Under the pieces are notes generated by a model. It saw nothing but the letters and a program-made list of their open reading frames with translations. It searched no databases and had not been told where the DNA came from. Positions 1 through 64,000 of a DNA stretch of 64,000 nucleotides are shown in pieces. Numbering within the stretch: the stretch's first letter is position 1; each line of letters begins with the position of its first letter. This DNA comes from a virus. The translations under genes were made by a program, and so were the position numbers. Where the stretch lies: the IMG/VR virus record IMGVR_UViG_3300015261_000001, positions 174,194 to 238,193 of that record, one strand, 5' to 3'.

Positions 1-305
1 GCTTTACCCGCAGGACCGAGGTCCATAATGGCTTGACGTACCGCAATGGCGTTGAATCCGTGCTGATCAATCTTGATGGCGGTCTTACGCCCTGTAACGG
101 GGTCAAATTCCCGCAATTCAGAACGCCCGTATTTAGTGTTCTGGGTGGGTTGCAAATCTTCGCCCTTAGTAGGGCTGGTAGCGATGATCCGATCTTTCTT
201 ACTGGTGTCCCAGAACGCATTATTGAGTGTAGGTAGATCCGTTACCGATGTGGTGACGTTAGTAGGGTCGGTATGGTTGAAGCAATTGATCTTGGCGAAA
301 GGCAT
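1..305 (-). CDS. Hypothetical protein, C-terminus cut by window edge
   Basis: Reading leftward from the ATG at 303-305, an open frame runs off the window with no stop; 101 residues are visible, beginning MPFAKINCFNHTDPTN. It is polar and threonine/asparagine rich at the N-terminus, then turns basic/acidic (RSELREFDPVTGRKTAIKID). No signal peptide, membrane segment or known motif is seen. It is separated from the upstream gene by a terminator, so it has its own transcript start or depends on read-through. Function unknown; a virion or DNA-associated protein is possible but unsupported. Confidence 0.7.
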   Translation of the reverse strand, partial: MPFAKINCFNHTDPTNVTTSVTDLPTLNNAFWDTSKKDRIIATSPTKGEDLQPTQNTKYGRSELREFDPVTGRKTAIKIDQHGFNAIAVRQAIMDLGPAGK

Positions 306-381
306 AACGCGTAATCCTCTAAAATAAACCTCCCTTCATAGGGCGGGCATAGGATCTGATGCAAAAAATAAAGGAGTACCA

Positions 382-403
382 CCTACCCCCTTACGGAGGT
401 AGG
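382..403 (-). terminator. Rho-independent terminator
   Basis: Hairpin with CCTACC/GGTAGG at the base and one internal mismatch. Reading leftward it is followed by TTTATTTTTT. It lies 17 bases past the stop of the gene ending at 420. Confidence 0.8.
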
Positions 404-419
404 CAGCATTCACAAGGTG

Positions 420-719
420 TTATTTACGGTTGTTACGGTAGTGACGAATGAAGTTCAGCAGATCACCGTATACCCGTCTGCTGATAGAACGCAACTTCAG
501 TTCTTCCAGCCTAACTTCTAGGTCCACTAACTGCGCCTGGCGGATCTTCAACGCCTCAGCGTACCACTCAGCCCGTTGGGTTAACTGGATCTGCAAGGCC
601 GATTGGAACTCCTTGGCGTTTTCAGCTTCGGTCACCATCCACGTATGCGCCTGAGTGAGGACTTTGATGGTCTCTTTCTGGGCATCGATTTTGGCTTGTA
701 GCCAAGAACGGTACATCAC
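420..719 (-). CDS. Small coiled-coil protein
   Basis: About 99 residues, rich in Q, E, K, R and A with heptad-like spacing over most of its length (QKETIKVLTQAHTWMVTEAE, then RQAQLVDLEVRLEELKLR), suggesting one long coiled coil and a basic tail (FIRHYRNNRK). The start is either GTG at 719 or ATG at 716, which overlaps the TGA of the upstream gene; GGAG lies 8 or 11 bases before them. It is the last gene of a tightly packed operon that ends at the terminator at 382-403. Function unknown. Confidence 0.85.
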   Translation of the reverse strand: MMYRSWLQAKIDAQKETIKVLTQAHTWMVTEAENAKEFQSALQIQLTQRAEWYAEALKIRQAQLVDLEVRLEELKLRSISRRVYGDLLNFIRHYRNNRK

Positions 720-904
720 AGGTGCATCTCCGCTTCCATGGACTCGATCATGCCTTCGAACGTTTCACTCGGTTCGGAGACATCCACGTCATCAATTGCA
801 CCATGCCAATAGCCGTCGACAAAGAAGAACTCCAAGCAGACGTGGTCATCGGTGCACGCTTGTTGAATAGCCAGTACGCGGTCCTGTATCGATTTATCAC
901 TCAT
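716..904 (-). CDS. Small acidic hypothetical protein
   Basis: 62 residues, strongly acidic (FFVDGYWHGAIDDVDVSEPS). The ATG overlaps the TGA of the upstream gene in an ATGA junction and its own stop overlaps the next start, so translation is probably coupled on both sides. No membrane segment or motif recognised. Confidence 0.8.
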   Translation of the reverse strand: MSDKSIQDRVLAIQQACTDDHVCLEFFFVDGYWHGAIDDVDVSEPSETFEGMIESMEAEMHL

Positions 905-1416
905 TCCTTACCCTCATCCCACCAACCGTTAACCAGCAGTACTCGCTTGATCTTCAGTTGGCTAGCCAGTTGTTTATCGTGAACCGCTACCAAGTCCTCA
1001 CGGAACGGGATAGCGTCATTAATCTCTTTCTTCAACACACTCAGCAGGTAGCCCTGACGGCGATACTCGTCCATCAAGGTTACCCGTGTACGCAATAACA
1101 AGGTTTCAGGTAAGCTGGTAGGAAGGGCGGTTAACAAATCACCGCTCTCTACCGCCTTTAGTAAAGCAGGGCGAAAGTTGCGGTCAGCATATTCCACCAA
1201 TGCCTTATCCAGCCGATCAATAACCCGTTGATACCGACCCCGGGCGTATTCACCAGCAGGTGCAGGGGAACTGTAATTCAAGTCCCCCAGTGCATCCTGA
1301 TAACGGTGCAGCTCGGAGGAGTAAAACGCATACTCCTCCTGAGTGCCGATAAACAACTCATCTGAGTCTTCTTGTTTCTTCTTGCGGAACTCAGCGATAC
1401 TGGTTACTGTGCCCAT
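901..1416 (-). CDS. Hypothetical helical protein
   Basis: 171 residues from the ATG at 1416, chosen over an upstream in-frame start at 1440 because GAGGAAGG lies seven bases before it. N-terminus MGTVTSIAEFRKKKQE, followed by helical charged segments (GRYQRVIDRLDKALVEYA). The start overlaps the preceding gene by 13 bases. No recognisable domain; probably a soluble accessory protein. Confidence 0.85.
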   Translation of the reverse strand: MGTVTSIAEFRKKKQEDSDELFIGTQEEYAFYSSELHRYQDALGDLNYSSPAPAGEYARGRYQRVIDRLDKALVEYADRNFRPALLKAVESGDLLTALPTSLPETLLLRTRVTLMDEYRRQGYLLSVLKKEINDAIPFREDLVAVHDKQLASQLKIKRVLLVNGWWDEGKE

Positions 1417-1691
1417 GGCGTTACCTTCCTCGATAAGCAATTAGGGTGACGCTCGTAAAAGGAGGCTAATTCCTTATCAGCCTGTTCTGCCAGTTGTTTG
1501 CCTTCGCTATGCAGGTGGTCAGCGATCTGAGGATCACGGTTCTGCATGGACAAAGCCAAGATACTACCGGCTTGATCGAACTTGTGTTCAATCGCCTTCA
1601 ACTCACGTGCACGGTTCAATACAGCCTGTACATTTGGAACTTCCATTTCAACTTCTCCTTGATTAACACGCAGTAAAAACTGGGAACTCAT
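1404..1691 (-). CDS. Small helical hypothetical protein
   Basis: 95 residues starting MSSQFLLRVNQGEVEMEV, with a mostly helical charged body (KAIEHKFDQAGSILALSMQN) and no cysteine cluster or membrane span. AAAGG stands eight bases before the ATG. It belongs to the same overlapping operon as its neighbours. Function unknown. Confidence 0.85.
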   Translation of the reverse strand: MSSQFLLRVNQGEVEMEVPNVQAVLNRARELKAIEHKFDQAGSILALSMQNRDPQIADHLHSEGKQLAEQADKELASFYERHPNCLSRKVTPWAQ

Positions 1692-1716
1692 AAAACGTAC
1701 CTTTGGTGAGACTTAA

Positions 1717-2106
1717 TTACTCACAACAAGCGCGGAACACTTTCTCCCACTCTTCTTCAGTGCCCTTATAACCGTTGTTGACAGCCACCTCGTAAGGGAA
1801 CTCTCGCTGCGGTTGAGGAACTCCGTCGTAGTGGTACTCAAAGAAGTAATCCGGGAGACTACCGTCAGGCAGGATATGCACTTCGGTGGTCCCCAGATAA
1901 CCGATCAGACCCAATGCGCAGGTATCAGGATCAGTCTTCTTTTTCTTCTTCGGATAGAGCACCACCCCCGGCTCCAGCGTGAACTGCTTGTGGAACTCGC
2001 GGTCTTGCTGGATACGGGTATTCAAAGACTTCGTACCCCGCATCACGGTGGCTTTCAAATGCAACGCCAGACGCAGGGTTCGGCTATTTGCTTTAACGAG
2101 CGGCAT
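1717..2106 (-). CDS. Hypothetical protein ending in tail-fibre-type repeat motif
   Basis: 129 residues; AGGAGG precedes the ATG by six bases, and the gene overlaps its upstream neighbour by 14 bases. It has a lysine run in the middle (YPKKKKKTDP) and a C-terminal segment, YEVAVNNGYKGTEEEWEKVF, that matches the repeat Y-x-x-A/W-V/L-x-x-G-x-x-G-T-x-x-x-W/F-L found six times in the collagen-like tail protein at 8768-12568. That motif is common in phage fibre proteins, so this product may be virion-associated or may interact with the tail. The rest is unrecognised. Confidence 0.85.
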   Translation of the reverse strand: MPLVKANSRTLRLALHLKATVMRGTKSLNTRIQQDREFHKQFTLEPGVVLYPKKKKKTDPDTCALGLIGYLGTTEVHILPDGSLPDYFFEYHYDGVPQPQREFPYEVAVNNGYKGTEEEWEKVFRACCE

Positions 2107-2491
2107 AGCTTTCCTCCTGAATCAACCGATCCACTTCCGCCCAGCCTTCTTCAGGCATTCCAGAGATGGTGTAGGCTTTGTGCAGACGCGACATCAACTG
2201 CAACACGTCCTTACGTTCGAATACCGCAAACAACTGGTGGTACGACTCGTCCCGTTCTTCGCAGTCCAGATCCAGGTTAAACGACTGACCGTCTTCCATG
2301 CGTTTGATCAGAGTCAGGTTGCTATCCTCACCTTTGACCCCTTCCACTTCCAACAGAGGCTGGTAGTAGTAGCTCTGATTACCGCCGTTCTCACCCTTGA
2401 TAGCAAGAGGATCGAAGTCAGTCGGGTAGAACTTGGCAAACACTGTACCCGCTGGCAGGTACAGGAACTCTTTCAGATTAACAATCCTCAT
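2093..2491 (-). CDS. Hypothetical protein
   Basis: 132 residues, starting MRIVNLKEFLYLPAGTVFAK, acidic overall, with an aromatic stretch (SYYYQPLLEVEGVKGED). The start follows GGGGAT. It sits in the operon between two overlapping or near-touching genes. No transmembrane segment or catalytic signature seen; function unknown. Confidence 0.85.
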   Translation of the reverse strand: MRIVNLKEFLYLPAGTVFAKFYPTDFDPLAIKGENGGNQSYYYQPLLEVEGVKGEDSNLTLIKRMEDGQSFNLDLDCEERDESYHQLFAVFERKDVLQLMSRLHKAYTISGMPEEGWAEVDRLIQEESYAAR

Positions 2492-2496
2492 CCTAC

Positions 2497-2835
2497 TTAT
2501 CCCCTTATTGGAATGATTTCGGCTGATTCAGGAGTAATCAGTTTCCACTCCCCCTCTACCATCAGTTCGATGGTCCAGCCTGTCTCTTTACTGGCATGGT
2601 CCCGTGCAGTCGCTAACCAGCTCTCAGCCATCAGGCGGAGGTTCTTGCGGGTCATCTCCTGCACCATGGCAACATCGCAGACAACGGTATCGCAGTTCTT
2701 GAACAGACGGTTACTCATGTCCAAGCACGTGGCAATACGTTCCTTACGACTCTGGCCATGACGCAACCAATGCTCCAGCGCCTCAGGGGACTCAAACTCC
2801 TTCCCCCACACATCTTTACGAATCACTGTCCCCAT
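2497..2835 (-). CDS. Hypothetical protein
   Basis: 112 residues. The N-terminus (VWGKEFESPEALEHWLRHG) loosely resembles the W-G-x-x-S-L-E-E-L ends of the related proteins encoded just upstream, but the rest does not match them. The C-terminus is WTIELMVEGEWKLITPESAE. It overlaps the upstream gene by 20 bases and has only a weak ribosome site, so it is probably translationally coupled. Confidence 0.8.
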   Translation of the reverse strand: MGTVIRKDVWGKEFESPEALEHWLRHGQSRKERIATCLDMSNRLFKNCDTVVCDVAMVQEMTRKNLRLMAESWLATARDHASKETGWTIELMVEGEWKLITPESAEIIPIRG

Positions 2836-3331
2836 TACGTTCTTTCGCCTCTTTTAACTGTTGACGGAGAGAATCAGGCGTCTTATGACCCCAGCTATCC
2901 AACACGATAGGATTCTCAGGATTGTCTTTCAAATGAGTCCAGTACAACCGAGCACTCATGGCGCTAAAGAAGAACCGAGTCAAACGACGATCGGTGCCGT
3001 ACTTGAACACCACGTAGTAATGATCCACCGTACCGATAGGTTCATCGATCTGATAGAACAGGTAACCCGCTTCGCTAGCAATCGGACGCATACCCTCCCG
3101 ACGCTTATTGAAGTACGGCAAGAGCACTTCATCCCACCAACGACCCCGAGTCTTAATCGTGTTGCGCAGGTCGTCGGTAAACAACCGATGGAAAGGACGG
3201 ATCATCCCTTCGATGCAAGGACCCAACTGATACTCGTGCAAGGTCTCCTGCATCTTCTCTTCGGTAGTGGGCAAGAAGTTACTCACCCGTACCGCCAGCA
3301 ACTTACTTAAACGCTTATGTTGCTTTGCCAT
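2816..3331 (-). CDS. Paralogue family A member 1 (RFF-x-A-x-x-Y-x-x-L protein)
   Basis: 171 residues beginning MAKQHKRLSKLLAVRVSNFL. It shares with the next gene upstream the N-terminal KQHKRL-x-x-LL, a central R-GRWW block followed by P-x-F-x-K, and the core YYVVFKYGTDRRLTRFFFSA followed by A-x-x-Y-x-x-HL and a C-terminal WG-x-x-x-x-x-SL. The core recurs in five genes between 2816 and 5366. Function is unknown. The gene is soluble-looking, without signal peptide or membrane span, and overlaps its neighbours on both sides. Confidence 0.9.
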   Translation of the reverse strand: MAKQHKRLSKLLAVRVSNFLPTTEEKMQETLHEYQLGPCIEGMIRPFHRLFTDDLRNTIKTRGRWWDEVLLPYFNKRREGMRPIASEAGYLFYQIDEPIGTVDHYYVVFKYGTDRRLTRFFFSAMSARLYWTHLKDNPENPIVLDSWGHKTPDSLRQQLKEAKERNGDSDS

Positions 3332-3860
3332 AAATCTTCCATCCTAAGAATTTGTAAATATCGAGGGTCGAACGGAACCCATACTCAGCCGTCCCCGGTA
3401 CGCCCTTACGTTCATGTAACCACGTCAGGTGTTCGAAGTAACGGTAAGCATGATCCTTCTGAATGAAGAAGAAGGTTTTGCTCTTGTTGAATCCTGTTTC
3501 AAAGACAACAAAGAACCCACCTACTCGGTTGAGTTTCACCACAGGTGCCACACACATCGTGCCGGGGTGTAAAACTTCCGCTGGATACAACCGACTGTCC
3601 ACCGGTTCCATGGGTTGATGTTTATCAAACCAAGGGATATCCACATACTCCCACCAGCGCCCACGACGTTCCATGGAGACGCGTACCTGAGTACGAATGG
3701 CTAAGTCAGCCACCCAGTCACCGAAGTCTTCACTGATAGCATTTTTCTTAAACGCTACCAGCGCTGCTTCAATCTCTTCTACGCTTTTGTAATCCCCGCA
3801 ATGAACATCACCATGTGCCCAGTACAGAAGTCTGACTAAGCGCTTGTGTTGTTTAGGCAT
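3315..3860 (-). CDS. Paralogue family A member 2
   Basis: 181 residues from the ATG at 3860, chosen because AAGGA stands eight bases before it; a longer frame to 3890 would run into the upstream gene. MPKQHKRLVRLLYWAHGDVH, RRGRWWEYVDIPWFDKH and FFVVFETGFNKSKTFFFIQK align with the downstream neighbour, so the two arose by tandem duplication. The C-terminal part carries Y-R-YFEHL then an F-R-S-T-L-D helix. Function unknown. Confidence 0.9.
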   Translation of the reverse strand: MPKQHKRLVRLLYWAHGDVHCGDYKSVEEIEAALVAFKKNAISEDFGDWVADLAIRTQVRVSMERRGRWWEYVDIPWFDKHQPMEPVDSRLYPAEVLHPGTMCVAPVVKLNRVGGFFVVFETGFNKSKTFFFIQKDHAYRYFEHLTWLHERKGVPGTAEYGFRSTLDIYKFLGWKIYGKAT

Positions 3861-4344
3861 CACGTTTGTCCTTAGGCTGATCGTAAACAATCCCAGCGTG
3901 AGTCACACGACCGCCCTCAGCGTGGACCTTGTCGTAGAACGCTTGCGACATGGGTGGCATCTCATCCTCGATGGTGTCAGGAACCGAAGCCATAACGATT
4001 TCTTTCAGGTCATTCTTTTTCATGCTGTTACCCTCACCGGTTAATACGTAGTTAAGTTCTTCCAACGATTTACTTCCCCACACATCAGGGTTAGCAGGCG
4101 CTGGGGTTTCACCAATCAAGTACAGGTAATAACTCTTCGCCCCACTGTTCGTGATAAAGAAGCGAGTCTTCTCTTCATCGTCTCCCTCTTGGAAAACTAC
4201 GAAGTAACGGGGGTGGTTACCCACCTTTCCTCGGATACTGGCAAACACAATCCTGTGCTCGTCTACAAGGTTCACAGGAACTGTTGCAGCGAGCATGACA
4301 GTCATCAGTTGGTTCTTGTTGAAGCGTGGCGCTACCGCGTCCAT
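3853..4344 (-). CDS. Paralogue family A member 3, with C-terminal extension
   Basis: 163 residues. AGGAG stands five bases before the ATG. The first 105 residues match the family core (YFVVFQEGDDEEKTRFFITN, then SYYLYLIGE and VWGSKSLEELN), where shorter relatives end. The remaining 55 residues begin MKKNDLKEIVMASVPDTIED, which resembles the N-terminus of the relative at 5037-5366 (EQLKELVLAAPV), so the gene looks like one full unit fused to the head of another. A GAGGG seven bases before the internal ATG at 4023 means a second internal product is possible. Confidence 0.85.
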   Translation of the reverse strand: MDAVAPRFNKNQLMTVMLAATVPVNLVDEHRIVFASIRGKVGNHPRYFVVFQEGDDEEKTRFFITNSGAKSYYLYLIGETPAPANPDVWGSKSLEELNYVLTGEGNSMKKNDLKEIVMASVPDTIEDEMPPMSQAFYDKVHAEGGRVTHAGIVYDQPKDKRDA

Positions 4345-4461
4345 AGGGACTCCTAGCCTAGGTTAAAATAAAAGCGCATACACGCACCCCCGTCCAGACC
4401 CCCTGATTTCATTGGGTTTCGTAGGGGTACCCTATTTTTTCGCACTAAAAACAAAGCAAAT

Positions 4462-4674
4462 CTAATTCTTCTTCATATCCACTAGAAAACGAAGTCTTTC
4501 AAACAACTTTGGCATATCACTTCCATACACCAGATAATCTTTTCCCTGCATTGAACAGATACAATTACGCCCAATAATTGCCTCCTTACTCAATGCTTCT
4601 AACAGATCAATTAGACCCGGTAGAGTAATGTTGTTAATCAATTCTTCTATTTCTTTTTGTTCTCTGTCTCCCAT
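4462..4674 (-). CDS. Small hypothetical protein in AT-rich patch
   Basis: 70 residues from the ATG at 4674 (GGGAG upstream); an alternative ATG at 4692 lacks a ribosome site. Sequence is helical (EQKEIEELINNITLPGLIDL) with two close cysteines (NCICSMQGKD). Base composition is clearly richer in A and T than neighbouring genes, and codons such as AAT, TTA and ATA are frequent, suggesting recent acquisition. The 117 bases downstream hold no convincing terminator. Function unknown. Confidence 0.75.
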   Translation of the reverse strand: MGDREQKEIEELINNITLPGLIDLLEALSKEAIIGRNCICSMQGKDYLVYGSDMPKLFERLRFLVDMKKN

Positions 4675-4682
4675 GATGCTTA

Positions 4683-5012
4683 TTACTCCCATAGTTGTTT
4701 AGTTGATTGTTTAAGTTCATCTAAAGTTTGATAACCGTAGTTGTAGGGTTCTGGTTGGTTACCCGGTGTAAGCTGTCTTAAGTACTGAATGTATCCATCT
4801 GCTGTATGTCTATCTACAAAGAACCTAAGCGTATTACTAGGTTCGTCTTGATGATAAGCGGCATACACCATATGGTCTGCACAACCTTCTGGGTTAACCA
4901 TCCCTAGAAGAATACGTTGCTGACATTTACTCCTATTGAGTGAACACTTCCACCCATAAGGAGAATACTTGTTTAAGAGTATTATCTTGTTAAGATCAAA
5001 ATTAATTGTCAT
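4683..5012 (-). CDS. Paralogue family A member 4, AT-rich
   Basis: 109 residues; GAGGA precedes the ATG by nine bases. The C-terminal half keeps the family core (MVYAAYHQDEPSNTLRFFVD, then A-D-G-Y-I-Q-YL and YGYQTLDELKQ), while the N-terminal half (MTINFDLNKIILLNKYSPYG) is distinct and lysine/asparagine rich. The gene is AT-rich like its downstream neighbour, yet still a family member, so the AT-rich stretch may come from a related phage rather than from the host. Function unknown. Confidence 0.85.
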   Translation of the reverse strand: MTINFDLNKIILLNKYSPYGWKCSLNRSKCQQRILLGMVNPEGCADHMVYAAYHQDEPSNTLRFFVDRHTADGYIQYLRQLTPGNQPEPYNYGYQTLDELKQSTKQLWE

Positions 5013-5036
5013 AGCGGGTATTCCTCTAGGGGTTAG

Positions 5037-5366
5037 TTAGAGCGCGTGTTTGTTGCGGAAGACTAGGATCTCTTCGAGGTTACTCCACCCCCACTCATTT
5101 AGATTAGTAGGGGCGTCGCCTGCTCTGAAGTTACGCAGGTAGTTAATGTAACTACGAGCGCCTGTGTTAGTGGTGAACAGTCTAGCGGTAGCTTCGTAGT
5201 TATCGCGTACGTAGACAGCGAAGACTTTAGAGCAGGGGGTATTGCCTGGTTGCAGTTGAGCGTACGTGATCTCTTGTATCGGTTGGGTGACATCACTCAC
5301 GATAGAGTACACGTTACCGAGTACGGGAGCTGCGAGTACGAGTTCCTTAAGTTGCTCTGGGGTCAT
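5037..5366 (-). CDS. Paralogue family A member 5
   Basis: 109 residues from the ATG at 5366; AAAGGA abuts an earlier ATG at 5372 too closely, while it is six bases from this one. Contains VFAVYVRDNYEATARLFTTN, A-R-S-Y-I-N-YL and WGWSNLEEIL, the full family core. The N-terminus EQLKELVLAAPV is echoed in member 3. The gene starts at the stop of its upstream neighbour. Function unknown. Confidence 0.85.
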   Translation of the reverse strand: MTPEQLKELVLAAPVLGNVYSIVSDVTQPIQEITYAQLQPGNTPCSKVFAVYVRDNYEATARLFTTNTGARSYINYLRNFRAGDAPTNLNEWGWSNLEEILVFRNKHAL

Positions 5367-5368
5367 GA

Positions 5369-5671
5369 TCATTCCTTTAGGCGGAGGGTGTAGTTACCGT
5401 CAGTATCTTTAACGATTACCACGCCATGTTCTTTAGCGATCTTGTCTGCATCTTCCCTGTGCTTCATGGAGTTGATGACAGATTGTTCTCTGAGTCTAAC
5501 TGTGCCGAGGTGGTGAACCTCTCGCATGGCTTGCTCAGACTTAAAGAGGAGTTCTTGTATCTGGATAACAGCTTCGTAAGGGATCCTAGGACCGCCTTTG
5601 CTGGTACGCCGCTCGCGACGTTCAGACATCTTGCGATCTCTCCAGCCTTGCATCTGTACGACTTCGCCCAC
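5369..5671 (-). CDS. Basic hypothetical protein, GTG start
   Basis: 100 residues starting at a GTG at 5669-5671, supported by AAGGAG six bases before it. The N-terminal third is very basic (GWRDRKMSERRERRTSKGGP), followed by an amphipathic helix (VIQIQELLFKSEQAMREVHH) and a short C-terminal strand pair. It may bind nucleic acid, but no fold is recognised. The ribosome site lies inside a perfect 12-base palindrome at 5678-5689. Confidence 0.85.
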   Translation of the reverse strand: MGEVVQMQGWRDRKMSERRERRTSKGGPRIPYEAVIQIQELLFKSEQAMREVHHLGTVRLREQSVINSMKHREDADKIAKEHGVVIVKDTDGNYTLRLKE

Positions 5672-5677
5672 GGCTTA

Positions 5678-5689
5678 CTCCTTAAGGAG
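5678..5689. repeat. 12-base palindrome around a ribosome site
   Basis: CTCCTTAAGGAG is a perfect inverted repeat. On the minus strand it contains the AAGGAG used by the GTG-start gene at 5369-5671, so self-pairing between two transcripts, or of the site with its upstream half, could limit translation. This is an inference from sequence only. Confidence 0.35.
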
Positions 5690-5718
5690 CTGCCCGGTTA
5701 AGAGCAGCTCGCGTAGGT

Positions 5719-6777
5719 TTACTCTGGTTGGTTAGGTTCGTCAGGCTTATCGAAGTCCTTGAGGCTTTCTACGGCTTCTTCGGCTTGACGGACGTGACGA
5801 GGTTTGAAGCCCGTGGTGTTAACGGCGTTCTCTGCTTGAGCACGGAGTTGGTCAGGTGTTAACTTATCCAGACCATCAGCCTCTGCATAAGCAAGGACTG
5901 TTTGTTCCACCGGCAGAGGCAGGTTCAGTGGTGGTACTTCCCCGGTAGGGTTTTCACGCATGAAGTAAGCCAGCTGAGCTTTACGGTGAGCGTACTCACC
6001 TTGGAACGGACTGTCTAACACAGGGTCAGTCTTGTCCAAACCCTTCAGATCACCCGGTGTCAGATAGCTAAGGCCCGACGCTTTGATCAGCATACTTTCA
6101 ACGTTGGCTTCACTGACAACACTGGGGGTATCGAGGTCACGGTACAAACGGGCACGGCTCAGGTTACTCCCCATGCCCGGACGACCAAAGCGACCACCAC
6201 CGAGTACAACGATATCATTCAGCGAACCGTCAGGGTTACGAGGTGCATCAGGATCAATGCTTACCTCTACACCCGGCTCACCCCTTGACCGTTTCCAATT
6301 TTCCATCTCTTCTACAGTCAGACGCTTCATTGCAGGGTTTGGTATCTCCCCATCAAGTTCAACGCCTGTCTTGCCAGCACCAACCTTCAGCCGACCGACG
6401 AACTGTTGGTTCTGCGGCTCATCAGCCGCGTTGTCAGCCTTGGCTTGGATCAGTGTGGTCATGTGGTCGCCAATGCTCACACGAGCTTCACCAGGCTTAC
6501 GCAGTGGGTAAACACCGCCCAGCGCATGAAACGTGATGAACGCAGCCTCAGCGTCTGCGCCGTGCATCATTTCAACTACTTGCGGATACTTCTTGATGAA
6601 GTGACGATTTTGGTAGCAGAAGTCCAACGTGTTAGCAATTTCTGCCAGCTTACTCACGTCACCTTGCATGTTGCGCCAGCACTCCACGAAACCTTCTACC
6701 GCTTCATCGGTATGCTTGTGACCTTTGAAGTGGAATTGGTTGAGGAGTTTGGCAATACGGAGATGTTTCTTACGCAT
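5719..6777 (-). CDS. Hypothetical protein, 352 aa
   Basis: 352 residues starting MRKKHLRIAKLLNQFHFKGH, a start resembling the KQHKRL-x-x-LL heads of the genes at 2816 and 3315. The N-terminal 110 residues are helical. The middle is glycine/proline rich and probably extended (DIVVLGGGRFGRPGMGSNLS). The C-terminus is helical and ends in an acidic, proline-rich tail (FDKPDEPNQPE). No signal peptide, membrane span or enzyme motif. AAGG stands eight bases before the start. Function unknown. Confidence 0.88.
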   Translation of the reverse strand: MRKKHLRIAKLLNQFHFKGHKHTDEAVEGFVECWRNMQGDVSKLAEIANTLDFCYQNRHFIKKYPQVVEMMHGADAEAAFITFHALGGVYPLRKPGEARVSIGDHMTTLIQAKADNAADEPQNQQFVGRLKVGAGKTGVELDGEIPNPAMKRLTVEEMENWKRSRGEPGVEVSIDPDAPRNPDGSLNDIVVLGGGRFGRPGMGSNLSRARLYRDLDTPSVVSEANVESMLIKASGLSYLTPGDLKGLDKTDPVLDSPFQGEYAHRKAQLAYFMRENPTGEVPPLNLPLPVEQTVLAYAEADGLDKLTPDQLRAQAENAVNTTGFKPRHVRQAEEAVESLKDFDKPDEPNQPE

Positions 6778-6789
6778 GACGAGTACCTT

Positions 6790-7107
6790 TTAAACTTGAA
6801 TGAGAATGCTGGAGAGATAAACGTCGTCGATAAAAGCAACTACCAAGCGCTGACTCTGCTTCAACTCTTGGTAGGCTTTCAGGACGTCCGAAGGATTAAC
6901 CACAAACAAATGAGCAGTGTCATCTGCACAGGGTACTTCCAAACAGAAGCCACGCACAAATTCATCTACTGGTTCATCTTTGAGGATGCACTCAGTACCG
7001 AATTTGTACTCAACCATCCATTCACGGCCGATCAGCTTAATACCGCTGTCAAGCGTGAATACGACGCTATCGTTGTCATCACTGGGGGTTGGGAAGGGAG
7101 TACTCAT
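6790..7107 (-). CDS. Hypothetical protein
   Basis: 105 residues; AGGAGG stands five bases before the ATG, which overlaps the upstream stop in an ATGA junction. Contains DSVVFTLDSGIKLIGREWMV and a C-terminal AFIDDVYLSSILIQV. A shared outline with the gene upstream (both end in a hydrophobic strand after F-V-x-x-x-x-D-x-x-x-A/V) hints at distant relationship, but this is not secure. Confidence 0.85.
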   Translation of the reverse strand: MSTPFPTPSDDNDSVVFTLDSGIKLIGREWMVEYKFGTECILKDEPVDEFVRGFCLEVPCADDTAHLFVVNPSDVLKAYQELKQSQRLVVAFIDDVYLSSILIQV

Positions 7108-7760
7108 ATCAGCCTCCTAGCGCCAACCCAGACGCTCTTGTACAGAGGATTAGGCTCACGCAGTGTCTTAACCACCTGAAACATGTCTTTCTCATCAAAG
7201 AGGAAGATAAATGTCTCTACTGCGATGAAGATGTCGCCATCCGGTGCAGGTGCGAACACCGGCGTTCCATGATGATCCACCCACTTCATTTTGATATCAG
7301 GGCAGAAGCACAACGCGTACTCTTTCGAGAACGTAGCGATCTCCTGCTTGATCTGATAATCCCATCCCAAGGACAAAGCGTACAGCTCGTCCATCAGACA
7401 CGTTATTCCCCCCACAGTAATCAATACCAAATTACCGTAGTTCTGCTCAATACCGCTGCGATCCTTCTGCACCACTCGGCGCGCCAGATCAGCAGCAGTA
7501 GGTTTGTACCAATCGATCGGCTCGTCGACCGGCAGGTCTGGAACCAACTGGAGACTACGCAATTGCTCCAGACCTTCACCGATCATACCGCTTTGGTCAC
7601 CGTGCATCGAAACATGATGCTCAGTTTCCGTGATAACCTTCCGAAGACTTTCAGTCATATCGAAAGGCTTTTGGTTCAACGCTTTGGCTGCGGAAGGATT
7701 CTCCATAGCCGCATCGTAAAGACCCCCTAGTCCTTCGATCCCCTCGTTCTTATCAACCAT
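7104..7760 (-). CDS. Hypothetical protein
   Basis: 218 residues, acidic and helical at the N-terminus (MVDKNEGIEGLGGLYDAAME). The C-terminal 100 residues look like an alpha/beta domain (LVLITVGGITCLMDELYALS; DIFIAVETFIFLFDEKDMFQ) in which FLFDEKDMF-x-x-VK resembles the F-V-x-x-x-D-x-L-K-A segment of the next gene. Overlaps the upstream gene by eight bases. Function unknown. Confidence 0.88.
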   Translation of the reverse strand: MVDKNEGIEGLGGLYDAAMENPSAAKALNQKPFDMTESLRKVITETEHHVSMHGDQSGMIGEGLEQLRSLQLVPDLPVDEPIDWYKPTAADLARRVVQKDRSGIEQNYGNLVLITVGGITCLMDELYALSLGWDYQIKQEIATFSKEYALCFCPDIKMKWVDHHGTPVFAPAPDGDIFIAVETFIFLFDEKDMFQVVKTLREPNPLYKSVWVGARRLI

Positions 7761-7986
7761 GTCTTACCACCCCTTGTTTGTTTTCGTTGGGTTCATATTG
7801 CAGTTTGTCGAGACGAGCTTGCATTAGTGCCGCTTTGTTACGAGTTTCCCGGCTCTTATCCCTCAGATAGCGACGCTCCCGAGTGCAAGTAGAAGCGCCC
7901 GCCATACGGGAGAGCTTAGCTGCTTCTCGGGTAAGAGACGTGATCCGGGAACTCAACATCTTGACGAGTTCTTCTACCTTAGTCAT
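7753..7986 (-). CDS. Small basic coiled-coil protein, first gene of the unit
   Basis: 77 residues from the ATG at 7986 (GGTGA five bases before); an ATG at 7998 has no ribosome site. A basic helical protein (KVEELVKMLSSRITSLTREA; RERRYLRDKSRETRNKAALM) that could be a coiled coil or nucleic-acid binder. It is the promoter-proximal gene after the TATATTAC element at 8026-8033 and so should be among the earliest expressed of this run. Confidence 0.8.
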   Translation of the reverse strand: MTKVEELVKMLSSRITSLTREAAKLSRMAGASTCTRERRYLRDKSRETRNKAALMQARLDKLQYEPNENKQGVVRHG

Positions 7987-8025
7987 CTGATTCACCATTA
8001 CAGAAAGTGATTGTTATTCAGATTA

Positions 8026-8033
8026 GTAATATA
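8026..8033 (-). promoter_or_regulatory. phiKZ-type early promoter core TATATTAC
   Basis: Read leftward the sequence is CCTATATTACTAATCTGAAT, matching the recurrent element TATATTACTAGnnTGAATAA of this window. It drives the minus-strand unit starting at 7986, in the gap between divergent units. Confidence 0.75.
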
Positions 8034-8116
8034 GGTTTCAAATACACTCCAAGTTAATGCAAAATCATACAAGCAGGGTCAAAAGGATAGAAAGCTTAGT
8101 TCTATTTTATTTGGCA

Positions 8117-8124
8117 ATTTTATG
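8117..8124 (+). promoter_or_regulatory. Candidate late promoter ATTTTATG for virion cluster
   Basis: ATTTTATG lies 45 bases before the first plus-strand gene, in an AT-rich gap. The same octamer occurs at the only other plus-strand unit (49747-49754). phiKZ late promoters carry a TATG core, so this is a plausible equivalent, but an octamer is weak evidence alone. Confidence 0.4.
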
Positions 8125-8168
8125 GTCTCTGACCCCTCCACTCCTTTAGCAGCGCGGATAACCTAACC

Positions 8169-8750
8169 ATGGCCTTTCCAAATGATCAATTGTTCTTGGA
8201 TCGGTTCATCGCTTTCAACAAAAGGCGGTACGTCGATGAACCAGCATTCGTAAGTAAACTCAACTCCCTCACGCTCGACACTATCCAGTTTTCCAACTTC
8301 CGCAAGGTAGAGATCGAACCTGGGGTTGTGGCTCACCTCGTCGACGTTGACTCGGCCGGCATCCTCACAGGGGATGGGCAGCAGTACCTCCCTGCGGACT
8401 ATGTCAAGAACGGTCCAGCAGAACTGGAAGAACCTGATCCCGTTGCCATGGATGCGCTTGAACGTAAAGGGGTACAGGGGATCTTCTTCCTCGGTGTAAG
8501 TCCTGAGGACACCGTGGGTGCGGTGCTTGTCTACAACGGCAAGAAAACACCAGAGAACATCAAAGCCATTGTCATGGAGAAGTGCTACTTCGAACTGACG
8601 GACGCGGACATTACCATCGATGAGGACCTGACACTGGTCACCATTGACTCGCGCACTATTGGCGGTGTCCTTCAAGTAGTCGAAGGTCTCTACGACGACA
8701 TCCCTCGTTATAACGGACAGTTCCGTTACGACGGCACCATTAGTTACTAA
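8169..8750 (+). CDS. Putative virion protein, paralogue of 30160-30753
   Basis: 193 residues. The N-terminus (NDQLFLDRFIAFNKRRYVDE, then LNSLTLDTIQFSNF) aligns with the product at 30160-30753 (QLFLNKFLEVNLDRYADD, then LTLSEIVISDL), so the two share an N-terminal module of about 50 residues. The rest is beta-rich and acidic with no known signature. Position as first gene of the tail cluster suggests a baseplate or fibre-attachment role; this is inference from context. Confidence 0.85.
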   Translation: MAFPNDQLFLDRFIAFNKRRYVDEPAFVSKLNSLTLDTIQFSNFRKVEIEPGVVAHLVDVDSAGILTGDGQQYLPADYVKNGPAELEEPDPVAMDALERKGVQGIFFLGVSPEDTVGAVLVYNGKKTPENIKAIVMEKCYFELTDADITIDEDLTLVTIDSRTIGGVLQVVEGLYDDIPRYNGQFRYDGTISY

Positions 8751-8767
8751 GCCAGAGGAATTTGTAT

Positions 8768-11700
8768 ATGGCTCTCGATGACGATAGCGTAACACCCGGC
8801 GAGTTGCCGGCGATTGTAGAAGAAGCCGTATGGGAAGAACACCTTCCCGCGGTCGTCACTGGCGTTAAAGTCCGTGGCGGCGATGACGGCAAAGGTGCTG
8901 CTAACTTCCAGGCTCGAGTGTTGGACGCTCGTACCCGTTACCTGAAGGAAGCATTCCAGGCACTGGTGGTTGGTGGTCTGAACGTAATCGGTACGCTTAA
9001 CAGCCAAGCCGAGTTGGACGCCATCCCAACCGAAGACCTGAACAAAGGTGATGCGTACTTTGTTGAAGGCTCTTTGTGTGTCTGGAACCTGACTGAATGG
9101 GTGAACTCTGGTTCCCTGCTCGGTCCACGCGGCATCACCCTGCTCGGCACTTGGCCTGACAACCAAGCACTGCCGGACCACACTCTGAACGAGGTAGGTG
9201 ACGCCTACATCTGGAAGAATGACATCTGGCTGCTCATTCCTCAGCCTGATGGCTGGGTGACGATTGGTTTGAAGGGTGATGCCGGTAAAGATGCTTACCA
9301 GATTGCTGTCGATGCTGGCTTCCAAGGTACTCGTCCGCAATGGCTCGCTAGCTTGGTAGGCAAAAGCACCTACCAAATCTGGTTGGACCAAGGCAACGAA
9401 GGTACCGAAGCCGACTTCCTGCTCAGCCTGAAAGGCGCTGCTGGTAGTGTTGGTTCGGTAAAGGTTCTCGGCACACTGAACAGTCAAGCTGAACTCGACG
9501 CTATCCCTACCGAGGGTCTGGCGGAAGGTACTGCTTACTTCGTCACGGGTTCCCTGCGCGTATGGAACGGTGTTGACTGGTCTGACTCCGGTTCTCTGTT
9601 GGGTGACCGCGGTGTGACATTGCTGGGCACCTGGCCTGATGCGCAAGCACTGCCACCAGTCAATGCTGTTTCTGTTGGTGACGCTTACATCTGGAAAAAC
9701 GACCTGTGGTTGTTGGTGCCAGGTGGCGACGGTAGCGACCCTGAGGCAGATCCTGTCTGGAGTTCTATCGGTCTGGAAGGTCCTGAAGGTAAGTCGGCGT
9801 ATCAGGTATGGCTGGATAACGGTCACGTTGGTACTCAGCCCCAGTTCCTGCAAAGCCTGGTCGGTAAGTCTTCTTACCAAACCTGGTTGGATCAGGGTAA
9901 CACCGGTAATGAACAAGCGTTCCTCGATACGCTGAAGTCGACTACCAAAGGCGATCCAGGTCCTGAAGGTCCTGCTCGTTCTCCTTTCGAGGTGAAGGGT
10001 GCCAAGGCTGATGAGTCGCTGCTGCCTACTCCGGGTACTGCAACTGAAGCCTGGTACGTTGGTAGCCACCTGTACGTGTGGGTAACCGACCAAGCCCAAT
10101 ACGTGGACCTCGGTTCGGTTGGTGGTCTGTCGGCCTACGACCTCGCAGTAGAAGACGGCTTCGGCGGTACGCTGCAACAGTGGCTTGTTTCGTTGAAGTC
10201 GACTGTGCCAGGTCCTGAGGGTCCGAAAGGTCAGAACTTGACCGTTAAAGGCACCGTGGCCAACGCTCCTCAACTGGGCAATATCCAAAACCCAGAAGAG
10301 CAAGATGGTTACGTTACTGCTGACGACGGCCACCTGCACATCCTTACCGAAGGCATTTGGGTGGATGTGGGTCCATTCCGTGGTCAGTCGACTTACCAGC
10401 TCTGGCTGGATAACGGCCACAGTGGTTCCGAGAACGAGTTCCTGGCTTCGCTGAAAGGGACTAACGGTACTAACGGCACCAACATCGTCATCAAGGGTTC
10501 GGTCTCCACCTATGGATCCCTGCCGGCTTCTCCTGAAGAACAGGACGTCTACGCCGTTCGTGACACCAACACTCTGTACGCGCGCATCAATGCTGCCTGG
10601 GTAAACCTCGGTCAATTCCGTGGTGAAGACGGTAACGATGGTGCTCCGGGTGCCAACGGTTCTTCGATCACAATCATCAAGATCCTGACTGCCGAAGATG
10701 CTGATGTTCCCAACCCGGTAACCAACGGCGGTAAAGCCTACGTTGACCTGGACAAGCATCTCCAGATCTCTCTGGGTGGCGTGTGGGTCGATTGCGGTCC
10801 GGTTGGTGCTCCTGGTGAGCGCGGTATCCAAGGTATCGGTCTGAAGCTGCGTGGTACCGTTCCAGGTCCTACGTATCTGCCTCTCCCGGCAAATTCTGAA
10901 GAAGGCGACGGTTGGTTCACTTCCAACGACAAGATGCTGTATGTCTTGACCGACGGCGAGTGGGATGGTCCGTACGACATCACCGGTCTTCCTGGTCCTC
11001 AGGGTAACGATGGCGAGAAGGGTGAAGCCGGTACCTCGATCAACATCTTGGGCGCATACCCTACGCTGGCCGCGCTGGAAACCGCTGTTCCTACCGGTTC
11101 GCTGGGTGACGGCTATCTGGTTGGTGACAACCTGGCCATCTGGACTACCGCTAACGGCGGTGAGTGGATCGACATCGGTCTGGTTCGTGGCCCTCAGGGT
11201 ATCCAGGGTGTTCCTGGTCCTATCGGCATCGGCAAGAAAGGTGACAAGGGTGAGAAAGGTTCGTCCTGGATCACTCTGCCTGCTGGTGTTGATGCCCCAA
11301 GCGCAGGTTTCACCGGTAACATTGGTGACTGGGCCGTATCCGACAGCTTCAAGGTTTACTACAAGTCGGCTTTGTCGGGCTGGGTATATTGGGGTCAACT
11401 GGTTGCGGGTGATGTTAACTCGCCACAGCTGTCCGCTGGTAAAGTGGTCCGTCTCGGTAACGAGTGGGTAATGCTGCCTGTTGACGAAGCTCCTGCCATG
11501 ATTGCTGGCAAGCTGTATGTCCGTCAGTTGATCGAAGGTAGCGAAACCAACGAAGGTGAGTGGGTAGAACTGGAGTTCCCTCCTCAGTTCGACGAACCAC
11601 CGGCTGACAGCCAGCCGTACATGCGTGTGCGTCTCAACGGTCAGGAGGTCGGTTCCTGGGGTGCTTACAACGCTCCTACGATCGGTAGCTTGGGTGGTGT

Positions 11701-12568
11701 TCCACTGACAGCTCTGGGTGTTACGGTAGCGACGCTTGTCAACGGTACTGTTCCAGCGGGTCAACTGCCGAGCTATGTCGATGATGTGTTGGAGTTCGCT
11801 AACCAAGCGGCCTTCCCTGCTACTGGTGAAACCGGGAAGATCTACATCTCCTTGGCCACCAACGCCCAGTTCCGCTGGACAGGTAGTGTGTACATCGGCC
11901 TGGTAGCTTCTCCGGGAACTACTGACGCTGTGCCAGAGGGTGCAACTAACCTCTACTACACGCCGGCGCGAGTGCGGTCTACTCCGTTGGCAGGTGTCAG
12001 CTTCGGTACTGGTGGGGTTATCACAGCAGCCGACACGGTACTTACCGCGTTCGGTAAACTTCAGGCGCAGATCACTGCATTCGTACCTGGTTTCGCTGAC
12101 GTTCCGACGGATACCAACCTGTATCTGCGTAAGGGTGACAAGACGTGGGTGGTTTACACTGCACCTACTCCTGGTATCTCTGGCCCGGCTGGCGGTGCGG
12201 ACAACAAGACGTACGTCTACAAAAACAACGCGTGGATCGAGTTCAACCGTTATGACTTGCCTATCAAGTCTATTTCGGCGACGGCCACCATCGATGCTTC
12301 TGTGGATCAGTTCGTCCTCATCAACAACACCGGCGCTACTGCCAAAACCATTACCCTGAGCGATGGTCCGAAAGCTCCTGCCCGTGCAATGATCGTCGTA
12401 GTGAAGATCAATGGCGCGGCGGGTGTTATCACGTTCGCTCCTACCGGTGCTACGGTGCTCGTGTGGGGCGGCGGTTCGCCACCTTCTCTGACGGGTAGCC
12501 GGACACAGATCACCTTCACCTGGGATGGTGTTGAGTGGACTGGCGCACCTGGTGCTGTGGTTCCTTAA
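8768..12568 (+). CDS. Large collagen-like tail fibre/receptor protein
   Basis: 1266 residues from the ATG at 8768 (GAGGAA seven bases before). After a 70-residue N-terminal region come two near-identical 150-residue units (each with GTLNSQAELDAIPTE, GDAYIWKND and LLGTWPD), six copies of a motif of the form AYQIAVDAGFQGTRPQWLAS, and short collagen-like G-x-y tracts (GEDGNDGAPGANG; GLPGPQGNDGEKGEAG; GVPGPIGIGKKGDKGEKG). The C-terminal 300 residues include TNLYYTPARVR, a sequence typical of phage fibres, and a beta-rich tip. This architecture is that of a trimeric fibre; binding to a cell-surface receptor is inferred. The next six genes probably supply alternative tips or attached receptor-binding proteins. 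Confidence 0.93.
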   Translation: MALDDDSVTPGELPAIVEEAVWEEHLPAVVTGVKVRGGDDGKGAANFQARVLDARTRYLKEAFQALVVGGLNVIGTLNSQAELDAIPTEDLNKGDAYFVEGSLCVWNLTEWVNSGSLLGPRGITLLGTWPDNQALPDHTLNEVGDAYIWKNDIWLLIPQPDGWVTIGLKGDAGKDAYQIAVDAGFQGTRPQWLASLVGKSTYQIWLDQGNEGTEADFLLSLKGAAGSVGSVKVLGTLNSQAELDAIPTEGLAEGTAYFVTGSLRVWNGVDWSDSGSLLGDRGVTLLGTWPDAQALPPVNAVSVGDAYIWKNDLWLLVPGGDGSDPEADPVWSSIGLEGPEGKSAYQVWLDNGHVGTQPQFLQSLVGKSSYQTWLDQGNTGNEQAFLDTLKSTTKGDPGPEGPARSPFEVKGAKADESLLPTPGTATEAWYVGSHLYVWVTDQAQYVDLGSVGGLSAYDLAVEDGFGGTLQQWLVSLKSTVPGPEGPKGQNLTVKGTVANAPQLGNIQNPEEQDGYVTADDGHLHILTEGIWVDVGPFRGQSTYQLWLDNGHSGSENEFLASLKGTNGTNGTNIVIKGSVSTYGSLPASPEEQDVYAVRDTNTLYARINAAWVNLGQFRGEDGNDGAPGANGSSITIIKILTAEDADVPNPVTNGGKAYVDLDKHLQISLGGVWVDCGPVGAPGERGIQGIGLKLRGTVPGPTYLPLPANSEEGDGWFTSNDKMLYVLTDGEWDGPYDITGLPGPQGNDGEKGEAGTSINILGAYPTLAALETAVPTGSLGDGYLVGDNLAIWTTANGGEWIDIGLVRGPQGIQGVPGPIGIGKKGDKGEKGSSWITLPAGVDAPSAGFTGNIGDWAVSDSFKVYYKSALSGWVYWGQLVAGDVNSPQLSAGKVVRLGNEWVMLPVDEAPAMIAGKLYVRQLIEGSETNEGEWVELEFPPQFDEPPADSQPYMRVRLNGQEVGSWGAYNAPTIGSLGGVPLTALGVTVATLVNGTVPAGQLPSYVDDVLEFANQAAFPATGETGKIYISLATNAQFRWTGSVYIGLVASPGTTDAVPEGATNLYYTPARVRSTPLAGVSFGTGGVITAADTVLTAFGKLQAQITAFVPGFADVPTDTNLYLRKGDKTWVVYTAPTPGISGPAGGADNKTYVYKNNAWIEFNRYDLPIKSISATATIDASVDQFVLINNTGATAKTITLSDGPKAPARAMIVVVKINGAAGVITFAPTGATVLVWGGGSPPSLTGSRTQITFTWDGVEWTGAPGAVVP
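8983..9939 (+). repeat. Two tandem repeat units inside the tail gene
   Basis: Unit 1 (about 8983-9433) and unit 2 (about 9463-9939) encode nearly the same 150 residues: GTLNSQAELDAIPTE, a short strand pair, LLGTWPD, GDAYIWKND and two Y-Q-x-x-x-D-x-G-x-x-G-T motifs. Synonymous differences show the duplication is not recent. Confidence 0.8.
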
Positions 12569-12574
12569 CCGTTG

Positions 12575-12622
12575 AACACAGGGACCTCCTCTCGGGGAGG
12601 TTCCTAGTGTTTACATTCTTTT
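12575..12622 (+). terminator. Hairpin between tail genes, partial terminator
   Basis: AACAC...GTGTT closes a stem with CCTCC/GGAGG inside and loop TCTCG. A pyrimidine-rich TTACATTCTTTT follows. Probably reduces transcription between the main fibre and the receptor-binding genes. Confidence 0.55.
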
Positions 12623-12636
12623 AAAGGATCAAACAA

Positions 12637-14727
12637 ATGATCGAAGCCTTGCTTGGATTAGGAGTTAAACAAGGAGCCGCTGACAATTCTGACATACCTT
12701 TTCCAACCGGTACGCCATTTAAAGGAATAACAAAGTCAGCGGACTTCATTTATGGAGATGGGCTAGCGGCACTCGTTGGTTTGTCGTCTGGCGCTCCTAT
12801 GAACGTCGATGGCGGATGGCTTCATTTCATTGAAGATAGTGGGCTTGAGGTCTACATTGCCAAGAAACCTATTCGCTATGGCGCTACTCGTGAACAAATC
12901 ATGGACGCCACGAATAATGGCGCTAAAGAAATTACAGTTCGTGGTGAAGTTTATATCTGCCGGCTTTTGACTGGCGCGATTTCTTCTGCGGCTGCCTCTA
13001 CACCGGCTAACGCCGGCGGTGAGTGGAACCGTTACATGTACAACGTGTACGACAACACAGATCGAGGGGGTATTCCATCAGCCTTGATCTGGGGTAATTA
13101 TACCCGAACCATGTTGGGTCTTGGTGCTCCTGGCGGTACGGATCTGAGTGATGGTGTATTTACTATTTGTGCTGAACAATTAAGCAACGGTTTTTGTCTG
13201 CGGGGTAACGACTGGCAGAATTCCAGTGGCAACCACCCAATCATGGGTATCTGGAACATGCCGGCAAACAACCCGCAAACGTATTACGGTTGGAGACCGA
13301 TACTGATCAAGAAATCTTCGATCCCTCCTACTCCGTTTAAAGGTGAAGTGGCGGGTGCTGACCTCATCACAGCCAATGACTTGGCGACAGCTCTGGGTAT
13401 TACGGGCACAGTGCCTCCAGATGCAAACCCAAACTGGCTGAAGTTTGTGGATAATGGTAAGACCCTGTACATCGCCAAGAAGCCGATGCGTACGGCAGTG
13501 TTGTGGGAAACACTTAATGCCGCAGGCGCTGTTAAAGGTAGCAAAATTATCACCATTGGTGGTAATCGTTACTCGGTTCGCTTGATGACAGGTGGCAATG
13601 GAGCAGACCCAACCACCACTGGCGGTGGTGAGTACGATGCTTATTTCTCGCGTGTAACAGTTAACTATCCAGGCACTTCATCTGACCGTTGGGCTAACTA
13701 CACTAACGCGGATGTATACTGGTCAGGGAGTACAGGAAACGGGGAACTCACTCTTTGTCAAGAAATGTACTCCGGTAGTAATCCATTAACTCGGGGTTAC
13801 CCTGGGTTTGGTGGGGTTTGGTACCAACAAGCTGGAGCAACTCATGGTGGCTACGGCTGGAGGCCTGTGCTGGAACTGATTGGCCCAGCTCTTGCTGACA
13901 CATGGGTTCAATTGGCAACGCTGCCAGAACCATTGAACGGTAGCAGTGCCTGTGTGATCAACGGCAAGCTGTACGTCTTCGGTGGTCAGGATGCGGCCTT
14001 TGCGGTTAAAGGCTCGCTATACGAGATTGATCTCGTGACCGGCGCTGTTGTTACCAAACAGGGAAGTACCCCTCGCCGCTACCACACTGCTGTGGCTATT
14101 AACGGCAAGATGGTGGTGTACGGTGGTTACTCCTCATCGACTACTCCAGATGTAGTGGTTTATGATCCGGCAACCAATACCTGGACACCTAAGCTTAGCG
14201 GTATTGCGTCCGATCGACATGCTGCCGTGCCTTACGCTAACAAGATGTATGTGTTCGGCGGTAACAACGGTGGTGGACTCAGTCAGGCGCGTACCTACGA
14301 CCCAACGGCTAACACTTGGGCCAACTTCGCCACGAACCCAGGTAGCACGCCGCTGGCTTTCCAAGGTGGTGCTGGGGTGCAGGGTGACAATGCCTACGTG
14401 GCAGGTGGTTTCTACAACCAGAAGAAGTTCAGCAGAGTTAATCTGTTAACTGGCGTGGTAACCGCAATGGCTGATATGCCGTTTGGTGTTTACACGCAAG
14501 CAATGGCTCAAGCTAACGGGGGTATTTACTCGTTCGGCGGGGTTGTTGACGTGGCGGGTAAAGATCAGGTGGTGATGCGCTACGAAATCGTTTCCAACAC
14601 GTGGGTGCAACTCGGGACTATCCCGTACACCATCAAAGACTTGGCATGCGCGGCTTCTGACGGCACAAGCATTTACGTCGCTGGTGGTAAAGGCTCGCCT
14701 ACAGCTGTTTGGAAGTACACACCTTAA
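12637..14727 (+). CDS. Putative receptor-binding protein: two WRPVLEL domains plus Kelch propeller
   Basis: 696 residues. N-terminal tag MIEALLGLGV is shared in form (MIExLL) with three other genes here. Residues about 25-225 and 232-420 are two copies of the domain repeated across this cluster (W-L-x-F-x-D-x-G, then YIAKKP, a GGEW/GGEYD segment, then a YGWRP end). Residues about 425-696 are Kelch-type repeats: LYVFGGQDAAF, MVVYGGYSS, MYVFGGNNGG, AYVAGGFYN, IYSFGGVVD and IYVAGGKGS, i.e. six blades, enough for a beta-propeller. Kelch propellers bind proteins or glycans, so host-surface recognition is the likely role. The repeated domain may have a C-type-lectin or formylglycine-enzyme-like fold; this is inferred only from the ending. 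Confidence 0.9.
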   Translation: MIEALLGLGVKQGAADNSDIPFPTGTPFKGITKSADFIYGDGLAALVGLSSGAPMNVDGGWLHFIEDSGLEVYIAKKPIRYGATREQIMDATNNGAKEITVRGEVYICRLLTGAISSAAASTPANAGGEWNRYMYNVYDNTDRGGIPSALIWGNYTRTMLGLGAPGGTDLSDGVFTICAEQLSNGFCLRGNDWQNSSGNHPIMGIWNMPANNPQTYYGWRPILIKKSSIPPTPFKGEVAGADLITANDLATALGITGTVPPDANPNWLKFVDNGKTLYIAKKPMRTAVLWETLNAAGAVKGSKIITIGGNRYSVRLMTGGNGADPTTTGGGEYDAYFSRVTVNYPGTSSDRWANYTNADVYWSGSTGNGELTLCQEMYSGSNPLTRGYPGFGGVWYQQAGATHGGYGWRPVLELIGPALADTWVQLATLPEPLNGSSACVINGKLYVFGGQDAAFAVKGSLYEIDLVTGAVVTKQGSTPRRYHTAVAINGKMVVYGGYSSSTTPDVVVYDPATNTWTPKLSGIASDRHAAVPYANKMYVFGGNNGGGLSQARTYDPTANTWANFATNPGSTPLAFQGGAGVQGDNAYVAGGFYNQKKFSRVNLLTGVVTAMADMPFGVYTQAMAQANGGIYSFGGVVDVAGKDQVVMRYEIVSNTWVQLGTIPYTIKDLACAASDGTSIYVAGGKGSPTAVWKYTP

Positions 14728-14742
14728 CTGTTAATCATACTT

Positions 14743-14758
14743 ACCCCCTTCGGGGGGT
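14743..14758 (+). terminator. UUCG-loop hairpin between tail genes
   Basis: ACCCCC-TTCG-GGGGGT, a very stable tetraloop hairpin, but no U-tract follows. It may attenuate transcription or protect mRNA ends rather than terminate. Confidence 0.45.
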
Positions 14759-14778
14759 TCGTGTGAGAGGTGAAAGTT

Positions 14779-15777
14779 ATGATTGAATCACTTCTCTCTA
14801 CAGGGAGTAAGGCAATTTACATTGGTGACTCAGGGCCTGGTCCAAAGACCCTGATTGGCGGCACGGAAACCTTGGGTTACTTCGGTGATGTAACCGATAC
14901 CCAGTTGTTCGGCATCTCACAAGTGGCGGGCGCCGCTGGCATGTACCAAGGTACAGATAACTCAGAACTGGTGCAAGGGACTAACCATTGGCTCAAGTTC
15001 ATCTGGAACGGCAAGATCATCTACATCGCTAAACGCCCGTTCCGTAGTAACGTGTCCTGGGCTGATCTGTATGCCGCCGGTTTGGTATACGGTACCCGCG
15101 ATAACGGTAAATACCCTCTGGCCACTCCTAAGCATCAATACATTCAGATGCCGAAGAATGAGGGTGAAAAGGTTTGGGTATTGAAACCAAGACTCCCCAC
15201 TGGCTACGACTCCGATCCACAAGCGGGTGCTGCTACTTATCTGGGTGAGTGGAGTCAGCTGTTGGGTCGATGCAGTATTGCTCTGGATGGCGGGATCACT
15301 CCGAAGTTTGCGACCTTCACTTATAACCAGTTGGGATGGACACAATCGAGTCCTGATTCGTTAGTCATGGAAACTGTCTCTAGCAACGTCAACCAATGCA
15401 TTGTGCGAGGTGACGGTGGTAGTGGGCAGATTATGGGTGCTGCTAGACCCATCCTCAAAACGGATCGGGTTGGTGGTACCACAGGTCCTTTCTGGCGTCC
15501 CGTGCTCGAGTTAATTCCCGACAACGCGGCAAAAGACCCCTACGCGCTTCTTTATCACACGCTAGGTCCTCTCGCACCGGTGATCACCGACGTGCGTCAA
15601 TGGACTGACAACCCTGCACAAAGGGCCAAGAATGTTCGGGTTAAAACCTGGTCTTACCAGCTACCAACCGCGAGCTACAGTTTTGTTAACCTGGCGCTCA
15701 AACCAGCTGCTGCCAGGGGAACCGCTGAATCACCGAGCCTTAAGGCTTTTACCATCACCGGCTCTTATGTCGCTTAA
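14779..15777 (+). CDS. Putative receptor-binding protein, one WRPVLEL domain
   Basis: 332 residues from the ATG at 14779 (AGAGGTG six bases before), which yields the shared tag MIESLLSTGS. Residues about 30-255 form one copy of the cluster domain (WLKFIWNGKIIYIAKRPF; GEWSQLLG; FWRPVLELIPD). The last 80 residues are a beta-rich extension not present in neighbours. Likely a minor tail tip or fibre component; function is inferred from context. Confidence 0.88.
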   Translation: MIESLLSTGSKAIYIGDSGPGPKTLIGGTETLGYFGDVTDTQLFGISQVAGAAGMYQGTDNSELVQGTNHWLKFIWNGKIIYIAKRPFRSNVSWADLYAAGLVYGTRDNGKYPLATPKHQYIQMPKNEGEKVWVLKPRLPTGYDSDPQAGAATYLGEWSQLLGRCSIALDGGITPKFATFTYNQLGWTQSSPDSLVMETVSSNVNQCIVRGDGGSGQIMGAARPILKTDRVGGTTGPFWRPVLELIPDNAAKDPYALLYHTLGPLAPVITDVRQWTDNPAQRAKNVRVKTWSYQLPTASYSFVNLALKPAAARGTAESPSLKAFTITGSYVA

Positions 15778-15788
15778 GGACGTGAACA

Positions 15789-16733
15789 ATGGATACGATT
15801 CTCCAGTGGACTAACCTGAATACTCCAGGTACGTTCACCACCAAGATTTACCGCGGCACCTCTAAGTTGGATCGGGCTAACCTGGCTAACCCCATCGCCA
15901 CCCTGACCAACAACGAAGCTACCTTCACCGATACCACCACGGTTCGCGATACGCTGTATTACTACGTGTTCGAAACCATCGTGGGGCAGGACAAACAAAG
16001 CACTGACAACATCCCTATTCGCGCCGTGCCGCGTAAAGGACCTGGCCCAGCTGCTCTTCAGGCAGGTGACTTCTCCTACGGCTACTTCGGTACGCTGATG
16101 TCGGGCGAGTTCATCAACACCAACGATCTGCGGGCGGCCATTGGTCTTACAATCGGCGCTGTAAACCAGCAAGGTCCGTTGTGGCATAAATGGATTCGTA
16201 ACGGGAAAGTGCTATACGTACCCAACGGCCCGCTGTGCGGTAATATCAGTTGGAAGACCTTGTATGACCTCGGCGCCGTATACGGTGTAGATGGTCCTGG
16301 TCCTTCTAATGCCGGGGCTAATGTCCCACAAAGCGCCAAGGCTACCATTGGCGGTGAGCAGTTCCGTGTACGCTGCATGACTGGCTTTGACGACACCCTG
16401 GCACGTTATCCAGTTACCCCTGCCGCTACAGAACCAGCCGAGTTGTTCCCCAATGAGTGGAATGATATCATTTACCCGCTCTCGATGTATTGCCCTGATC
16501 TGCAACGCATGGCAAACGTGCAACAGGCTACTGTGGGTGATCTGTATATGTCGTCCACCGGTGTGACCATCGGGTCTATCGTTCAGGAACGCATAGCGGC
16601 CGGCAACACTGCCAACAACCTGATTCGCGGTAACTCTACGGCTAACCGCACCGGTATCGCCAACCGAAATGCGGCTACTTGGAATGGGGTTAGTTACGGC
16701 TGGTGGCCGGTGCTGGAACTCATCGAAGTTTAA
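15789..16733 (+). CDS. FN3-like plus WRPVLEL-domain protein 1
   Basis: 314 residues. Residues 1-85 resemble a fibronectin type III module (KIYRGTSKLDRA, then TFTDTTTVRDTLYYYVFET), followed by GPGP and the cluster domain (KWIRNGKVLYVPNGPL; FPNEWNDIIYPLS; YGWWPVLELIEV). The two neighbours downstream have the same two-part design, so these arose by tandem duplication. FN3 domains on phage tails are commonly spacers or weak glycan binders. Confidence 0.88.
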   Translation: MDTILQWTNLNTPGTFTTKIYRGTSKLDRANLANPIATLTNNEATFTDTTTVRDTLYYYVFETIVGQDKQSTDNIPIRAVPRKGPGPAALQAGDFSYGYFGTLMSGEFINTNDLRAAIGLTIGAVNQQGPLWHKWIRNGKVLYVPNGPLCGNISWKTLYDLGAVYGVDGPGPSNAGANVPQSAKATIGGEQFRVRCMTGFDDTLARYPVTPAATEPAELFPNEWNDIIYPLSMYCPDLQRMANVQQATVGDLYMSSTGVTIGSIVQERIAAGNTANNLIRGNSTANRTGIANRNAATWNGVSYGWWPVLELIEV

Positions 16734-16742
16734 GGAGATTCC

Positions 16743-17693
16743 ATGTCTATCAAGATTGATTGGTCTCCCATGAGTGTGGATAGTCTGACGCTGTATTGGT
16801 CGGACGCTCCATTTACTTCAGCTTCGTTACCAGCAACCAAGGCGGTGCTGTCCCCGTCGGATGTGACCTATACTGACACCACAGTTCCTGTCAATACCAC
16901 ACGGTATTACATGCTGGAAGCGGTAAAGGCGGGCGCTAACACCCAATACAGTCAGTGTATGCTGTACGGGAACTTTCCCAAGACTGGTCCTGGCGGTAAC
17001 GTGGTATTGCGAGGAGATTGGAACGCTGGGTACATGGGGTTCGTTCCTGTTGCTCAGTTGCTCACTATCTCTGGTCTGCGTACCGCGCTGGCGGTTGGCT
17101 CTGGCTTAGGTTCGGCCCCTGCTGATAACACCATGACAGGGTGGTACAAGTTCGTGTTCAAGGGGAAGATCCTCTTCATCCCTAACGCCATCTGTACCGC
17201 TCAAGGTACCTGCACGTGGTCCCAGATCTATAACCTAGGTCTGGTGTATGGTGTAGACGGTCCAGGAGCCGCTCCGTTCAACTTGACGACTGTTGGGGCA
17301 CAACCTGCTATCGCCGCGCCTGTTAACCAAAAGAAAGTCGTCACGGTCGGCACAGACAGCTTCTTGGTACGACTGCCGAAGAACAGTACACTTCCTACGG
17401 ACCAGAACGTTCCAGACCGCTCGTCTTTCCCGGGTTGTGAGTGGTGGTCGACCATGGCCATGTTGACGTCGGTCGCGCCTGACCCACTTGATGCGGCGGT
17501 CTTTCCTACGATTCGTTGGAATGACATTACCGGTGTTCCTTATCCGCTTGCCGCTGTTCAACATTTCCAGAGCACTGCAAACTTCTGCGTATCTAACGCT
17601 AACTGGACTGGAGTACTGCCCCGAAACATCACTACCAGTGCGGCCGGTGGGTGGGTAAGTTGGGTTCCTGTTCTTGAATTGATTCCTGCTTAA
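16743..17693 (+). CDS. FN3-like plus WRPVLEL-domain protein 2
   Basis: 316 residues, beginning MSIKIDWSPMSVDSLTLYWS. The FN3-like module ends at KTGPGG; the cluster domain follows (WYKFVFKGKILFIPNAIC; FPGCEWWSTMAML; WVPVLELIPA). Compared with its neighbours, the region between the two conserved ends is most divergent, as expected of a binding surface. GGAG precedes the start within ten bases. Confidence 0.88.
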   Translation: MSIKIDWSPMSVDSLTLYWSDAPFTSASLPATKAVLSPSDVTYTDTTVPVNTTRYYMLEAVKAGANTQYSQCMLYGNFPKTGPGGNVVLRGDWNAGYMGFVPVAQLLTISGLRTALAVGSGLGSAPADNTMTGWYKFVFKGKILFIPNAICTAQGTCTWSQIYNLGLVYGVDGPGAAPFNLTTVGAQPAIAAPVNQKKVVTVGTDSFLVRLPKNSTLPTDQNVPDRSSFPGCEWWSTMAMLTSVAPDPLDAAVFPTIRWNDITGVPYPLAAVQHFQSTANFCVSNANWTGVLPRNITTSAAGGWVSWVPVLELIPA

Positions 17694-17704
17694 CGGAGGG
17701 TTAA

Positions 17705-18607
17705 ATGCCCATCAAAATTGATTGGACCGACCCTAACACGGCGGATGATTACACAATCTATCGATCGGCCTCGCCAATCGCTGATGCTTCATTACCGGCG
17801 GCTTTGGCAGTTATCCCTGGTGGAACACTGACTTACACCGATGATACTGCGGTACGTAACCAAGTGTACTACTATCGGGTAGCTTCGCGCAAAGGTGCCG
17901 ACATCGCCCTGACACCTAACCGTGTTTTGGCTTACATGCCTTACACCGGTCCTGGCCCACAGGTTTTGCTTCGGGGTGACTGGAACTTTGGTTACTTCGG
18001 TAAGTTGGCGATGTCTGACTTGTTCACCACTCAAGAGTGCAAGAACTTTGTCGGAACCATCACCAGCCAAACCGAGAACACCGATGCGACCATGGGCTGG
18101 CTGAAGTTTGTGTATAAGGGTAGAATCCTTTTCATTGCAAGCCAAGCGTTGTACACCTCCATCACGTGGGAGTTGTTGTACCGTGCAGGTGTGATCTACG
18201 GTAACTTCCCAAGCGCTGACTGGGCACCTTACGCCAAGACAACGTTCGGCACCATCCCGCAAGCCAAAAGTGTAATAAAGGGTGAACACTCGTTCATTAT
18301 GCGTGTTCCTACCTCGCGTGTTGTTATGTCCAGTGCAGGCAGCACGCAGGCGGATCAGATCGGCGGCGAGTACGATTTGGTTTTGCCGTACGCCTTCCAG
18401 CTCCGAACTTTCCCAGACACTGTTGGCTACAAACAAGTAGATGACATCATCAACGGTAGCTGGATTTGCTTCTCCACCGACCTTCAAGCCGGTGTTTGCA
18501 TTAACCGCGGGACTGGGCAGAACCCAGACACATTGAACGTCAGCTTGGCCACCAACGCCACACACCCTAACCACGGGTGGCGTCCTCTTTTCGAACTCGT
18601 CCTTTAA
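17705..18607 (+). CDS. FN3-like plus WRPVLEL-domain protein 3
   Basis: 300 residues, MPIKIDWTDPNTADDYTIYR, closest to the preceding gene at the N-terminus. The FN3-like part ends at YTGPGP; the cluster domain reads WLKFVYKGRILFIASQAL, GGEYDLVLPYAFQL and HGWRPLFELVL. GGAGGG stands before the start. Likely a third alternative or additional receptor-binding component. Confidence 0.88.
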   Translation: MPIKIDWTDPNTADDYTIYRSASPIADASLPAALAVIPGGTLTYTDDTAVRNQVYYYRVASRKGADIALTPNRVLAYMPYTGPGPQVLLRGDWNFGYFGKLAMSDLFTTQECKNFVGTITSQTENTDATMGWLKFVYKGRILFIASQALYTSITWELLYRAGVIYGNFPSADWAPYAKTTFGTIPQAKSVIKGEHSFIMRVPTSRVVMSSAGSTQADQIGGEYDLVLPYAFQLRTFPDTVGYKQVDDIINGSWICFSTDLQAGVCINRGTGQNPDTLNVSLATNATHPNHGWRPLFELVL

Positions 18608-18616
18608 GGAAACATC

Positions 18617-19273
18617 ATGAGCACAGTAAACCGTCTTACCCGCCTTATCCATTCTGACTCCGGTGCTTACCCCGTCTATTTGTCGGACATGGCAACCTAC
18701 CAGCCCAACACCTGCTTCGGCCCAACTGTCGATTCCGACCTGTTGTTCGAACTGGGCTTCGAGGTTGTTGAAGACACCCCTGTACCAACCGGTGACGTGG
18801 TCACTGAAGGCACTCCAGAGCTGCGTGAAGGTACTTGGCACCAGACCTGGGTGGTCCGTTCCTACTCTGAGGTCGAAGCCGCTACTCGTCTGGCAAACGC
18901 CAAGGCGACTCTGCAAGCGCAAGCTGAAACCATGCGTGTTACTCAGTTCGATCGTGGTTTCCCGCACACCTTCGGCGAGAACGTCTATCACGTACAGATC
19001 CGCAACACCGATCGCTCCAACCTCCTGGGTCTGCGTACTGTAGCCAAAGAAGTGGTCGAGGCCGGTGGGGAGATGAATTTCTCCTTCCGTGTCTACGAGA
19101 ACGTGGTGGTCAACATCAATGCCGCCGAAATGGTAGCTGTGGCTGACGCTGCCTTCGTTGCCGCTAACGTTGGTTATCAGAAGACCTGGGCTGTTAAAGA
19201 TGGTGCTCGCGACGCTACCACCATCGAAGAACTGCCTCCGTTGATGACGGAAGAAGACTTCTTCACTGCGTAA
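18617..19273 (+). CDS. DUF4376-type tail fibre assembly-like protein
   Basis: 218 residues. The C-terminal half (FPHTFGENVYHVQIRNTDRS, NLLGLRTVAKE, then NAAEMVAVADAA and YQKTWAVKDGA) matches the pattern of DUF4376, found in phage tail-fibre proteins and fibre-assembly proteins: H-x-F-x, VQ-x-RN-x-D, N-L, then a helical pair ending W-x-x-K. Residues 60-95 contain WHQTWVVRSYSEVEAATRL, a feature common just before this domain. It may help assemble or attach the fibres. GGA precedes the ATG. Confidence 0.85.
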   Translation: MSTVNRLTRLIHSDSGAYPVYLSDMATYQPNTCFGPTVDSDLLFELGFEVVEDTPVPTGDVVTEGTPELREGTWHQTWVVRSYSEVEAATRLANAKATLQAQAETMRVTQFDRGFPHTFGENVYHVQIRNTDRSNLLGLRTVAKEVVEAGGEMNFSFRVYENVVVNINAAEMVAVADAAFVAANVGYQKTWAVKDGARDATTIEELPPLMTEEDFFTA

Positions 19274-19283
19274 GGTCTGGTCT

Positions 19284-19305
19284 CCCTTCCCCCATGGGGG
19301 AAGGG
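19284..19305 (+). terminator. Perfect GC hairpin after DUF4376 gene
   Basis: CCCTTCCCC/GGGGAAGGG stem with a four-base loop. The following ATCTTAACCGTTT is only moderately U-rich. Divides the virion cluster. Confidence 0.65.
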
Positions 19306-19352
19306 ATCTTAACCGTTTAAGATGTATCTCTTCACGTTAATCGGCGGCGAAA

Positions 19353-20078
19353 ATGATAGAATCATTATTAGCGACTACGGAAGTCACGGTTCAGCCACCA
19401 GATTTGCCCGGTGTGTTTTTATTCGATCCCGAGTCACAGACCGACTTGATGAACAACAATGCCACAGTCACGCTTTCTGGGGCGACCGTGGATGCAACCT
19501 ATTTGATTGATGGGTACCCGACTACCAAATTACCCAGCATAACCAGTTACCTGCTTATCACACTACCCAACCCACTTGAACTAGACGCCAATGATTGGAC
19601 GCTCGAGTGGTCCTGCATGGTGAGCGCTTTTCAGGCTACCCGCTATGATGGTGAAATGAGGGGTACGACTACAACAGGTAAGGTGGTGGCTTCTCGTTGG
19701 ACTGACAGTGGGTATGGCACCCAATTGCAGTCGTTTGCAGGAGCTGCGGCAACAGAAGATTTGCTGTGGCGCATCCCTGGGGCTAAGCAAACTTTTGTAA
19801 ACCAGCTCAGACGCATGGCTTTGGTTTGTAGAGGTGGAGCGGTTACTGTATTCAAGGACGGGTTACCTCAAAAGGTTACCAACTGGAACATTGTCGGTAA
19901 CTCCAGCAAACAGGTTACACGAGACAGTTTCAACAAGGATGCCGTTATTGGCAAGTTAAACTCGATCCGATTAGGGTGGACTGCTACAGCCACCCCAGCA
20001 GCAATATCCAACGTGGGGCGTATCCGCTTCAGTGATTACGCGCGATACATATTCCCCTATACACCAGCGCCCTTTTAA
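19353..20078 (+). CDS. Putative LamG/concanavalin-like tail protein
   Basis: 241 residues with the shared N-terminal tag MIESLLATTE. The body resembles a laminin-G/concanavalin-type beta sandwich: DWTLEWSCMVS near residue 80, RRMALVCRGGAVTVFKDG near 160 and SIRLGWTA near 205, a pattern seen in LamG-like phage domains. This suggests glycan or surface binding. The ribosome site is weak (GGCGGCGAAA). Identification is by pattern only. Confidence 0.82.
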   Translation: MIESLLATTEVTVQPPDLPGVFLFDPESQTDLMNNNATVTLSGATVDATYLIDGYPTTKLPSITSYLLITLPNPLELDANDWTLEWSCMVSAFQATRYDGEMRGTTTTGKVVASRWTDSGYGTQLQSFAGAAATEDLLWRIPGAKQTFVNQLRRMALVCRGGAVTVFKDGLPQKVTNWNIVGNSSKQVTRDSFNKDAVIGKLNSIRLGWTATATPAAISNVGRIRFSDYARYIFPYTPAPF

Positions 20079-20088
20079 GGAATCATCC

Positions 20089-20547
20089 ATGAGTACATTT
20101 ACGCGATTTAGTGCCGAGGAGCAACTGCGTTACGACAAGGAAGCAAGTGTGCTTAACAATAAGGACATTTGGGATACGATTCCTGGATTCCGTTATTACA
20201 TTGGTGAAGAGAACTCTACTCGCTATGTGGATGTGGAGACTAACTTCAAGACTGACGGCGCGACTATTCCCCGTTGGCTCTGGTGGTTGCTTCCGCCTGT
20301 TGGCGAGTACACCCAGTGCACCACCCTCCACGACAAGCTTTGCACAACGTACCAAATCATTCAGCTTGTGAATGGCGTGGAAACCCGTGTGAAGGTAACA
20401 CGGAAAGAGATCGACGCCATCCTGAAAGAGTCCATGGACGTTCTCGGTGTTACTCCGTGGAAGAAGGTGGTGATCATGGCTGGAGTGAACGCATACCGAC
20501 TGGCGACAAATCCAACTATTCCAAAACCCGTTGCCATGGCAGCATAG
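20089..20547 (+). CDS. DUF1353 family protein
   Basis: 152 residues from the ATG at 20089 (AAGGA seven bases before), not the earlier in-frame ATG at 20032, which lies inside the preceding gene. The centre, TDGATIPRWLWWLLPPVGEY followed by T-x-LHDKLC, matches the DUF1353 signature (ASIP-R-x-x-x-x-x-PPFG-x-Y, then HD-x-L). DUF1353 proteins occur in phage tail regions; their function is not established. The conserved His-Asp pair hints at metal binding. Confidence 0.88.
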   Translation: MSTFTRFSAEEQLRYDKEASVLNNKDIWDTIPGFRYYIGEENSTRYVDVETNFKTDGATIPRWLWWLLPPVGEYTQCTTLHDKLCTTYQIIQLVNGVETRVKVTRKEIDAILKESMDVLGVTPWKKVVIMAGVNAYRLATNPTIPKPVAMAA

Positions 20548-20557
20548 GAACTATCTC

Positions 20558-21898
20558 ATGATAGAACATTTATTAACATTTGGGGGTAGCCAGGCAGAAC
20601 CCCCTTTTGTTCCACCCGCTGTAGTGCCTGGCAAGCTTTACCAAGGGTTTGTGCCAGCCGATGATTTGATTGATGGTGACGGGCTTGCGTCATTACTTGC
20701 CTTAACTTCGGGAACATCGGTTAACAACAAAGCCGGCTGGCTCAGATATGTTGATAACGGTAAGACCCTTTACATTGCCCGTAAGTCATTGCGTTACGGT
20801 ACCACTGTAGCGGCTTACAAAGCGGCTGGATTGGTTGCCGGTAAACAGATATCGATCGGTGGTGTGCTTTATAAGGCTCGGCTGATGTCTGGTATGGCGG
20901 TCGATCCTTTCTCTTCGATTATCAGTAACGGCGGTGGCGGTGATTGGGAGAAATATCTCTACCCGGTCTTTTCTGCGGCTGACCGGCCAACGGCTGATGT
21001 GTGGTCATATTACACGGCATTCGACCTGGGTCTAAGCATCGACAACAGTTTAGTTGGTGATAAAGGCACGGTAACTGTCTGTAAAGATCAGCACAACACC
21101 ATTACCACCGCTCTGGCTGCTCGCGGCTGGGACTATTCGAACGGTACGTCGCTGTCGGTTATGGCTCGTCGGACGATCATTAACGACGCATCTGTCAGTG
21201 AGGGTAACGGAGTTGGTACTCTGAACGTGTACGGTTTCCGTCCTGTTCTGGAGTATATCGGAGAAGCTCCTCCGGCAACGGAGTACCTGGGTGAAGTGGC
21301 AGGAGCTGATTTCATTACTTACGCGGCACTGACCACTTTGGTTGGTATGGGCTCTGCTGGTAGTGTGACCTTCGCCTCCGATAACTGGTTGAAATTCAAG
21401 TACAAAGGTAAAACGGTTTACCTCGCCAAGAAACCTTTGCGTCACCAGATGGGTTGGGAGCAAATGGACGCGCTGGGTATTACTAAAGGTACGCAGGTCT
21501 TTACCATTGGCGGCAAGAATTACACGGTCAGACTACCGACAGGTGCTGATAGTGAACCGGCTGCCTACGGTGCTGTTGCTACAGGCGGCTCTTTCAACGA
21601 CCTGATTTATCCGATCTATGGCGGTGTGTCGCTCAGTCAACCAGAGGTTCAAGCGTATCCACGTCTGGCTGCCTTTAGCGATGCAGACCTGGGTCTGTCG
21701 ACTACCAAGAACGGCTCTGCTGTACCTGGCACGTTGACGTGGTGCCAAGAGTTTGTTGTTGGTGGTAATGCGCGTCTGGTCCGTGGTTATAACGACGCGG
21801 ATAACGCTGGTAATCGCCAGCTACTGGCTGGCTGGTACTGCGCTGTTAACAGCACAAACATCTGGGCAGGTTGGAGACCGATCATCGAAGAAGTGTAG
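20558..21898 (+). CDS. Putative receptor-binding protein, two WRPVLEL domains
   Basis: 446 residues from the ATG at 20558, giving the tag MIEHLLTFGG; an in-frame start at 20531 overlaps the previous gene. Two copies of the cluster domain: WLRYVDNGKTLYIARKSL to VYGFRPVLEYIGE, and WLKFKYKGKTVYLAKKPL to WAGWRPIIEEV. It is closest to the N-terminal part of the protein at 12637-14727, without the Kelch propeller. Last gene of the plus-strand cluster. Confidence 0.9.
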   Translation: MIEHLLTFGGSQAEPPFVPPAVVPGKLYQGFVPADDLIDGDGLASLLALTSGTSVNNKAGWLRYVDNGKTLYIARKSLRYGTTVAAYKAAGLVAGKQISIGGVLYKARLMSGMAVDPFSSIISNGGGGDWEKYLYPVFSAADRPTADVWSYYTAFDLGLSIDNSLVGDKGTVTVCKDQHNTITTALAARGWDYSNGTSLSVMARRTIINDASVSEGNGVGTLNVYGFRPVLEYIGEAPPATEYLGEVAGADFITYAALTTLVGMGSAGSVTFASDNWLKFKYKGKTVYLAKKPLRHQMGWEQMDALGITKGTQVFTIGGKNYTVRLPTGADSEPAAYGAVATGGSFNDLIYPIYGGVSLSQPEVQAYPRLAAFSDADLGLSTTKNGSAVPGTLTWCQEFVVGGNARLVRGYNDADNAGNRQLLAGWYCAVNSTNIWAGWRPIIEEV

Positions 21899-21925
21899 AG
21901 AAGCAAAAAAAGAAGTTAACTAGCA

Positions 21926-21953
21926 CCTACCTACTCCTTGCGGAGTAGGTAGG
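21926..21953. terminator. Bidirectional terminator between convergent units
   Basis: CCTACCTACTCC/GGAGTAGGTAGG, a 12-base-pair stem with a TTGC loop. Read leftward it is followed after a short gap by CTTCTTTTTTTG. It separates the plus-strand virion cluster from the minus-strand unit ending at 21965. Confidence 0.8.
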
Positions 21954-21964
21954 GCTATGCTCAA

Positions 21965-22375
21965 TTAACCAATAAAATCAGCTTGCAGACTTACCAGCCT
22001 TTGCTTTGGTGCCCGGCTTTCCGTGTAGTCTTGGAACACGATGGCCGGAAGCATTTGGCGTAGAGCACCCTTTACCCGTTTGTAGCAGCGGTCACGAGGC
22101 TCGATTTCATCTTGCCCTTCGATACTGATTTGAACGCTAGTGGTGAACTCGTCGTAAAAGATGATGGCTGTAGCGAGAGGTCGCTTCTTGTCATCTGTCA
22201 GACTGAACCGCACTTCTTTGGGGGACTGATACATCCGATAGCCCAGGATATAGTTAGCTGCCCGGTAACTGTCCTTTTGTGGGCGCAGTTTCCAGATAGC
22301 TATCAACAGGGCGACAGCTGCCTCATGATCAGACAGACGCTCGTAGGTAACTTTCTTTTCTTTACGCTGTTCCAT
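21965..22375 (-). CDS. Hypothetical protein
   Basis: 136 residues, MEQRKEKKVTYERLSDHEAA, with a mixed helix and strand pattern (VRFSLTDDKKRPLATAIIFY; SVQISIEGQDEIEPRDRCYK). AAGGA precedes the ATG by six bases. It is the last gene of the unit initiated near 23364. No recognised domain. Confidence 0.85.
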   Translation of the reverse strand: MEQRKEKKVTYERLSDHEAAVALLIAIWKLRPQKDSYRAANYILGYRMYQSPKEVRFSLTDDKKRPLATAIIFYDEFTTSVQISIEGQDEIEPRDRCYKRVKGALRQMLPAIVFQDYTESRAPKQRLVSLQADFIG

Positions 22376-22393
22376 GTTGCTTCCTTATTACAA

Positions 22394-22669
22394 TTACTTA
22401 TTAAAGAGAAACCGTTTCAACCGGGTAAACACGCCGGGTGAGTTAAACGCATGTTCAACGCGTTCCAGTTGTTCCAGAGTCTTTTCGGCTACTGCGGCAA
22501 ATTCTTTAGCACGCAGTCTTGCGTATTGTGCTCTTGCATCCTTACGCTGCTCGAGAATGCCTGCACGACCATTGTGATAGTTAGCACGGGTAGCGTTCCA
22601 CGAGTGTATACGGCGCAGACGAGCTACTTCAGTTTGGTGTTCAATTACTTCCATATCAGTCCGTTGCAT
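22394..22669 (-). CDS. Small coiled-coil protein
   Basis: 91 residues, alanine/arginine/glutamate rich and almost wholly helical (RKDARAQYARLRAKEFAAVA; EKTLEQLERVEHAF), with a basic tail FTRLKRFLFNK that could touch membrane or nucleic acid. AGGGA lies before the start. Function unknown. Confidence 0.82.
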   Translation of the reverse strand: MQRTDMEVIEHQTEVARLRRIHSWNATRANYHNGRAGILEQRKDARAQYARLRAKEFAAVAEKTLEQLERVEHAFNSPGVFTRLKRFLFNK

Positions 22670-22686
22670 TATTATTTCCCTATTAA

Positions 22687-23316
22687 TTATTTAGCGATTA
22701 CTTGTACGCGTTGGATGCACTTTGACCAGCCCTGGTATTGGTTGGGGGTAGTGTTCAACAGGTTGTAGTAACGATCACGATAGAACTGAACGTCAAACAA
22801 CACTACAGGTTGTTCCTCCGTGCACTCTTCAGCCAGGAACTGATCGATAAGGTCATCTTCATCGTCAAGCGGAAACCCGTTGTCCACGTCATCGTCATCG
22901 TCGATTGAGAGGAGGTAATCGTCTTCATTACCAAACTCACGTTCATAGTCGAGCTTGTCGTTAGCCATCCGCTGAACATGCCGATCGAGATCCCAGCAAG
23001 TATTACAGATGATGCGTGGTTCGTCACCCTGAGGTGCGTAGAAGTCGTACCAACGCCACTGACGAGTTTCCTTTCGAGGATGCTCTTTACCGCAGTCAGC
23101 GCAAACCTCTATCGAATTACCAAGCTCTTCCAGACCTTTAACACGGCACGCTTCACAGACAATCTCTGCAAAGACATAACCAAAGCTATCACGCTCGTAG
23201 AAAAAGCCGACACCTTTATTAAGCTTCTTCATCGAAACGTGCTTGCAAAAATCAGCGCCACTCAAAACTTCCTCAGAGAAAGTAGTAGTGGAGGTAAAAC
23301 CAGTTGTGTTAGCCAC
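22687..23316 (-). CDS. Putative zinc-binding protein with acidic tract
   Basis: 209 residues. Three C-x-x-C pairs are visible (C54/C57, C72/C75, C104/C107), suggesting a zinc ribbon and a further knuckle, with H79 and H112 nearby as possible ligands. Residues about 125-165 are extremely acidic (LSIDDDDDVDNGFPLDDEDD), a DNA-mimic-like stretch. First gene after the promoter at 23364. The combination suggests binding to a host nucleic-acid protein; this is inference and the fold is not identified. Confidence 0.85.
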   Translation of the reverse strand: MANTTGFTSTTTFSEEVLSGADFCKHVSMKKLNKGVGFFYERDSFGYVFAEIVCEACRVKGLEELGNSIEVCADCGKEHPRKETRQWRWYDFYAPQGDEPRIICNTCWDLDRHVQRMANDKLDYEREFGNEDDYLLSIDDDDDVDNGFPLDDEDDLIDQFLAEECTEEQPVVLFDVQFYRDRYYNLLNTTPNQYQGWSKCIQRVQVIAK

Positions 23317-23363
23317 GAGAAGTCCCCTTTAAGGATACTAAGATTGGTGATGTATCTAACCTG

Positions 23364-23371
23364 GTAATATA
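23364..23371 (-). promoter_or_regulatory. phiKZ-type early promoter core TATATTAC
   Basis: Read leftward: TCTATATTACCAGGTTAG. It lies 48 bases before the start of the zinc-binding gene at 22687-23316 and just after the terminator of the unit to its right. Confidence 0.75.
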
Positions 23372-23398
23372 GACCCAAACAAAAATAAAAGTTAAATA

Positions 23399-23427
23399 GT
23401 AACCACCCCTCGTTGAGGGGTGGTTAC
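23399..23427 (-). terminator. Rho-independent terminator
   Basis: GTAACCACCCCTC/GAGGGGTGGTTAC hairpin, 13-base-pair stem. Leftward tail TATTTAACTTTTATTTTTG. Ends the unit whose last gene stops at 23441. Confidence 0.85.
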
Positions 23428-23440
23428 CAAGCTAATACTC

Positions 23441-23674
23441 TTATCGCTTCTTCTCGCGTGTAACAGTCATCGGACCAGTTTGAGGGGTAGTGCGATAGAT
23501 CGAGATGTAGTTATCTACCCCGTCGATCATTCGTTCACCGCCGCCTTCTTTAGCCGTGATGATCACTGCGTGCGACTTGTTAAGACGTTCACGAGTCTTC
23601 TCGTAAAACGCCTTCATTTCAGGGCTGGGTTCTTGTGGAGGAAACGGTGGGTAATCAAGCAGATGGTGGTACAT
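23441..23674 (-). CDS. Small hypothetical protein
   Basis: 77 residues from the ATG at 23674 (AAGGAG seven bases before); the frame extends further upstream but only inside the previous gene. Starts MYHHLLDYPPFPPQEPSPEM, proline rich, then a basic helix (KAFYEKTRERLNKSHAVIIT) and a basic C-terminus. Overlaps the preceding gene by 20 bases. Function unknown. Confidence 0.82.
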   Translation of the reverse strand: MYHHLLDYPPFPPQEPSPEMKAFYEKTRERLNKSHAVIITAKEGGGERMIDGVDNYISIYRTTPQTGPMTVTREKKR

Positions 23675-24713
23675 CAGGTTTCTCCTTGTCGAGTAACTGA
23701 GTAATGTTGTCAGGTGTAGGCGCTTGCAGGATCCGCTCAATCGCGTTAGCTGGTTTTACATCCGGCGCATCCTCAGGGATAGTCCCAGCAAAGATAGGAC
23801 CCGTGTAAGGCAGGACAGAGCCTAAACACCCCGCGCGAGTCCCTTTCTTATCAATGCTGCCTTCATTGAACAATTTGGTAAGGATCGGTTGCATCATGGC
23901 GTCAACGAAGTACTCTGGAAGGATCTCCAAAGCTTGCTTACGGAGCGCGTCGGGGTTATAGCCAGCGTAGGTGTCGTTATCAACAAGGAACGCCCAAACC
24001 TTCTCTGCGTCGATTTGAACACCCTTGGTAATCCCACTGATGCCATCCTTATCACGGAGAACAACACCGTCCTTACCGATCAGTTTGTCAGATTGGAAAG
24101 CGGCGTACTGAAGCATCAATTCATCAACAGCATCTGCTGATAAAAGTTCCAACGCTTTAACCCGGAGGATCTGAGGTCCGCACCAGCCGTATTCCTTAAC
24201 AAGGTGGTTCCAAACCTTCTCTTTGAAAGCAGACAGTTCTTTAACCAGAGCCTGCTCGCTCGCCAAGGAAGAATTCAGATGACGTGACAACCAACGGATG
24301 CGTTCTTTACCCGCCATCAGGTAAGCAATCGAAGAAGCCTTACCCGACAACAAAGCGCGAGTCTTTTCATACTCATCCATGTTGCCATAGATAAACAGTT
24401 CCGCGGCCAGTTCATCATCCGTGTGGTTACCCATACACAGATCACCACGTTCCTGGTCTAACATCTCCATGAAGCGGCCTTCGGTGCCTTCAGCAAACCA
24501 ACGAGAAGATGGCGTGCTCTTGGCGTTCCACTCACTGATACCCATTTCCTGCAACAGCTCGGTGCGGGCGGCTCGACGCGCAGCTACCAACACTTGCTCA
24601 AAATCACCCTGAGTGTATTTCAACTCAGGGTTGTACGGTACCATCGATTGCCCGTTACGGGGGTTCGGTGGGTTATTCGGATTACGTTCGCCCTTCTTGC
24701 CGCTCTGGCCCAT
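23655..24713 (-). CDS. Hypothetical helical protein, 352 aa
   Basis: 352 residues. The N-terminal 30 residues are a disordered N/P/G-rich stretch (GERNPNNPPNPRNGQSMVPY). Then come helical repeats; two segments look related (VWNHLVKEYGWCGPQILRVK-ALELL and VWAFLVDNDTYAGYNPDALR-KQALEIL, each followed by A-V/F-VDE/A-x-M), suggesting an internal duplication of about 70 residues. No catalytic motif. Probably a soluble scaffold or binding protein. Confidence 0.87.
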   Translation of the reverse strand: MGQSGKKGERNPNNPPNPRNGQSMVPYNPELKYTQGDFEQVLVAARRAARTELLQEMGISEWNAKSTPSSRWFAEGTEGRFMEMLDQERGDLCMGNHTDDELAAELFIYGNMDEYEKTRALLSGKASSIAYLMAGKERIRWLSRHLNSSLASEQALVKELSAFKEKVWNHLVKEYGWCGPQILRVKALELLSADAVDELMLQYAAFQSDKLIGKDGVVLRDKDGISGITKGVQIDAEKVWAFLVDNDTYAGYNPDALRKQALEILPEYFVDAMMQPILTKLFNEGSIDKKGTRAGCLGSVLPYTGPIFAGTIPEDAPDVKPANAIERILQAPTPDNITQLLDKEKPDVPPSA

Positions 24714-24739
24714 GATCGTTCCTTACAAGCAAAAGTTAT

Positions 24740-25318
24740 TTATTTGAAGAGGGATAGCAGGTTCGAACTGACCTGTTTCGTATCCTTGATTACTTTGGTC
24801 CACTTCCACTGAAGAAATTCAGGACCCAGCCGTGTTTCAGGTTCCTTAGGGTCACCAAATGGATGAATACGCAGATAAGGACCCATACGGCGATTCACTA
24901 CCTGAATTTCACCTACCAACTTCATTTCCACTTCATCCAAGATCAGGTATTCTTGAGTGACATGGGCGTCCCAAACCAATCGGTCCTTCACCAGAGTATC
25001 AGGAGTAACTACGCGTTCCTTTCCTTTAAACACAGGAGAGTACACGTAGTAGTTGACATGCGGGTAGTGGATCATGCTTAAGTTAGCCCACACCCCGCGA
25101 AAGCAACCTTCAATAGTCGGTGCTACTGAAATACGCCCGATACTTGGTTCTGGATACCATTGGTCCTCTTCTGCGACGGGTTCCTCTGGATGGTTGTCGT
25201 CAGGCTTCTGATTGAACTCAGGATCCCAAACTCCTTCCAGCTTCCCGTTAAAGCTGATGTGAAACAACGGCGGCAGTTCTAATAACTTGCTTCGCGTACT
25301 CTTAATAACAGTTGTCAT
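24740..25318 (-). CDS. Conserved-looking phage protein
   Basis: 192 residues. The central part (YPEPSIGRISVAPTIEGCFR, NYYVYSP, then ILDEVEMKLVGEIQVV) has the look of a conserved phage family in which an ISVAPT-IE-CFR segment is followed by a VYxP strand and a KLVG-I strand; I recall such proteins in other large phages but cannot name the family. No membrane span. AGGGA precedes the ATG. Possibly an enzyme or fold related to ART-type domains, which also use a short strand order of this kind, but that is speculative. Confidence 0.82.
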   Translation of the reverse strand: MTTVIKSTRSKLLELPPLFHISFNGKLEGVWDPEFNQKPDDNHPEEPVAEEDQWYPEPSIGRISVAPTIEGCFRGVWANLSMIHYPHVNYYVYSPVFKGKERVVTPDTLVKDRLVWDAHVTQEYLILDEVEMKLVGEIQVVNRRMGPYLRIHPFGDPKEPETRLGPEFLQWKWTKVIKDTKQVSSNLLSLFK

Positions 25319-25326
25319 GTTCTTCC

Positions 25327-25524
25327 CTACTTAGCGACGTACTCGGGCATAGGACGGTTCATGAAGTGGCATTCGATTGCCTTCTCGAGCCACTCCTGAT
25401 GACCTCTTTCCCCATGTTTCAACACGTCAAACAACGTGGTGATCTGCCCGAGTATTTCAGCGGTAGCGTCGCATTTGGTATCCCGGAGTAAACGCTCAAT
25501 GTGGTCATTAAGGGCGACAGACAT
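25327..25524 (-). CDS. Small helical hypothetical protein
   Basis: 65 residues, MSVALNDHIERLLRDTKCDA, all-helical, acidic to neutral, no motif. AGGAG lies six bases before the ATG. It is nine bases from the next gene, so co-translated. Function unknown. Confidence 0.82.
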   Translation of the reverse strand: MSVALNDHIERLLRDTKCDATAEILGQITTLFDVLKHGERGHQEWLEKAIECHFMNRPMPEYVAK

Positions 25525-25571
25525 GTGAAGCTCCTGTTTGTTGTCATATCCGTATAATGACCATTTGAGTG

Positions 25572-26159
25572 TTACCCCTCTAAGTGAGGATTCAGCCCTG
25601 CGCTAGGATCGAAGTAATACTTCTTGGAACTTTCCCCCACAGGCAATGGGGTGTAACGGAACTCGTGCTTCAACGTCAGTTCGCGCAGGTGCTGTATCGC
25701 GCTTTCTGAGTTCTGTTCAAGGGAGACCATCACCTTACGATCGGTGAAAGCACCCAGCGTAGAGAAAGCTCCGCGTCGAAGACCACCATTGAAATCACAA
25801 TGACCAATAGTGCCGACGTTGGCGATGACCGGCAGTTGATAGTCTTTAGGTCTGCACATGGAGGTCAAAGACGAATGACCACTTGCCAGCGCAGGCACAC
25901 CATTTCGACCATTCAACATGAGCTGGCGCTGCGTGTCTGGGAGATCCCACATCCAGCTGTCAACATCAGTCCGTGTCGCTTTCACGCTATCGATCTCGAT
26001 GCTGTGAACAACCCAGCCACCTACGATAACTTTCAGCAGAATAACAAAGCGGCTCCACACCTGTAGGTCCGACTCGTAATGCAATTCAACAACCGGACGG
26101 TCTTCGCGGATGTTAAACATGGTGCACATAAACAAACCGAGAGTATTCTTGAGTTTCAT
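25572..26159 (-). CDS. Hypothetical protein
   Basis: 195 residues from the ATG at 26159 (AGGAG seven bases before); the frame extends to 26237 but overlaps the upstream gene. Contains a hydrophobic segment (WSRFVILLKVIVGGWVVHSI) that could be one membrane span or a buried strand pair, then a mixed C-terminal region (GGLRRGAFSTLGAFTDRKVM; HEFRYTPLPVGESSKKYYFD). Function unknown. Confidence 0.83.
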   Translation of the reverse strand: MKLKNTLGLFMCTMFNIREDRPVVELHYESDLQVWSRFVILLKVIVGGWVVHSIEIDSVKATRTDVDSWMWDLPDTQRQLMLNGRNGVPALASGHSSLTSMCRPKDYQLPVIANVGTIGHCDFNGGLRRGAFSTLGAFTDRKVMVSLEQNSESAIQHLRELTLKHEFRYTPLPVGESSKKYYFDPSAGLNPHLEG

Positions 26160-26172
26160 GAAAAGTCTCCTG

Positions 26173-26445
26173 TTAGACTTGCTTTTCAAGGATGGCCAGC
26201 ATTTCTTCGTACGACTTACCGCCTGCCGGGCCTTCACGACCTACTTGAGTCCAGCCTTCTAGCGCCAGACTAGCGACGCGCATAGTCAAAAAGAAACGAA
26301 TATCCGATTCGTGGGGAATCACATCACCCACCTCGCCCGCAACTATACCGTACAACATGGTGTCGCCACGGGTGTGGTGAAAGTCCAAACGGACTACAGA
26401 GAAACCGGCCTTGGATTCAATTACTTTGACGTTCTTGATATCCAT
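26173..26445 (-). CDS. Small hypothetical protein
   Basis: 90 residues, beta-rich first half (VKVIESKAGFSVVRLDFHHT; MLYGIVAGEVGDVIPHESDI), helical end. Its start overlaps the upstream stop by one base, so translation is coupled. No recognisable family. Confidence 0.82.
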   Translation of the reverse strand: MDIKNVKVIESKAGFSVVRLDFHHTRGDTMLYGIVAGEVGDVIPHESDIRFFLTMRVASLALEGWTQVGREGPAGGKSYEEMLAILEKQV

Positions 26446-26822
26446 TACGGATTTACCTGCTTACGAATGCGATCAAACTCATCACCCACAATCTCACGCC
26501 ACTTGATCGGATCACGAATGTAGATGTTCAACATCCAGTGGATCACTGCGGCCTGCTCATCTTCAGAGCGTTCCTTGATCACCTTGCCATCTGCACGCAG
26601 CACATCGGCGATCTGCGCGCAAGCAAAGTTAGGACGACCGAGGATGTCGATGAGATCGGCATTCAGCTCAGGGAGCGGAAGAGGATCAGGTGGTTGTACT
26701 GGATCTTTTGCCTTCAGACGACGACTGACTTCTTCCAGCAGTTCTAAGCGCGCTGCTGATGTGAGCCCTCGACCAATGTTGTTAATCAATGTATCGTTGG
26801 TCAGATCTTTGAGTTGTGTCAT
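26445..26822 (-). CDS. Hypothetical protein
   Basis: 125 residues from the ATG at 26822 (AGGAG eight bases before), rather than the frame extension to 26855. Helical with a proline-rich linker (KAKDPVQPPDPLPLPELNAD) between two halves; C-terminal MLNIYIRDPIKWREIVGDEF. Function unknown. Confidence 0.82.
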   Translation of the reverse strand: MTQLKDLTNDTLINNIGRGLTSAARLELLEEVSRRLKAKDPVQPPDPLPLPELNADLIDILGRPNFACAQIADVLRADGKVIKERSEDEQAAVIHWMLNIYIRDPIKWREIVGDEFDRIRKQVNP

Positions 26823-26832
26823 GGGAACTCTC

Positions 26833-27687
26833 CTACTTGGACGTGTTACGCGCACCGTCCTTCTTCTTGATGTTGTAGCCCCGATTGATTTGTTTGCTCG
26901 GGAACTCGTTCAGTTGCACGTCGTACACCCAGCCGTTAACACTCATCATGTTGTTGGCTGGAGTAATAGGATCGAGGTACAGCTTAACCACCACCGTATC
27001 ACCCGAGATGTGTTTGGCATCAAAGGTGAGGATGGTGGGTTCTTGCCAGGTTGCTGCAAACAGACGATCAAAGAAGCCGTTGAGCAGCTTGGCCGTCTTC
27101 TGGAACACGACCGGACCTTTGTTCAGGTTGCTAACGTACAGGTTCTTTACCGCTTCCTTGGTCGTCAGGGAAGACATATCGATAACGAAGCTGTAAGCCA
27201 GTTCTTTACGGACGATCATGTAGACCGTCTTGTTGGTGCAACCGATGCAGATGAAGCGAGCATTGCCATCTTCAGTCTTGAACATCGTGTACGAAACGAT
27301 CGGCTGGTACAAAGTAACTTCACGGTACGTGCGCTTGGAGGTTTCTTCCAGCACAGGCATACCGGTTTCGATACTGATACGCAGAATACGTTCAGCACTC
27401 GACTTACAGAACACGGCATCAAGACCGAGCGAAGCTTCCATCGACTTGTGGAAGTTCTTGCCCTGCGCCAGTACAGAGATTTCTTTCTGGAGGATCAGGT
27501 TCAGCGCGGAATGATGTTTGTTAGCCAACATAGCACCACTGGACTCGTTATCGACAAGAGTTTGAGATTGCTTCTCTGCCATCTGACGGAGACTCTCCTT
27601 ACCCATCGGAGTATCGTAATAACTGTAATCACCTTCCTTCATGGTCAGCTTCGACAGATCTTTCTTACCTACGGAAATGGACTGCAT
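26833..27687 (-). CDS. Hypothetical protein, 284 aa
   Basis: 284 residues, no signal peptide. The centre has strands resembling the FFI core of several small proteins in this genome (VSYTMFKTEDGNARFICIGC; compare ARFFIADC in the 33142-33807 product), so these may share a fold. C-terminus is basic (YNIKKKDGARNTSK). AGGGAG precedes the ATG. Function unknown. Confidence 0.87.
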   Translation of the reverse strand: MQSISVGKKDLSKLTMKEGDYSYYDTPMGKESLRQMAEKQSQTLVDNESSGAMLANKHHSALNLILQKEISVLAQGKNFHKSMEASLGLDAVFCKSSAERILRISIETGMPVLEETSKRTYREVTLYQPIVSYTMFKTEDGNARFICIGCTNKTVYMIVRKELAYSFVIDMSSLTTKEAVKNLYVSNLNKGPVVFQKTAKLLNGFFDRLFAATWQEPTILTFDAKHISGDTVVVKLYLDPITPANNMMSVNGWVYDVQLNEFPSKQINRGYNIKKKDGARNTSK

Positions 27688-27700
27688 ACAACAACTCCCT

Positions 27701-28297
27701 TTATTTACGCGCTACGCGGTGGACGGCTTCGATTGGGTGGAAAGCGAATGGAACAGAGCGAGACTCTACAGTGTCGTAAGTACTCGCAATCTTCAACGCC
27801 GTTGGTTGTTCTGGATCCCACTCAATGGAAGCAACGAAATCTTCACATTTATAACGACCTTCAATAGCAAAGGTCTGCTTCTCTTCAGTACGCTGGAAGT
27901 GAACAAGAAAAAGAACATACAGCACGTTGTACAAACGCACCGAGGAAGGCCGAGTATCGACCAACAACCCTTTGAACAGGTTGGTCCAAGCTTCTTCAAA
28001 CGAACGGCTTGGGTGATCGACAATCACTGTTTCACGTTTACGAGTGACCCAGTAGTAACGGGTCTGCTTATCATCACTGATAGAGATAAGCTTACCGTGC
28101 GGTAAAATCGTTACAGCATAAAACTTGATTCCGCCCGAGAGTCCAGGACGAACAGTCATGCGGGGAGCCATGATCCGATGAACAGGGTTCTCGGAACGAT
28201 TGGGACCTAGCGAACCGTCATCACGATTGATAACCAACTGCCCTGAAACATATTCGTTCAGATCTTCGTCAGTTGCTACGTAGCCTTTATCAAGCAT
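27701..28297 (-). CDS. Hypothetical protein
   Basis: 198 residues, MLDKGYVATDEDLNEYVSGQ, with a beta-rich middle (SGGIKFYAVTILPHGKLISI; RYYWVTRKRETVIVDHPSRS) and hydrophobic strands (RLYNVLYVLFLVHFQRTEEK). AAGGA precedes the start. Same operon as the genes on both sides. No family recognised. Confidence 0.87.
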   Translation of the reverse strand: MLDKGYVATDEDLNEYVSGQLVINRDDGSLGPNRSENPVHRIMAPRMTVRPGLSGGIKFYAVTILPHGKLISISDDKQTRYYWVTRKRETVIVDHPSRSFEEAWTNLFKGLLVDTRPSSVRLYNVLYVLFLVHFQRTEEKQTFAIEGRYKCEDFVASIEWDPEQPTALKIASTYDTVESRSVPFAFHPIEAVHRVARK

Positions 28298-28338
28298 GGG
28301 ATTTTCCTTATAGAGAACGAATGAAGCGTACTTGGTAT

Positions 28339-29328
28339 TTAGTTGCAGAATGAGTTGAACGTTACTGCTTTGGTATCTTTGGTCTTTTCACCAACGAACC
28401 AGTAAATGTCTGTGTTAGGCAGCTTGGCTGTACCGAACTCTCCTTTCGAGTAGTCCTTACGCCAGGTCTTGCCGTTCTTGATACCGAGGATTGTAAGCTT
28501 GTCGCCTTGCAGTACAACTTCATCTTCGATCTCAACCGCACCCTCATCCACCAGGTGGTAGCCCAGTAGTGATTTGTACGGATAAGTAAAGTTCCGGTGT
28601 ACTTCCAACTCATCACCAGCGTAAGGAATCTTGCAGGTGACAGGAACAGTGTAACGTCCAACAGCCAATTGTGGTTTTGCCCACACCCAGCCACCGTAGC
28701 CAATGCCTCCCAACAAACAGAAGAACACCACCCAGCCCAACCAGAACTTAATTTTATTGCGGAACTGGTTCTTTTCCAGCTGCTTCGCCGCGGCCAGTGC
28801 TGTCAAAACAGCTCGAGCGCGAGCACCCTTGTCACCGCTGTCGAGACTGTCCACCGAAACAGCCGCCTGTTCCAACGCTTGACGAACATCTTTGGCGGTC
28901 GTTTTATTGCTTGGCGCGGTGTCAATAAACACTTTCTCAGTGGAACGAGGGCTGATACCAGGATCAACGCCAGTGACGTCAGGTGACTCAATGTCCTGTC
29001 CCTTTTCAGCCAGTATCCGCTCACGATGGTAATCTAACCGGCGCCCATATTCACCTGATTCAACATCTCGCATGTGTTGCTCAAAAGTAGGAAGTCTCAG
29101 AGGATCACGCTCCTCTCTAGATGAAGGTCCATGAGCAATGAGGAAATCCCGACGTTTCTTCTGCTCTTCCGTCAAATCAGGAAAGGGGGTGTTGAGGTGA
29201 TCCAGTTCTGGTATTGCTTCTGGATTAGCTCTGAGCTTTGCTTGCTGCTCAAGCGCCAGATCAACTTCACGAGAAAAGCGTTCTACTTCTGAAACGGGTG
29301 TGTCACTTCCTTGATCGTCTTTTTGCAT
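28339..29328 (-). CDS. Single-pass membrane protein
   Basis: 329 residues. The N-terminal 190 residues are hydrophilic and charged, rich in E, R and P (EEQKKRRDFLIAHGPSSREE). One membrane span lies around residues 195-215 (FWLGWVVFFCLLGGIGYGGW). The C-terminal 110 residues form a beta-rich domain (YTVPVTCKIPYAGDELEVHR). By the positive-inside rule (basic RNKIK just before the span) the long N-terminus is cytoplasmic and the C-terminal domain periplasmic. Likely acts at the infected cell envelope; function unknown. First gene after a terminator. Confidence 0.87.
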   Translation of the reverse strand: MQKDDQGSDTPVSEVERFSREVDLALEQQAKLRANPEAIPELDHLNTPFPDLTEEQKKRRDFLIAHGPSSREERDPLRLPTFEQHMRDVESGEYGRRLDYHRERILAEKGQDIESPDVTGVDPGISPRSTEKVFIDTAPSNKTTAKDVRQALEQAAVSVDSLDSGDKGARARAVLTALAAAKQLEKNQFRNKIKFWLGWVVFFCLLGGIGYGGWVWAKPQLAVGRYTVPVTCKIPYAGDELEVHRNFTYPYKSLLGYHLVDEGAVEIEDEVVLQGDKLTILGIKNGKTWRKDYSKGEFGTAKLPNTDIYWFVGEKTKDTKAVTFNSFCN

Positions 29329-29371
29329 GATGCGACTCTCTTATTAAAGAAAAGTAAAATAAACCCTACTA

Positions 29372-29400
29372 CTCCGTTAGGCCGGTTAGACCTAACGGAG
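29372..29400 (-). terminator. Rho-independent terminator
   Basis: CTCCGTTAGG/CCTAACGGAG, 10-base-pair stem, with leftward tail TTTATTTTACTTTTC. Ends the gene stopping at 29412. Confidence 0.85.
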
Positions 29401-29411
29401 CAAGTAAGGAA

Positions 29412-29975
29412 TCACATTTCCAACCTGCTTAGGAGGAACGGGATGCTGGTACTTACCCGCTTACTCATGTCCTGATAAGTCAGGATTCCGAAGTGCGGGT
29501 GACCAGAATTATAGTTGATCCCGATGAAACGCGGTTCGAGATCCAGTACAACGGTAACGCCAGGAATACGCATAGAGCGTAGTACCTTGCAGATAGTGCC
29601 GGGATAACGGAAGTCCAGGAAGTCTTGTAAGCTTTCCAGAATAGCGTTGTTAACGGCAACACCTTGGCGATTGGCAGACATGTTGCGACGATGACTTAAT
29701 TGTTGCAGAGCTTCATCACCGTAATTGATCACATCCGGCGTAGTCAGCAAACGTTCAGTCGGTAGGTTTGGCATTTCCAGCAGTTCTTTCAGGTGATCCA
29801 ACGCGTATACAAACTCGCGGAGCATTTCAGGCTGAAGATCGGAACCGTCGAACGCTTTAATGAACTCAGGGTTCAGCGCTTTACGGACGTCAGTCAAGGG
29901 CTCGTGATCACTTTCAGTTTCAGCTTGTTGCGGTATATAGGGTATTGCTTCGGTCAAACTGGCGGTGGTCATCAT
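29412..29975 (-). CDS. Hypothetical protein
   Basis: 187 residues from the ATG at 29975 (AGGA nine bases before). The open frame continues to 30254 but that part overlaps the next gene and the promoter/terminator gap. Sequence is helical (MLREFVYALDHLKELLEMPN) then beta-rich (GVTVVLDLEPRFIGINYNSG). Monocistronic between two terminators. Function unknown. Confidence 0.83.
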   Translation of the reverse strand: MMTTASLTEAIPYIPQQAETESDHEPLTDVRKALNPEFIKAFDGSDLQPEMLREFVYALDHLKELLEMPNLPTERLLTTPDVINYGDEALQQLSHRRNMSANRQGVAVNNAILESLQDFLDFRYPGTICKVLRSMRIPGVTVVLDLEPRFIGINYNSGHPHFGILTYQDMSKRVSTSIPFLLSRLEM

Positions 29976-30063
29976 GTATTTTTGTCCTGTTGAAAAAGGT
30001 CTGCCAGACCGTAAAGGATTATGGAGGCTGTTAATCTTTACTGGTGATTTGGTATTCATGAAG

Positions 30064-30071
30064 ATAATGTA
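30064..30071 (-). promoter_or_regulatory. Variant early promoter core TACATTAT
   Basis: Read leftward: TTCACATCTACATTATCTTCATGAATAC. The flanks (CACATCTA before and TGAATA after) match the TATATTAC promoter at 43535 closely. It lies between a terminator and the gene starting at 29975. Confidence 0.55.
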
Positions 30072-30111
30072 GATGTGAACCATACCAAACCTTAAGAAAC
30101 GCAGCATAAAC

Positions 30112-30145
30112 CTACTACCCAAGAGCGTAAGCTCTTGGGTAGTAG
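30112..30145 (-). terminator. Hairpin terminator
   Basis: CTACTACCCAAGAGC/GCTCTTGGGTAGTAG, a 15-base-pair perfect stem with GTAA loop, 14 bases past the stop at 30160. The leftward U-tract is poor (GTTTATGC). Confidence 0.75.
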
Positions 30146-30159
30146 TCCAGCAGGGGGTA

Positions 30160-30753
30160 TTACTCAGCGATCTCTGGGTAAGCCAGACGACCGTAGTCAG
30201 TAGCAGGAATGACTTTGACAGCCACTTGAGCCACGACGTGTACGATCGAACCACGGGTGTAAGCGTTCAGCGTGATGCTGAGGTCGTTTTCACCCACGGT
30301 CAGTTCGCTATCAGCAATCACGTACTTGTACGCGCTCTGGAATCCGGCTTTCGCGTTGGCTTCCAAAGTGGTCGAGTCCGTGTCAGAAGGCAGCACCAGC
30401 CCTGGTACTGTCTTGCCGGTATCCGTATAACCGTACACACCGGGCACGGTCTGTTCGCTCAGTTCAGCAAGGTTGGCCAGAGGCGCATCCTTGTTCATCA
30501 GAGTGAAAGCGTGCTCGCTGTTCAGGAATGCAGGGGTCCAAGCCTGCTGGATGCCGCGGAAGTTCCGACTGGCCGAGGACACGGTAGCCGTTTGTGCTTC
30601 TGGGACGCCTGGAGTCAGATCGCTGATCACGATCTCGGACAAGGTGAGTCCCTGGAAGAGCGGGAGCATTTCGGGATCGTCGGCGTAACGATCCAAGTTG
30701 ACCTCGAGAAACTTGTTGAGGAACAACTGTTGCAGCGAGATAGTGCCAGCCAT
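30160..30753 (-). CDS. Putative virion protein, paralogue of 8169-8750
   Basis: 197 residues from the ATG at 30753 (AGGAG eleven bases before). Residues 5-55 (LQQLFLNKFLEVNLDRYADD, then QGLTLSEIVISDL) match the N-terminus of the first gene in the virion cluster. The remainder is beta-rich, alanine/threonine rich, and ends in a likely strand pair (VHVVAQVAVKVIPATDYGRL). Its placement in the minus-strand region, flanked by terminators, suggests separate regulation from its relative. A structural role is inferred from similarity and composition. Confidence 0.85.
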   Translation of the reverse strand: MAGTISLQQLFLNKFLEVNLDRYADDPEMLPLFQGLTLSEIVISDLTPGVPEAQTATVSSASRNFRGIQQAWTPAFLNSEHAFTLMNKDAPLANLAELSEQTVPGVYGYTDTGKTVPGLVLPSDTDSTTLEANAKAGFQSAYKYVIADSELTVGENDLSITLNAYTRGSIVHVVAQVAVKVIPATDYGRLAYPEIAE

Positions 30754-30803
30754 GATGGTGGAGTCTCCTGTTAACACATTTGCAGCAAAGACGCTGCATA
30801 GGA

Positions 30804-31043
30804 TTAACTGAAGAACATATCCGCTAACATCCCTAACGCATAGGCCAAAAAGAAGGCTTTGAGGTAAGGAACTTTCTTAATCAGGCTCAGGAACACAAAA
30901 GCCAAATATGTGTATCCCGCTGCTTTGTGCTGGTACAGAAGACACCAGAGCAAGTTGAACACACCACCAAACACATGGTCTGGAGAAATGAACCACTGTC
31001 TGGTCTCTAGGGGAATAAGGGGCTTACTGATTTTCTTTTCCAT
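30804..31043 (-). CDS. Small membrane protein
   Basis: 79 residues with two or three hydrophobic segments (VFGGVFNLLWCLLYQ; YTYLAFVFLSLIKK; AFFLAYALGMLADMFFS) after a basic N-terminus (MEKKISKPLIP). Likely an inner-membrane protein. AGGAG lies four bases before the ATG. Function unknown. Confidence 0.82.
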   Translation of the reverse strand: MEKKISKPLIPLETRQWFISPDHVFGGVFNLLWCLLYQHKAAGYTYLAFVFLSLIKKVPYLKAFFLAYALGMLADMFFS

Positions 31044-31062
31044 GATGCTCCTAATAAAGGAA

Positions 31063-31080
31063 GGGGTCTCGGAAGACCCC
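31063..31080 (-). terminator. Hairpin after chaperonin gene
   Basis: GGGGTCT-CGGA-AGACCCC, followed leftward by CTTCCTTTATTAG. Lies 15 bases past the chaperonin stop codon. Confidence 0.75.
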
Positions 31081-31094
31081 CTCGATCAGGTCAA

Positions 31095-32741
31095 TTACAC
31101 GCTAGCAACTGCGTACAGTTTGGAACCCAGCAACAGGCTCTGAGCGTTAGCCAGAATCTTCGCTGTCTGCAAACCACCTTTCAATGCAGTGATGGCTGCG
31201 TACGCGGTGTCAAAGATACCGATCTCTTCTGGAGAACCCATCTCGTCGGTGGCCAGGTTTACAACTACCGGCTTTTCCAGGTTCTCGTGGGTGATGTTGA
31301 CCAGAGTGTCTGCATCCAGAATACCGGTCATCAGTTGCAGGTACGGACGGACCGCTACATTGAAGATAGCTTCTTTGTATTCCGACTCACGACCACGACC
31401 AGTGTCAGGAATTTCCCGCAGTACCGCAGCGGTCGCTTCCATCAGAGCTACACCGGCGCCTGGAAGGATACCGTTGATCAAGGCGCTCTTAACTGCCTTC
31501 ACAACGTCCTCATAGCGGTCGATACGCTCTTTCACTTCCGAGTTGGTCTCACCGCCCACCCAGATGGTGATCAGCTCACCACGGAGGTTACGCAGGCGAC
31601 GTTCGTTGAAGCGCGCACGCACACTGAAACGATCGCTCAGAGTGTATTCGCTGATGGCTTTCTCGATCGATTCGATCTGAGTCTGGATGCGCTCGACGTC
31701 ATGCTCTTGCAGCTCGGTCAACAGCGAACGAGACTGACCCAACGTAACGACCGGGTGTTTGAAGCCCAGTTCCACTGTAGCCAGATCGTAGATGTCAGAG
31801 ATCATTGGCGCGTTCAACATCACCGCCAAATCCTGCATCTCCGAAGAACCAATCGAACCGCCCATGTTGGTGTTCATAGCGATAATTGCTGGAACGCCTT
31901 CACGAGACAGGTAGTGGTTATGCGGTGCTGCGATGTACGTTTGCAACATCGACAGAACGTTCTGTTCGATACTGCGCGCGATCAACACCAGCGGAGCGGC
32001 ATTGTCAGTACCTTCCTGCTTCAGTGCCTTGTCCAGTGTTGCGAACAACTTCGGCGCATCAGCTTCGGTGATGCGGTTGTCGATGACGATTGCGCTGTAG
32101 CTGTCAAGAACGAACTCGCCACCCTGATAGTTCTTGCCGAACCACGGGTTGCTGTACTGCATTTTCAGCACACGACCGTCAACACGCTGAACCTTGTCAT
32201 CCAGTTCAATGTGTTCCTTCAACTCGATCTCCGGGAAGCGACCGATGCTTTCCTTATAGATGTCAGTGATGGTTCGCGCCAACACTTCATCCTGGTTCGC
32301 CGAAGTCAACGCCATCGCATACAGACGAGGATCGTCTACCGTTACCGACATCGAACGAGCGGTGAGTTCTTTGATCACTTCGAGGACGATGTTCTCGATG
32401 CGCTTCTGATCAGCAAACGAAGGGAACTTCTTGAACACTTCGTACAACGCTGCTGTCAGCAGAATGGTAGTGGTGGTGCCATCGCCGCATTCACGGTCGG
32501 TCTTGATTGCTGGTTCAGTGATCACACGGTTTACCAACTCCATGCGATCGTCTTGGAACTGGATCGACTTCGCCACAGTCACACCGTCTTTGGTGGTCTT
32601 GGTGGCGACGCCGTTCTTGATCAATGCGAGTTTACCGTTTGGACCCATGGTCGACGTAACTGCGCGACTCACTTGCTCGACAACATGATCCACGATGTCG
32701 CGGGTGCCGTCGATGGTCAGATAGGTGTTTTCAACTTGCAT
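31095..32741 (-). CDS. groEL: Phage GroEL-like chaperonin
   Basis: 548 residues, the length of group I chaperonins. ATP-site motifs are in place: MGPNGK (32-37), TTKDGVTVAK with Asp52, GDGTTTT with Asp87, IWVGGET (393-399), RYED with Asp412 at the position of the GroEL hydrolysis aspartate, and GILPGAGVAL (424-433). The apical domain (about 190-370) is highly diverged and the GGM-rich tail is absent (ends LLLGSKLYAVASV). Chaperonins of this type are known from phages EL and OBP, where they fold phage proteins without a recognised GroES partner; no GroES-like gene is seen here. It follows its own TATATTAC promoter and ends at a terminator, so it is a monocistronic, probably early gene. Confidence 0.96.
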   Translation of the reverse strand: MQVENTYLTIDGTRDIVDHVVEQVSRAVTSTMGPNGKLALIKNGVATKTTKDGVTVAKSIQFQDDRMELVNRVITEPAIKTDRECGDGTTTTILLTAALYEVFKKFPSFADQKRIENIVLEVIKELTARSMSVTVDDPRLYAMALTSANQDEVLARTITDIYKESIGRFPEIELKEHIELDDKVQRVDGRVLKMQYSNPWFGKNYQGGEFVLDSYSAIVIDNRITEADAPKLFATLDKALKQEGTDNAAPLVLIARSIEQNVLSMLQTYIAAPHNHYLSREGVPAIIAMNTNMGGSIGSSEMQDLAVMLNAPMISDIYDLATVELGFKHPVVTLGQSRSLLTELQEHDVERIQTQIESIEKAISEYTLSDRFSVRARFNERRLRNLRGELITIWVGGETNSEVKERIDRYEDVVKAVKSALINGILPGAGVALMEATAAVLREIPDTGRGRESEYKEAIFNVAVRPYLQLMTGILDADTLVNITHENLEKPVVVNLATDEMGSPEEIGIFDTAYAAITALKGGLQTAKILANAQSLLLGSKLYAVASV

Positions 32742-32789
32742 GGTACGCTTACTCCGAAATAGTTAAACAGCTGTTGGGTAATCAACTAG

Positions 32790-32797
32790 GTAATATA
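32790..32797 (-). promoter_or_regulatory. phiKZ-type early promoter core TATATTAC
   Basis: Read leftward: ACCTATATTACCTAGTTGAT, 49 bases before the chaperonin start codon. Confidence 0.78.
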
Positions 32798-32814
32798 GGT
32801 TTTAAATTTTCTAC

Positions 32815-32955
32815 TCAGTGACGGAACACCGCCCACAACCATATACCTACCGCAATACCCGCCAACCACAGGAACGCCATAAACAGATTGTACAACTTCT
32901 GACGTATAGCACGACGTCTTTCAATCGGCTTCATGATTCTGTCGTATTCGTTCAT
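32815..32955 (-). CDS. Small single-pass membrane protein
   Basis: 46 residues from the ATG at 32955 (GGGA seven bases before); an ATG at 33003 lies inside the upstream gene. A basic N-terminal helix (MKPIERRRAIRQKLYNLF) precedes one membrane span (MAFLWLAGIAVGIWLWAVF). Follows the 37-residue membrane protein encoded just upstream. Possibly a holin-like or envelope-modifying peptide, but there is no direct evidence. Confidence 0.75.
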   Translation of the reverse strand: MNEYDRIMKPIERRRAIRQKLYNLFMAFLWLAGIAVGIWLWAVFRH

Positions 32956-32965
32956 CGTTATTCCC

Positions 32966-33079
32966 TTACTTAGCAAAGATGAGAGCGGTTGTAAATCCAC
33001 CAACCGCTAGTAACATCCAGCTCAACAAAACAGCCGCCCAGAACTTTTTCCGGCGGCGGTATTTATCGTAGCTACTCAC
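32966..33079 (-). CDS. 37-residue membrane protein, GTG start
   Basis: Short frame beginning with GTG at 33077-33079 after AAAGGA. Very basic N-terminus (SSYDKYRRRKKFW) then one membrane span (AAVLLSWMLLAVGGFTTALI). It lies directly after the CATATTAC promoter at 33103 and upstream of a second small membrane gene. Too short for most gene finders; supported by ribosome site, topology and promoter. Confidence 0.65.
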   Translation of the reverse strand: MSSYDKYRRRKKFWAAVLLSWMLLAVGGFTTALIFAK

Positions 33080-33102
33080 AAAAACGTCCTTTACCAAAGG
33101 TA

Positions 33103-33110
33103 GTAATATG
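33103..33110 (-). promoter_or_regulatory. Variant early promoter core CATATTAC
   Basis: Read leftward: GTATCCATATTACTACCTTTG. Abuts the terminator at 33115-33136 and stands 24 bases before the 37-residue membrane gene. Confidence 0.6.
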
Positions 33111-33114
33111 GATA

Positions 33115-33136
33115 CGAGGGTAAGTATTTACCCTCG
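33115..33136 (-). terminator. Hairpin terminator
   Basis: CGAGGGTAA-GTAT-TTACCCTCG, nine-base-pair stem, six bases past the stop at 33142. No U-tract; a promoter core follows at once. Confidence 0.65.
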
Positions 33137-33141
33137 ATTGC

Positions 33142-33807
33142 TTAGAAATGAGTGATCTTCAACCCATTTGCCTTCTTTGGAGCGGTTTTCTCCAACTCAC
33201 CCTTGTGGTAACGTTTACGCAATCGTTTCGCATGGTTAATCCAGGTGTTGATTGCCTTAACGATCGCCATCATCAAGCTTAACAGTCGCTTGGTAGCTTT
33301 GTTGTCTTGATCACCGAAGCCTTGACCTTTCGGACAAACATCAAACCAGAAGTTCAACGTGCGATGACAATCAGCAATAAAGAACCGAGCGTTGCCGTCC
33401 ATCTGGATGTTGTAAAAGAAGTACCCGGTGTAATCAGCCCCCAACTCCTCCGGGTTCAGCCACTCACGCCGGTAAGCGCGGAATTGAGCCGGCTTGACCA
33501 TGCGAGCTTTAACTTCTTTCACAAACTCCTCGATGCCTTCGCGTAGCAACAACAGTTTCTCTTCTGTGTGCTTCAGTTCGTCATCTTGAGGAATGTTGTG
33601 CAGAGTAATCAGGGTGTTCATTGCCCGGATGTTAAAGTGTGTGGCCCAGTTAGTATTGGTTACTTCTTTCTGCTCCCCGGTCTCTTTGTTGTTTTCCATG
33701 TAAGTAAACGAACTAGCGCTCATGGAAAACGAGACGGCACTCATCTCATCTTCTTTATAGATCGTTGGCAAAAATTCCTTGTAAAGCTCTAGCAACGTAT
33801 TACGCAT
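33142..33807 (-). CDS. Hypothetical protein
   Basis: 221 residues, AGGAG before the ATG. Helical N- and C-termini with a beta-rich centre (GYFFYNIQMDGNARFFIADC) whose G/D-NARF-F/I-I pattern recurs in the gene at 26833-27687 and, more loosely, in family A. The C-terminal 60 residues are basic (AKRLRKRYHKGELEKTAPKK). Function unknown; nucleic-acid binding is possible. Confidence 0.86.
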   Translation of the reverse strand: MRNTLLELYKEFLPTIYKEDEMSAVSFSMSASSFTYMENNKETGEQKEVTNTNWATHFNIRAMNTLITLHNIPQDDELKHTEEKLLLLREGIEEFVKEVKARMVKPAQFRAYRREWLNPEELGADYTGYFFYNIQMDGNARFFIADCHRTLNFWFDVCPKGQGFGDQDNKATKRLLSLMMAIVKAINTWINHAKRLRKRYHKGELEKTAPKKANGLKITHF

Positions 33808-33833
33808 GCGCGCGCTCCTAAAAGAAAAGAATC

Positions 33834-33868
33834 ATTACCTCCCGCCCATGGATAGGGCGGGAGGTAAT
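33834..33868 (-). terminator. Rho-independent terminator
   Basis: ATTACCTCCCGCCC/GGGCGGGAGGTAAT, 14-base-pair stem with a seven-base loop; leftward tail TTCTTTTCTTTT. Confidence 0.88.
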
Positions 33869-33875
33869 AGATCAC

Positions 33876-34136
33876 TTACTTGCCGTGTACGAGGTAGTAA
33901 GCACCACCGATCTTCTCGAAGCGATACGTCGCTTTCACGTCGATCTTGTCGGGAACGGTTACTTCGATCTTGGCACCGAGCAGGAACGCGTTGTGTACCT
34001 TGCCGATAACATCATCAGCAGTCACGACAGACCCGGCGACCTTGTTGATGATGTGAACGCCTGAACCCTTGATCTGCTCAGACAAAGTCTTGAAAGCAGC
34101 GTGGCCCAGTTTTTGTTGTACTTTCAGAGTTGCCAT
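33876..34136 (-). CDS. Small hypothetical protein
   Basis: 86 residues, MATLKVQQKLGHAAFKTLSE, helical N-terminal half and a beta-rich C-terminal half (AKIEVTVPDKIDVKATYRFE). Ribosome site AGAGGA. Positively charged overall. Located directly before a strong terminator, so the last gene of its unit. Function unknown. Confidence 0.85.
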   Translation of the reverse strand: MATLKVQQKLGHAAFKTLSEQIKGSGVHIINKVAGSVVTADDVIGKVHNAFLLGAKIEVTVPDKIDVKATYRFEKIGGAYYLVHGK

Positions 34137-34161
34137 TTTGTTTCCTCTTTAATAGATAAGG

Positions 34162-34734
34162 TTACAGCCCAACAACAGGGACAAGAGCGATGGAGCCCAT
34201 CGCCAAGACAAGCAACACACACGTCCAACCGACAACACTTTCATCGGCTTGACGATACGTAACACGACGGCGCACTGGCACAGTACGTTTCCGCCAGCCG
34301 AACCAGGACGATACTTCAGTGGTTTCATCGGTTTGCTCAGTCCAGAGCCAGCCGAGAAGCTTGAAGGCCATGTAGTTCAGGAAGCAAGCTGCAAGAATCA
34401 TACCGATCAGTTTACCGAAGATTTTGACCAGAATAACCGCAACCGTCAACATGCCGGCCGGAGTGGTAATGAAGTTGTTCACTTCCACGCCGAGGTTCTT
34501 TGCAGCAAGCCCAATTGCTTGAGCAACTTCTGTAGCAACACCCGCATACTTGGAAATACGGTCTGTATCCAAGCTAGGGGAAACCTTCTCGGCCGCTTCC
34601 GCTTTGAGACAGTCAAGTTCGAGCTGCTTCTTGGCCACTTCGGTCAAGTCATTGCTCGTGATGGTGCAAGCCGCCCAGCTTGGAGTGCTGAACAAAGCCA
34701 GCATTGCCAGTACCACAAATACGAAACGCTTCAT
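34162..34734 (-). CDS. Exported/membrane protein with signal peptide
   Basis: 190 residues from the ATG at 34734, preferred over one at 34737 by spacing from AGGGA. Clear signal peptide (MKRFVFVVLAMLALFSTPSW, cleavage after AWA-A-like SWAA). Two further hydrophobic segments (MLTVAVILVKIFGKLIGMIL; VVGWTCVLLVLAMGSIALVP) indicate membrane spans, with a basic loop (FGWRKRTVPVRRRVTYRQ) between. An envelope protein of the infected cell is likely. Two cysteines near residues 22 and 42 could form a periplasmic disulphide. Confidence 0.85.
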   Translation of the reverse strand: MKRFVFVVLAMLALFSTPSWAACTITSNDLTEVAKKQLELDCLKAEAAEKVSPSLDTDRISKYAGVATEVAQAIGLAAKNLGVEVNNFITTPAGMLTVAVILVKIFGKLIGMILAACFLNYMAFKLLGWLWTEQTDETTEVSSWFGWRKRTVPVRRRVTYRQADESVVGWTCVLLVLAMGSIALVPVVGL

Positions 34735-35027
34735 CATTTTCCCTTTTGTTTAGGTTTCTTCGGCTTGTTTAATACATACCGACCAGACTTTTCTTTAAGG
34801 AACACAAACCCCTTGAACTCTCGTTCACTCAGAGGCTTGGCGTTGTTGGCATAACGGAACATCACCCGATGCGGGTCATCGAAACGTATTTGAACGATGT
34901 AACCGATCCAGTCCATCTCTCCTCTGCCACTACCCACTGTAATGCGGATACCGACATTCTCAAGTTGTTCCTTGATCACCGTTCGTTGACCTGCATCGAG
35001 CTGTTGCTTTACCTCTACCGTAAGCAT
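34734..35027 (-). CDS. Small basic protein
   Basis: 97 residues, MLTVEVKQQLDAGQRTVIKE, beta-rich centre (WIGYIVQIRFDDPHRVMFRY) and very basic tail (KSGRYVLNKPKKPKQKGK) suited to nucleic-acid binding. Overlaps the next gene at its stop. The layout helix-then-strands with an ending Y-V-L resembles the 33876-34136 product (YYLVHGK end), suggesting distant paralogy. Confidence 0.83.
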   Translation of the reverse strand: MLTVEVKQQLDAGQRTVIKEQLENVGIRITVGSGRGEMDWIGYIVQIRFDDPHRVMFRYANNAKPLSEREFKGFVFLKEKSGRYVLNKPKKPKQKGK

Positions 35028-35035
35028 GACGTCTC

Positions 35036-35635
35036 CTAGATCACGTCCAGCTTGTTAGGAGTTGGTGGGACCGGATTGAACAACCCTTGGCGAGTAAACG
35101 CTTCCTTATCGAAAGACGGGAACTTGCTGCCGCAGAACACATGCACCGACCAACCCTCGTAAGGCATAGGGTGGGCGTAGTAGTGTCCGTCATTCAGCGG
35201 TACTTCTGCTGGTGGGTGAGTCTCACCCGTAATCGACAACACCAGGATATCGTCCGGTTCGAACGCGCCTTCATTCATGTTGATGAACAAGAACTTGCTA
35301 ATGTACTTGTGCATCGTCTGGATGTCGTACATCCCCAGTGGCCAGAGGTTGTGCTCAGCGATGTCGTAGAAGATATCGTAGAGCTTACCGCTGATTTGTT
35401 CAGCAGTCTTACCGAGTGGGTTGAGGTGAATGTGCAGTGGTGCGATCAGCAGAGCAGGATCAGTGGTGACCATGCGTGGAGCAGTCAGACGAGACTTGAT
35501 CTCTTCCATCATCGTCTTGCCATCGACCAGCTGAGCTGACTTGTTGCCGCCATTGGAAACGGCGTACAGGTTGTAGCTGGACAACAACTCAACCAGTTGC
35601 TCGCCAGTGAGTTTCTTCAAATCATTCGAAGTCAT
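35036..35635 (-). CDS. Hypothetical protein
   Basis: 199 residues. N-terminal helical segment (LKKLTGEQLVELLSSYNLYA), a central helical part with histidines and a C-terminal beta-rich region (GHYYAHPMPYEGWSVHVFCG). AAGGAG precedes the ATG. No enzyme signature. Co-transcribed with two tiny membrane proteins upstream. Confidence 0.86.
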   Translation of the reverse strand: MTSNDLKKLTGEQLVELLSSYNLYAVSNGGNKSAQLVDGKTMMEEIKSRLTAPRMVTTDPALLIAPLHIHLNPLGKTAEQISGKLYDIFYDIAEHNLWPLGMYDIQTMHKYISKFLFINMNEGAFEPDDILVLSITGETHPPAEVPLNDGHYYAHPMPYEGWSVHVFCGSKFPSFDKEAFTRQGLFNPVPPTPNKLDVI

Positions 35636-35644
35636 GGGAACTCC

Positions 35645-35845
35645 TTAACGCTGAATAAATTGAGCCGGGTCGGTGTAGTACCCCCAAGCCAAATAACCGC
35701 AATACACCACAACAAAGATGATAGCGGCCCAGTACAATGCTGCGAAGAGTTTCAGTCTCCGTTTTGGCCAAGAGAACAGCACCGTTTCAGGGATGTAGGT
35801 AAACACTACCAACATCGCCATCAGACCAATAGCTACCCAGTCCAT
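35645..35845 (-). CDS. Small two-pass membrane protein
   Basis: 66 residues from the ATG at 35845, which overlaps the stop of the upstream 42-residue gene (TAATG). Two membrane spans (WVAIGLMAMLVVFTYIP; LYWAAIIFVVVYCGYLAWGY) flank a basic loop (SWPKRRLKLF). Likely forms a pair with the upstream membrane peptide. Function unknown; a holin/pinholin-type role is conceivable but not shown. Confidence 0.8.
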   Translation of the reverse strand: MDWVAIGLMAMLVVFTYIPETVLFSWPKRRLKLFAALYWAAIIFVVVYCGYLAWGYYTDPAQFIQR

Positions 35846-35973
35846 TACAAAGGCCCCAAGCAACGCATGTGATCACTGAAGAACATCATGCCACCAATGC
35901 AGGCAGTGATCATCCCAGCAATCACCACAGCGCCACCGAGATAGATCCCGAGGGCTTTAAGTTTGTTGAGCAT
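35845..35973 (-). CDS. 42-residue membrane protein
   Basis: Short frame starting at the ATG at 35971-35973 after AAGGAG with five-base spacing, an ideal ribosome site. MLNKLKALGIYLGGAVVIAG starts a glycine-rich hydrophobic span that continues for about 30 residues, then a polar tail (SDHMRCLGPL). Stop and next start overlap as TAATG. Translation coupling and topology support a real gene. Confidence 0.72.
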   Translation of the reverse strand: MLNKLKALGIYLGGAVVIAGMITACIGGMMFFSDHMRCLGPL

Positions 35974-35982
35974 AAAGGCTCC

Positions 35983-36609
35983 TTATTCAGGTTTTGGAAG
36001 ATGGCTCTTCAGCAACGTATCGTGGGAATGCACGATGTCCTTCATGTCCTCATCGGAAAGTTTGAACTCCATCTTTGCCGACGCCGACATGTAGTTCTTC
36101 TTTTCTTTCGGCCAGTAGGCGCCTGGACGACGAGGACCGACGATGATGTTCTGAATGGTGCTTGAATAACGACGGTTAAGGCTACTTCCTTGACTACGGT
36201 CGTACACCATCACAGGGTCAATCCGCACACGGTCACGGAACAACAGCTGGTGAATATAATCGACAGTTGGGTTCAGATCTTGAGGTCCCGTTGTCATCAA
36301 AGTCTCAACCCCAGTAGCCGCGTCAATCAAGAAGCAAGCTGGTTCACCGTTTTCGTCAGCCTTTACACGAATGAACGCGCCACGACCATACTGAGCGTAT
36401 TGTTTCATTCGGTCTTCGTTGGTTTCAGTGAGGATCGGATTACCGTCCTCGTCCTTTATGTGGCTCATGTAAATGAGAGGAAGAGGAAGAGGAGTGCCGC
36501 CGCCAGGATGACTAAGAACCTGATCGAGAGTTGGTTTTGGCATTTTCTTAATCAATTGCTTCACCAGATCTGGTACTATTGATTTATCCTCGTTAGTATT
36601 TTGAGACAT
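35983..36609 (-). CDS. Hypothetical protein
   Basis: 208 residues: proline-rich near the start (LSHPGGGTPLPLPLIYMSHI), a beta-rich middle (GAFIRVKADENGEPACFLID), C-terminal charged helices. AAGGA eight bases before the ATG. First gene of its unit after the terminator at 36630. No family recognised. Confidence 0.86.
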   Translation of the reverse strand: MSQNTNEDKSIVPDLVKQLIKKMPKPTLDQVLSHPGGGTPLPLPLIYMSHIKDEDGNPILTETNEDRMKQYAQYGRGAFIRVKADENGEPACFLIDAATGVETLMTTGPQDLNPTVDYIHQLLFRDRVRIDPVMVYDRSQGSSLNRRYSSTIQNIIVGPRRPGAYWPKEKKNYMSASAKMEFKLSDEDMKDIVHSHDTLLKSHLPKPE

Positions 36610-36629
36610 AACAAAATTCCTTGTAAATA

Positions 36630-36650
36630 GGGCGGGAGTATTCGCCGCCC
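36630..36650 (-). terminator. Hairpin terminator (weak tail)
   Basis: GGGCGG/CCGCCC with a nine-base loop, 13 bases past the stop at 36663; the leftward tail CTATTTAC is only partly U-rich. Confidence 0.55.
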
Positions 36651-36662
36651 TTGCTGGTGTAT

Positions 36663-37001
36663 TTAGTGAAGCTTTTTGGCGAGGAAACTGGTCAGAAGTT
36701 CCTGATCAAATTCCAGCGGGGGAACCGGATCGATCTTGATGGTTTCTGGACGCCATTGGAAGTTGACAACAAGGTTGCTGCCGCCCACCGGAGAAACTGC
36801 CAAACGACGCAGAGCTGCAACAATGTCATCTACAGCCTCCGCGTTGATATCGCCATCGGTGGCGCTGAGGGTAACCGTGATCTCGCGCGCTTCTTCAGGT
36901 GCGAAAGCCATAGCCGTTTCCAAGCCGTAGTGCAACGCAGCTTGACGGTACTTCACTTCGATGATATCGCCCAGACCAGCAGAAAGAGAATTAGTGCTCA
37001 T
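36663..37001 (-). CDS. Small acidic hypothetical protein
   Basis: 112 residues, MSTNSLSAGLGDIIEVKYRQ, with an alternating strand/helix pattern (EITVTLSATDGDINAEAVDD; SNLVVNFQWRPETIKIDPVP). Small alpha/beta fold likely. AAGGA precedes the start. Function unknown. Confidence 0.85.
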   Translation of the reverse strand: MSTNSLSAGLGDIIEVKYRQAALHYGLETAMAFAPEEAREITVTLSATDGDINAEAVDDIVAALRRLAVSPVGGSNLVVNFQWRPETIKIDPVPPLEFDQELLTSFLAKKLH

Positions 37002-37027
37002 GAAAATTGTCCTTATAAATGAAAGAG

Positions 37028-37702
37028 TTACATGAATTCGTTACGGCGAGGGAGGATTTTCCCCGACGGTTGGATAGAGGAATCAGGGTTCGGGGTGTAT
37101 CCTTCAAACCACGGGCCGCTACTCGGCATGCTCAGGCGAACGAACTGACGTTTGGTCAACGTCTCAACTGGTAGAGACTGATGAACACAGGCGCCATCAA
37201 CCCAGTAAACGTCGCCGGCTTGGAACACCGTCCCTAGTTCAGGTAGAGGAAGGTGGTCGGCCTCGCCTTCCGGGCCAGGTTCACCGAGAATGGTGCCGAG
37301 GTAGGCCAGACAGTGGGCAGTACTGGAGACAGTCAACATGCCATTGCCGACACTACCCCAACCACCACCTGGGTTATCTTCTCCACCACCGCCCCACGCG
37401 CCGCACTGGCCGTGATAATAGCCGTCTACATGCAGACCAGCACGACGCAGGGTTTCACCCGGCTGTAGTTCGCGTTCGTCGATGGTCAAGTAACCGATGC
37501 AGCCGTCTTTAATGAACCGATGCTCGGTAACACCGTACAGATGCTCCAGCATCGGTTTGTACTGTTCAGGAACGCCGGTAAGATCACCCAGACGTACAGG
37601 CATCATCATAATGCGCAGACCAGAGAACTCAGGAAACTTCAACGGCTCCCAATGCCAAACTTTGCGGAAGGTCGATTGAATTACATTGGAGGTATTGATC
37701 AT
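37028..37702 (-). CDS. 2OG-Fe(II) oxygenase-like protein
   Basis: 224 residues. H91-V-D93 followed by H174 and R189 fits the H-x-D...H...R arrangement of 2-oxoglutarate/Fe(II) dioxygenases: LHVDGYYHGQ supplies the first two metal ligands, GDVYWVDGACVHQS the third and RQFVRLSM the oxoglutarate-binding arginine. The D-to-H spacing (about 80 residues) and the position of the strands suit this fold. A glycine-rich insert (GAWGGGGEDNPGGGWG) is unusual. Such enzymes in phages hydroxylate proteins or nucleotides; no substrate can be named. Not proven; a cupin of other function is the alternative. Confidence 0.8.
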   Translation of the reverse strand: MINTSNVIQSTFRKVWHWEPLKFPEFSGLRIMMMPVRLGDLTGVPEQYKPMLEHLYGVTEHRFIKDGCIGYLTIDERELQPGETLRRAGLHVDGYYHGQCGAWGGGGEDNPGGGWGSVGNGMLTVSSTAHCLAYLGTILGEPGPEGEADHLPLPELGTVFQAGDVYWVDGACVHQSLPVETLTKRQFVRLSMPSSGPWFEGYTPNPDSSIQPSGKILPRRNEFM

Positions 37703-37710
37703 TGCATCAC

Positions 37711-37938
37711 CTAAATAAATAAGGGTTGGTGCTTAGGCACCAACATGTCTTTGTAAATGGTTAAGGAGTCGCCTTTCTTCAACCCGGATTTGCGTCTTTT
37801 GAGAAAGAAACAAAGAGAGCCTACGGCGATGAGGACACCTGAGTGCCTCACCGCCTTGACTTTAAAAACTGTATACCGGGAGAGTAGGATCAACTCGGTT
37901 TGAGTTAACGGTAAGTGATAGTTTGGAAGCAACTGCAT
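37711..37938 (-). CDS. Small membrane protein with unusually long overlap
   Basis: 75 residues from the ATG at 37938, backed by a strong GGGGGAGG five bases before. One membrane-like segment (GVLIAVGSLCFFLKRRK) and polar ends. It overlaps the preceding gene by 77 bases in another frame and its last codons overlap the terminator hairpin at 37725-37744. Both features are unusual but the ribosome site is excellent. Confidence 0.65.
   Translation of the reverse strand: MQLLPNYHLPLTQTELILLSRYTVFKVKAVRHSGVLIAVGSLCFFLKRRKSGLKKGDSLTIYKDMLVPKHQPLFI
37725..37744 (-). terminator. Terminator overlapping the end of a gene
   Basis: GTTGGTGC-TTAG-GCACCAAC, eight-base-pair stem, with leftward tail CCTTATTTATTTAGG. 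The hairpin lies inside the last codons of 37711-37938. Confidence 0.75.
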
Positions 37939-38332
37939 GTTTGCCTCCCCCTTGCGGTTGTTGTAAATCGCAATCGGTGAAAAGAGACTTGTCACCGTAG
38001 AACGCGTCTGAATCAGGAATCAGCTTACTGATACCAATCTCCCGTTTCTTACCGTTCATGTAAAAGTACAGCACCTTGTCTTCCGACTTATCGTAGTAAG
38101 CGATAATGTCCGCATCGAAACCTACAGAAGTAGGGTCGACTTTCTCAAACAAGGCGTCGCCGAAAATAATGTTGTCAGCTTCCATCAAGAACGTGCTTTG
38201 CAGCGCGTGTGTCTTGATGGAATGGAACTCTTCATCATTGTCCGTATAGCCGTATTGTTTACAGACCATGGTTTCATTACCCATAGCTGCGACCGACCAC
38301 AGAACACACAACGCTACAAAAACCCGCTTCAT
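37862..38332 (-). CDS. Secreted/periplasmic hypothetical protein
   Basis: 156 residues with a signal peptide (MKRVFVALCVLWSVAAMGNE; likely cleavage after AAMG or nearby). The mature part starts with a cysteine (MVCKQYGYTDNDEEF), like the exported protein at 39832-40305 (YVCSKYTDN), so the two may be distant relatives. A second cysteine near residue 119 could form a disulphide. ATGA overlap with the upstream gene. Probably acts in the host periplasm. Confidence 0.83.
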   Translation of the reverse strand: MKRVFVALCVLWSVAAMGNETMVCKQYGYTDNDEEFHSIKTHALQSTFLMEADNIIFGDALFEKVDPTSVGFDADIIAYYDKSEDKVLYFYMNGKKREIGISKLIPDSDAFYGDKSLFTDCDLQQPQGGGKHAVASKLSLTVNSNRVDPTLPVYSF

Positions 38333-38892
38333 GCAGAAACCCCTTCCATTACAGCTTTAAAGTTAGCCTGTTCAATATCGAACAGGTGATTACGGAAAAC
38401 AGCCAGCAGTTCATTCATGCGCTGAACAAACATGCTGCGCTTGCTTTCGCTCTTGCAATCCATGTTCAGCTCCAAGTCGTACAGACCCTCACCAAAGATC
38501 TTGACCTCTACCCGACGACCGTCTTGGGTGCAATGGAACATCACCGGCGACTCTTGGAACAACACCAAAGTTTTGTAAGCCTTGCAGTCAGTACCGTTAG
38601 TGCGGTTGTAAGCAGTGTAACGATGAAGTACCCAATCGTTCACTTGCTCGAGCAGATCAACCAACTCCAGAATACTTTCTTCGTGCTTCTTCAACTCTTT
38701 GGTAACACCGAGCAGGTCAATCGCGCTCAGCTTGATAGATTTGTGGCGGATCACTTTACCGTGGATACCGAAGCCTGCACCAACGCGCAGTTTAAGGAAG
38801 CCATCTGAAGTGGTAGTAGCGCTCGATTCCATTACAACATCAGAAGCCGAGTACAGGTTGGACAGACGACGGAAGTTAAAAACGCTAGCCAT
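38329..38892 (-). CDS. Hypothetical protein
   Basis: 187 residues, MASVFNFRRLSNLYSASDVV, with a beta-rich N-terminus (GFLKLRVGAGFGIHGKVIRH), a central helical hairpin (KELKKHEESILELVDLLEQV), a beta segment (GRRVEVKIFGEGLYDLELNM) and a C-terminal helix. The N-terminal serine-rich part and abundance of such proteins in jumbo-phage virions make a structural role possible. GGAG seven bases before the ATG. Confidence 0.85.
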   Translation of the reverse strand: MASVFNFRRLSNLYSASDVVMESSATTTSDGFLKLRVGAGFGIHGKVIRHKSIKLSAIDLLGVTKELKKHEESILELVDLLEQVNDWVLHRYTAYNRTNGTDCKAYKTLVLFQESPVMFHCTQDGRRVEVKIFGEGLYDLELNMDCKSESKRSMFVQRMNELLAVFRNHLFDIEQANFKAVMEGVSA

Positions 38893-38980
38893 GATAAAGC
38901 TCCAGTAGTTTCGAGAATCAAGGGATTCCCGCTAAAAGGAAGTACAAGGGATGCCAACAAGGTGCTGGACTTTAGGTGGA

Positions 38981-39220
38981 TCAGTAAGTAGAAATACTAG
39001 TCGCAAGTTCGGCAAGCTCTACAAACTTTGGAACATTGTGAATAGCCATACCCATAAAGCCGATAACCATAGCCAGGTTGATCAACGCCATGAGAAGTTC
39101 ATGGCGAATACTCGCGAACTCGGTTTCTGGCAAACAGTCCAGACGTCTTACCGATACCCACAATGCCAACATTGACAAGAATGCGGGTAACGGAAGAATC
39201 ATCAAGTTAATCAAGAACAT
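38981..39220 (-). CDS. Small membrane protein
   Basis: 79 residues with two membrane spans (MFLINLMILPLPAFLSMLAL; LLMALINLAMVIGFMGMAIH) separated by a charged loop (RRLDCLPETEFASIRHE). AGGAG before the ATG. First gene after the promoter at 39262. Function unknown. Confidence 0.82.
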   Translation of the reverse strand: MFLINLMILPLPAFLSMLALWVSVRRLDCLPETEFASIRHELLMALINLAMVIGFMGMAIHNVPKFVELAELATSISTY

Positions 39221-39261
39221 ACACTACTCCTGTAAACAAACTGATTCAGTTATTCACCCTG

Positions 39262-39269
39262 GTAATATA
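39262..39269 (-). promoter_or_regulatory. phiKZ-type early promoter core TATATTAC
   Basis: Read leftward: GGACTATATTACCAGGGTGAATAACTG, with the full TGAATAA extension, 42 bases before the membrane gene at 38981-39220. Confidence 0.78.
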
Positions 39270-39282
39270 GTCCTGAAACTTG

Positions 39283-39765
39283 CTATACATTAACGGTGTA
39301 ATAACCCTTAACGTTGTTACATCCGTTAACTTCATACGGCGGTTCATCAAAGATAAAACCTTGTCGCTCGTAGAACGCCAATGCCTTCTCATTCTTCTCC
39401 AGACACTCCACAGTCAGCTGTGCGTCTGGATAGCCGCGCTGGAATAGATTGATCAGGGTTTCACCAATCAGGTTCCCACGCATCGCCTCAGTGACGTACA
39501 GCACACGAATAGCGGTGTGGTCAGCGCTCTCATTCAACAGAACACCTACTACCTTGTTTTCCACGGTAGCGATCAAGCAGCGTTCGGCTTTATTGAGCAT
39601 GGTTTTCTCCAGCCACTTTTCCAAATGGAAGTGGTTATACGTCGGAGGAACTTCATGCATGATAGCTGCTTCAAAAAGAAATAAATCACGAATCAAACGA
39701 ACTACAGCTTTACGGGTTTTGCCTACAACGGTGGTAGGGCGTTTCATGTTGACATCAATGCGCAT
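39283..39765 (-). CDS. GNAT-family N-acetyltransferase
   Basis: 160 residues, standard GNAT length. Motif A is RVLYVTEAMRGNLIGETLIN with R96-G97-x-x-x-G101, the pyrophosphate-binding turn of acetyl-CoA enzymes; motif B is NEKALAFYERQGF (125-137), the typical C-terminal helix and tyrosine. The substrate may be a host protein, metabolite or antibiotic and cannot be told from sequence. The gene sits alone between a promoter and a terminator, starting at the ATG at 39765 with only a weak ribosome site. Confidence 0.88.
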   Translation of the reverse strand: MRIDVNMKRPTTVVGKTRKAVVRLIRDLFLFEAAIMHEVPPTYNHFHLEKWLEKTMLNKAERCLIATVENKVVGVLLNESADHTAIRVLYVTEAMRGNLIGETLINLFQRGYPDAQLTVECLEKNEKALAFYERQGFIFDEPPYEVNGCNNVKGYYTVNV

Positions 39766-39797
39766 TGCAAATACTCAAAAAAGAAAAGAGTAAATAA

Positions 39798-39817
39798 GGC
39801 GAGGTATTACCCTCGCC
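39798..39817 (-). terminator. Rho-independent terminator
   Basis: GGCGAGG-TATTAC-CCTCGCC; leftward tail TTATTTACTCTTTTCTTTTTT. Ends the gene stopping at 39832. Confidence 0.82.
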
Positions 39818-39831
39818 CTATCGTTTACAGA

Positions 39832-40305
39832 TTACTCGGTGTAGCAGGCAGCGACCGTGACGAGTCGAGTGATAGGGTTGTCACGGGTTTGTTCTTTGAT
39901 ACTTTTCTTCGGGTTGTCTTCTTCTGGCGTGATGTAGATCATGAAGTACGGATTGCCCGTTTCGTTCTCACGCTTAAAAACCATGGTTTGTTTGTCACCA
40001 GCAAAACCTCCCAGATCATCCATGGTTGGGCTTGTCAGCACACGATCGTGATTAAAGATAGACCCAGCTTTAATCGTGTAGCCGTCCTTAGTCCGCACGA
40101 TCTTCGTTTCCGAATCCTGTACGGGGTTGTCCGTTATGAAACCTTCTGCACCAGCGATGCTTGGGTCCACAGCGTTATCCGTGTACTTCGAACACACGTA
40201 AGTCTCCAGGTTACTCGCCGAAGGGCTTACGACAGTGGTGGGTATTGTTAAGCTTGCTTGGCACAAGAGAGGAAACATCAAGGCCATGGATACCAATACT
40301 TTCAT
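39832..40305 (-). CDS. Secreted/periplasmic hypothetical protein
   Basis: 157 residues with a signal peptide (MKVLVSMALMFPLLCQASLT; cleavage probably after CQA). Mature protein begins with a threonine/serine linker, then YVCSKYTDNAVDP, and ends VTVAACYTE; the two mature cysteines may pair. Similar layout to the product at 37862-38332. AGGAG eight bases before the ATG. Likely acts in the host periplasm; function unknown. Confidence 0.84.
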   Translation of the reverse strand: MKVLVSMALMFPLLCQASLTIPTTVVSPSASNLETYVCSKYTDNAVDPSIAGAEGFITDNPVQDSETKIVRTKDGYTIKAGSIFNHDRVLTSPTMDDLGGFAGDKQTMVFKRENETGNPYFMIYITPEEDNPKKSIKEQTRDNPITRLVTVAACYTE

Positions 40306-40351
40306 CGAACTTACTCCTAATGTAACGAGTACGGATTATTGTGGGTATTGC

Positions 40352-40999
40352 TTATTTCGGGTTTACGGAACGCTTCTTGCGTTTCGGTGTTTCCTTTGAA
40401 GCACGCAGTCGACGTTTACCTTCAGCGATTGCTTTCCATACACGGCAGCTGTTCGCTTTGCAGTACCAGTCGATCCACTTCGGATTGAGTCCATGACTGG
40501 TCTCGCCACGGTGGTCTGGTTCGTCAACCAGTTCTTTGGTAATCTCCACCAGTTCTTTGGTGATCCGGTTACCAGCTGCTAAGAGTTCTTCCGGTGACAT
40601 CGCTTTAACAGCAGCAATGGCTTCTTCCAGAATTTCGCCGTCGCGGAAAACACGTACAACGACTCCCTTCTTGTGGACATCAGTTTCGAGGTCCAGATCT
40701 ACACGACCCTTGCCCATGCTCCCGATAGAAGCATACGCCCGAGGACCGTTAATCGATTTATGTAGCTCGTCGTAATGTTCTGCCAGTTGAGCGGGGAGGT
40801 ACTTCTCGCGGAACTCAGGACGGATGGTCAACATGCCGTTGATTTCTTCCAGGTGCTCTTCTGGAATACGTTTACGGATGCTTTCATTACTCATGAGCAT
40901 TTCGATCTTGCCGTTACCAGCAGGTTCGTTGGCACGCAATGCAGCGAGACTCTGCATGCTGTTACCAAGAATAACTTTGTCACCTTTGTTCTTGCTCAT
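40352..40999 (-). CDS. W-x-x-W-Y module protein
   Basis: 215 residues. The C-terminal 50 residues hold one copy of the module repeated through this region: DEPDHRGETSHGLNPKWIDW, then Y-C-K-A-N-S...A-I-A-E-G-K-R-R-L. Upstream is a helical/beta domain (MGKGRVDLDLETDVHKKGVV; ELVEITKELV). Very basic tail (KETPKRKKRSVNPK). Start after GGAGGAGGGAG. Stop overlaps nothing; start overlaps the upstream stop by four bases. Function unknown. Confidence 0.87.
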   Translation of the reverse strand: MSKNKGDKVILGNSMQSLAALRANEPAGNGKIEMLMSNESIRKRIPEEHLEEINGMLTIRPEFREKYLPAQLAEHYDELHKSINGPRAYASIGSMGKGRVDLDLETDVHKKGVVVRVFRDGEILEEAIAAVKAMSPEELLAAGNRITKELVEITKELVDEPDHRGETSHGLNPKWIDWYCKANSCRVWKAIAEGKRRLRASKETPKRKKRSVNPK

Positions 41000-41217
41000 G
41001 GCTCCCTCCTCCTATTTTGTTTCAATTGACGCAAACGATTACGCCCAACCTGCATGGCGACCTGGTAATCCACGTTATGTTTCTGTGAATACCACAACGC
41101 CCACTTATGACTAACAGTGCCTGGAGGGGAGCCTTGTACATCAGGTTCTTTCCCCAACCGATCATCGCCTGTTAACTTATTCAACCAACCATCTAACCAA
41201 TCTTTTAATTTTGACAT
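40996..41217 (-). CDS. Small W-x-x-W-Y module protein
   Basis: 73 residues consisting mainly of one module: KEPDVQGSPPGTVSHKWALW, then YSQKHNVDYQVAMQVGRNRL. N-terminal amphipathic helix MSKLKDWLDGWLNKLTG and basic C-terminus (KQNRRREP). The smallest stand-alone version of the module, so the unit probably folds alone. ATGA overlap with the next gene. Confidence 0.85.
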   Translation of the reverse strand: MSKLKDWLDGWLNKLTGDDRLGKEPDVQGSPPGTVSHKWALWYSQKHNVDYQVAMQVGRNRLRQLKQNRRREP

Positions 41218-41225
41218 ATAGCTCC

Positions 41226-42245
41226 TTATTTAGTTATTTTGAGTTTTTCCCCGGCTTTACGGGCCTTCTTACCGAAGAGCTTTCTTGCTTCTTTGAAACG
41301 CGTGTCAGTACGTTTACCTGTGTGGCGTTTCATCAACCCATTGAACAGTCCGACCCTCATAGCTTCCCTGAATTCCGGGTTCATGGTCATTTGAGTTTCA
41401 AACCCGGTAATAACAGTCTTGCCACCGACAATGCTATCAACGATCGCGGCACGCGCCTTTGCTCGGTCCTCGCCGCTGACACCCATTGAACGCCCATCCC
41501 GGCCAGCCATGACACTACGAGCCATAGACGAACCGAAACCTTTGAAGGAATCACCCAGTGTCCGCAGAGCGTTCAACGGGTTGTCGAGTTCACCAGACTT
41601 CAGGCGATCGGTCAGTCCTTCTACCAAAACATCTTTGGCTTTGTCGGCTAAACTTTCCAACTCCACAGCGCAGATCTGGTCACCGTCGAAGTCACCCTTT
41701 TCTTGTGTGCCGTTGAAATCAGCGATAATGCTTTCGAGCACTTGCTCAACAGTCATATCTTTTTCTTTGGCGAGAGTCAGTAAGTCAAGTACCGTGAAGG
41801 TCTTCACTCTTGGTAGAGGTTGACCAGCCAATGAACCGATCCCCGGTTGTACAGAGAGTACTTGCATTGGATCAGCTGCGGTAATCAGCTTGGCCAAAGC
41901 AGTAATTGCTTCCTGTCGTGAAGAAGGAACCTCCACGTCTAGTAATGGGCTAGAGTTGTAGCTTCGGTCAATCCCCAGCTTGGCGCACACTTCTTTACCG
42001 AGAGCTTCACGAACTGCGAGATTACACTCACGGTCGATTTTGGAGATAACCACCAGCGCCTTACGACCGGATACCGACTTGAGCAGTTGCGACAAATGCA
42101 TTTCGCCTTTACCGATACGACCGTCAACGCTGATCGTGTGATTACCGACCTTTACCCAAGCTACTGCTTCTTTACCATCGCCTACACGGATAGGGTTAAA
42201 AGTTCTACCAGTAGTAGGTGCGGTGTTTTGGTTTTGCTTGCTCAT
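41226..42245 (-). CDS. Hypothetical protein with DFDGDQ motif
   Basis: 339 residues from the ATG at 42245 (AGGAG nine bases before). Residues 185-190 are DFDGDQ, preceded by EKG, resembling the NADFDGDQ metal loop of RNA polymerase beta-prime; however, the flanking sequence does not match the polymerase (no preceding PxL-H-x-x-S or LHP segment), so identity is doubtful. Other segments: ALVVISKIDRECNLAVREAL, VLDLLTLAKEKDMTVEQVLE and a basic C-terminus (KARKAGEKLKITK). Could be a split polymerase fragment, or an unrelated DxDGD metal protein. Confidence 0.85.
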   Translation of the reverse strand: MSKQNQNTAPTTGRTFNPIRVGDGKEAVAWVKVGNHTISVDGRIGKGEMHLSQLLKSVSGRKALVVISKIDRECNLAVREALGKEVCAKLGIDRSYNSSPLLDVEVPSSRQEAITALAKLITAADPMQVLSVQPGIGSLAGQPLPRVKTFTVLDLLTLAKEKDMTVEQVLESIIADFNGTQEKGDFDGDQICAVELESLADKAKDVLVEGLTDRLKSGELDNPLNALRTLGDSFKGFGSSMARSVMAGRDGRSMGVSGEDRAKARAAIVDSIVGGKTVITGFETQMTMNPEFREAMRVGLFNGLMKRHTGKRTDTRFKEARKLFGKKARKAGEKLKITK

Positions 42246-42516
42246 TTGGTGAATCTCCTGAATTGATTTTAGCCTTACCAGCATTGATGGCAATGTTGGT
42301 AGAAACGCGTTTACATGCTTTATACCACGTAACCCAAGCTGCGCTCAGTTTACCGCTAGCCGTCTTCAACGAAGGTGGGTCCATGCGAATGATTGCAGCT
42401 TGTTGCTGAGTGTGGGCTTCCAGATGGTCAACTCCCATCTGTTCTTGATAAGCCTTAGCCCACTCAGGGTTGATCTTCCCGTTAGGTAGGATCAATCGCG
42501 GGAGTTTGGTTTCCAT
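42205..42516 (-). CDS. Double W-x-x-W-Y module protein
   Basis: 103 residues with two module copies: GKINPEWAKAYQEQMGVDHL...A and DPPSLKTASGKLSAAWVTWY followed by K-A-C-K-R...A-I-N-A-G. Overlaps the downstream gene by 41 bases and the upstream gene by 25. AGGTGAAGC precedes the ATG. Function unknown. Confidence 0.85.
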   Translation of the reverse strand: METKLPRLILPNGKINPEWAKAYQEQMGVDHLEAHTQQQAAIIRMDPPSLKTASGKLSAAWVTWYKACKRVSTNIAINAGKAKINSGDSPNEQAKPKHRTYYW

Positions 42517-42674
42517 GCTTCACCTGTTACTGACAACCCCACGTCTTCCTTCTTGCGAACAAACGCCACGACATTAGTACTCCCGTCAATCATCTTGACG
42601 TGGTCAGGACTAAGTTCATGCAAATGCCGTAAACGCTTTAAATACGGCAACAACTCTCTGAGGCGTTCATCCAT
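42492..42674 (-). CDS. Small hypothetical protein
   Basis: 60 residues, MDERLRELLPYLKRLRHLHE, a leucine-rich helix followed by a beta hairpin (HVKMIDGSTNVVAFVRKKED). AAGGA six bases before the ATG. Overlaps the next gene by 25 bases. Function unknown. Confidence 0.78.
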   Translation of the reverse strand: MDERLRELLPYLKRLRHLHELSPDHVKMIDGSTNVVAFVRKKEDVGLSVTGEAWKPNSRD

Positions 42675-42683
42675 TACAGTTCC

Positions 42684-43493
42684 TTAGCCACTCACGACAA
42701 AGTGGAGTTTGGTTTTAGTGGATTCATCAGTCAACATGACAGTAGGGAACTGGGTCCAACCTGCCTTGTGAGTGACAAATTCAATCTTGAGGTTTGGGTT
42801 CAGCATTGCTGCTACTTCATCACCCATCGCCGCACGTTTCCAGATATTTGGGACGTTCAGCAGATCGTAGCCGCGCAGGTGGAACATCTTGCGGATGTTG
42901 CCGTAGCCCGACGCAGTTTCATGGAACAGGGTAGCAACGTTTTTCTGCACTTCTTTGGGAAGAGCATAGCCGTAGTACTTCGGATCCTTGGTAGTATTCG
43001 CAAGGACGCGGAAGTCGTAGTCGGCGGTACGTGGTGTGTAGATGAAAGTTTCACGACCCTTTGGTAGTTGAGCGTACAGCTCGTGCAACTCTACCGCCCA
43101 GAACATGATCGATTGCAGATCTTCCAGCTTGAAGCCGCCGCGAGCAAATTGCTCGATGTTAGTAAGGCTTTCTTCGCCATTGAGCAAGCCTTCGAACTGA
43201 ACGTACGGGTAACCGTCCAGCAGAGCCTTCAGCTCGACTTTGTTGTAAGAAGCAAGGCGAACCTTAGCCAGCAGGTATTCACTGCTGGTGTGCTCGCTCA
43301 GGACCTTGACAACGGTTTCTACTTCGTCAGCCTTAGCCGCCTTTTCCTTTTGGGTGTCGTTCGGCATGGCGTTGACGGTGATCACGTGTTTGATGACACG
43401 TTCGATCGGGGTGAGTTTACGACTGGTGTAGTTAGAAGCTGCATTCATACGAACTGCTTCATCACGAGTCAGGTAGTGCTTTACGTGCGACAT
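42684..43493 (-). CDS. Hypothetical protein, shares segment with 616-aa protein
   Basis: 269 residues. The segment VQFEGLLNGEESLTNIEQFA (about 103-122), then a helix L-E-D-L-x-S-I-M-F, matches FEGAIRNGEESLTHFTDHVR and DNLYNFL in the protein at 54378-56228, indicating a shared module. The C-terminal half is mixed alpha/beta (KIEFVTHKAGWTQFPTVMLT). GGAGG precedes the ATG. First gene after the promoter at 43535. Function unknown. Confidence 0.87.
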   Translation of the reverse strand: MSHVKHYLTRDEAVRMNAASNYTSRKLTPIERVIKHVITVNAMPNDTQKEKAAKADEVETVVKVLSEHTSSEYLLAKVRLASYNKVELKALLDGYPYVQFEGLLNGEESLTNIEQFARGGFKLEDLQSIMFWAVELHELYAQLPKGRETFIYTPRTADYDFRVLANTTKDPKYYGYALPKEVQKNVATLFHETASGYGNIRKMFHLRGYDLLNVPNIWKRAAMGDEVAAMLNPNLKIEFVTHKAGWTQFPTVMLTDESTKTKLHFVVSG

Positions 43494-43534
43494 GCATAAT
43501 CCTCCTGGATTACTGGGTTGTGTTATTCAGACTA

Positions 43535-43542
43535 GTAATATA
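43535..43542 (-). promoter_or_regulatory. phiKZ-type early promoter core TATATTAC
   Basis: Read leftward: ACATCTATATTACTAGTCTGAATAACAC; an exact match to the extended element, 42 bases before the start at 43493. Confidence 0.8.
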
Positions 43543-43593
43543 GATGTGAATACCGTTATAAGTTAACTTTAAGAACAAAAAAGAAAACCCTAA

Positions 43594-43625
43594 TACCTAC
43601 CAGCCCTTTGCGGGGCTGGTAGGTA
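43594..43625 (-). terminator. Rho-independent terminator
   Basis: TACCTACCAGCCC/GGGCTGGTAGGTA, 13-base-pair stem; leftward tail TTTTCTTTTTTGTTCTT. Ends the unit stopping at 43632. Confidence 0.88.
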
Positions 43626-43631
43626 AGGTGT

Positions 43632-43898
43632 TCAATGTGGTCGACGTTCTTTATTTGCTTTACGTCGTTCACGGAAGTTACTCGCCATCAACTGCATCTG
43701 GGTGTGGTTATTCCAGTAACGGTTGTTGGCTTCTTCCATTGTGCAGTCATACTTGTTGGTACACCAGAGTAACCACTCTGTTCTGTCACCTTTAGGCATC
43801 GGAAGCACAGGCTCCTTTACCACGGCCAGCAACTCATGAGCGTTCAACAACTCATCAAGGGATTGACCCATCTTGTACCGCACGCGTTTAACGTCCAT
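43632..43898 (-). CDS. Small protein with W-x-x-W module
   Basis: 88 residues from the ATG at 43898 (GGGGAT before), not the ATG at 43910. The centre, VLPMPKGDRTEWLLWCTNKY, then C-T-M-E-E-A-N-N, is a divergent module copy with W-C in place of W-Y. Basic C-terminus (NFRERRKANKERRPH). Function unknown. Confidence 0.8.
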   Translation of the reverse strand: MDVKRVRYKMGQSLDELLNAHELLAVVKEPVLPMPKGDRTEWLLWCTNKYDCTMEEANNRYWNNHTQMQLMASNFRERRKANKERRPH

Positions 43899-43900
43899 GC

Positions 43901-44254
43901 TTATCCCCACTGAAATAACAAATCTTGCCGATTACGCCATGAACTCTTAATGGCATCCCGATAGTATTGCCCACCCGGTGGAGAAGGAAATACACGCTCC
44001 GCGTCTTCCGGGTGAGGGTATTGCGGAGGAGAGCGTAATCCGATCATCTCATCGATGATCCTATCCTCTTCAGCAATTGCCAGTGTCAGGGCCTCTTCAG
44101 GAACAAACTTATCCTCTACCGCGCTTTGAAAGCTTAACCAATCTTCGTTTGGGGACCCATCAATTCGCCTTACTGGGGGTTCTTCAAACTTCACACCATA
44201 CCGCTGTAGGTCCGCCAGCGTGTAAAGCTTATTCAAAAGGCCGTAAGTTGACAT
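43901..44254 (-). CDS. Protein with degenerate W module
   Basis: 117 residues. VRRIDGSPNEDWLSFQSAVE, then F-V-P-E-E-A-L-T-L-A-I, looks like a degenerate module copy (W-L-x-F for W-x-x-W). Proline-rich middle (RSPPQYPHPEDAERVFPSPP). Overlap-free, three bases from the upstream stop. GAGG seven bases before the ATG. Function unknown. Confidence 0.82.
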   Translation of the reverse strand: MSTYGLLNKLYTLADLQRYGVKFEEPPVRRIDGSPNEDWLSFQSAVEDKFVPEEALTLAIAEEDRIIDEMIGLRSPPQYPHPEDAERVFPSPPGGQYYRDAIKSSWRNRQDLLFQWG

Positions 44255-44256
44255 GA

Positions 44257-44673
44257 CTATGCCTCTTCTTTAGACCAGAAGTGGAGCGGGTTATCCCCAC
44301 GCTCGCCGGTGGCTGGACGGAGAACACGAGTACTGTAACCTTCCGCCAAAGAAGCGTCGTCAGGACCAAAACTTTGTTCGAAGGGTAGTTCCATATCGGC
44401 GGGGCGCCCATCGCGCACGAAACCTAGTACCCAGTGCCCGTGGCTCTTATCTTTGTAATAGATAACAACCAGCAGATCCATGTGATACTCTTCGATCTTG
44501 ATGTCGAAGTGTTTCAGTGCTTCGAAGCTGTTTTCCTTCAAGTGCGTTTCAGCAATAAAGGCAATCAACGCCTCTTTAGTTGCAGGCATCACGGTGTGAG
44601 GAAAACCGCTGTCGTTAAACATGTCACGCTTAACAAATAGCATACGCGGTTCTTCGTTCTCTTCTAAGCTCAT
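44257..44673 (-). CDS. Hypothetical protein
   Basis: 138 residues, acidic N-terminus (MSLEENEEPRMLFVKRDMFN), alpha/beta centre (MDLLVVIYYKDKSHGHWVLG), C-terminus with loop-rich sequence (RVLRPATGERGDNPLHFWSK). AGGAG before the ATG. First gene of its unit. Function unknown. Confidence 0.84.
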   Translation of the reverse strand: MSLEENEEPRMLFVKRDMFNDSGFPHTVMPATKEALIAFIAETHLKENSFEALKHFDIKIEEYHMDLLVVIYYKDKSHGHWVLGFVRDGRPADMELPFEQSFGPDDASLAEGYSTRVLRPATGERGDNPLHFWSKEEA

Positions 44674-44695
44674 AACACTCTCCTAAATAAGTAAA

Positions 44696-44721
44696 CTACC
44701 TGCCGGGTGACCGGCAGGTAG
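44696..44721 (-). terminator. Rho-independent terminator
   Basis: CTACCTGCCGG-GTGA-CCGGCAGGTAG, 11-base-pair stem; leftward tail TTTACTTATTT. Confidence 0.85.
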
Positions 44722-44729
44722 TACGTCGC

Positions 44730-45290
44730 TTAACGCATCTTTGTAGGGGTTTGCAGACCGGTGTTGAAGGCATCGCGGGTCTTGCTGTCGGACACTACCT
44801 GGCAACGCTTGTCCATATCGAAACGAGGGAAGCCAGCGAACTTCAGCATGGTGCCTTTAACCAGATAGCCGAGTTCTTTGCGATACGCGGTGCAGACAGC
44901 GATCTTGCGAGTCTGAGCAATCTCGAACTCTTTCTGGCCGCCAGTAATCACATCAGCCAGTTTCTCACGCAGTACCGATTTCACTTCAGGGTTCTGTTCC
45001 TGAATCATCTGGAACACTGCCTGACTACCCTTATCACCGTAACGACCTTCAACTGCCGCCTTGATGACTTCCTTCACTTCTTCCGAGTACGCCGTGGCGT
45101 TACCGACCAGGTTGGCAATGCTGACGTTCACACGGCTCAGCACGTTCTCGGATTCCTCATCCTTTTGTTGGATGGTGGCTTCCGAAGTGATCGCACCGTC
45201 GTGGAGACTTTGATACATCAGGAACAACGTACCGCCAATGCCACCGAACAGCAACACCACAACAGCAACCACAATGCCAAAAGTTTTCAT
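44730..45290 (-). CDS. LemA-like membrane protein
   Basis: 186 residues. N-terminal membrane span (MKTFGIVVAVVVLLFGGIGG) followed by a long helical region whose middle (VLSRVNVSIANLVGNATAYS, then E-E-V-K-E-V-I-K-A-A) recalls the N-x-I-P-N-L-V-x-x-x-x-x-Y-x-x-x-E pattern of LemA proteins, which are anchored in the membrane with a helical-bundle domain. The next gene upstream encodes a TPM-like membrane protein, and lemA/TPM pairs are a known bacterial neighbourhood. Function in phages is unknown; a role at the infected-cell envelope is inferred. Confidence 0.83.
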   Translation of the reverse strand: MKTFGIVVAVVVLLFGGIGGTLFLMYQSLHDGAITSEATIQQKDEESENVLSRVNVSIANLVGNATAYSEEVKEVIKAAVEGRYGDKGSQAVFQMIQEQNPEVKSVLREKLADVITGGQKEFEIAQTRKIAVCTAYRKELGYLVKGTMLKFAGFPRFDMDKRCQVVSDSKTRDAFNTGLQTPTKMR

Positions 45291-45307
45291 GCTTCTTCCT
45301 TAATTAA

Positions 45308-46393
45308 TTAAGCAACGTCTTCTTTAATAACGAACCATGCCGCGCCAATTGCAAACAGCAAGTTGATCAGCGACACGATTAGCACCCACCAAGTAGGTGG
45401 GGTATAACCTTCACGCATGTACTCGAATTTACTATTCGGAATACGGGTGAAGTCTTGCACAATCTTCGCGTACTGCTCTTGCACCAGTTGGTCAGTAAGG
45501 TTCTTACCGTACGTCATGGTGGAAAGAGAACTCAGCAAGATCTGATTGTTTTGCCCATCAGCAAACGAGATCGCTCTCGACCACTGAATCTTTTCGTCGT
45601 CGTCAACCCCGTAGAACAGAATGACATCGTTCTTACGGGCACCTTTCCAATACTCCATCTGAGCATAGTAAAAGTCCGCATCGTTCTGAGTCACTACCAG
45701 GATGATGTTGAGCTGTTTATCGGCACCGTCCTTACGCAGCTTGTTATTCAGCCAGATGTTGATTCCGTCGTAGTCCCCGCCGTTGTCCTGTACCACTCGG
45801 TTAAAGCGGTAGTAGTCAAATGGCTTAGGATACTCGAACAACTTACCTTTGAACTTTTCCATGATGTTGGGATCGGTCTTGAATCGATCATCATCCAACA
45901 ACATGTAGTTACTGACATAACGACTTTCAGCAACTGGTTCGCCCGGATCAATCACACCCCAACGAGGAGGTTCACGCACCCCGCGACGGTCTATCCGGTC
46001 GATGGTCCACGTCCCTAAGGTCGTATGGACATCCCAATCAATATCGTAGTCGTGCTCGTCGCAATACACAGGTTCGCAGACACGCCGGGTAGTAACATTA
46101 CCCTTGGAGTCACGGTCACTGACATTGCTACAAGTTTCACCGCAGACGTATTGGTGGGAGCACGACACTTTAACGCTTGCCTTGTCCGTCACATAGCCGT
46201 TGAAGATACTGAAATCACCCGTCAGCGCAAAGGTCGACGAATAGATCAAACCGATCGAGATCACAGAACCGGCCAACAGCGCTAACAGTTGAAGCCCCCA
46301 TTCCTTAATGGTAATGTCCCGTTTCCAAATCAACTTGGAAAACAGTACAACCAACAATGCCGGGATAAACACTATCGGTAGATAGAACCCCAT
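45308..46393 (-). CDS. TPM-like membrane protein
   Basis: 361 residues. Two N-terminal spans (LPIVFIPALLVVLFSKLIW; LQLLALLAGSVISIGLIYSS), a large domain, and a C-terminal span (WWVLIVSLINLLFAIGAAWF). The loop after the second span has several cysteines (VSCSHQYVCGETCSNVSDR; VCEPVYCDEHD) likely to form disulphides, so it faces the periplasm. The part NIILVVTQNDADFYYAQMEY, W-K-G-A-R-K-N-D-V-I-L-F-Y-G-V-D, resembles TPM domains (VVVP, then W-x-G-x-K-x-x-x-N-G-V-L-L). Adjacent to the LemA-like gene. The assignment is pattern-based. Confidence 0.83.
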   Translation of the reverse strand: MGFYLPIVFIPALLVVLFSKLIWKRDITIKEWGLQLLALLAGSVISIGLIYSSTFALTGDFSIFNGYVTDKASVKVSCSHQYVCGETCSNVSDRDSKGNVTTRRVCEPVYCDEHDYDIDWDVHTTLGTWTIDRIDRRGVREPPRWGVIDPGEPVAESRYVSNYMLLDDDRFKTDPNIMEKFKGKLFEYPKPFDYYRFNRVVQDNGGDYDGINIWLNNKLRKDGADKQLNIILVVTQNDADFYYAQMEYWKGARKNDVILFYGVDDDEKIQWSRAISFADGQNNQILLSSLSTMTYGKNLTDQLVQEQYAKIVQDFTRIPNSKFEYMREGYTPPTWWVLIVSLINLLFAIGAAWFVIKEDVA

Positions 46394-46405
46394 TGCTATT
46401 CCTTG

Positions 46406-46741
46406 TTACTGAGTTGGTGGAAGAAAAGTTAATCCTTTCTGCTGATTCTCTTGAAAGAACCTTTGCAGTGTCTTGCTCCCTTCCTCGACAGGAGTTGCCG
46501 GTGGTGGAAGGTTTCTTTGACGCGACAGCAGTTCGGCAATGAACGTGCTGGCGTCGAAGTCGAATACCTCCAGCTTGTCGCCAGCAATTGGGGGCGGGAG
46601 GTAATAAACGCTCTGACCAGACATGAAGACAGCGACCATAAGACCGAGTGCTTCAAGGATACGACGATCAGTTTGTTTCTTTAACCATTCTTGCACGCGT
46701 TCATGATGACCCGCGGGGACTTTACTTCGATCCATTGTCAT
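46406..46741 (-). CDS. Hypothetical protein
   Basis: 111 residues from the ATG at 46741 (AAGGAG seven bases before), not the longer frame to 46822, which would overlap the next gene by 100 bases. Helix with one hydrophobic stretch (RILEALGLMVAVFMSGQSVY), then FDFDASTFIAELLSRQRNLP and a polar tail. Overlaps the upstream gene by 20 bases. Function unknown. Confidence 0.8.
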   Translation of the reverse strand: MTMDRSKVPAGHHERVQEWLKKQTDRRILEALGLMVAVFMSGQSVYYLPPPIAGDKLEVFDFDASTFIAELLSRQRNLPPPATPVEEGSKTLQRFFQENQQKGLTFLPPTQ

Positions 46742-46943
46742 GGGCTGTCTCCTTGGTTGAGAGAACATTGTCCAGATATTGATTGGTGTCAGCATCGACG
46801 GCTTCGAGTTTACTCTCGACACTGATTTCGCTTTGTGTGGGAAGCTCTTTCACAAGAACGAACTTGGCGTAAGCCCAGCCAAGGAAGTTAAGCAGGACGA
46901 TTACACTCATCCAGCTAACCAGGGTTTTGTTACTCTTTGTCAT
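46722..46943 (-). CDS. Small single-pass membrane protein
   Basis: 73 residues from the ATG at 46943 (AAGGA nine bases before). One membrane span (VSWMSVIVLLNFLGWAYAKF) after a basic N-terminus (MTKSNKTL), then a polar acidic domain (ELPTQSEISVESKLEAVDAD). Overlaps the end of the upstream gene by 14 bases. Part of a membrane-gene cluster at 44730-46943. Confidence 0.8.
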   Translation of the reverse strand: MTKSNKTLVSWMSVIVLLNFLGWAYAKFVLVKELPTQSEISVESKLEAVDADTNQYLDNVLSTKETAHDNGSK

Positions 46944-47835
46944 CAACATCTTTCCTTACAGCGACCAGATCAAACTTGATTTCTTTCTTTGGATCACTCC
47001 ACCCCATGGAACCATTACCCCGAGTAATTGTGATACTGTCGATCGGCCACCCACGGCGACGCTCGAATCCTTCCAAAGAATCAGGACTAGAACGTTCAAC
47101 ACTGCCGAACAGTTTGGACTCCGGGTAGTTCTTCAGACTGTCCGATAAACTGACCGGCTTGTATTGCGGGGTTAGCGTTTTCACCATCTCATCCGAAAAC
47201 TCGGCACGGCGCTGATAATCAAGCCAACGACCCAGTTGCAGGCGTCGTTCACCAATATCATCCACATGCGCGTAACGATGAGTGCCGTGGCAGAGCCCGA
47301 GTTCACTCTGAATAGAGAAGCGAGGATTATAAGTCGGTTGGATTGGATGAGGGTTTTTGACTAGCCACTGTTCTAACGTCTCCCGTTCTTCAGCGGGAGG
47401 TTCCCACATTACAACCTTACCGCAGAACTCTTCGTAACGGTTTGCGTCCGCCCACAGCCACTCAAACCCTGTCTTGTTGTATGGAATCTTCGCATACTCA
47501 CGAGCAAACAGGTATTGAAGACGTATCTTCAGCCGCGGATCTGTCAGGATCAGCGTAGTGGGAATATCCCAGAACGGGAACCCCGGCGGAAAAGCGTCAG
47601 ATGGGATCCAACCCGGGGGACCCATAGGACCATGCATATTAATCTTTGGTCTAGGGCTTTCTTCCAGGAACTTTTCTAAAGAGTAGCCGTTAGAAGTGTG
47701 GCGATTGGCTTTGTACGTCGCCATTTGGTCTAGCACGACATTGCCATTTTCATCCATCATGAAAGTGGCGTAACCAAAGTTCACAGTCCCTGGATCTACT
47801 GCCATGATCTTGATGGATTTCTTATCGTCACTCAT
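46930..47835 (-). CDS. RuvC/RNase H-fold-like protein, motif 1 only
   Basis: 301 residues. The N-terminus IKIMAVDPGTVNFGYATFMM with Asp14 matches the first catalytic motif of RuvC/A22-type Holliday junction resolvases (DPGT-x-x-x-G). The remaining acidic motifs of RuvC cannot be found with confidence, and the middle is proline/glycine rich (MHGPMGPPGWIPSDAFPPGF) and atypical. It is longer than RuvC. It may be a divergent resolvase for phage replication or recombination, or a catalytically changed relative. AAGGAG precedes the ATG. Confidence 0.82.
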   Translation of the reverse strand: MSDDKKSIKIMAVDPGTVNFGYATFMMDENGNVVLDQMATYKANRHTSNGYSLEKFLEESPRPKINMHGPMGPPGWIPSDAFPPGFPFWDIPTTLILTDPRLKIRLQYLFAREYAKIPYNKTGFEWLWADANRYEEFCGKVVMWEPPAEERETLEQWLVKNPHPIQPTYNPRFSIQSELGLCHGTHRYAHVDDIGERRLQLGRWLDYQRRAEFSDEMVKTLTPQYKPVSLSDSLKNYPESKLFGSVERSSPDSLEGFERRRGWPIDSITITRGNGSMGWSDPKKEIKFDLVAVRKDVDDKE

Positions 47836-47847
47836 GGTGCGTACTCC

Positions 47848-48315
47848 TTAACGTATTAAAGCCTGAGCCAGTGCAACGGCTTCATGGGGCTTCATGTTGT
47901 CTCGACGGCAAGTGTCCATCACCCAACGCTGGGAAATGTAGACACCGTTTGCTGTTAGGATTTTTGGTGGCTTCTGAGGTAATTCAATCTCCTTAGAAGC
48001 GATCTCACTCCGCAGGATGAGATAGACTGCATAAGCAACCCGTCTCAACTCTGGAGGGAACTCCATTGGGTCTGCAAACTCCTTGAAGTTCTCAATACCC
48101 GATTCACCACGCACCAGAATGTGCTGAAGCCACGACACCCAGAACATGGAAAGCCCGTTCGTGAATGTCGTAAAAATGGTGGGTTCTTCAGGATGAGCAA
48201 CGTAATGACCATCCTGCACGATCCCTCGTACAAAGGGGATCTTGAAATAACGAGTGTCTGCTACCTGCAACTTAAGCTGGTCAACAAACAAATTCCGACC
48301 TTTCTCCTCACCCAT
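47848..48315 (-). CDS. Protein with degenerate W modules
   Basis: 155 residues from the ATG at 48315 (AAGGAG six bases before). Contains EEPTIFTTFTNGLSMFWVSW, which matches the E-P-x-x-F...W-x-x-W form of the local module, and a C-terminal NGVYISQRWVMDTCRRDNMK, then P-H-E-A-V-A-L, a second divergent copy. Function unknown. Confidence 0.83.
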   Translation of the reverse strand: MGEEKGRNLFVDQLKLQVADTRYFKIPFVRGIVQDGHYVAHPEEPTIFTTFTNGLSMFWVSWLQHILVRGESGIENFKEFADPMEFPPELRRVAYAVYLILRSEIASKEIELPQKPPKILTANGVYISQRWVMDTCRRDNMKPHEAVALAQALIR

Positions 48316-48440
48316 GCTGGTCTCCTTAGAAAAAGTAGCTATACGGTAGATCACCATACATTACTAACCACCGGCCATCGTAGACTCCGTAAGCTCTATG
48401 AGACCGATGGATAACAACATAGATTTTCCTACCTCGGTGA

Positions 48441-49067
48441 TCACGCCCGACGTAATGTATATTCCTCGTCATCGTCACCTACTCCCGAACTCAAGATGTA
48501 GTGGATCTGTGACTTGCTGAATGCTACATACTGCGGTTTATCGTCAATACCGAAGCCTTTACCCCCGTGGATAGCCCCGTCGTAGCCTAAGCGGGCTATA
48601 CGACCCACTTCAGCGTTGGACGCGAAGAACTTAAAGGCATCGAAGTAAAGCGGCTCTACGCGCGCTTCAGGGTCCTTCAGATACTCTGTTACCGATTTGA
48701 AACGCTTCTCGGCATTGATACCGTAGTTCCAGCCATCGGTCTTTTCGATCTCAAAAGAGAATCGCAAAGCAATACGACGCGCTTCGGAACTACCCAGGCG
48801 GTTGACGAGAGTGGACAACTCCAACATGGGATTGTCCGGTTGGTTAATGAAAAGATGTTTCATCCGCAATTGCACCGGGAATACACGCGGCGCGTCACAA
48901 TCCAAATCACGGACGCCAAACGGGGAAGCTACCATGCTGGCCGTTTCTTTATCCCCTTCGAAATAAATCGAGCGGATACTGGTGCGGATATGGTTGTCAT
49001 CCGCGGAAGAGCGCTCACCCCGATAAACGACTAACGGTTTTCCATCCACACCTTTAAGAAAGGTCAT
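48441..49067 (-). CDS. ADP-ribosyltransferase-like protein (ART-PolyVal type)
   Basis: 208 residues. The layout fits the ADP-ribosyltransferase domain known from polyvalent and phage proteins: GKPLVVYRGERS with Arg16, then IYFEGDKETASMVAS (the strand-and-helix that places the nicotinamide), VFPVQLRMKHLFIN (the usual VYPV-L-x-x-x-x-P strand), and at the end LGYDGAIHGG followed by QYVAFSKSQIHYI, the D-G-x-I...V-x-F...Q-I pattern. Catalytic residues would be Arg16, a residue near Phe36-Glu37 and the Gln-Ile strand. Probably modifies a host protein; target unknown. T4 Alt and Mod proteins are a functional analogy only. AGGAG precedes the ATG. Confidence 0.83.
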   Translation of the reverse strand: MTFLKGVDGKPLVVYRGERSSADDNHIRTSIRSIYFEGDKETASMVASPFGVRDLDCDAPRVFPVQLRMKHLFINQPDNPMLELSTLVNRLGSSEARRIALRFSFEIEKTDGWNYGINAEKRFKSVTEYLKDPEARVEPLYFDAFKFFASNAEVGRIARLGYDGAIHGGKGFGIDDKPQYVAFSKSQIHYILSSGVGDDDEEYTLRRA

Positions 49068-49084
49068 GATTTACTCCTGGATTA

Positions 49085-49705
49085 TTAATTAGTGATCTTG
49101 TCACCGTTGATAAGTTTAGAGATCTCGCGGTTCATCTTCTCCGCCTTACGATCTGCATCACGCAAAGGTTTAACCTTGTTCTCCCATTCATCTTCCGGGA
49201 TAGTCCAGCCACCTTTATGAGCGATACCCGAGAAACCGAACTCATCAAACAGCAGGTAGCGATCATCGAAGTGACGCCGGCGGTTTTCGACCATCCACAG
49301 TTTTACTGCTTCGTTGCCGATCTCGCATTCATCTTCTTCGGTCCACTTTTCACTGTCTTTACCAGACAACCATTTCGGGTTGGCTTTCAGACAGATCGGA
49401 TAGATCGTACCCTTGTCCCAGATCATGCCGTGATTACCATCAGCAATCAGTTGAGCCATGATCTTTGGGTATTCATCCATCTCACGAATGCACGCCTTCA
49501 TCCACTTCAGTGGATCAACAGTGCCTGGATGTTCCAAGTTGTCGCAAATGCTGCGGATGAAGTGCATAGGAAGCAGAGTACGCAAGTAACGCGACATCTG
49601 AATCATCTTCTTGTTGTTCTTTGGGAGGTTATCCCGGATGTAGGTAAGAACATGCAGTTCTTGATCCAGAGGGTCTAAATCTACTGGAAAAACATACTCT
49701 TTCAT
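49085..49705 (-). CDS. Hypothetical helical protein
   Basis: 206 residues, MKEYVFPVDLDPLDQELHVL, largely helical and charged, with several tryptophans (GTVDPLKWMKACIREMDEYP; EKWTEEDECEIGNEAVKLWM). It carries no clear module copy, although P-L-K-W-M is similar. AGGAG before the ATG. Diverges from the plus-strand head gene across a 46-base gap. Function unknown. Confidence 0.85.
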   Translation of the reverse strand: MKEYVFPVDLDPLDQELHVLTYIRDNLPKNNKKMIQMSRYLRTLLPMHFIRSICDNLEHPGTVDPLKWMKACIREMDEYPKIMAQLIADGNHGMIWDKGTIYPICLKANPKWLSGKDSEKWTEEDECEIGNEAVKLWMVENRRRHFDDRYLLFDEFGFSGIAHKGGWTIPEDEWENKVKPLRDADRKAEKMNREISKLINGDKITN

Positions 49706-49746
49706 TCAACAACTCCTGTTAGGTAATAGAAAGTTAGACGCGTGAT

Positions 49747-49754
49747 ATTTTATG
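49747..49754 (+). promoter_or_regulatory. Candidate late promoter ATTTTATG
   Basis: Same octamer as before the virion cluster at 8117. Its last three bases form an in-frame ATG (49752) with no ribosome site, so if this is the promoter core, translation of the gene must begin at the ATG at 49797. Confidence 0.4.
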
Positions 49755-49796
49755 TTTAACAACCCTGCCCAAACACCACACCAGGACGCATTACGT

Positions 49797-50885
49797 ATGG
49801 ACGAAGCACTAGACGAAGACTTCGGCTTGGCCGAACCGGAACACCTCGAAACGATGTTTGAAGCACTCGAAGACACCCTTGTAGCGGGTACCGAGTCGCT
49901 GTCGCTGACCGCGGCGCAAAGCTACGCCCTTACCGTACTGCGTTCCAGTGGTGATGTAACTCGGGCTGATCTCGTTACCGGTACTGAAGGTTTCTTCAGC
50001 GCTATCGGCGAGGGTGCTGCAAAGATCTGGGCTTACATTAAGAAAATGTTCCAAGGCATCTGGGACTGGTTCTTCGGTAAGAAAGAAAGTGGTCCGTCCA
50101 TCACTGAACAGACCGAGAACATGTTGAAGGCTAACCAGGAATCGCTCAAGAACTGGGCGCGTGCTGATGCAGCCAACAGCGAAGCAATGGCCAAACAGTT
50201 CAGTTCTGTAGCGGACATGCTGGACGACCTGATGAAGACCGGCGACACCAGCGAGCAGAACAAAGCTCGTGAAGCCAAAGTCGAGTTGCATAAAGCTCTG
50301 ACTCTGCAACCAGGTCAGCGTGCTCACGCTGTCAAGGAAGCGACTGAAGTCGTGGTGAAACTCAACCGTCGTGTACAACGCGCGATTGAAGAGCTGTGCC
50401 ATCAGGGTATCGAAAGCAACAAACAGTATCTGGCTCTGGTGAATGAAGATCATTCCGCCAGCTTCAACGGCACTGGTTATGCCGATGATTACGCCAAGTT
50501 CAAAGAGTGGAGCAAAGGGTTCGAGAAAGTTTCGGTAGCACCTTACCTGAACATCCCGAAAGGTCTGACCAAGCTGGAGCATGCTGAACGCGCCCAGGGT
50601 GACCTGCTCAAAGTTATCGGGGACATCAAGCTGGAAATCCAAGGTATCAGCTCCACCTTCAAGTCTTCCGTTATTGGCAAGATCAAGAAGCTGGAAGAAC
50701 TGCTGAGCCGCAACAACTTGTCCCCAACCAACAGCGACAAGTTCCGTAAAGATCTGACAGCGTGCAAGATCTTCCTCGGTCTGACCACCCGTCACATCAA
50801 GCAACTCGAACGCACCCAAGAACTCGTCAAACGCCTGAGCAACATGATCATGCGTCTGTTCGGCCTGCGTCCAAGCAAAGCGTAA
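49797..50885 (+). CDS. Putative internal head (inner-body) protein
   Basis: 362 residues from the ATG at 49797, which has AGGA ten bases before; an in-frame ATG at 49752 has no ribosome site and overlaps a promoter-like octamer. The acidic N-terminus, then VTGTEGFFSAIGEGAAKIWA and YIKKMFQGIWDWFFGKK, resembles phiKZ-type head proteins, which have a propeptide cut after a small-x-Glu site and then a basic amphipathic segment. GTE followed by GFF could be the cut. The rest is a long helical domain. One of only two plus-strand units, in line with late structural genes. Role inferred. Confidence 0.82.
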   Translation: MDEALDEDFGLAEPEHLETMFEALEDTLVAGTESLSLTAAQSYALTVLRSSGDVTRADLVTGTEGFFSAIGEGAAKIWAYIKKMFQGIWDWFFGKKESGPSITEQTENMLKANQESLKNWARADAANSEAMAKQFSSVADMLDDLMKTGDTSEQNKAREAKVELHKALTLQPGQRAHAVKEATEVVVKLNRRVQRAIEELCHQGIESNKQYLALVNEDHSASFNGTGYADDYAKFKEWSKGFEKVSVAPYLNIPKGLTKLEHAERAQGDLLKVIGDIKLEIQGISSTFKSSVIGKIKKLEELLSRNNLSPTNSDKFRKDLTACKIFLGLTTRHIKQLERTQELVKRLSNMIMRLFGLRPSKA

Positions 50886-50897
50886 ATCAAAACGTAC

Positions 50898-50929
50898 CCT
50901 ACCTCCAGCACGTAAGTGCTGGAGGTAGG
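50898..50929. terminator. Bidirectional terminator
   Basis: CCTACCTCCAGCAC-GTAA-GTGCTGGAGGTAGG, 14-base-pair perfect stem between convergent genes; T-runs follow on both sides (GCGTTTTGTTT rightward, TACGTTTTGATT leftward). Confidence 0.88.
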
Positions 50930-50944
50930 TATGTCGCGTTTTGT

Positions 50945-51622
50945 TTATTCTTTATGTTTGTTGCGTTCAGCTTCGAGTACCTTGACACCTTCGTCGTGGA
51001 TTACTTCCAATGAACGGGTGTGGTCACGATCACTCTGCCACAGCACCCAGAGCAACGACAGATGACCAGAAGGGGTTACCATCGAAGGGCCGGAGTTGCC
51101 AAAAATACTCGGTTCCAGTGGTGTGGTGCGAGGCTGTTGCATCAAACGCACACTCAACCCTTTGCAGACATCGATCAGGCTTTGCGGATTACCTGGATTA
51201 CGGTTGAGCATGTACATCACCCAAGGATGGTCTTCCATGTCTGCTTCTTTGTAGAAGAGACTTGGTTCTTCTGGAGTGGCTGGGTAACGCCCGCTGTTAC
51301 GCAGGTGATTGGTGTAGGCGTTACTGGGATATTCTGTTTGCGGTCCGCCGCCGTACGCATACGCGCCTTGGAAACCATTGGTATTGAAACCAGGCATGCC
51401 AAAAGGCATCGAATAACCGGCCGCTACACCGCGAGGGTTGATAGTGTTCTCACGCAGGAAACCGATCATGCGTTGTTGCAGTTCCAGCATGTGCATAGTA
51501 CCGGCGGCAATAGCGTCTTGTACGCTGCAAGCGGTGCGCTGGGAATACCACTGAACCCACATCGGGTGCAGAGCGCCGGTGCTGGTGTCGATCAGAGGTG
51601 GTTGGCCATTGAACATTTGCAT
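50945..51622 (-). CDS. Multi-copy W-x-x-W-Y module protein
   Basis: 225 residues with at least three module copies: STGALHPMWVQWYSQRTACS (N-terminus), EPSLFYKEADMEDHPWVMYM, and EPSIFGNSGP, then GHLSLLWVLWQSDRDHTRSL near the C-terminus. The middle is glycine/tyrosine-rich (GMPGFNTNGFQGAYAYGGGP), likely flexible. Close to the next gene in sequence, so the two are paralogues. AAGGAG before the ATG. Function unknown. Confidence 0.87.
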   Translation of the reverse strand: MQMFNGQPPLIDTSTGALHPMWVQWYSQRTACSVQDAIAAGTMHMLELQQRMIGFLRENTINPRGVAAGYSMPFGMPGFNTNGFQGAYAYGGGPQTEYPSNAYTNHLRNSGRYPATPEEPSLFYKEADMEDHPWVMYMLNRNPGNPQSLIDVCKGLSVRLMQQPRTTPLEPSIFGNSGPSMVTPSGHLSLLWVLWQSDRDHTRSLEVIHDEGVKVLEAERNKHKE

Positions 51623-51658
51623 AGTGAAACTCCTTACAAGGGATTATTATTCACTCTA

Positions 51659-51666
51659 ATGATGTA
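51659..51666 (-). promoter_or_regulatory. Degenerate early promoter core TACATCAT
   Basis: Read leftward: ACCTCTACATCATTAGAGTGAATAAT. Core differs at two bases but the flanks, including TAG-x-x-TGAATAA, match the consensus. 37 bases before the start at 51622. Confidence 0.5.
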
Positions 51667-51706
51667 GAGGTGTCTTATTTTAAAACTTAAAACAAAAAGG
51701 AACTCA

Positions 51707-51732
51707 CCCTCCTCCTCCGAAGAGAAGGAGGG
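51707..51732 (-). terminator. Rho-independent terminator
   Basis: CCCTCCT/AGGAGGG stem with a 12-base loop; leftward tail CCTTTTTGTTTTAAG. Ends the gene stopping at 51750. Confidence 0.75.
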
Positions 51733-51749
51733 CAAGCAGAAGAGGTTAC

Positions 51750-52235
51750 TTATTCGTCTAGCCCGTGGTAGGCCAGAGCGTGTTGATGTGCTTCGATCCA
51801 AGTGCAATCGAAAGCGTACTTGTACCAGATAACCCACTTGAGCGTAGGTGTCAAAGGCTTACCTGCTAACAGGTCAGGAACGGTGTTCATATCTACTTGT
51901 CGCGGGTGCTCAGTGACAAGCTGTTGCTTTACACGGTTAGCTTCATCCCACAGCGCCAGATGACCCTTACTCGGATTACGACGTAACCACCAACTTGCCC
52001 ATCGCTCGTTGATGTGGTTAGGTGTTTCAGAGAAGATTGATGGCTCATCATCTGCTGGTTGATAATGCAATCGATCGAGGTCATAACTGAACTCAGTCGG
52101 TTTGATTGGAACAGGTTTGGGTATTTCAGACGGGGTACAACTTACTGGAACTAACTGTTTGCCAAAGACAGCGAAGATTCCTCGAATAACGGTGAATGGG
52201 ATGTGGGACTGTACACGTCGAAAGAACCGCTTCAT
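51750..52235 (-). CDS. Double W-x-x-W-Y module protein
   Basis: 161 residues. Basic N-terminal segment with a hydrophobic stretch (MKRFFRRVQSHIPFTVIRGI), a proline-rich linker (SEIPKPVPIKP) and two modules: DDEPSIFSETPNHINERWAS, then W-W-L-R-R-N-P, and LTPTLKWVIWYKYAFDCTWI, then E-A-H-Q-H-A. The first copy is closest to the middle copy of 50945-51622 (EPS-x-F...W...L-x-R-N-P). AGGG before the ATG. Function unknown. Confidence 0.85.
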   Translation of the reverse strand: MKRFFRRVQSHIPFTVIRGIFAVFGKQLVPVSCTPSEIPKPVPIKPTEFSYDLDRLHYQPADDEPSIFSETPNHINERWASWWLRRNPSKGHLALWDEANRVKQQLVTEHPRQVDMNTVPDLLAGKPLTPTLKWVIWYKYAFDCTWIEAHQHALAYHGLDE

Positions 52236-52270
52236 TGCGGAAAATACCCTGTATTGAAAAGTTGGTGTAA

Positions 52271-52290
52271 GGGGTGAGTAGAATCACCCC
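52271..52290 (-). terminator. Hairpin terminator
   Basis: GGGGTGA-GTAGAA-TCACCCC; leftward tail TTACACCAACTTTTCAATAC. 22 bases past the stop at 52312. Confidence 0.65.
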
Positions 52291-52311
52291 CGGTGTAACA
52301 AGTTACTTTGG

Positions 52312-52638
52312 TTACGGCTGGCTCTTGTCGCAGATACCACTGGTACCTACCAGTGAGGTGCCGTAGCGGTCGCCCTGTTTCCAGTCTTCCACTAAAACAT
52401 CCCACTTGCCACCGATGCGGACATTCTCGGCTCGATTCCTGCTACAACTCAGTCGCTGGTCATGATAGACCAAAGAAGACCCTACTACTTTCAGGTCAAC
52501 CTTACTGTTACTCTTCGACTTCAGAGAGACACCAACTACTTCCATGGTCACTCGTTCAGACTTGGTAACAATACGTTCTTCAAAACATCCTGCCAGCAGT
52601 ACCGACAGGATGATTGGGATACAGTAAAGCCCTTTCAT
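52312..52638 (-). CDS. Small lipoprotein
   Basis: 108 residues from the ATG at 52638. Lipobox LLAGC with Cys18 follows a typical signal segment (MKGLYCIPIILSVLLAGCFE), so the protein should be lipidated and exported to the envelope. The mature part is beta-rich and charged (VTMEVVGVSLKSKSNSKVDL). Phage lipoproteins can block receptors against superinfection; this is only an analogy. Overlaps the upstream stop (TGATG). Confidence 0.85.
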   Translation of the reverse strand: MKGLYCIPIILSVLLAGCFEERIVTKSERVTMEVVGVSLKSKSNSKVDLKVVGSSLVYHDQRLSCSRNRAENVRIGGKWDVLVEDWKQGDRYGTSLVGTSGICDKSQP

Positions 52639-53039
52639 CAATCTTCCTTAGGGAAAGAGCGACCGGCAAGCTGAACAGTCAGATCTTTGCCATCTTCCGA
52701 TTTGGTGATGTAGATAGTCACGACACCAACACCCGGATGATGGACGTGACCATTCTTGTCCATTTGCACGAGCGCGAGTTCTACCGTGGTGAGGGTGGTT
52801 TCCGAAGAACCCAAGATTGCCTCGACCAACGGTTTTGCATCCTTACGGGTCAGATAACCAGCCAGGATACCGAGACGAGCAATGCCATTCTCGCGATCTT
52901 CGATCACACCGGCGTCAGCCAGTTCTTCAGCCACGCCTTCTTCAGGAGAGTCCTTCAGAAAGGTACGATGACCGTATTGGTCGCCCATCAGAACAACTTG
53001 AGTTTGAATGATGTAGTACGGAGTTTTGCGTTGAGTCAT
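52638..53039 (-). CDS. Paralogue pair B, member 1
   Basis: 133 residues. TPYYIIQTQVVLMGDQYGHR, GVIEDRENGIARLGILAGYL and a beta-rich C-terminus align with the gene just upstream (VYVIQTQVDFVVESALHYSL; AVFKDREVGIMHMGLMAGYI), showing a tandem duplication. The alternating hydrophobic strands suggest a small alpha/beta fold. AAGGAG before the ATG. Function unknown. Confidence 0.86.
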   Translation of the reverse strand: MTQRKTPYYIIQTQVVLMGDQYGHRTFLKDSPEEGVAEELADAGVIEDRENGIARLGILAGYLTRKDAKPLVEAILGSSETTLTTVELALVQMDKNGHVHHPGVGVVTIYITKSEDGKDLTVQLAGRSFPKED

Positions 53040-53049
53040 GACACTCTCC

Positions 53050-53466
53050 TTACAGAGAAATTAGCGGAGAACCCGCTGGGTTGGTATTCAGTTTACCGAA
53101 CGTAACGCGAACTGGCTCGCCGTGACCGGTCGTTACGTACAAATCAAGTACAGCAGCAATCTCACCCAACTCAAGGGTGTCTTGCTTGATTTCGCGCAAA
53201 ACGATGTGGATGGTAGTTCTTCTCTGAGTCGGTTCTCGAGAAATGATCTTTACTAACAAATCATTGTGCCCGGGGTAGCCCCGATGACTGATATAACCAG
53301 CCATCAGACCCATGTGCATGATGCCGACTTCACGATCCTTGAAGACCGCAGCCAGATTCAAGTTATCACTAACTCCTTCTTGTGGAAGACCCAGTGAATA
53401 ATGAAGAGCGCTTTCAACAACAAAATCAACCTGCGTTTGAATCACGTACACTTTTGGGAGGTCCAC
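53050..53466 (-). CDS. Paralogue pair B, member 2, GTG start
   Basis: 138 residues starting at GTG (53464-53466) with AAGGAG eight bases before. See member 1 for the alignment; this copy has a longer loop after GYISHRGYPG and a different C-terminus (VTFGKLNTNPAGSPLISL). Conserved DRE/DREN and AGY suggest a shared functional site. Function unknown. Confidence 0.85.
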   Translation of the reverse strand: MDLPKVYVIQTQVDFVVESALHYSLGLPQEGVSDNLNLAAVFKDREVGIMHMGLMAGYISHRGYPGHNDLLVKIISREPTQRRTTIHIVLREIKQDTLELGEIAAVLDLYVTTGHGEPVRVTFGKLNTNPAGSPLISL

Positions 53467-53468
53467 GT

Positions 53469-53708
53469 TTACTTCTCCTTGAGCGGTTCGCAGGTAACAG
53501 TCAAGGTCACGTTACCTTTACGCGCCTTGAGTTCACCACGCTTGGTGGAGTAGATGTGGTTTTCCAGGTTGTTGTGTTCAACCGTTTGACGCATTGCCGA
53601 CTGACACATGTCCGAGTCAGACAGAACATCACTTGTCTGAGACAGCGTAGGTGGCGCCGACGGATTGACAATGGTCAGGGTAGATAAAAGCAGTGCTTTC
53701 GTTAACAT
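53469..53708 (-). CDS. Small secreted protein
   Basis: 79 residues from the ATG at 53708 (AAGGAT seven bases before), giving a short signal peptide (MLTKALLLSTLTIVNPSAPP). The mature part has two cysteines (DMCQSAMRQT; VTCEPLKEK) that may pair. Probably periplasmic. Function unknown. Confidence 0.78.
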   Translation of the reverse strand: MLTKALLLSTLTIVNPSAPPTLSQTSDVLSDSDMCQSAMRQTVEHNNLENHIYSTKRGELKARKGNVTLTVTCEPLKEK

Positions 53709-53712
53709 CAAT

Positions 53713-54075
53713 TCAATCCTTTTCAATAACCGGAGTGATCACGAAATCCTCATCCCCGCCGGGTGTATGGGACGCTGTGAACGTCTTCATGAGGCGGAAG
53801 GCGTCAGCCGGTGTAAAGGTGCCGTTACTGGTCAGCTCGACCCCTACACACATGTCACCGTCTTTCTCGAAGGACAGCGTGGCCACCCAAGGGCCGTTAG
53901 CACGGTAAACGCCAACACGGTCCTTACCAAAGGAGCAGAAGTCCATCGAGAACAGAGTCTGCTTCTCAGGATTCTCGTCGGTGATGATGTAAACCAGCGG
54001 ATGGAACTTTTCGGCATTGCCATTGGAGTGTGACATAGCCAACCATTCACCCATCAGCTTATCCAATTTATCCAT
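53713..54075 (-). CDS. Hypothetical protein
   Basis: 120 residues, acidic, mixed alpha/beta: FHPLVYIITDENPEKQTLFS, GPWVATLSFEKDGDMCVGVE, AFRLMKTFTASHTPGG. GAGGG eight bases before the ATG. Five bases from the next gene downstream, so co-translated. Function unknown. Confidence 0.84.
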   Translation of the reverse strand: MDKLDKLMGEWLAMSHSNGNAEKFHPLVYIITDENPEKQTLFSMDFCSFGKDRVGVYRANGPWVATLSFEKDGDMCVGVELTSNGTFTPADAFRLMKTFTASHTPGGDEDFVITPVIEKD

Positions 54076-54078
54076 GAT

Positions 54079-54381
54079 TCAGACCCTCGTTCGCACAACG
54101 TGGTAGATAAAGATTTCGACGTCATCGTGTGAGTTGTAACACTCATGCCGCCATTCTTTCTTTTCGATATCCTCAAGCGCAAACTCGGCCTGAAGAATCT
54201 TTTCGACACCTTTACGAATAGAAACGCCGTCAGGCAAATCGAGGTTCTGGCCAATAGACCAGTTCAACCATTCCCGACGGATGAAGCGTTTGGGAACTTG
54301 ACCTTCTTCCCGTTCGATCCTGAAACACTCTGGCTCAGGACCGAGAAGCTTTGCTTTGAACTCACTTACCTGTATCTTCAT
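54079..54381 (-). CDS. Small protein with degenerate W module
   Basis: 100 residues. GPEPECFRIE, then RRE-WLNWSIGQNLDLPDGV and S-I-R-K-G-V-E-K-I-L, resembles the local module (P-E-P...W-x-x-W...G...L). Acidic helical end (FALEDIEKKEWRHE). Overlaps the upstream gene in an ATGA junction. Function unknown. Confidence 0.82.
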   Translation of the reverse strand: MKIQVSEFKAKLLGPEPECFRIEREEGQVPKRFIRREWLNWSIGQNLDLPDGVSIRKGVEKILQAEFALEDIEKKEWRHECYNSHDDVEIFIYHVVRTRV

Positions 54382-56228
54382 TTATTTGCTCGCAGTATCG
54401 TGTTAGTGAGGCGTCCGTTCAGTTCGGAGAGCCGTTCCATACCGACTTGATAAGCAGCTCCGTGGTAAACGCTTTGTGTGCGCATATACCAGTCAATCCA
54501 ATTACTGGATAAATCAGCGGTGCCGCGGTCGATCAGTTCCGGTTCTGGATCTTTCACAACGACGTTCTGTTTAGGGCCATCAACCCCAATGCGTTTTTCC
54601 AACTGGTCTTGTAGACGCAGCAGCAATTTCATGCCTTCACGAGTTGCATGGGCAATGGTGGTGTCATGTTTCTTGACATACCAGTTAACCCATTCATCGC
54701 TAACGTCAATGAAACGCAGATCGATGAACTGAGGTTCTGGATCTTCCTGAGGAGCAGGCGGGAACTTTTTGGGTAGGGAGTCCAACATTTCCAAGTGTTC
54801 CCAGCTTGCCTTTGGAAGTTCTCTGGCGTAGGCTTCATTTACTTTGTCGAGTAGCTCTATGAATTCCTCAACACTCCAGTCGGTGCACACTGGATAGACG
54901 CCACGAGTACCAGCAGGCGGAATGAGCGCCTTAACTCGCTGATAACGAGCGGTAGGTCCCAGATAGTCCGCAATCAGAACAACCTGGTCAGTTGTATCGT
55001 TCTCGCGGATCATGAAACCTTCCATGTCATCCAGTTTGAACTGAACTCCCACCTCCCCGGTGCTCTTTGTATCCATCAGTTGTTTATAAAGCTCTGTTTC
55101 GCGCAGGGCTTCATAAGCGTTGTGTAGAGCATCTGGAATGATCTCGTACTGACCTGTTAAGAAGTTGTAGAGGTTATCCCAGCTAAAGCGTACATGGTCG
55201 GTGAAGTGGGTAAGGCTTTCTTCGCCGTTACGGATTGCCCCTTCAAACACAAAAGTTCCTTCATCTTTGATTAACAAAGTGAAAGGGTAGTCGGCAGGGC
55301 TTTCAGGATTATTGTAAAGCTCACAGCGGTAATGATCTTTCTGAAAGTGAAACTTACCGATCTTGCTCATTGCCATAGCAGTCTTGTACACCGAACTGTT
55401 ACGGAAGATCTGGAACGCTGTGTGGATACGCTCAGCGTGAGTAGGTTCTGGTTGGGATGGCTTTTCCATGATTTCGCCTTGAGTCAAGATATCTACTGTT
55501 TGTTCTAAGGTGAGACTACCGTTACCGCCGGTCAGGCTCACCATTCCATTTGGACCGACGATGAACTCGGTTAACGAGACATTGTCGTTTGTTTTAAGTT
55601 TAACGCAGGTGGTGTGGTCGTTAGGTTTCAAAAGACCGAGATAGTAATTAACACCGGCGTAAGTGATGATCGAGAAGTTCCATGCGTTGCTCAGCATTTC
55701 TTTCTCGAGGATCGTTTTGATCGCTGTGACCGAGGTGATCGCTTTACTCAGGATCTGAAACATCACGTGTTCTGGATTAGAGTTGTCGTAGGGTTTAACC
55801 ACGCTGTACGACGGAGCCTTGAATATATCAAGGAATTGGTCAACACTAATGGCCGGGGTAAATACTCGCACGTCCAATGAATCCGCGTCACCAATCAACG
55901 AATCATTAGGCGGGCACAACGGCAAGTGTTTAATGAAAGGCCATTCGATCTCACCCAGCACACCGTTCCAAGCGTCTTTCCTGCACTCTGTCTTGAACAC
56001 GTTGATAAACAGGATATGACTGCCATTCTCTTTCACATGGCGGGTAAAAGAGAAGCTGCATTTGATAGCTTCTTTTTCCACCAGTCCCTTACGACCAGGG
56101 ATGAGGATGGGGTTGAACTCGATCACTTCACCAACTTCAGGTAATTGCGGTAGATCGCAAACAATGCGCTGAAGTACCACGAATAAATCTAGTCTTTCTT
56201 GTTTGTTTGGTGTGCAACGAATGCCCAT
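54378..56228 (-). CDS. 616-aa modular protein with two W-x-x-W-Y modules
   Basis: 616 residues, the largest gene of the right half. The first 490 residues appear to be four related units, each ending in a short helix after a strand: TPAISVDQFLDIF, GNGSLTLEQTVDIL, FSWDNLYNFLTG and TDWSVEEFIELLDK. Two are preceded by similar helices (FQIFRNSSVYKTAM; YEALRETELYKQLM). FEGAIRNGEESLTHFTDHVR is shared with 42684-43493. The C-terminus has two adjacent modules: DVSDEWVNWYVKKHDTTIAH and DLSSNWIDWYMRTQSVYHGA, each after D-P-E-P. AAGGAG before the ATG. Function unknown; probably a multi-domain binding protein. Confidence 0.88.
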   Translation of the reverse strand: MGIRCTPNKQERLDLFVVLQRIVCDLPQLPEVGEVIEFNPILIPGRKGLVEKEAIKCSFSFTRHVKENGSHILFINVFKTECRKDAWNGVLGEIEWPFIKHLPLCPPNDSLIGDADSLDVRVFTPAISVDQFLDIFKAPSYSVVKPYDNSNPEHVMFQILSKAITSVTAIKTILEKEMLSNAWNFSIITYAGVNYYLGLLKPNDHTTCVKLKTNDNVSLTEFIVGPNGMVSLTGGNGSLTLEQTVDILTQGEIMEKPSQPEPTHAERIHTAFQIFRNSSVYKTAMAMSKIGKFHFQKDHYRCELYNNPESPADYPFTLLIKDEGTFVFEGAIRNGEESLTHFTDHVRFSWDNLYNFLTGQYEIIPDALHNAYEALRETELYKQLMDTKSTGEVGVQFKLDDMEGFMIRENDTTDQVVLIADYLGPTARYQRVKALIPPAGTRGVYPVCTDWSVEEFIELLDKVNEAYARELPKASWEHLEMLDSLPKKFPPAPQEDPEPQFIDLRFIDVSDEWVNWYVKKHDTTIAHATREGMKLLLRLQDQLEKRIGVDGPKQNVVVKDPEPELIDRGTADLSSNWIDWYMRTQSVYHGAAYQVGMERLSELNGRLTNTILRANK

Positions 56229-56269
56229 TACTGAACTCCTTGTTTGATAGGGGTTACTTAGTCACCTAA

Positions 56270-56277
56270 GTAATATA
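56270..56277 (-). promoter_or_regulatory. phiKZ-type early promoter core TATATTAC
   Basis: Read leftward: GACCTATATTACTTAGGTGACTAAG, 42 bases before the start of the 616-residue protein gene. Confidence 0.78.
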
Positions 56278-56316
56278 GGTCTAAAACAAAATAGAAAAAA
56301 CAAAAAATAAAGTAAC

Positions 56317-56336
56317 GGGAGAGGTATTACCCTCCC
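56317..56336 (-). terminator. Rho-independent terminator
   Basis: GGGAG(A)GG/CCCTCCC stem with one bulge; leftward tail CTTTATTTTTTGTTTTTTCTATTTTG, the strongest U-tract of the window. Confidence 0.85.
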
Positions 56337-56346
56337 CCGCTATTAC

Positions 56347-57015
56347 TTAACCCAGGTATTCCGGGGAAGCTTGGCGCATGTGTGCCGCCGTGTTGGGTCT
56401 TACGGCGTGCAGCAGGTTGCCTTCCTTGGTGCAGGTATAAACAACAACCTGACCAGCCGCGTTCCATGCTTCGTGGATTACGCGGTTTTCAGCGACATCG
56501 ATGCGGGTAAGGCGGTAGGTGTCGCCGGCCTGCATTTCTGGTGGGTTGACGTTGTAACCTGCAACTTTGTTGTCGTCCAGTTGCAGATTGACATGTTGTT
56601 GGAGCCAGACACGGCATGGCTGACCGTTGGAGAACTCTTCACCTACCAAGTTGGTGGTATTGAGGATACTGATAACACTATCCGCCAGCGTGTGGCCGGT
56701 AATGGACACCAGTTCGAGTTTCACCTGCACGGTGCGACGGGCGTGTACGCCGCCGACCAGTACCGAGAACGGAGGTTCGAACATGGTCTTGCCGTTGCTT
56801 TCTTTGGTGCTTTCGGCTACGAAATGCGAGAACACTTCTTGAGCCTTCAGCAAGTTCTCGAAGTAGGTAGCGCTAGCAGCGCTTTCTACGAACTCCAGCT
56901 TGAGCTGTTCGACGCTGACGAGAGGGTAGCTGGCAGTCAGCTTGAAGTAGACCACTCGATCAGTGTTGACAGCGCTACTGCGCACACGGGCTTGAATTGC
57001 GTAAATGTTGTTCAT
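56347..57015 (-). CDS. Hypothetical protein
   Basis: 222 residues, beta-rich throughout (TDRVVYFKLTASYPLVSVEQ; RRTVQVKLELVSITGHTLAD; WLQQHVNLQLDDNKVAGYNV; NRVIHEAWNAAGQVVVYTCT), with few charged helices, suggesting a beta-sandwich such as a structural or binding protein. AAGGGA before the ATG. Stands alone between two terminators. Function unknown. Confidence 0.86.
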   Translation of the reverse strand: MNNIYAIQARVRSSAVNTDRVVYFKLTASYPLVSVEQLKLEFVESAASATYFENLLKAQEVFSHFVAESTKESNGKTMFEPPFSVLVGGVHARRTVQVKLELVSITGHTLADSVISILNTTNLVGEEFSNGQPCRVWLQQHVNLQLDDNKVAGYNVNPPEMQAGDTYRLTRIDVAENRVIHEAWNAAGQVVVYTCTKEGNLLHAVRPNTAAHMRQASPEYLG

Positions 57016-57049
57016 TTATTTCCCTTGTTCAAAAAAGATAAGTGAGCAA

Positions 57050-57069
57050 AGGGAGTCCGAAGACTCCCT
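57050..57069 (-). terminator. Hairpin terminator
   Basis: AGGGAGTC-CGAA-GACTCCCT with a GNRA-like loop, 20 bases past the stop at 57089; a U-run (TTATCTTTTTTG) lies 9-20 bases further on. Confidence 0.75.
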
Positions 57070-57088
57070 CTGTATAGCGACTGCTGTG

Positions 57089-58348
57089 TTAGAACAATGC
57101 AGCGATGGAACCGGCTGGCGCGGCGATGGTTTCAGGGCGCTTCAGCTCAGGCAGAGCTTGGGCGACATCTTCGACGTACGCGTTGTTGGCCAGGCTGTCC
57201 TGCACACTGCGACCCAGACGGGAACCCAGGCCACCAGCAACCAGACCGATGGAGCCGGCCAGGATGTAGCGACCGGTTTCCGAGTCCATCATGCTTTCAG
57301 CGGCTTCAGCGGCGAAGTAGCCAGCGGTAGCGCCCGCCAGGGTGCCGACGCTGCTGCCGATGTTCAGATTGCCACGGAAGGCCATTTCAGCAGCACCACC
57401 GATGACGGCAGTTGCAGCAGCGACCACGCCACTGGAGAAACCGTTTTCGCGGTTGCCGCGCAGGGTGGTGGCGACTTTCTCGGTGAAGCTTTGCGGAGCT
57501 GCTTTCGGCGCCTGAGTGGTGACCCAGGATTCGGCGAAGGTCAGGAAGGCCACGGTGTTGCTTTCGTTCAGACCGACCCAGGTACCGAACTTGGTTTTGT
57601 GCGATTCGTCTTTGTACAGCTCTTCGACCGACTTGTAGCTGAACGACAGCGCGAAGTGGTTGGCGAAGAAGACGTTGATCAGGTTGATCACTTGCTCTTC
57701 GGTAGTGATGCCGATCTGGGCCAGGACGTCGTTGTACTGGTTCATGCTCAGCTTGCTTGGAGTTGCGTTGTCAGCTGCGGCTGCGGCTGGTGCGACTGGG
57801 GCTTCGGCGGCATCGTTGGTTGGGCGGATCGGCTCAACGTTGTTGCCGGCGGCGCGGGAATCACGAGCATCTTTAACACGGGTGGCGAGAGTTTCCACGG
57901 TATTCTCCTGACTGAGTTCTGTTGTGGTGTTGCTGTTGAGGTTTGGTTGTTCGGCGACACCGCCGACCAGGGTGAAGTCGGTACCGGCTGCGGCGGCTGC
58001 TACTTGAGCGGCCGGATCGACAGGTTCGGTAACGACAGGTTTTGCAGCAGTCGGCAGATCAGCGGTGCCGTGCAGGCCATCCACGTGGATGGCTTTTTCC
58101 GGCGGAGTGCGAACTGCTTTCTTGATTGCGGTCATGTTGAACTTGGTGCCCAGTTGCTTGTTGACCGCCTTCAGGGCGTTTGGACGTTGCGCCTTGGTGA
58201 ACAGCGTTTCATCATGGATCAGCTCGTTCACCGCAACGAAGGTATCGTTCTGAGCGGCGTTGGCTTCACGCAGTTGTTTTACCTTCTCGACCACAGTGGC
58301 AACCGAGTCAGCAAATGCGGAAGCAGTGTTCTTAGTAGCAGTGTTCAT
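57089..58348 (-). CDS. Alanine-rich protein with glycine-zipper C-terminus
   Basis: 419 residues from the ATG at 58348 (AAGGAG six bases before). Residues 1-100 are helical; about 100-205 are an A/P/T/N-rich, probably disordered linker; about 205-300 are a helical domain; about 300-375 carry alanine/glycine-rich hydrophobic segments of glycine-zipper type (SGVVAAATAVIGGAAEMAFR; GTLAGATAGYFAAEAAESMM; ILAGSIGLVAGGLGSRLG). These segments may insert in membrane or self-assemble. Highly regular, GC-rich codon use suggests strong expression. It has its own promoter and terminator. Function unknown. Confidence 0.87.
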   Translation of the reverse strand: MNTATKNTASAFADSVATVVEKVKQLREANAAQNDTFVAVNELIHDETLFTKAQRPNALKAVNKQLGTKFNMTAIKKAVRTPPEKAIHVDGLHGTADLPTAAKPVVTEPVDPAAQVAAAAAGTDFTLVGGVAEQPNLNSNTTTELSQENTVETLATRVKDARDSRAAGNNVEPIRPTNDAAEAPVAPAAAAADNATPSKLSMNQYNDVLAQIGITTEEQVINLINVFFANHFALSFSYKSVEELYKDESHKTKFGTWVGLNESNTVAFLTFAESWVTTQAPKAAPQSFTEKVATTLRGNRENGFSSGVVAAATAVIGGAAEMAFRGNLNIGSSVGTLAGATAGYFAAEAAESMMDSETGRYILAGSIGLVAGGLGSRLGRSVQDSLANNAYVEDVAQALPELKRPETIAAPAGSIAALF

Positions 58349-58424
58349 GTGCAACTCCTTGCCATAGTGGCGTAAAAGGAAATGTTCTCAACTATTGAAA
58401 ACATTGTTGTTCTAATTCACCCTA

Positions 58425-58432
58425 AGAATATA
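58425..58432 (-). promoter_or_regulatory. Variant early promoter core TATATTCT
   Basis: Read leftward: CAGATCTATATTCTTAGGGTGAATTAG; the TATATT core and the TAG-x-x-TGAAT extension are kept. 77 bases before the gene starting at 58348. Confidence 0.6.
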
Positions 58433-58476
58433 GATCTGAAATCAACCTTAACTTAAATTAAAAGCGGCATAAAGCA

Positions 58477-58511
58477 TACCTACCTAGCCCCTAATAGGGG
58501 CTAGGTAGGTA
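58477..58511 (-). terminator. Rho-independent terminator
   Basis: TACCTACCTAGCCCCT/AGGGGCTAGGTAGGTA, 16-base-pair stem. Leftward tail ATGCTTTATGCCGCTTTTAATTT. Three bases past the stop at 58514. Confidence 0.82.
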
Positions 58512-58513
58512 GT

Positions 58514-58942
58514 TTACTTGGTTCCGTACGCTTCATTACTGAAAGACAACTGCCTTCCACCCCAGTTAGCAAACAACTGGCGAGCCTTCAACTGATCGTA
58601 CTCATCGAAGTCATAAGTCAGAGACATATGAGGAAGATACGCATCGAAGCCGTGAATATAGCCAGCTTCTTTCAAACGACGGTGTTCGTCGGCCAACATC
58701 TTGCTGGTCAAGTGGAATACCAGACCGTCACCCAGTACTTCTAACGAAACCACGTTGGCAGTGAAGACTTCGTTAGGACGCAGTTCTGCCAAAGGTTCTG
58801 GCAACTTACGTTTGTCGTACATGAGGGTGCAATGCAGATTGTGTTTGGACAGGGTAATCCCGTTGTTCAGCAGAGTGTCAAAAATCTCCTCCACTTCTGG
58901 GCCCACCAGCATTACATCTACGTAGCCGTTGTTATTCGCCAC
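58514..58942 (-). CDS. 2H phosphoesterase, Acb1-like (putative anti-CBASS)
   Basis: 142 residues from a GTG at 58942 that overlaps the upstream stop by 11 bases. Two 2H-superfamily motifs: LHCTLMY with H37-x-T39 and PHMSLTY with H105-x-S107, spaced 68 residues, like the anti-CBASS nuclease Acb1 of T4 (H44/T46 and H113/T115). The segment EHRRLKEAGYIHGFDAYLPH before the second motif also resembles Acb1, which cuts cyclic nucleotides that trigger CBASS. An alternative is a 2'-5' RNA ligase or cyclic phosphodiesterase of another subfamily. The second motif has Ser in place of Thr, which this superfamily tolerates. Near a DHH phosphodiesterase gene. Confidence 0.86.
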   Translation of the reverse strand: MANNNGYVDVMLVGPEVEEIFDTLLNNGITLSKHNLHCTLMYDKRKLPEPLAELRPNEVFTANVVSLEVLGDGLVFHLTSKMLADEHRRLKEAGYIHGFDAYLPHMSLTYDFDEYDQLKARQLFANWGGRQLSFSNEAYGTK

Positions 58943-59102
58943 CTTCAGCCACCTTTTCTTTTCTGCGTCCGATGTTGACAGAAACGATTGTTCTGCCGTC
59001 CTTGATTTTGGCGTACAAACGCGTCATCGCAGCGGCCTGCGTTTCCGTCTTAGCCATCTTGGACATTGAGCTAATGAAACTTGGATTTAGTTTGCGGCTC
59101 AT
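58932..59102 (-). CDS. 56-residue protein, mini-family C member 1
   Basis: Short frame from the ATG at 59100-59102 after GAGGGTG. Its C-terminal half (AMTRLYAKIKDGRTIVSVNI) resembles the next two genes upstream, QRIKTGTTLVIVRV and GRLQDSRTLVKIEV. Its stop overlaps the start of the Acb1-like gene, so the two are translationally coupled. Function unknown. Confidence 0.72.
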   Translation of the reverse strand: MSRKLNPSFISSMSKMAKTETQAAAMTRLYAKIKDGRTIVSVNIGRRKEKVAEGGE

Positions 59103-59131
59103 AGTGACACCCTCAAAGACAAAAAAATAAA

Positions 59132-59155
59132 GGTCGCTAGGTTTCCCCGGCGACC
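59132..59155 (-). terminator. Rho-independent terminator
   Basis: GGTCGC/GCGACC stem with a 12-base loop; leftward tail TTTATTTTTTTGTCTTTG. Divides the mini-family C genes. Confidence 0.8.
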
Positions 59156-59171
59156 GTTTACTGAACTTCCG

Positions 59172-59330
59172 TTACTTCACTTTGTAACGGGGATTGCTCA
59201 CCCGTACAATCACCAAAGTCGTACCGGTCTTGATACGTTGATGCAGGCGATAGGCAGCGGCGCGTGCGCTGTCAGTACCTACATAACCGATGCCGCATTC
59301 AGAGATTTCCGCGAGGTATTGGCTTTCCAT
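59172..59330 (-). CDS. 52-residue protein, mini-family C member 2
   Basis: Short frame from the ATG at 59328-59330 after AAGGA. The sequence SARAAAYRLHQRIKTGTTLV, then I-V-R-V-S, matches both neighbours; the shared core is A-A-x-R-L-x-x-R/K-I/L-x-x-G/S-x-T-L/I-V. Immediately followed by a strong terminator. Function unknown. Confidence 0.72.
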   Translation of the reverse strand: MESQYLAEISECGIGYVGTDSARAAAYRLHQRIKTGTTLVIVRVSNPRYKVK

Positions 59331-59340
59331 GACGCATTCC

Positions 59341-59568
59341 TTATTGCTTGAGGTTAACTTCGATTTTTACCAGGGTACGGCTATCTTGCAAACGCCCAGA
59401 CAAGGCGCGGGTAGCTGCAAACTGCACGTCCATCTTTTCTTTCGAATCGATGTAACGGTTGGAACTGAGTGCAACCATTCCTTCTACCAGCAGCAGGTGG
59501 GATTCGTTAACCCACCCGAATTTCTTTAAGAAGGGTTCTGGTGCATGTTGTTGTGGTTTACCGGACAT
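59341..59568 (-). CDS. 75-residue protein, mini-family C member 3
   Basis: The last 30 residues (QFAATRALSGRLQDSRTLVK, then I-E-V-N) match the two following small genes. The N-terminal 45 residues (EPFLKKFGWVNESHLLLVEG, then MVALSSNRY) are its own. AGAGGTG before the ATG. Three such genes lie in a row (58932-59568), so they arose by tandem duplication. Function unknown; a strand-turn-strand binding motif is possible. Confidence 0.82.
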   Translation of the reverse strand: MSGKPQQHAPEPFLKKFGWVNESHLLLVEGMVALSSNRYIDSKEKMDVQFAATRALSGRLQDSRTLVKIEVNLKQ

Positions 59569-59579
59569 GACTTCACCTC

Positions 59580-60047
59580 TTATTTGTGGGAAGGCCGTGG
59601 TCCGCGTGGAATGTCGAAGTCAGGGAAGCCGGGAAGCTTACCGTCCATGATTTCACTGACCCAGCGACCGCCTGCCATTTCAAGCGAACGCCAGCAGACC
59701 TTACCGCCGATTTCTTTGGCCAGTTCTTCCAGCAGTCGTGGGTGGTAGCAATGATCACCCATAACGATACCGCCAGCGCGATCAGCCATTTCACCCAGTA
59801 GACCTGGATCAACACTTTCAACACGACCGTCCGGGTGCAAGATGTAGACGCCGTACCACTTGACGTAGTTCTCCATCGTTACAATCGGTTTCTTGTACGT
59901 GCTATCAGGAGACTGGCACAATAGCAACATGCCGCGCTGGCTCACATACGATTTGGTCTTTGGCTGACCGGGTACCGTAAGCCACTGGATGATGTGAGGC
60001 TCGCCCTTTTCATGAACGGGGAGAGAGATGCCTTCTTTAAGATCCAT
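59580..60047 (-). CDS. Hypothetical protein
   Basis: 155 residues, MDLKEGISLPVHEKGEPHII, with a mixed fold. The C-terminal part (GGIVMGDHCYHPRLLEELAK, then GGKVCWRSLEMAGGRW) has two histidines and two cysteines that could bind a metal. AAGGA six bases before the ATG. Between the mini-family C genes and the DHH gene. Function unknown. Confidence 0.85.
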   Translation of the reverse strand: MDLKEGISLPVHEKGEPHIIQWLTVPGQPKTKSYVSQRGMLLLCQSPDSTYKKPIVTMENYVKWYGVYILHPDGRVESVDPGLLGEMADRAGGIVMGDHCYHPRLLEELAKEIGGKVCWRSLEMAGGRWVSEIMDGKLPGFPDFDIPRGPRPSHK

Positions 60048-60056
60048 GATGATTCC

Positions 60057-60971
60057 TTATTGAAAGAGGTTGCCGGATCCGAGACCCAACCAGCCTTTAA
60101 TACGACGCCACCAGTAATGCTTGGAGCGCAAGTACAGATGGGAATTCTTGAAGCGACGATCAGTGAATTTGATCTTGAAACCAGCTGCCGCCGGATGACC
60201 GCCACCACCGAACCGTTCTGCCAGCAGATTCACCGCAAAGCCGCCCTTACGAGAACGCATGGAGAATATGCGACCATCAACCGTGTCAGTGTAGATCACC
60301 GCACCCAGATGCCCTTCAGAGAGCTTGGTACCCAGATCAGAGGCAAAGAAACTGTTGGCGTTGACCACCGGGAATAACAACCCGTCAATGATCATGGTCC
60401 GAGCGCTTTTGGCGATCTTTTCAACGTCTTGAGTGTTCTTGCGATTCAGGTAGAAACCTTCACTGCACACACTGTCAACACCACGGTTAATGAGACCGTC
60501 GAACGCCTCAACACAGAACGGGTAGCTGAAAGCAGCCATGGTCCATTCGCGTGTTTGTGGAATCTTCCACTGCCACAGATCCCGATCTTGCACGATTTGT
60601 ATTTCGATCGGTGGTTTTACGTCCGGGAAGAAATAACGCCACGCCAACATTGCACCGGAGTAATTCTCATCAACCAGCACATGACCACGCAGCTTAGTGA
60701 GGTCCAGTCTTTCAAACTCACGCGCCGCGGTGTCGTGGTGATCCAGCAGAACCAAATCACACTGACTGTCAATCACCAGCAGCATTTCAGCCTTGAAGCT
60801 GAAGTCCAGCACGTACATCCGACGACCGCCGTAAACCGGAATAGGGTCGCCATACTGAATGGCTTGCAGGTCAATTTCACCATTGTGGGCTTTCCACGCC
60901 ACCCATGCCGCGGCAATGCCGTCGAGACAGTTCTTGTGGTACAGGCAGAGCGGACGTTGATCAGAACTCAT
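60057..60971 (-). CDS. DHH-DHHA1 family phosphoesterase
   Basis: 304 residues, full length for the family. DHH part: YHKNCLDG (Asp17), VLDFSF (Asp56), LLDHHDTA (Asp77, His78, His79) and VQDRDLW (Asp129/131). DHHA1 part: RFGGGGHPAAAGFKI (residues 253-267), the usual GGGGH nucleotide-binding loop. Such enzymes cut short oligoribonucleotides (nanoRNase), pAp or cyclic dinucleotides with two Mn ions. In a phage it may recycle RNA fragments or destroy signalling nucleotides; its neighbour 1.1 kb away is Acb1-like. The C-terminal 40 residues are basic and unusual. Overlaps the upstream stop (ATGA). Confidence 0.93.
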   Translation of the reverse strand: MSSDQRPLCLYHKNCLDGIAAAWVAWKAHNGEIDLQAIQYGDPIPVYGGRRMYVLDFSFKAEMLLVIDSQCDLVLLDHHDTAAREFERLDLTKLRGHVLVDENYSGAMLAWRYFFPDVKPPIEIQIVQDRDLWQWKIPQTREWTMAAFSYPFCVEAFDGLINRGVDSVCSEGFYLNRKNTQDVEKIAKSARTMIIDGLLFPVVNANSFFASDLGTKLSEGHLGAVIYTDTVDGRIFSMRSRKGGFAVNLLAERFGGGGHPAAAGFKIKFTDRRFKNSHLYLRSKHYWWRRIKGWLGLGSGNLFQ

Positions 60972-61249
60972 TTCATTTCCCTGGCTACGAACTCAGTGAG
61001 TTCAGTGAGGTCGGCTCCACTTTCTTCCTTGATAGCAAGGTGAGCGGAGACAATAAACCCGTTATTAACACGGGCGTGGTATTCTTCGTCTTTGCTCGGG
61101 CCAGGAAGGATAACAATCACTTCGCGAGTACCGGTTACACCAAGTACTGTGTCCAGAGCGTGGGTATCCACAAGCTTGCCGACTTCAAAACCAGGGCGTT
61201 TCTTGTAGAACCATTGTCCTTTGTGCTTATAAAACTTGTAAGTAGCCAT
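60968..61249 (-). CDS. Small hypothetical protein
   Basis: 93 residues, MATYKFYKHKGQWFYKKRPG, basic N-terminus with several aromatic residues, then VLGVTGTREVIVILPGPSKD and a C-terminal helix. AAGGA six bases before the ATG and ATGA overlap with the DHH gene, so the two are translated together. Function unknown. Confidence 0.84.
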   Translation of the reverse strand: MATYKFYKHKGQWFYKKRPGFEVGKLVDTHALDTVLGVTGTREVIVILPGPSKDEEYHARVNNGFIVSAHLAIKEESGADLTELTEFVAREMK

Positions 61250-61258
61250 CGTGTGTCC

Positions 61259-61756
61259 TTACTGACGGTGTGGGTCGCAAACTTTAGGGTTACGGCCGAG
61301 CCCTTGAGGTATCATGCCGGAATGACGCAGAAGCTCAGCAGCACCAGCAGCAACTTGCAGACCATCCTTGAAATCAAGATTCAAACGAGGTGCATCGTCA
61401 GAAATGGTTTCACGGTAAAGATTACCGATGCCAGGTGCGTGTACATGTTCACTCAACTTTACCTCAAGCAAAGGCTTGGTCAAATAAGCCAGCTTGATCA
61501 TGTAATCCTGTAACTCTTTCTCGGTGAAGTAATCGCGCATGATCACAACTTCACCACCTTCCGGGATACGCGCCAGAGGTTTGATAGAACGGTTAAAGTT
61601 GTAGAACAGGATGCTTTTTTGTCCACGCTTTGTGACGATCGCAGCGAAACCACCACAATCCATGGTGTAATGTTGCTGTACCGGGTTTGCTCCGACAATT
61701 GTCTTATACAGTCTGGTAATGTCCGCAGACTTTACTTCAAATGTTCCGTTACTCAT
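61259..61756 (-). CDS. Hypothetical protein
   Basis: 165 residues: beta-rich first half (QQHYTMDCGGFAAIVTKRGQ; SILFYNFNRSIKPLARIPEG), helical middle (FTEKELQDYMIKLAYLTKPL) and a C-terminal loop with LGRNPKVCDPHRQ. AAAGGA nine bases before the ATG. Function unknown. Confidence 0.85.
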   Translation of the reverse strand: MSNGTFEVKSADITRLYKTIVGANPVQQHYTMDCGGFAAIVTKRGQKSILFYNFNRSIKPLARIPEGGEVVIMRDYFTEKELQDYMIKLAYLTKPLLEVKLSEHVHAPGIGNLYRETISDDAPRLNLDFKDGLQVAAGAAELLRHSGMIPQGLGRNPKVCDPHRQ

Positions 61757-61798
61757 TGTTTTAATTCCTTTACCCTAGTGGTTACATGCGAATTTCAA

Positions 61799-62224
61799 TT
61801 ACAACAAAACAACTTCGTATTCACTGGGATTACCTGTCGGTTTACCAGCAAAGATCAAACTCTCGAAGTAATAACATAGGACGGCAGATTTACGCATGCC
61901 TTCCGAGTTACTCTTCGAGATCAAAGCTGTTACTTCTACCCCTGGCTCTTTATTGCGTGAAATCAACGCCTCAACTGTGAACAAGTGGCTCGTGTTATCC
62001 AACCCCTCGAGCCAGTTGATAGCGTCTGCTACGTTGTACGCCGTGTTCTGTCTCTTAATAGCGAACCGATACATGGCGTCAAATGGACTCAGTGTTTCCA
62101 ACTCGTTCCTTGCGCTGTCACCTAACCGCACGGCGTCTGTGTACGTCAACCCCTCGCCGTGCAGTTTAATGGTGAGCTGCGCGTGCTCCGTTTTGCGCTT
62201 TCTTAGTTCTTCTGCGGTTAACAT
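61799..62224 (-). CDS. Hypothetical protein with weak ribosome site
   Basis: 141 residues, MLTAEELRKRKTEHAQLTIK, then a helical region and a C-terminal alpha/beta part (GVEVTALISKSNSEGMRKSA, V-L-C-Y-Y-F-E-S). The only upstream purine tract, AGGGA, touches the ATG, so translation probably depends on the RNase HI gene ending three bases before. Function unknown. Confidence 0.82.
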   Translation of the reverse strand: MLTAEELRKRKTEHAQLTIKLHGEGLTYTDAVRLGDSARNELETLSPFDAMYRFAIKRQNTAYNVADAINWLEGLDNTSHLFTVEALISRNKEPGVEVTALISKSNSEGMRKSAVLCYYFESLIFAGKPTGNPSEYEVVLL

Positions 62225-62227
62225 TCC

Positions 62228-62728
62228 CTAGATACCTATTGTGTTGATGTATTCAACGTCCTGGGTGGTTGGGTCACCTGCCGCATCTTTGGCCAGCTTG
62301 TCAGCCTCTTCGTTGTCAGGGATACCGGAGTGAGCCTTGACTTTGAAGAACTTAACCTTGTTGACTTTGAGCAGTTCTTGCATGATCATCCACAAGTCTT
62401 TGTTCTTTACTGGTGTTTGTGTTTGGTGAGTGATCCAATTGTTGCGGATCCATCCTCGCATCCAAACAGTAGAGCCGTTAATCGTGTATTGCGAGTCAGT
62501 AAAGATCTCGAAATGTTGCCCAGGGCCAAACTCTTCAAGGACTGCAATAACCGCCATGATTTCCATGCGATTATTCGTTGTCTTGTAATAACCCTTAGCC
62601 AGTGTAGATTTAACGCCTGCTGTTCGGATTACCGCTCCGTATCCACCAGGTCCCGGGTTACCCAAAGCACTGCCGTCAGTATGAGCACTGATGACAGGCT
62701 GCTTGGGTGGTTTCTTTGGTTTAGTCAT
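62228..62728 (-). CDS. rnhA: Ribonuclease HI
   Basis: 166 residues from the ATG at 62728 (GAGGA before), preferred over a TTG at 62767. All catalytic positions are present with the spacing of the E. coli enzyme: D18 in HTDGSALGNPGPGGYG, E56 in NNRMEIM, D78 in FTDSQY, H133 in KAHSG and D143 in NEEADKLA. It removes RNA from RNA-DNA hybrids, e.g. primers during phage replication. A basic, proline-rich N-terminus (MTKPKKPPKQP) precedes the fold. The downstream gene starts three bases after the stop. Confidence 0.95.
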   Translation of the reverse strand: MTKPKKPPKQPVISAHTDGSALGNPGPGGYGAVIRTAGVKSTLAKGYYKTTNNRMEIMAVIAVLEEFGPGQHFEIFTDSQYTINGSTVWMRGWIRNNWITHQTQTPVKNKDLWMIMQELLKVNKVKFFKVKAHSGIPDNEEADKLAKDAAGDPTTQDVEYINTIGI

Positions 62729-62773
62729 GAGTTCCTCGAAAAGCGAAAGTTGCTTATAGCTATACAACTCTCA

Positions 62774-63757
62774 TTATGATTTCATTGCACTGATAACGGC
62801 ATTGCGGGATTTAACACTGTCGTGAATAAACGTCAAGACAGCTTCTTTCTCTTTCTCGCCCATGCCAGCTAAATAAAGTATCGCCCAGTCTTCAAACCCT
62901 TCATCATTGTAGACCATGAACTGTAGTTCTTCCTTGTACTTGTGCCGGTCAAAGACGTTGATACTCGAACACACCATCCACCGCTTGTGCACGTCCTTAA
63001 AGAAGTGCAGATTAGAGATGCTATCTCGACCGTGTCTTTGATCCAGACAAACCGTAAACAAGTCCCACACGCTGGTCATGAAGATGTCAGCCCCGGTTAA
63101 GTTTACTTTCAACCACTGCTGTCGGGTAAGACTCATCATCTCCGTGAACTTAGCTGTAGAGTCTTTCAGAGTACTGTTGTCAATACTCATAGGACCATCG
63201 CCCTGGATATAACAAAAGTCCAAAGTCACGTGATCGATCGTGAAAGGTTTATCGCCCGTTTCGATGGTGGTGCGGGTCAACGTCGACGTAGAGATCACGC
63301 CATGCGCTGATAAAGCACATTGGTCGATTTCTGCATCCAAGAACGTAACACTTTCGTAATGCTGGAGGTTCTTGGCTTCAGTGTAAACGTTGGAGATTAC
63401 CGATTCGATTAACTCACAATCGGTAAGTTGTGTCAGTGTAACTGAGCACTCGCCTTTGAACACACAATCACGGATCACCGACTTCTTGATCGTGACGGTG
63501 GCGTAAAGATACTCGTCGTCATTTCGATCATAGTTATCGGTCAGGGCAAAGACCGCTTTGTTGAAATCGCCCAGTTTCAAGTCTACCCGGCTGCTCTTAT
63601 CGACCAACAGGTAAACGTACCAGTCGTTAGCAATTTGAAAACGATACTGCGTGAGTATCTCATTGAGAAGTACATCGAAGCAGAAATCTGGGTTTTCGGC
63701 GTACTCTTCCAGTTTCTTGCCGTCCAGGTAAACACCAGGTTCAAGGGTGTTAATCAT
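62774..63757 (-). CDS. Hypothetical protein with beta-helix-like centre
   Basis: 327 residues. From about 85 to 230 there is a regular run of short strands (VTIKKSVIRDCVFKGECSVT; LTDCELIESVISNVYTEAKN; HGVISTSTLTRTTIETGDKP; IDHVTLDFCYIQGDGPMSID) typical of a right-handed beta-helix or pentapeptide-like coil. C-terminal 90 residues are helical. AGGAG seven bases before the ATG. Beta-helices occur in phage proteins and DNA mimics; no specific function can be assigned. Confidence 0.85.
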   Translation of the reverse strand: MINTLEPGVYLDGKKLEEYAENPDFCFDVLLNEILTQYRFQIANDWYVYLLVDKSSRVDLKLGDFNKAVFALTDNYDRNDDEYLYATVTIKKSVIRDCVFKGECSVTLTQLTDCELIESVISNVYTEAKNLQHYESVTFLDAEIDQCALSAHGVISTSTLTRTTIETGDKPFTIDHVTLDFCYIQGDGPMSIDNSTLKDSTAKFTEMMSLTRQQWLKVNLTGADIFMTSVWDLFTVCLDQRHGRDSISNLHFFKDVHKRWMVCSSINVFDRHKYKEELQFMVYNDEGFEDWAILYLAGMGEKEKEAVLTFIHDSVKSRNAVISAMKS

Positions 63758-63783
63758 TAAATTTCTCCTATTGCGTTCAAAAT

Positions 63784-63820
63784 AATACCCTCCCGGACTG
63801 ATTAGGTCCGGGAGGGTATT
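63784..63820 (-). terminator. Rho-independent terminator
   Basis: AATACCCTCCCGGAC/GTCCGGGAGGGTATT, 15-base-pair perfect stem; leftward tail ATTATTTTG. Ends the gene stopping at 63830. Confidence 0.88.
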
Positions 63821-63829
63821 AGCAGGATG

Positions 63830-64000
63830 TTACTCGCCGTACGGGTTGTCGTAAGGCTCGCTTTCTTGCGTCAGCGCACGAGTGGCGTGATACGCCGAGT
63901 CCAGCATGGAGACCATCCCCAGGCGAGACACGATCGAATCCACCACGTAGTCCACCATGCTTTCCTGGAATGCGTTCGGACCTTCGACAGCTTCCGACGG
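63830..64000 (-). CDS. Hypothetical protein, N-terminus cut by window edge
   Basis: The last 56 residues of a minus-strand gene are visible, ending in QESEPYDNPYGE and a TAA at 63830-63832. The visible part is helical (AFQESMVDYVVDSIVSRLGM) with an acidic, tyrosine-rich tail. GC-rich codon use resembles that of abundant structural genes in this genome. No domain can be assigned from this fragment. Confidence 0.7.
   Translation of the reverse strand, partial: PSEAVEGPNAFQESMVDYVVDSIVSRLGMVSMLDSAYHATRALTQESEPYDNPYGE

Follow-up and report, generated by a model that had tools for sequence, protein, structure and literature searches.

A Lineage-Specific W-x-x-W-Y Module, Predicted To Form a Helical Hairpin, Is Expanded in an EL-Like Jumbo Phage

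Introduction

Expanded small domains are already known in jumbo phages: in Bacillus phage G, a zinc ribbon occurs about 35 times (PMC7824862). Besides, phiKZ is known to use early proteins on host ribosomes, and phiKZ014 and EL gp099 represent an early ribosome-binding factor (PMC10914614). Promoter motifs have been published for EL (WTTTYAAACCTACATTATY) and phiKZ (TATATTAC) (PMC7058600), and in every phage with profiled transcripts, motifs of this kind turned out to be early promoters (PMC7598289).

Here, we describe a small module found in a 238,193-base virus record (IMG/VR record IMGVR_UViG_3300015261_000001). The stretch analyzed, called the window below, comprises 64,000 nucleotides (bases 174,194 to 238,193 of the record), and its genes are referred to by their first window coordinate. 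PHROGs matches in the window comprise an NAD-dependent DNA ligase, a DNA polymerase, an RNA polymerase beta subunit, and tail proteins, and among named phages the closest matches come from Pseudomonas phage EL and strains of it, with 69% identity in the polymerase and 52% in one tail protein; therefore, the record represents an EL-like jumbo phage. GXNNE2, an EL strain, is classed in the Chimalliviridae, genus Elvirus.

Results and Discussion

Recovery of the module family by profile

The initial annotation of this DNA described a 30-residue unit in about ten minus-strand proteins between positions 40352 and 56228. We searched all ORFs of the 238-kb record with leave-one-protein-out profiles, from each of which the tested protein was excluded. 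Genes 40996, 50945, 40352, 54378, 42205, and 51750 were recovered with E values of 1.6e-11, 1.9e-10, 8.7e-7, 9.8e-6, 1.4e-4, and 5.7e-4, respectively, and no profile match to the shuffled ORFs used as a control fell below an E value of 0.3. The same runs retrieved an extra copy outside the window at genome positions 31,182 to 31,328 (minus strand; E values of 1.3e-5 to 3.6e-4), so the family is not confined to the stretch first outlined. Gene 47848, which was absent from the profile seed, was found with an E value of 1.2e-4, and both of its copies are kept in two relatives. The first module of gene 42205 is weak by itself and clear in orthologues, and the middle copy of gene 50945, weak with the profile, is supported by blastp likeness (E value of 1.3e-4) to the 51750-type tandem.

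The sure members are thus seven window genes (40352, 40996, 42205, 47848, 50945, 51750, and 54378) and an eighth at genome 31 kb, and their module measures about 45 rather than 30 residues (Table 1). Three further genes counted earlier were not retrieved. Gene 43632, a possible diverged member, was missed by the leave-one-out profiles and reached an E value of 0.4 with a refined model, but its EP...W-L-L-W-C...EA motif is shared by an orthologue of 47% identity from IMG/VR record G006 (3300046694). With the same model, gene 43901 scored at noise level (E value of 22) and gene 54079 gave no reported match, so that the membership of these two is unsupported.

As the initial annotation had stated, the module corresponds to no named family in the libraries searched. 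Pfam-A and PHROGs gave nothing above threshold over the module (two Pfam matches in 54378 lie below curated cut-offs), PADLOC gave no match, and the best PDB match by sequence profile, monoamine oxidase B (E value of 0.86), was chance-level. No description of the module was found in the open-access literature, subscription papers being outside that search. Searches by tblastn with the 616-aa, 225-aa, and 73-aa proteins against phage records returned nothing convincing, bacterial and archaeal genomes, scanned once with the 42205 family, yielded no relative, and in a direct scan with the module alignment conservation was too low for patterns. The fusion of copies to unrelated domains was also borne out, the fused parts showing no detectable relationship to one another.

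Table 1. Module copies and promoter-like sites in the window
Feature	Position	Strand	Evidence
Module at C-terminal end of gene 40352-40999	40391..40528	-	Leave-one-out E 8.7e-7
Module forming most of gene 40996-41217 (73 aa, plus one N-terminal helix)	41017..41154	-	Leave-one-out E 1.6e-11; AlphaFold2
Second module, gene 42205-42516	42253..42384	-	Protein E 1.4e-4; orthologues EL gp133, G002, G006; tandem model
First module, gene 42205-42516	42379..42516	-	Weak alone; clear in orthologues; predicted fold as second module
Possible diverged member (EP...WLLWC...EA)	43632..43910	-	Profile E 0.4; motif kept in 47%-identical G006 orthologue
Second module, gene 47848-48357, W-V-M-D variant	47848..47979	-	Protein E 1.2e-4; conserved in two relatives
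First module, gene 47848-48357, N-terminal half only matched	48130..48192	-	Domain E 0.005; conserved in orthologues
Third module, gene 50945-51622	50963..51100	-	Aligned with 51750-type tandem
Second, diverged module, gene 50945-51622	51143..51271	-	blastp E 1.3e-4 vs G002 tandem protein (second and third copies)
First module, gene 50945-51622	51473..51616	-	Leave-one-out domain E 6.5e-7
Second module, gene 51750-52235, W-V-I-W-Y	51756..51890	-	Orthologues in G002, G006
First module, gene 51750-52235	51915..52055	-	Leave-one-out protein E 5.7e-4; orthologues
Second module, gene 54378-56228, C-terminal end	54417..54554	-	Leave-one-out protein E 9.8e-6
First module, gene 54378-56228	54603..54749	-	Profile search
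Early-type promoter upstream of run 42684, 42492, 42205, 41226, 40996, 40352	43520..43553	-	PWM 34.9; gene spacing
Weaker promoter-like site CTCTACATCATTAGAGTGAATAA in intergenic gap ahead of gene 50945-51622	51645..51680	-	By eye; below PWM threshold
Early-type promoter directly upstream of gene 54378-56228	56255..56288	-	PWM 39.7, best of 21 in genome

Distribution, synteny, and history

Module matches were found in EL, where gp084 and gp133 are the proteins concerned and gp133 has two modules, and likewise in GXNNE2, MIZ-Pa99, and vB_PQ1, as well as in two IMG/VR records, G006 and G002 (3300013713). At E values up to 1, the profile found no module in RisingSun, Joad, Miami, Aphrodite1, FishSpeaker, OBP, CF8, VB_ZK_P1, phiKp_32, Vibrio phage 2 TSL-2019, or pEt-SU; nothing being detectable in these eleven distant jumbo phages leaves room for undetectable relatives. 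A candidate at positions 12956 to 13009 of Klebsiella phage Miami (E value of 0.029; tblastn E value of 5) was rejected as chance, because it is out of frame with the annotated gene and fades with a larger profile.

The window cluster is syntenic with EL gp124 to gp139 and with the corresponding stretches of G002 and G006, and the number of module proteins is eight in this phage, four in G002, three in G006, and two in EL. These data support well the conclusion that the module is a lineage-specific domain family of EL-lineage jumbo phages, most heavily expanded in the present one. In a tree of the modules (49 columns, with many forks unresolved), tandem positions cluster across phages (51750A, 51750B, and 47848B, starred), and therefore the pairs predate these phages; 54378A and 54378B group together (98/79). 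A plus-strand gene (49752-50885) stands alone amid the minus-strand cluster and has opposite-strand orthologues in G002 and G006 with about 41% identity.

The differing copy number from phage to phage and the shortness of the proteins might be taken to mean that small proteins were duplicated neutrally, with no selected specific role. We regard this as highly improbable, because orthologues in different phages are recognizable at 29 to 37% identity with many invariant positions, and because the module of gp084 is unchanged between EL and GXNNE2 whereas the rest of the protein varies (8 of 8 amino acid substitutions lie outside the module).

Predicted fold and conservation

The AlphaFold2 model of the 73-aa 40996 protein begins with a helix, continues with an extended segment that is bridged, and ends with helices at residues 37 to 47 and 51 to 71, with a pLDDT of 83.8 overall and 89 to 97 over the module; this agrees with the earlier suggestion of a helix pair. 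In the model of the 103-aa tandem protein 42205, the elements are repeated (helices 17 to 27 and 31 to 44, then 59 to 69 and 73 to 86; pLDDT of 92 to 96), so that the same elements are predicted in all three copies and none of these segments is predicted to fold differently. These two models, which are predictions and not structures, were made from alignments that left out two rows and in both of which paralogues were mixed, and therefore they share information. We conclude with good confidence that each copy is predicted to form a helical hairpin behind a short bridged extended EP segment.

When the single-module model was searched with Foldseek against viral models, both of the top two hits were EL proteins (probabilities of 0.96 and 0.98; E values of 0.12 and 0.21), and their sizes, 143 and 89 aa for the first and second, agree with gp084 and gp133. 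Fold searches of the PDB gave no E value below 1.8 and Z scores of at most 3.3, which does not mark the fold as new. Homeodomain helices showed a weak likeness only (Foldseek E value of 1.8 or worse; VIA-align Z of 2 to 3). Together with the basic character of some copies (EL gp133B, +8; 42205B, +6; 40996, +5), this likeness would fit small proteins that bind the DNA or RNA of phage or host through homeodomain-like helices, but other copies are acidic (EL gp084, -5; 54378A, -4; 51750B, -3) and the PDB gave no significant match, which makes such a role quite improbable.

All aligned copies share one tryptophan; the second tryptophan and an alanine are near-invariant, and the helix cap is Ser or Asn in 24 of 26 copies. 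Conservation in helix 1 follows hydrophobicity (r = 0.94); in helix 2 the tie is weak (r = 0.20, 64 degrees apart), the kept positions being small Ala and Gly, with Lys or Arg at one position in 14 of 23 copies. A helix-moment permutation test, which is a weak test, gave p values of 0.19 and 0.05. With core and burial assigned from sequence pattern, the positions conserved across copies appear to be mostly core and helix cap, as a packed hairpin requires. At non-core positions, identity is 39% among orthologues versus 12% between paralogues (6% by chance), as separate binding faces would give, although paralogues are older than orthologues and the surface divergence may partly reflect time; the net charge of the copies spans -5 to +8.

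These patterns bear on the idea, put forward in the initial annotation, of an adaptor with one common partner, in which all copies dock on one shared protein (for example, the chaperonin, a factor of the host, or a compartment component such as the nucleus shell), where each fused part would have its own job. Such an arrangement would account for a single module fused to unrelated parts, for avidity from tandem copies, and for the K/R-rich helix 2 position that copies have in common, and the invariant W-x-x-W could be partly exposed. However, core and helix cap account for most invariant positions, and at other positions paralogues differ, the charge even changing sign. The chaperonin itself is a poor candidate: the Cpn60 family is present in 14 of 15 jumbo phages tested, nine of them without any module found, on which ground we rejected it as a specific partner. 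Likewise, a published description counts ChmA of the nucleus shell among the core proteins of all Chimalliviridae (PMC11724907), but only EL-lineage phages gave module matches. We therefore consider a common partner unlikely; if there is one, a host factor or a compartment component is a possible candidate. In the window, the Cpn60 gene (E value of 5.2e-31) is located at 31158-32672 on the minus strand.

Rather unlikely, in our judgment, is a self-assembly module whose copies bind each other to give homo- or hetero-oligomers. The recurrence of tandem pairs, the small, hydrophobic hairpins, and the additional helix at the N terminus of 40996, which has a single module, are in keeping with it, but the non-core positions differ between copies, which disfavors general cross-binding. 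There is a similarly small chance that the module is a multivalent docking unit of EL-like phages that brings some eight early proteins together in a single complex or in a body associated with a compartment, i.e., a lineage-specific organizing system in a nucleus-forming family.

Promoters and gene cluster

A PWM for an early-type promoter motif, about TTTCARACCTATATTACY, which resembles both the EL and the phiKZ motifs, found 21 sites in the genome, all 21 on the minus strand, and 0 in shuffled sequence. Those in the window (minus strand) lie at 8034, 23372, 30072, 32798, 39270, 43543, 56278, and 58433, and most module proteins are encoded in the region marked by these early-gene promoters; in the PWM scan, 51750 and 47848 were without a clear promoter of their own. 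In EL, annotated phage promoters occur in both module-gene regions. Judging from the promoters, the module genes are probably expressed early.

Other genes of the cluster, all on the minus strand where coordinates are given, are of several kinds. Gene 48441-49067, amid the module genes, is ADP-ribosyltransferase-like (phrog_8642, E value of 8e-22; Pfam ART-PolyVal, E value of 0.0018, below the cut-off) and is a candidate host-modifying enzyme; a GNAT acetyltransferase gene lies in the same cluster. Gene 45308-46393 is a relative of phrog_2087 (E value of 2e-117), and gene 44730-45290 is a relative of phrog_1383, a virion structural protein (E value of 8e-53). Since this virion structural relative lies in the cluster, the cluster is not purely early, and accessory and conserved genes are mixed in it. 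Gene 41226-42212, which matched no family and for which the clusters of the relatives have no orthologue, contains a DFDGDQ stretch; its resemblance to the motif with which RNA polymerase beta prime binds metal may be chance. Genes 52638-53039, 53050-53466, and 56347-57015 have, by eye, alike N-terminal starts (Y-x-IQTQV or YAIQARV), as if they formed another small family of paralogues.

A proposed scaffold with diverged faces

We tentatively favor the explanation that the module is a lineage-specific scaffold domain of early accessory proteins, the diverged faces of which bind different host or phage targets during takeover. The neighboring ADP-ribosyltransferase-like and acetyltransferase genes are in keeping with this, as is the action of early phiKZ proteins on host ribosomes (PMC10914614). 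In such a unit, some 45 residues long, the chain would first run extended through an E-P-x-hydrophobic segment that contains a short bridge and would then reach the Ser/Asn helix cap; helix 1 would bear W-x-x-W-Y, and, after a turn, the A-x-x-x-G/A-x-x-x-L stripe of helix 2 would pack on the tryptophans. An ancestral tandem pair would have undergone duplication and fusion with other parts, to the greatest extent in the present phage, and the genes would be transcribed early by the virion RNA polymerase. The core would be fixed, and the surface would be kept within each orthologous line and differ between lines; therefore, each protein would most likely bind its own host (or phage) target in takeover. 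Against separate targets stands the helix 2 Lys/Arg position, which could be a shared contact. We infer the packing details, the target binding, and the diversification only with hesitation.

Comparison with known systems

The grouping unites unannotated genes of EL-type phages, which are laboratory phages of Pseudomonas aeruginosa, as a single family whose fold is predicted. Should different copies recognize different host targets, the family would offer a panel of takeover proteins ready for use; should the copies instead bind each other, or all bind a single partner, this would reveal a new organizing system among jumbo phages. Both gp133 of EL, with two modules in 89 aa, and gp084 are of a size that permits direct testing. 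These two hypothetical proteins carry the same module by profile and structure search and occupy syntenic positions, and EL has two proteins with three copies, compared with eight proteins and 13 or more copies here.

The module is undescribed and is contained in no library that we searched. Like the zinc ribbon of Bacillus phage G (PMC7824862), it is a small domain multiplied in one phage lineage; unlike that zinc ribbon, it is without a conserved Cys/His zinc set and occurs in tandem pairs and fusions. With phiKZ014 and EL gp099 the likeness is an analogy of working only, in that there, too, a related jumbo phage makes a small early protein whose host target is bound as soon as infection starts (PMC10914614).

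Follow-up and report, generated by a model that had tools for sequence, protein, structure and literature searches.

Acb1 enzymes are a means by which phages destroy the alarm molecules of bacterial CBASS. Enzymes with related 2H folds target RNA ends and other 2′,3′-cyclic phosphates, and for CPDase and LigT the substrates are ADP-ribose cyclic phosphate or RNA ends. In Acb1 of phage T4, the catalytic tetrad is formed by H44, T46, H113, and T115, residues Y12, W74, F107, and W147 provide stacking, and E141 contacts adenine (Hobbs et al. 2022, PMC9117128). The pocket of T4-type Acb1 has room for two or three bases only, and the nine further Acb1 homologues tested in the same study all cleaved 3′3′-cGAMP and cAAA (PMC9117128). 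Structures have also been solved for Acb1 of Erwinia phage FBB1 (PDB 7t26, 7t27) and for the Acb1/phosphodiesterase of Burkholderia phage BCSR5 (PDB 9q2g, 9q2y), the latter with both open-lid and closed-lid states deposited. CBASS III-C gave >10^5-fold protection against a phiKZ-like nucleus-forming phage (PMC10889362), and such phages therefore have reason to carry a countermeasure. A 2026 review named Tad1 as the sole anti-defence protein described so far in jumbo phages (PMC13282480).

Here, we analyzed a stretch of 64,000 nucleotides (the window) with which a 238,193-bp virus record ends. The virus is a large phage with kinship to Pseudomonas phage EL. One of the window's genes encodes a protein that, although divergent, clearly belongs to the Acb1 family and has a 2H fold. 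Its membership is established by profile, fold, catalytic tetrad, two stacking aromatic residues, and a conserved position in EL-type jumbo phages.

Family assignment and predicted structure

The window protein (142 aa, GTG start, read from 58942 down to 58514) was matched by the Pfam profile of Acb1, PF23474, with 53 bits, well above the cut-off of 27 bits (52.1 bits in the genome scan). All 15 homologues in alignment A1 matched the same profile. When profiles were compared with solved structures, BCSR5 Acb1 was the best match, and the solved Acb1 chains still came first (9q2g, 3.9e-5) with a profile of four EL/RisingSun members only. The window protein was matched by none of the RNA ligase domain families of Pfam, by neither the LigT_PEase nor the 2_5_RNA_ligase2 profile up to E = 1, and by no model of NCBIfam or PADLOC. 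In PHROG, it belongs to a family named "RNA ligase" (phrog_755). Because T4 gene 57B, which is Acb1 itself and the founding member of the family, is likewise labelled RNA ligase in RefSeq, this name is uninformative. The ATP-grasp RNA ligase implied by the PHROG name was rejected, since the protein has a 2H fold and no match to an RNA ligase family, and its record has no PF09414 match. Across phage records, Acb1 homologues are widely annotated as RNA ligase, putative structural protein, or prohead protease.

The AlphaFold model of the window protein, computed from 12 aligned sequences of the window and of related loci, had a pLDDT of 90.7 and a pTM of 0.85. In the Foldseek comparison with the PDB, ranks 1 to 5 were all Acb1 chains of BCSR5 and FBB1 (E from 8e-7 to 7e-6), with BCSR5 again as the best match. 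Arabidopsis CPDase came next (2.5e-4), followed at lower rank by an archaeal 2′-5′ RNA ligase-like protein (7e-3), E. coli LigT (9e-3), and a poxvirus cGAMP phosphodiesterase (near 1e-2). CPDase and LigT have the 2H superfamily fold in common with the window protein, but their fold match is weaker than that of Acb1. Among viral models, the best match was the RisingSun protein (TM 0.91), which carries the UniProt name Anti-CBASS protein Acb1. The structural comparison, on which the earlier note had made its claim refutable, placed the model nearer to Acb1 than to LigT or the archaeal 2′-5′ RNA ligase-like protein, and the claim withstood it. The core claim of that note, an Acb1-like 2H phosphoesterase and candidate anti-CBASS protein, is borne out by PF23474, by the profile match to solved Acb1 chains, and by the fold.

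That claim had been based on two H-x-[TS] motifs lying 68 residues apart, and both are exactly in place in the translation (Table 1). The spacing of 69 quoted for the T4 pairs H44/T46 and H113/T115 is correct as well (PMC9117128; alignments). The segment before the second motif fits (GFDAYLPH105 in the window protein, DFDDYTPH113 in T4 Acb1). The total length is 142 aa, compared to the 152 aa of T4 Acb1, whose C-terminal lid is among the residues that the window protein lacks. However, motif spacing was rejected as stand-alone evidence, because it arises by chance in several ORFs. A pair of H-x-[TS] motifs 60–80 residues apart was found in 7 of the 205 window ORFs of at least 90 aa, and in three of these seven, the Acb1 ORF included, the pair was 67–70 apart. 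After shuffling of the window Acb1 protein, the corresponding frequencies were 1.7% and 0.3%. The Acb1 call goes beyond chance because of the profile match to Pfam Acb1, the conserved homologues, and the fold.

Table 1. Coordinates of the Acb1-family gene, its aligned active-site residues, and neighbouring features in the window
Feature	Position	Strand	Basis or remark
Acb1-family 2H phosphoesterase	58514..58942	-	PF23474 4e-14; phrog_755 1.5e-25; AlphaFold; Foldseek
First catalytic motif, H37-C-T39	58826..58834	-	Translation; aligned with T4 H44/T46
Second catalytic motif, H105-M-S107 (HxS, compared to HxT in T4)	58622..58630	-	Translation; aligned with T4 H113/T115
Y7, equivalent of base-stacking T4 Y12	58922..58924	-	Alignment
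F99, equivalent of base-stacking T4 F107	58646..58648	-	Alignment
17-bp perfect inverted repeat, 1-nt centre	58477..58511	.	Begins 2 bases past the Acb1 stop
56-aa mini-protein gene	58932..59102	-	11-base overlap with the Acb1 start; functional link putative at most
52-aa mini-protein frame	59172-59330		Related to the 56-aa protein
DHH/DHHA1 phosphoesterase (phrog_4771)	60057-60971

Active-site residues and the jumbo-phage branch

The window protein is 19% identical to T4 Acb1 (alignment A1) and resembles T4 and FBB1 Acb1 in the 2H fold, in the catalytic tetrad (H37, T39, H105, and S107), and in the equivalents of Y12 and F107 (Y7 and F99). Unlike these two enzymes, it has HxS in motif 2, Leu at the position of W74, no clear E141, and no W147 with its C-terminal lid; the last three differences count against the Acb1 reading, as does the action of related 2H enzymes on RNA ends and further cyclic phosphates. 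Ser at this position of motif 2 is usual across the 2H superfamily. In the alignment, which is uncertain at the C-terminus, Gly140 of the window protein stands opposite T4 E141 and E137 opposite E138, and E137 might take the place of T4 E141.

Residues were compared in an alignment of 25 proteins, composed of 13 members of the jumbo-phage clade and 12 others. All 13 jumbo-clade homologues, the window protein included, have the HxT/HxS arrangement and lack an equivalent of W147. Their W74 column holds Leu in 11 proteins and Met in two, and their tails extend only 2–6 residues beyond the E141 column. The short tail of the homologue in L019, a 226,773-bp metagenomic phage record (IMGVR_UViG_3300009011_000002), contains a Trp. 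In contrast, all 12 other members, among them the T4-type and Burkholderia/Achromobacter-type proteins, have HxT/HxT and Trp or Phe in the W74 column. The 13 jumbo homologues form one side of a branch with an ultrafast bootstrap of 85 and an SH-aLRT of 97.

The BCSR5 protein is longer (165 aa) than the window protein, and its relatives from BcepSauron and Motura retain HxT/HxT and W74. These two proteins also lack E141 and W147, and W147 is therefore not family-defining. Because the close relatives of BCSR5 lack both residues and the BCSR5 structures show a lid, the loss of E141 and W147 is compatible with Acb1 function. Judging from the alignment, the HxT/HxS jumbo clade with almost no C-terminal lid may differ from T4 Acb1 in substrate range or affinity.

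Genomic position and neighbouring genes

No phage DNA record was matched when 24 kb of the window were searched with megablast. At the protein level, the nearest relatives of the window Acb1 are in the Elvirus EL phages, which one record places in Chimalliviridae. Identity was 67–71% to EL-type phages (68% to EL), 47% to RisingSun, and about 27–35% to Vibrio, Photobacterium, and other jumbo phages. EL gp126 (YP_418159.1) and gp120 of the Erwinia phage RisingSun (YP_009612864.1), both named RNA ligase in RefSeq, belong to the same family and differ from the window protein by ordinary sequence divergence only. Searches matched 669 phage records with the window protein and 1499 with T4 Acb1. When IMG/VR was scanned, neither the single window protein nor the Miami protein gave a match, and alignment A1 was too diverse as a query; narrower alignments gave results. 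An Acb1 homologue is present in the jumbo phage Hallingskeid, yet the dbAPIS search of one study reported no hit there. Profile A1 also matched residues 480–594 of the Pam3 portal protein (PDB 8hds, 4e-8), which suggests a virion-borne 2H domain in that protein.

Acb1 was present in all five records compared (the window's, EL, L019, RisingSun, and pTD1), with RNase H upstream in each. In the window, EL, and L019, it lies between this RNase H and a downstream protein of 404–506 aa whose C-terminal part is conserved. Gene content in the interval from RNase H to Acb1 varies. The homologues in EL, RisingSun, and Vibrio jumbo phages are found at the same genomic place. Acb1 is 68% identical to its EL counterpart, compared to 57% for RNase H of the same block, which argues that Acb1 is under constraint.

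The Acb1 gene probably ends a transcription unit, because the 17-bp inverted repeat starts directly after its stop codon; on the minus strand, this repeat has no clear T run. Another perfect inverted repeat, with 16-bp arms and a 7-nt loop, lies at 63783–63821. Among the neighbours, the earlier note had listed a coupled 56-residue protein, two related mini-proteins, and a DHH phosphodiesterase. The coupled frame, the kinship of the mini-proteins, and the DHH gene are all real, but the product of the coupled frame is one of the two mini-proteins and not an additional protein. These two proteins (56 aa and 52 aa) are 39% identical over 33 residues. No match to the 56-aa protein was found among phage records, and the sole relative of the mini-proteins that was found, a relative of the 52-aa protein, adjoins Acb1 in L019. 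The mini-proteins would be a small family of orphans in this phage group. The DHH protein of the window is 45% identical to EL gp125, which has an extra N-terminal stretch of ~110 residues. A 93-aa protein beside the DHH gene of the window was unrelated to this stretch on comparison. GXNNE2-like records annotate relatives of the DHH protein as methyltransferase.

Proposed function and alternative explanations

The window gene probably encodes an Acb1-family nuclease that destroys the cyclic di- or trinucleotides of CBASS. By analogy with T4 and FBB1 Acb1, the 2H fold would seat such a nucleotide over the two His-x-Thr/Ser pairs, and the ribose 2′-OH would attack the 3′-5′ phosphodiester. A 2′,3′-cyclic phosphate intermediate would form and then be opened. 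The CBASS second messenger would in this way be linearized, and the suicide effector would stay off. For the window protein, we infer catalysis, substrate, and CBASS protection.

A role in RNA-end healing, with the 2H phosphodiesterase opening 2′,3′-cyclic phosphates on cleaved tRNAs for ligation, was proposed for jumbo-phage 2H proteins by Iyer et al. 2021 (PMC7824862). The PHROG family name and the rank of Arabidopsis CPDase as the next fold match after Acb1 are in line with this role. We nevertheless consider it improbable, as T4 Acb1 has the same RNA ligase label and the model resembles Acb1 more closely than it does LigT or CPDase. Moreover, searches with positive controls detected neither a PF09414 nor an RtcB RNA ligase in the window's record or in four related phage records, which makes RNA repair less likely. 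This absence covers PF09414 and RtcB; the search for PF09511 (T4 Rnl1), which had no positive control, was left out. A different kind of alternative is that the protein is related to Acb1 but has been retargeted to another immune nucleotide, either a larger cyclic oligonucleotide or an ADP-ribose-type signal (e.g., that of Thoeris), a change that the loss of the lid and of T4 base-stacking residues would allow. This alternative falls within the Acb1 reading as a sub-case with another substrate, and its probability overlaps that of the main explanation. It draws on the uniform absence of W147, the Leu or Met at W74, and the HxS motif in the 13 proteins on one side of the branch, and on the T4-type pocket, which fits two or three bases only (PMC9117128). 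However, the lid of BCSR5 is seen open and closed although its nearest aligned relatives lack E141 and W147, so T4-type lid residues appear dispensable for a lid. Retargeting is rather unlikely on present evidence, and it is with the same reserve that we regard a substrate range of the lidless HxT/HxS clade other than that of T4, such as larger cyclic oligonucleotides or another immune-nucleotide class.

The earlier note had also proposed that the neighbouring genes could form a counter-defence cluster. In such a local module, the DHH protein would finish the linear products and the mini-proteins would act as partners. The DHH gene was found in two of the five records, adjoining Acb1 in EL and lying a few genes away from it in the window. 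However, it had no match in the L019, RisingSun, and pTD1 records, all of which carry Acb1 (in L019 with a similar order of the genes around RNase H and Acb1), and other types of Caulobacter and Vibrio phages also have relatives of it. The mini-proteins are missing from three of the four relatives' records. Because Acb1 is constant among these records and its supposed partners are not, the cluster is unsupported, and we regard a module of this kind as highly improbable.

The Acb1 family is already known, and UniProt already names relatives of the window protein Acb1. In searchable papers, no description was found of this protein, of the lidless HxS jumbo proteins as a clade, or of the steady position in EL-type genomes. 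The PHROG label "RNA ligase" conceals anti-CBASS candidates in several hundred phage records. If the lidless clade does have another substrate range, nucleus-forming phages bear a broader or distinct signal-destroying enzyme. Signal-based immunity is the kind that a protein shell cannot exclude, and the nucleus of a phiKZ-like phage does not save it from CBASS III-C (PMC10889362). The retention of Acb1 at a single genomic place across the EL, RisingSun, and Vibrio jumbo lineages would account for how such phages could survive this immunity.
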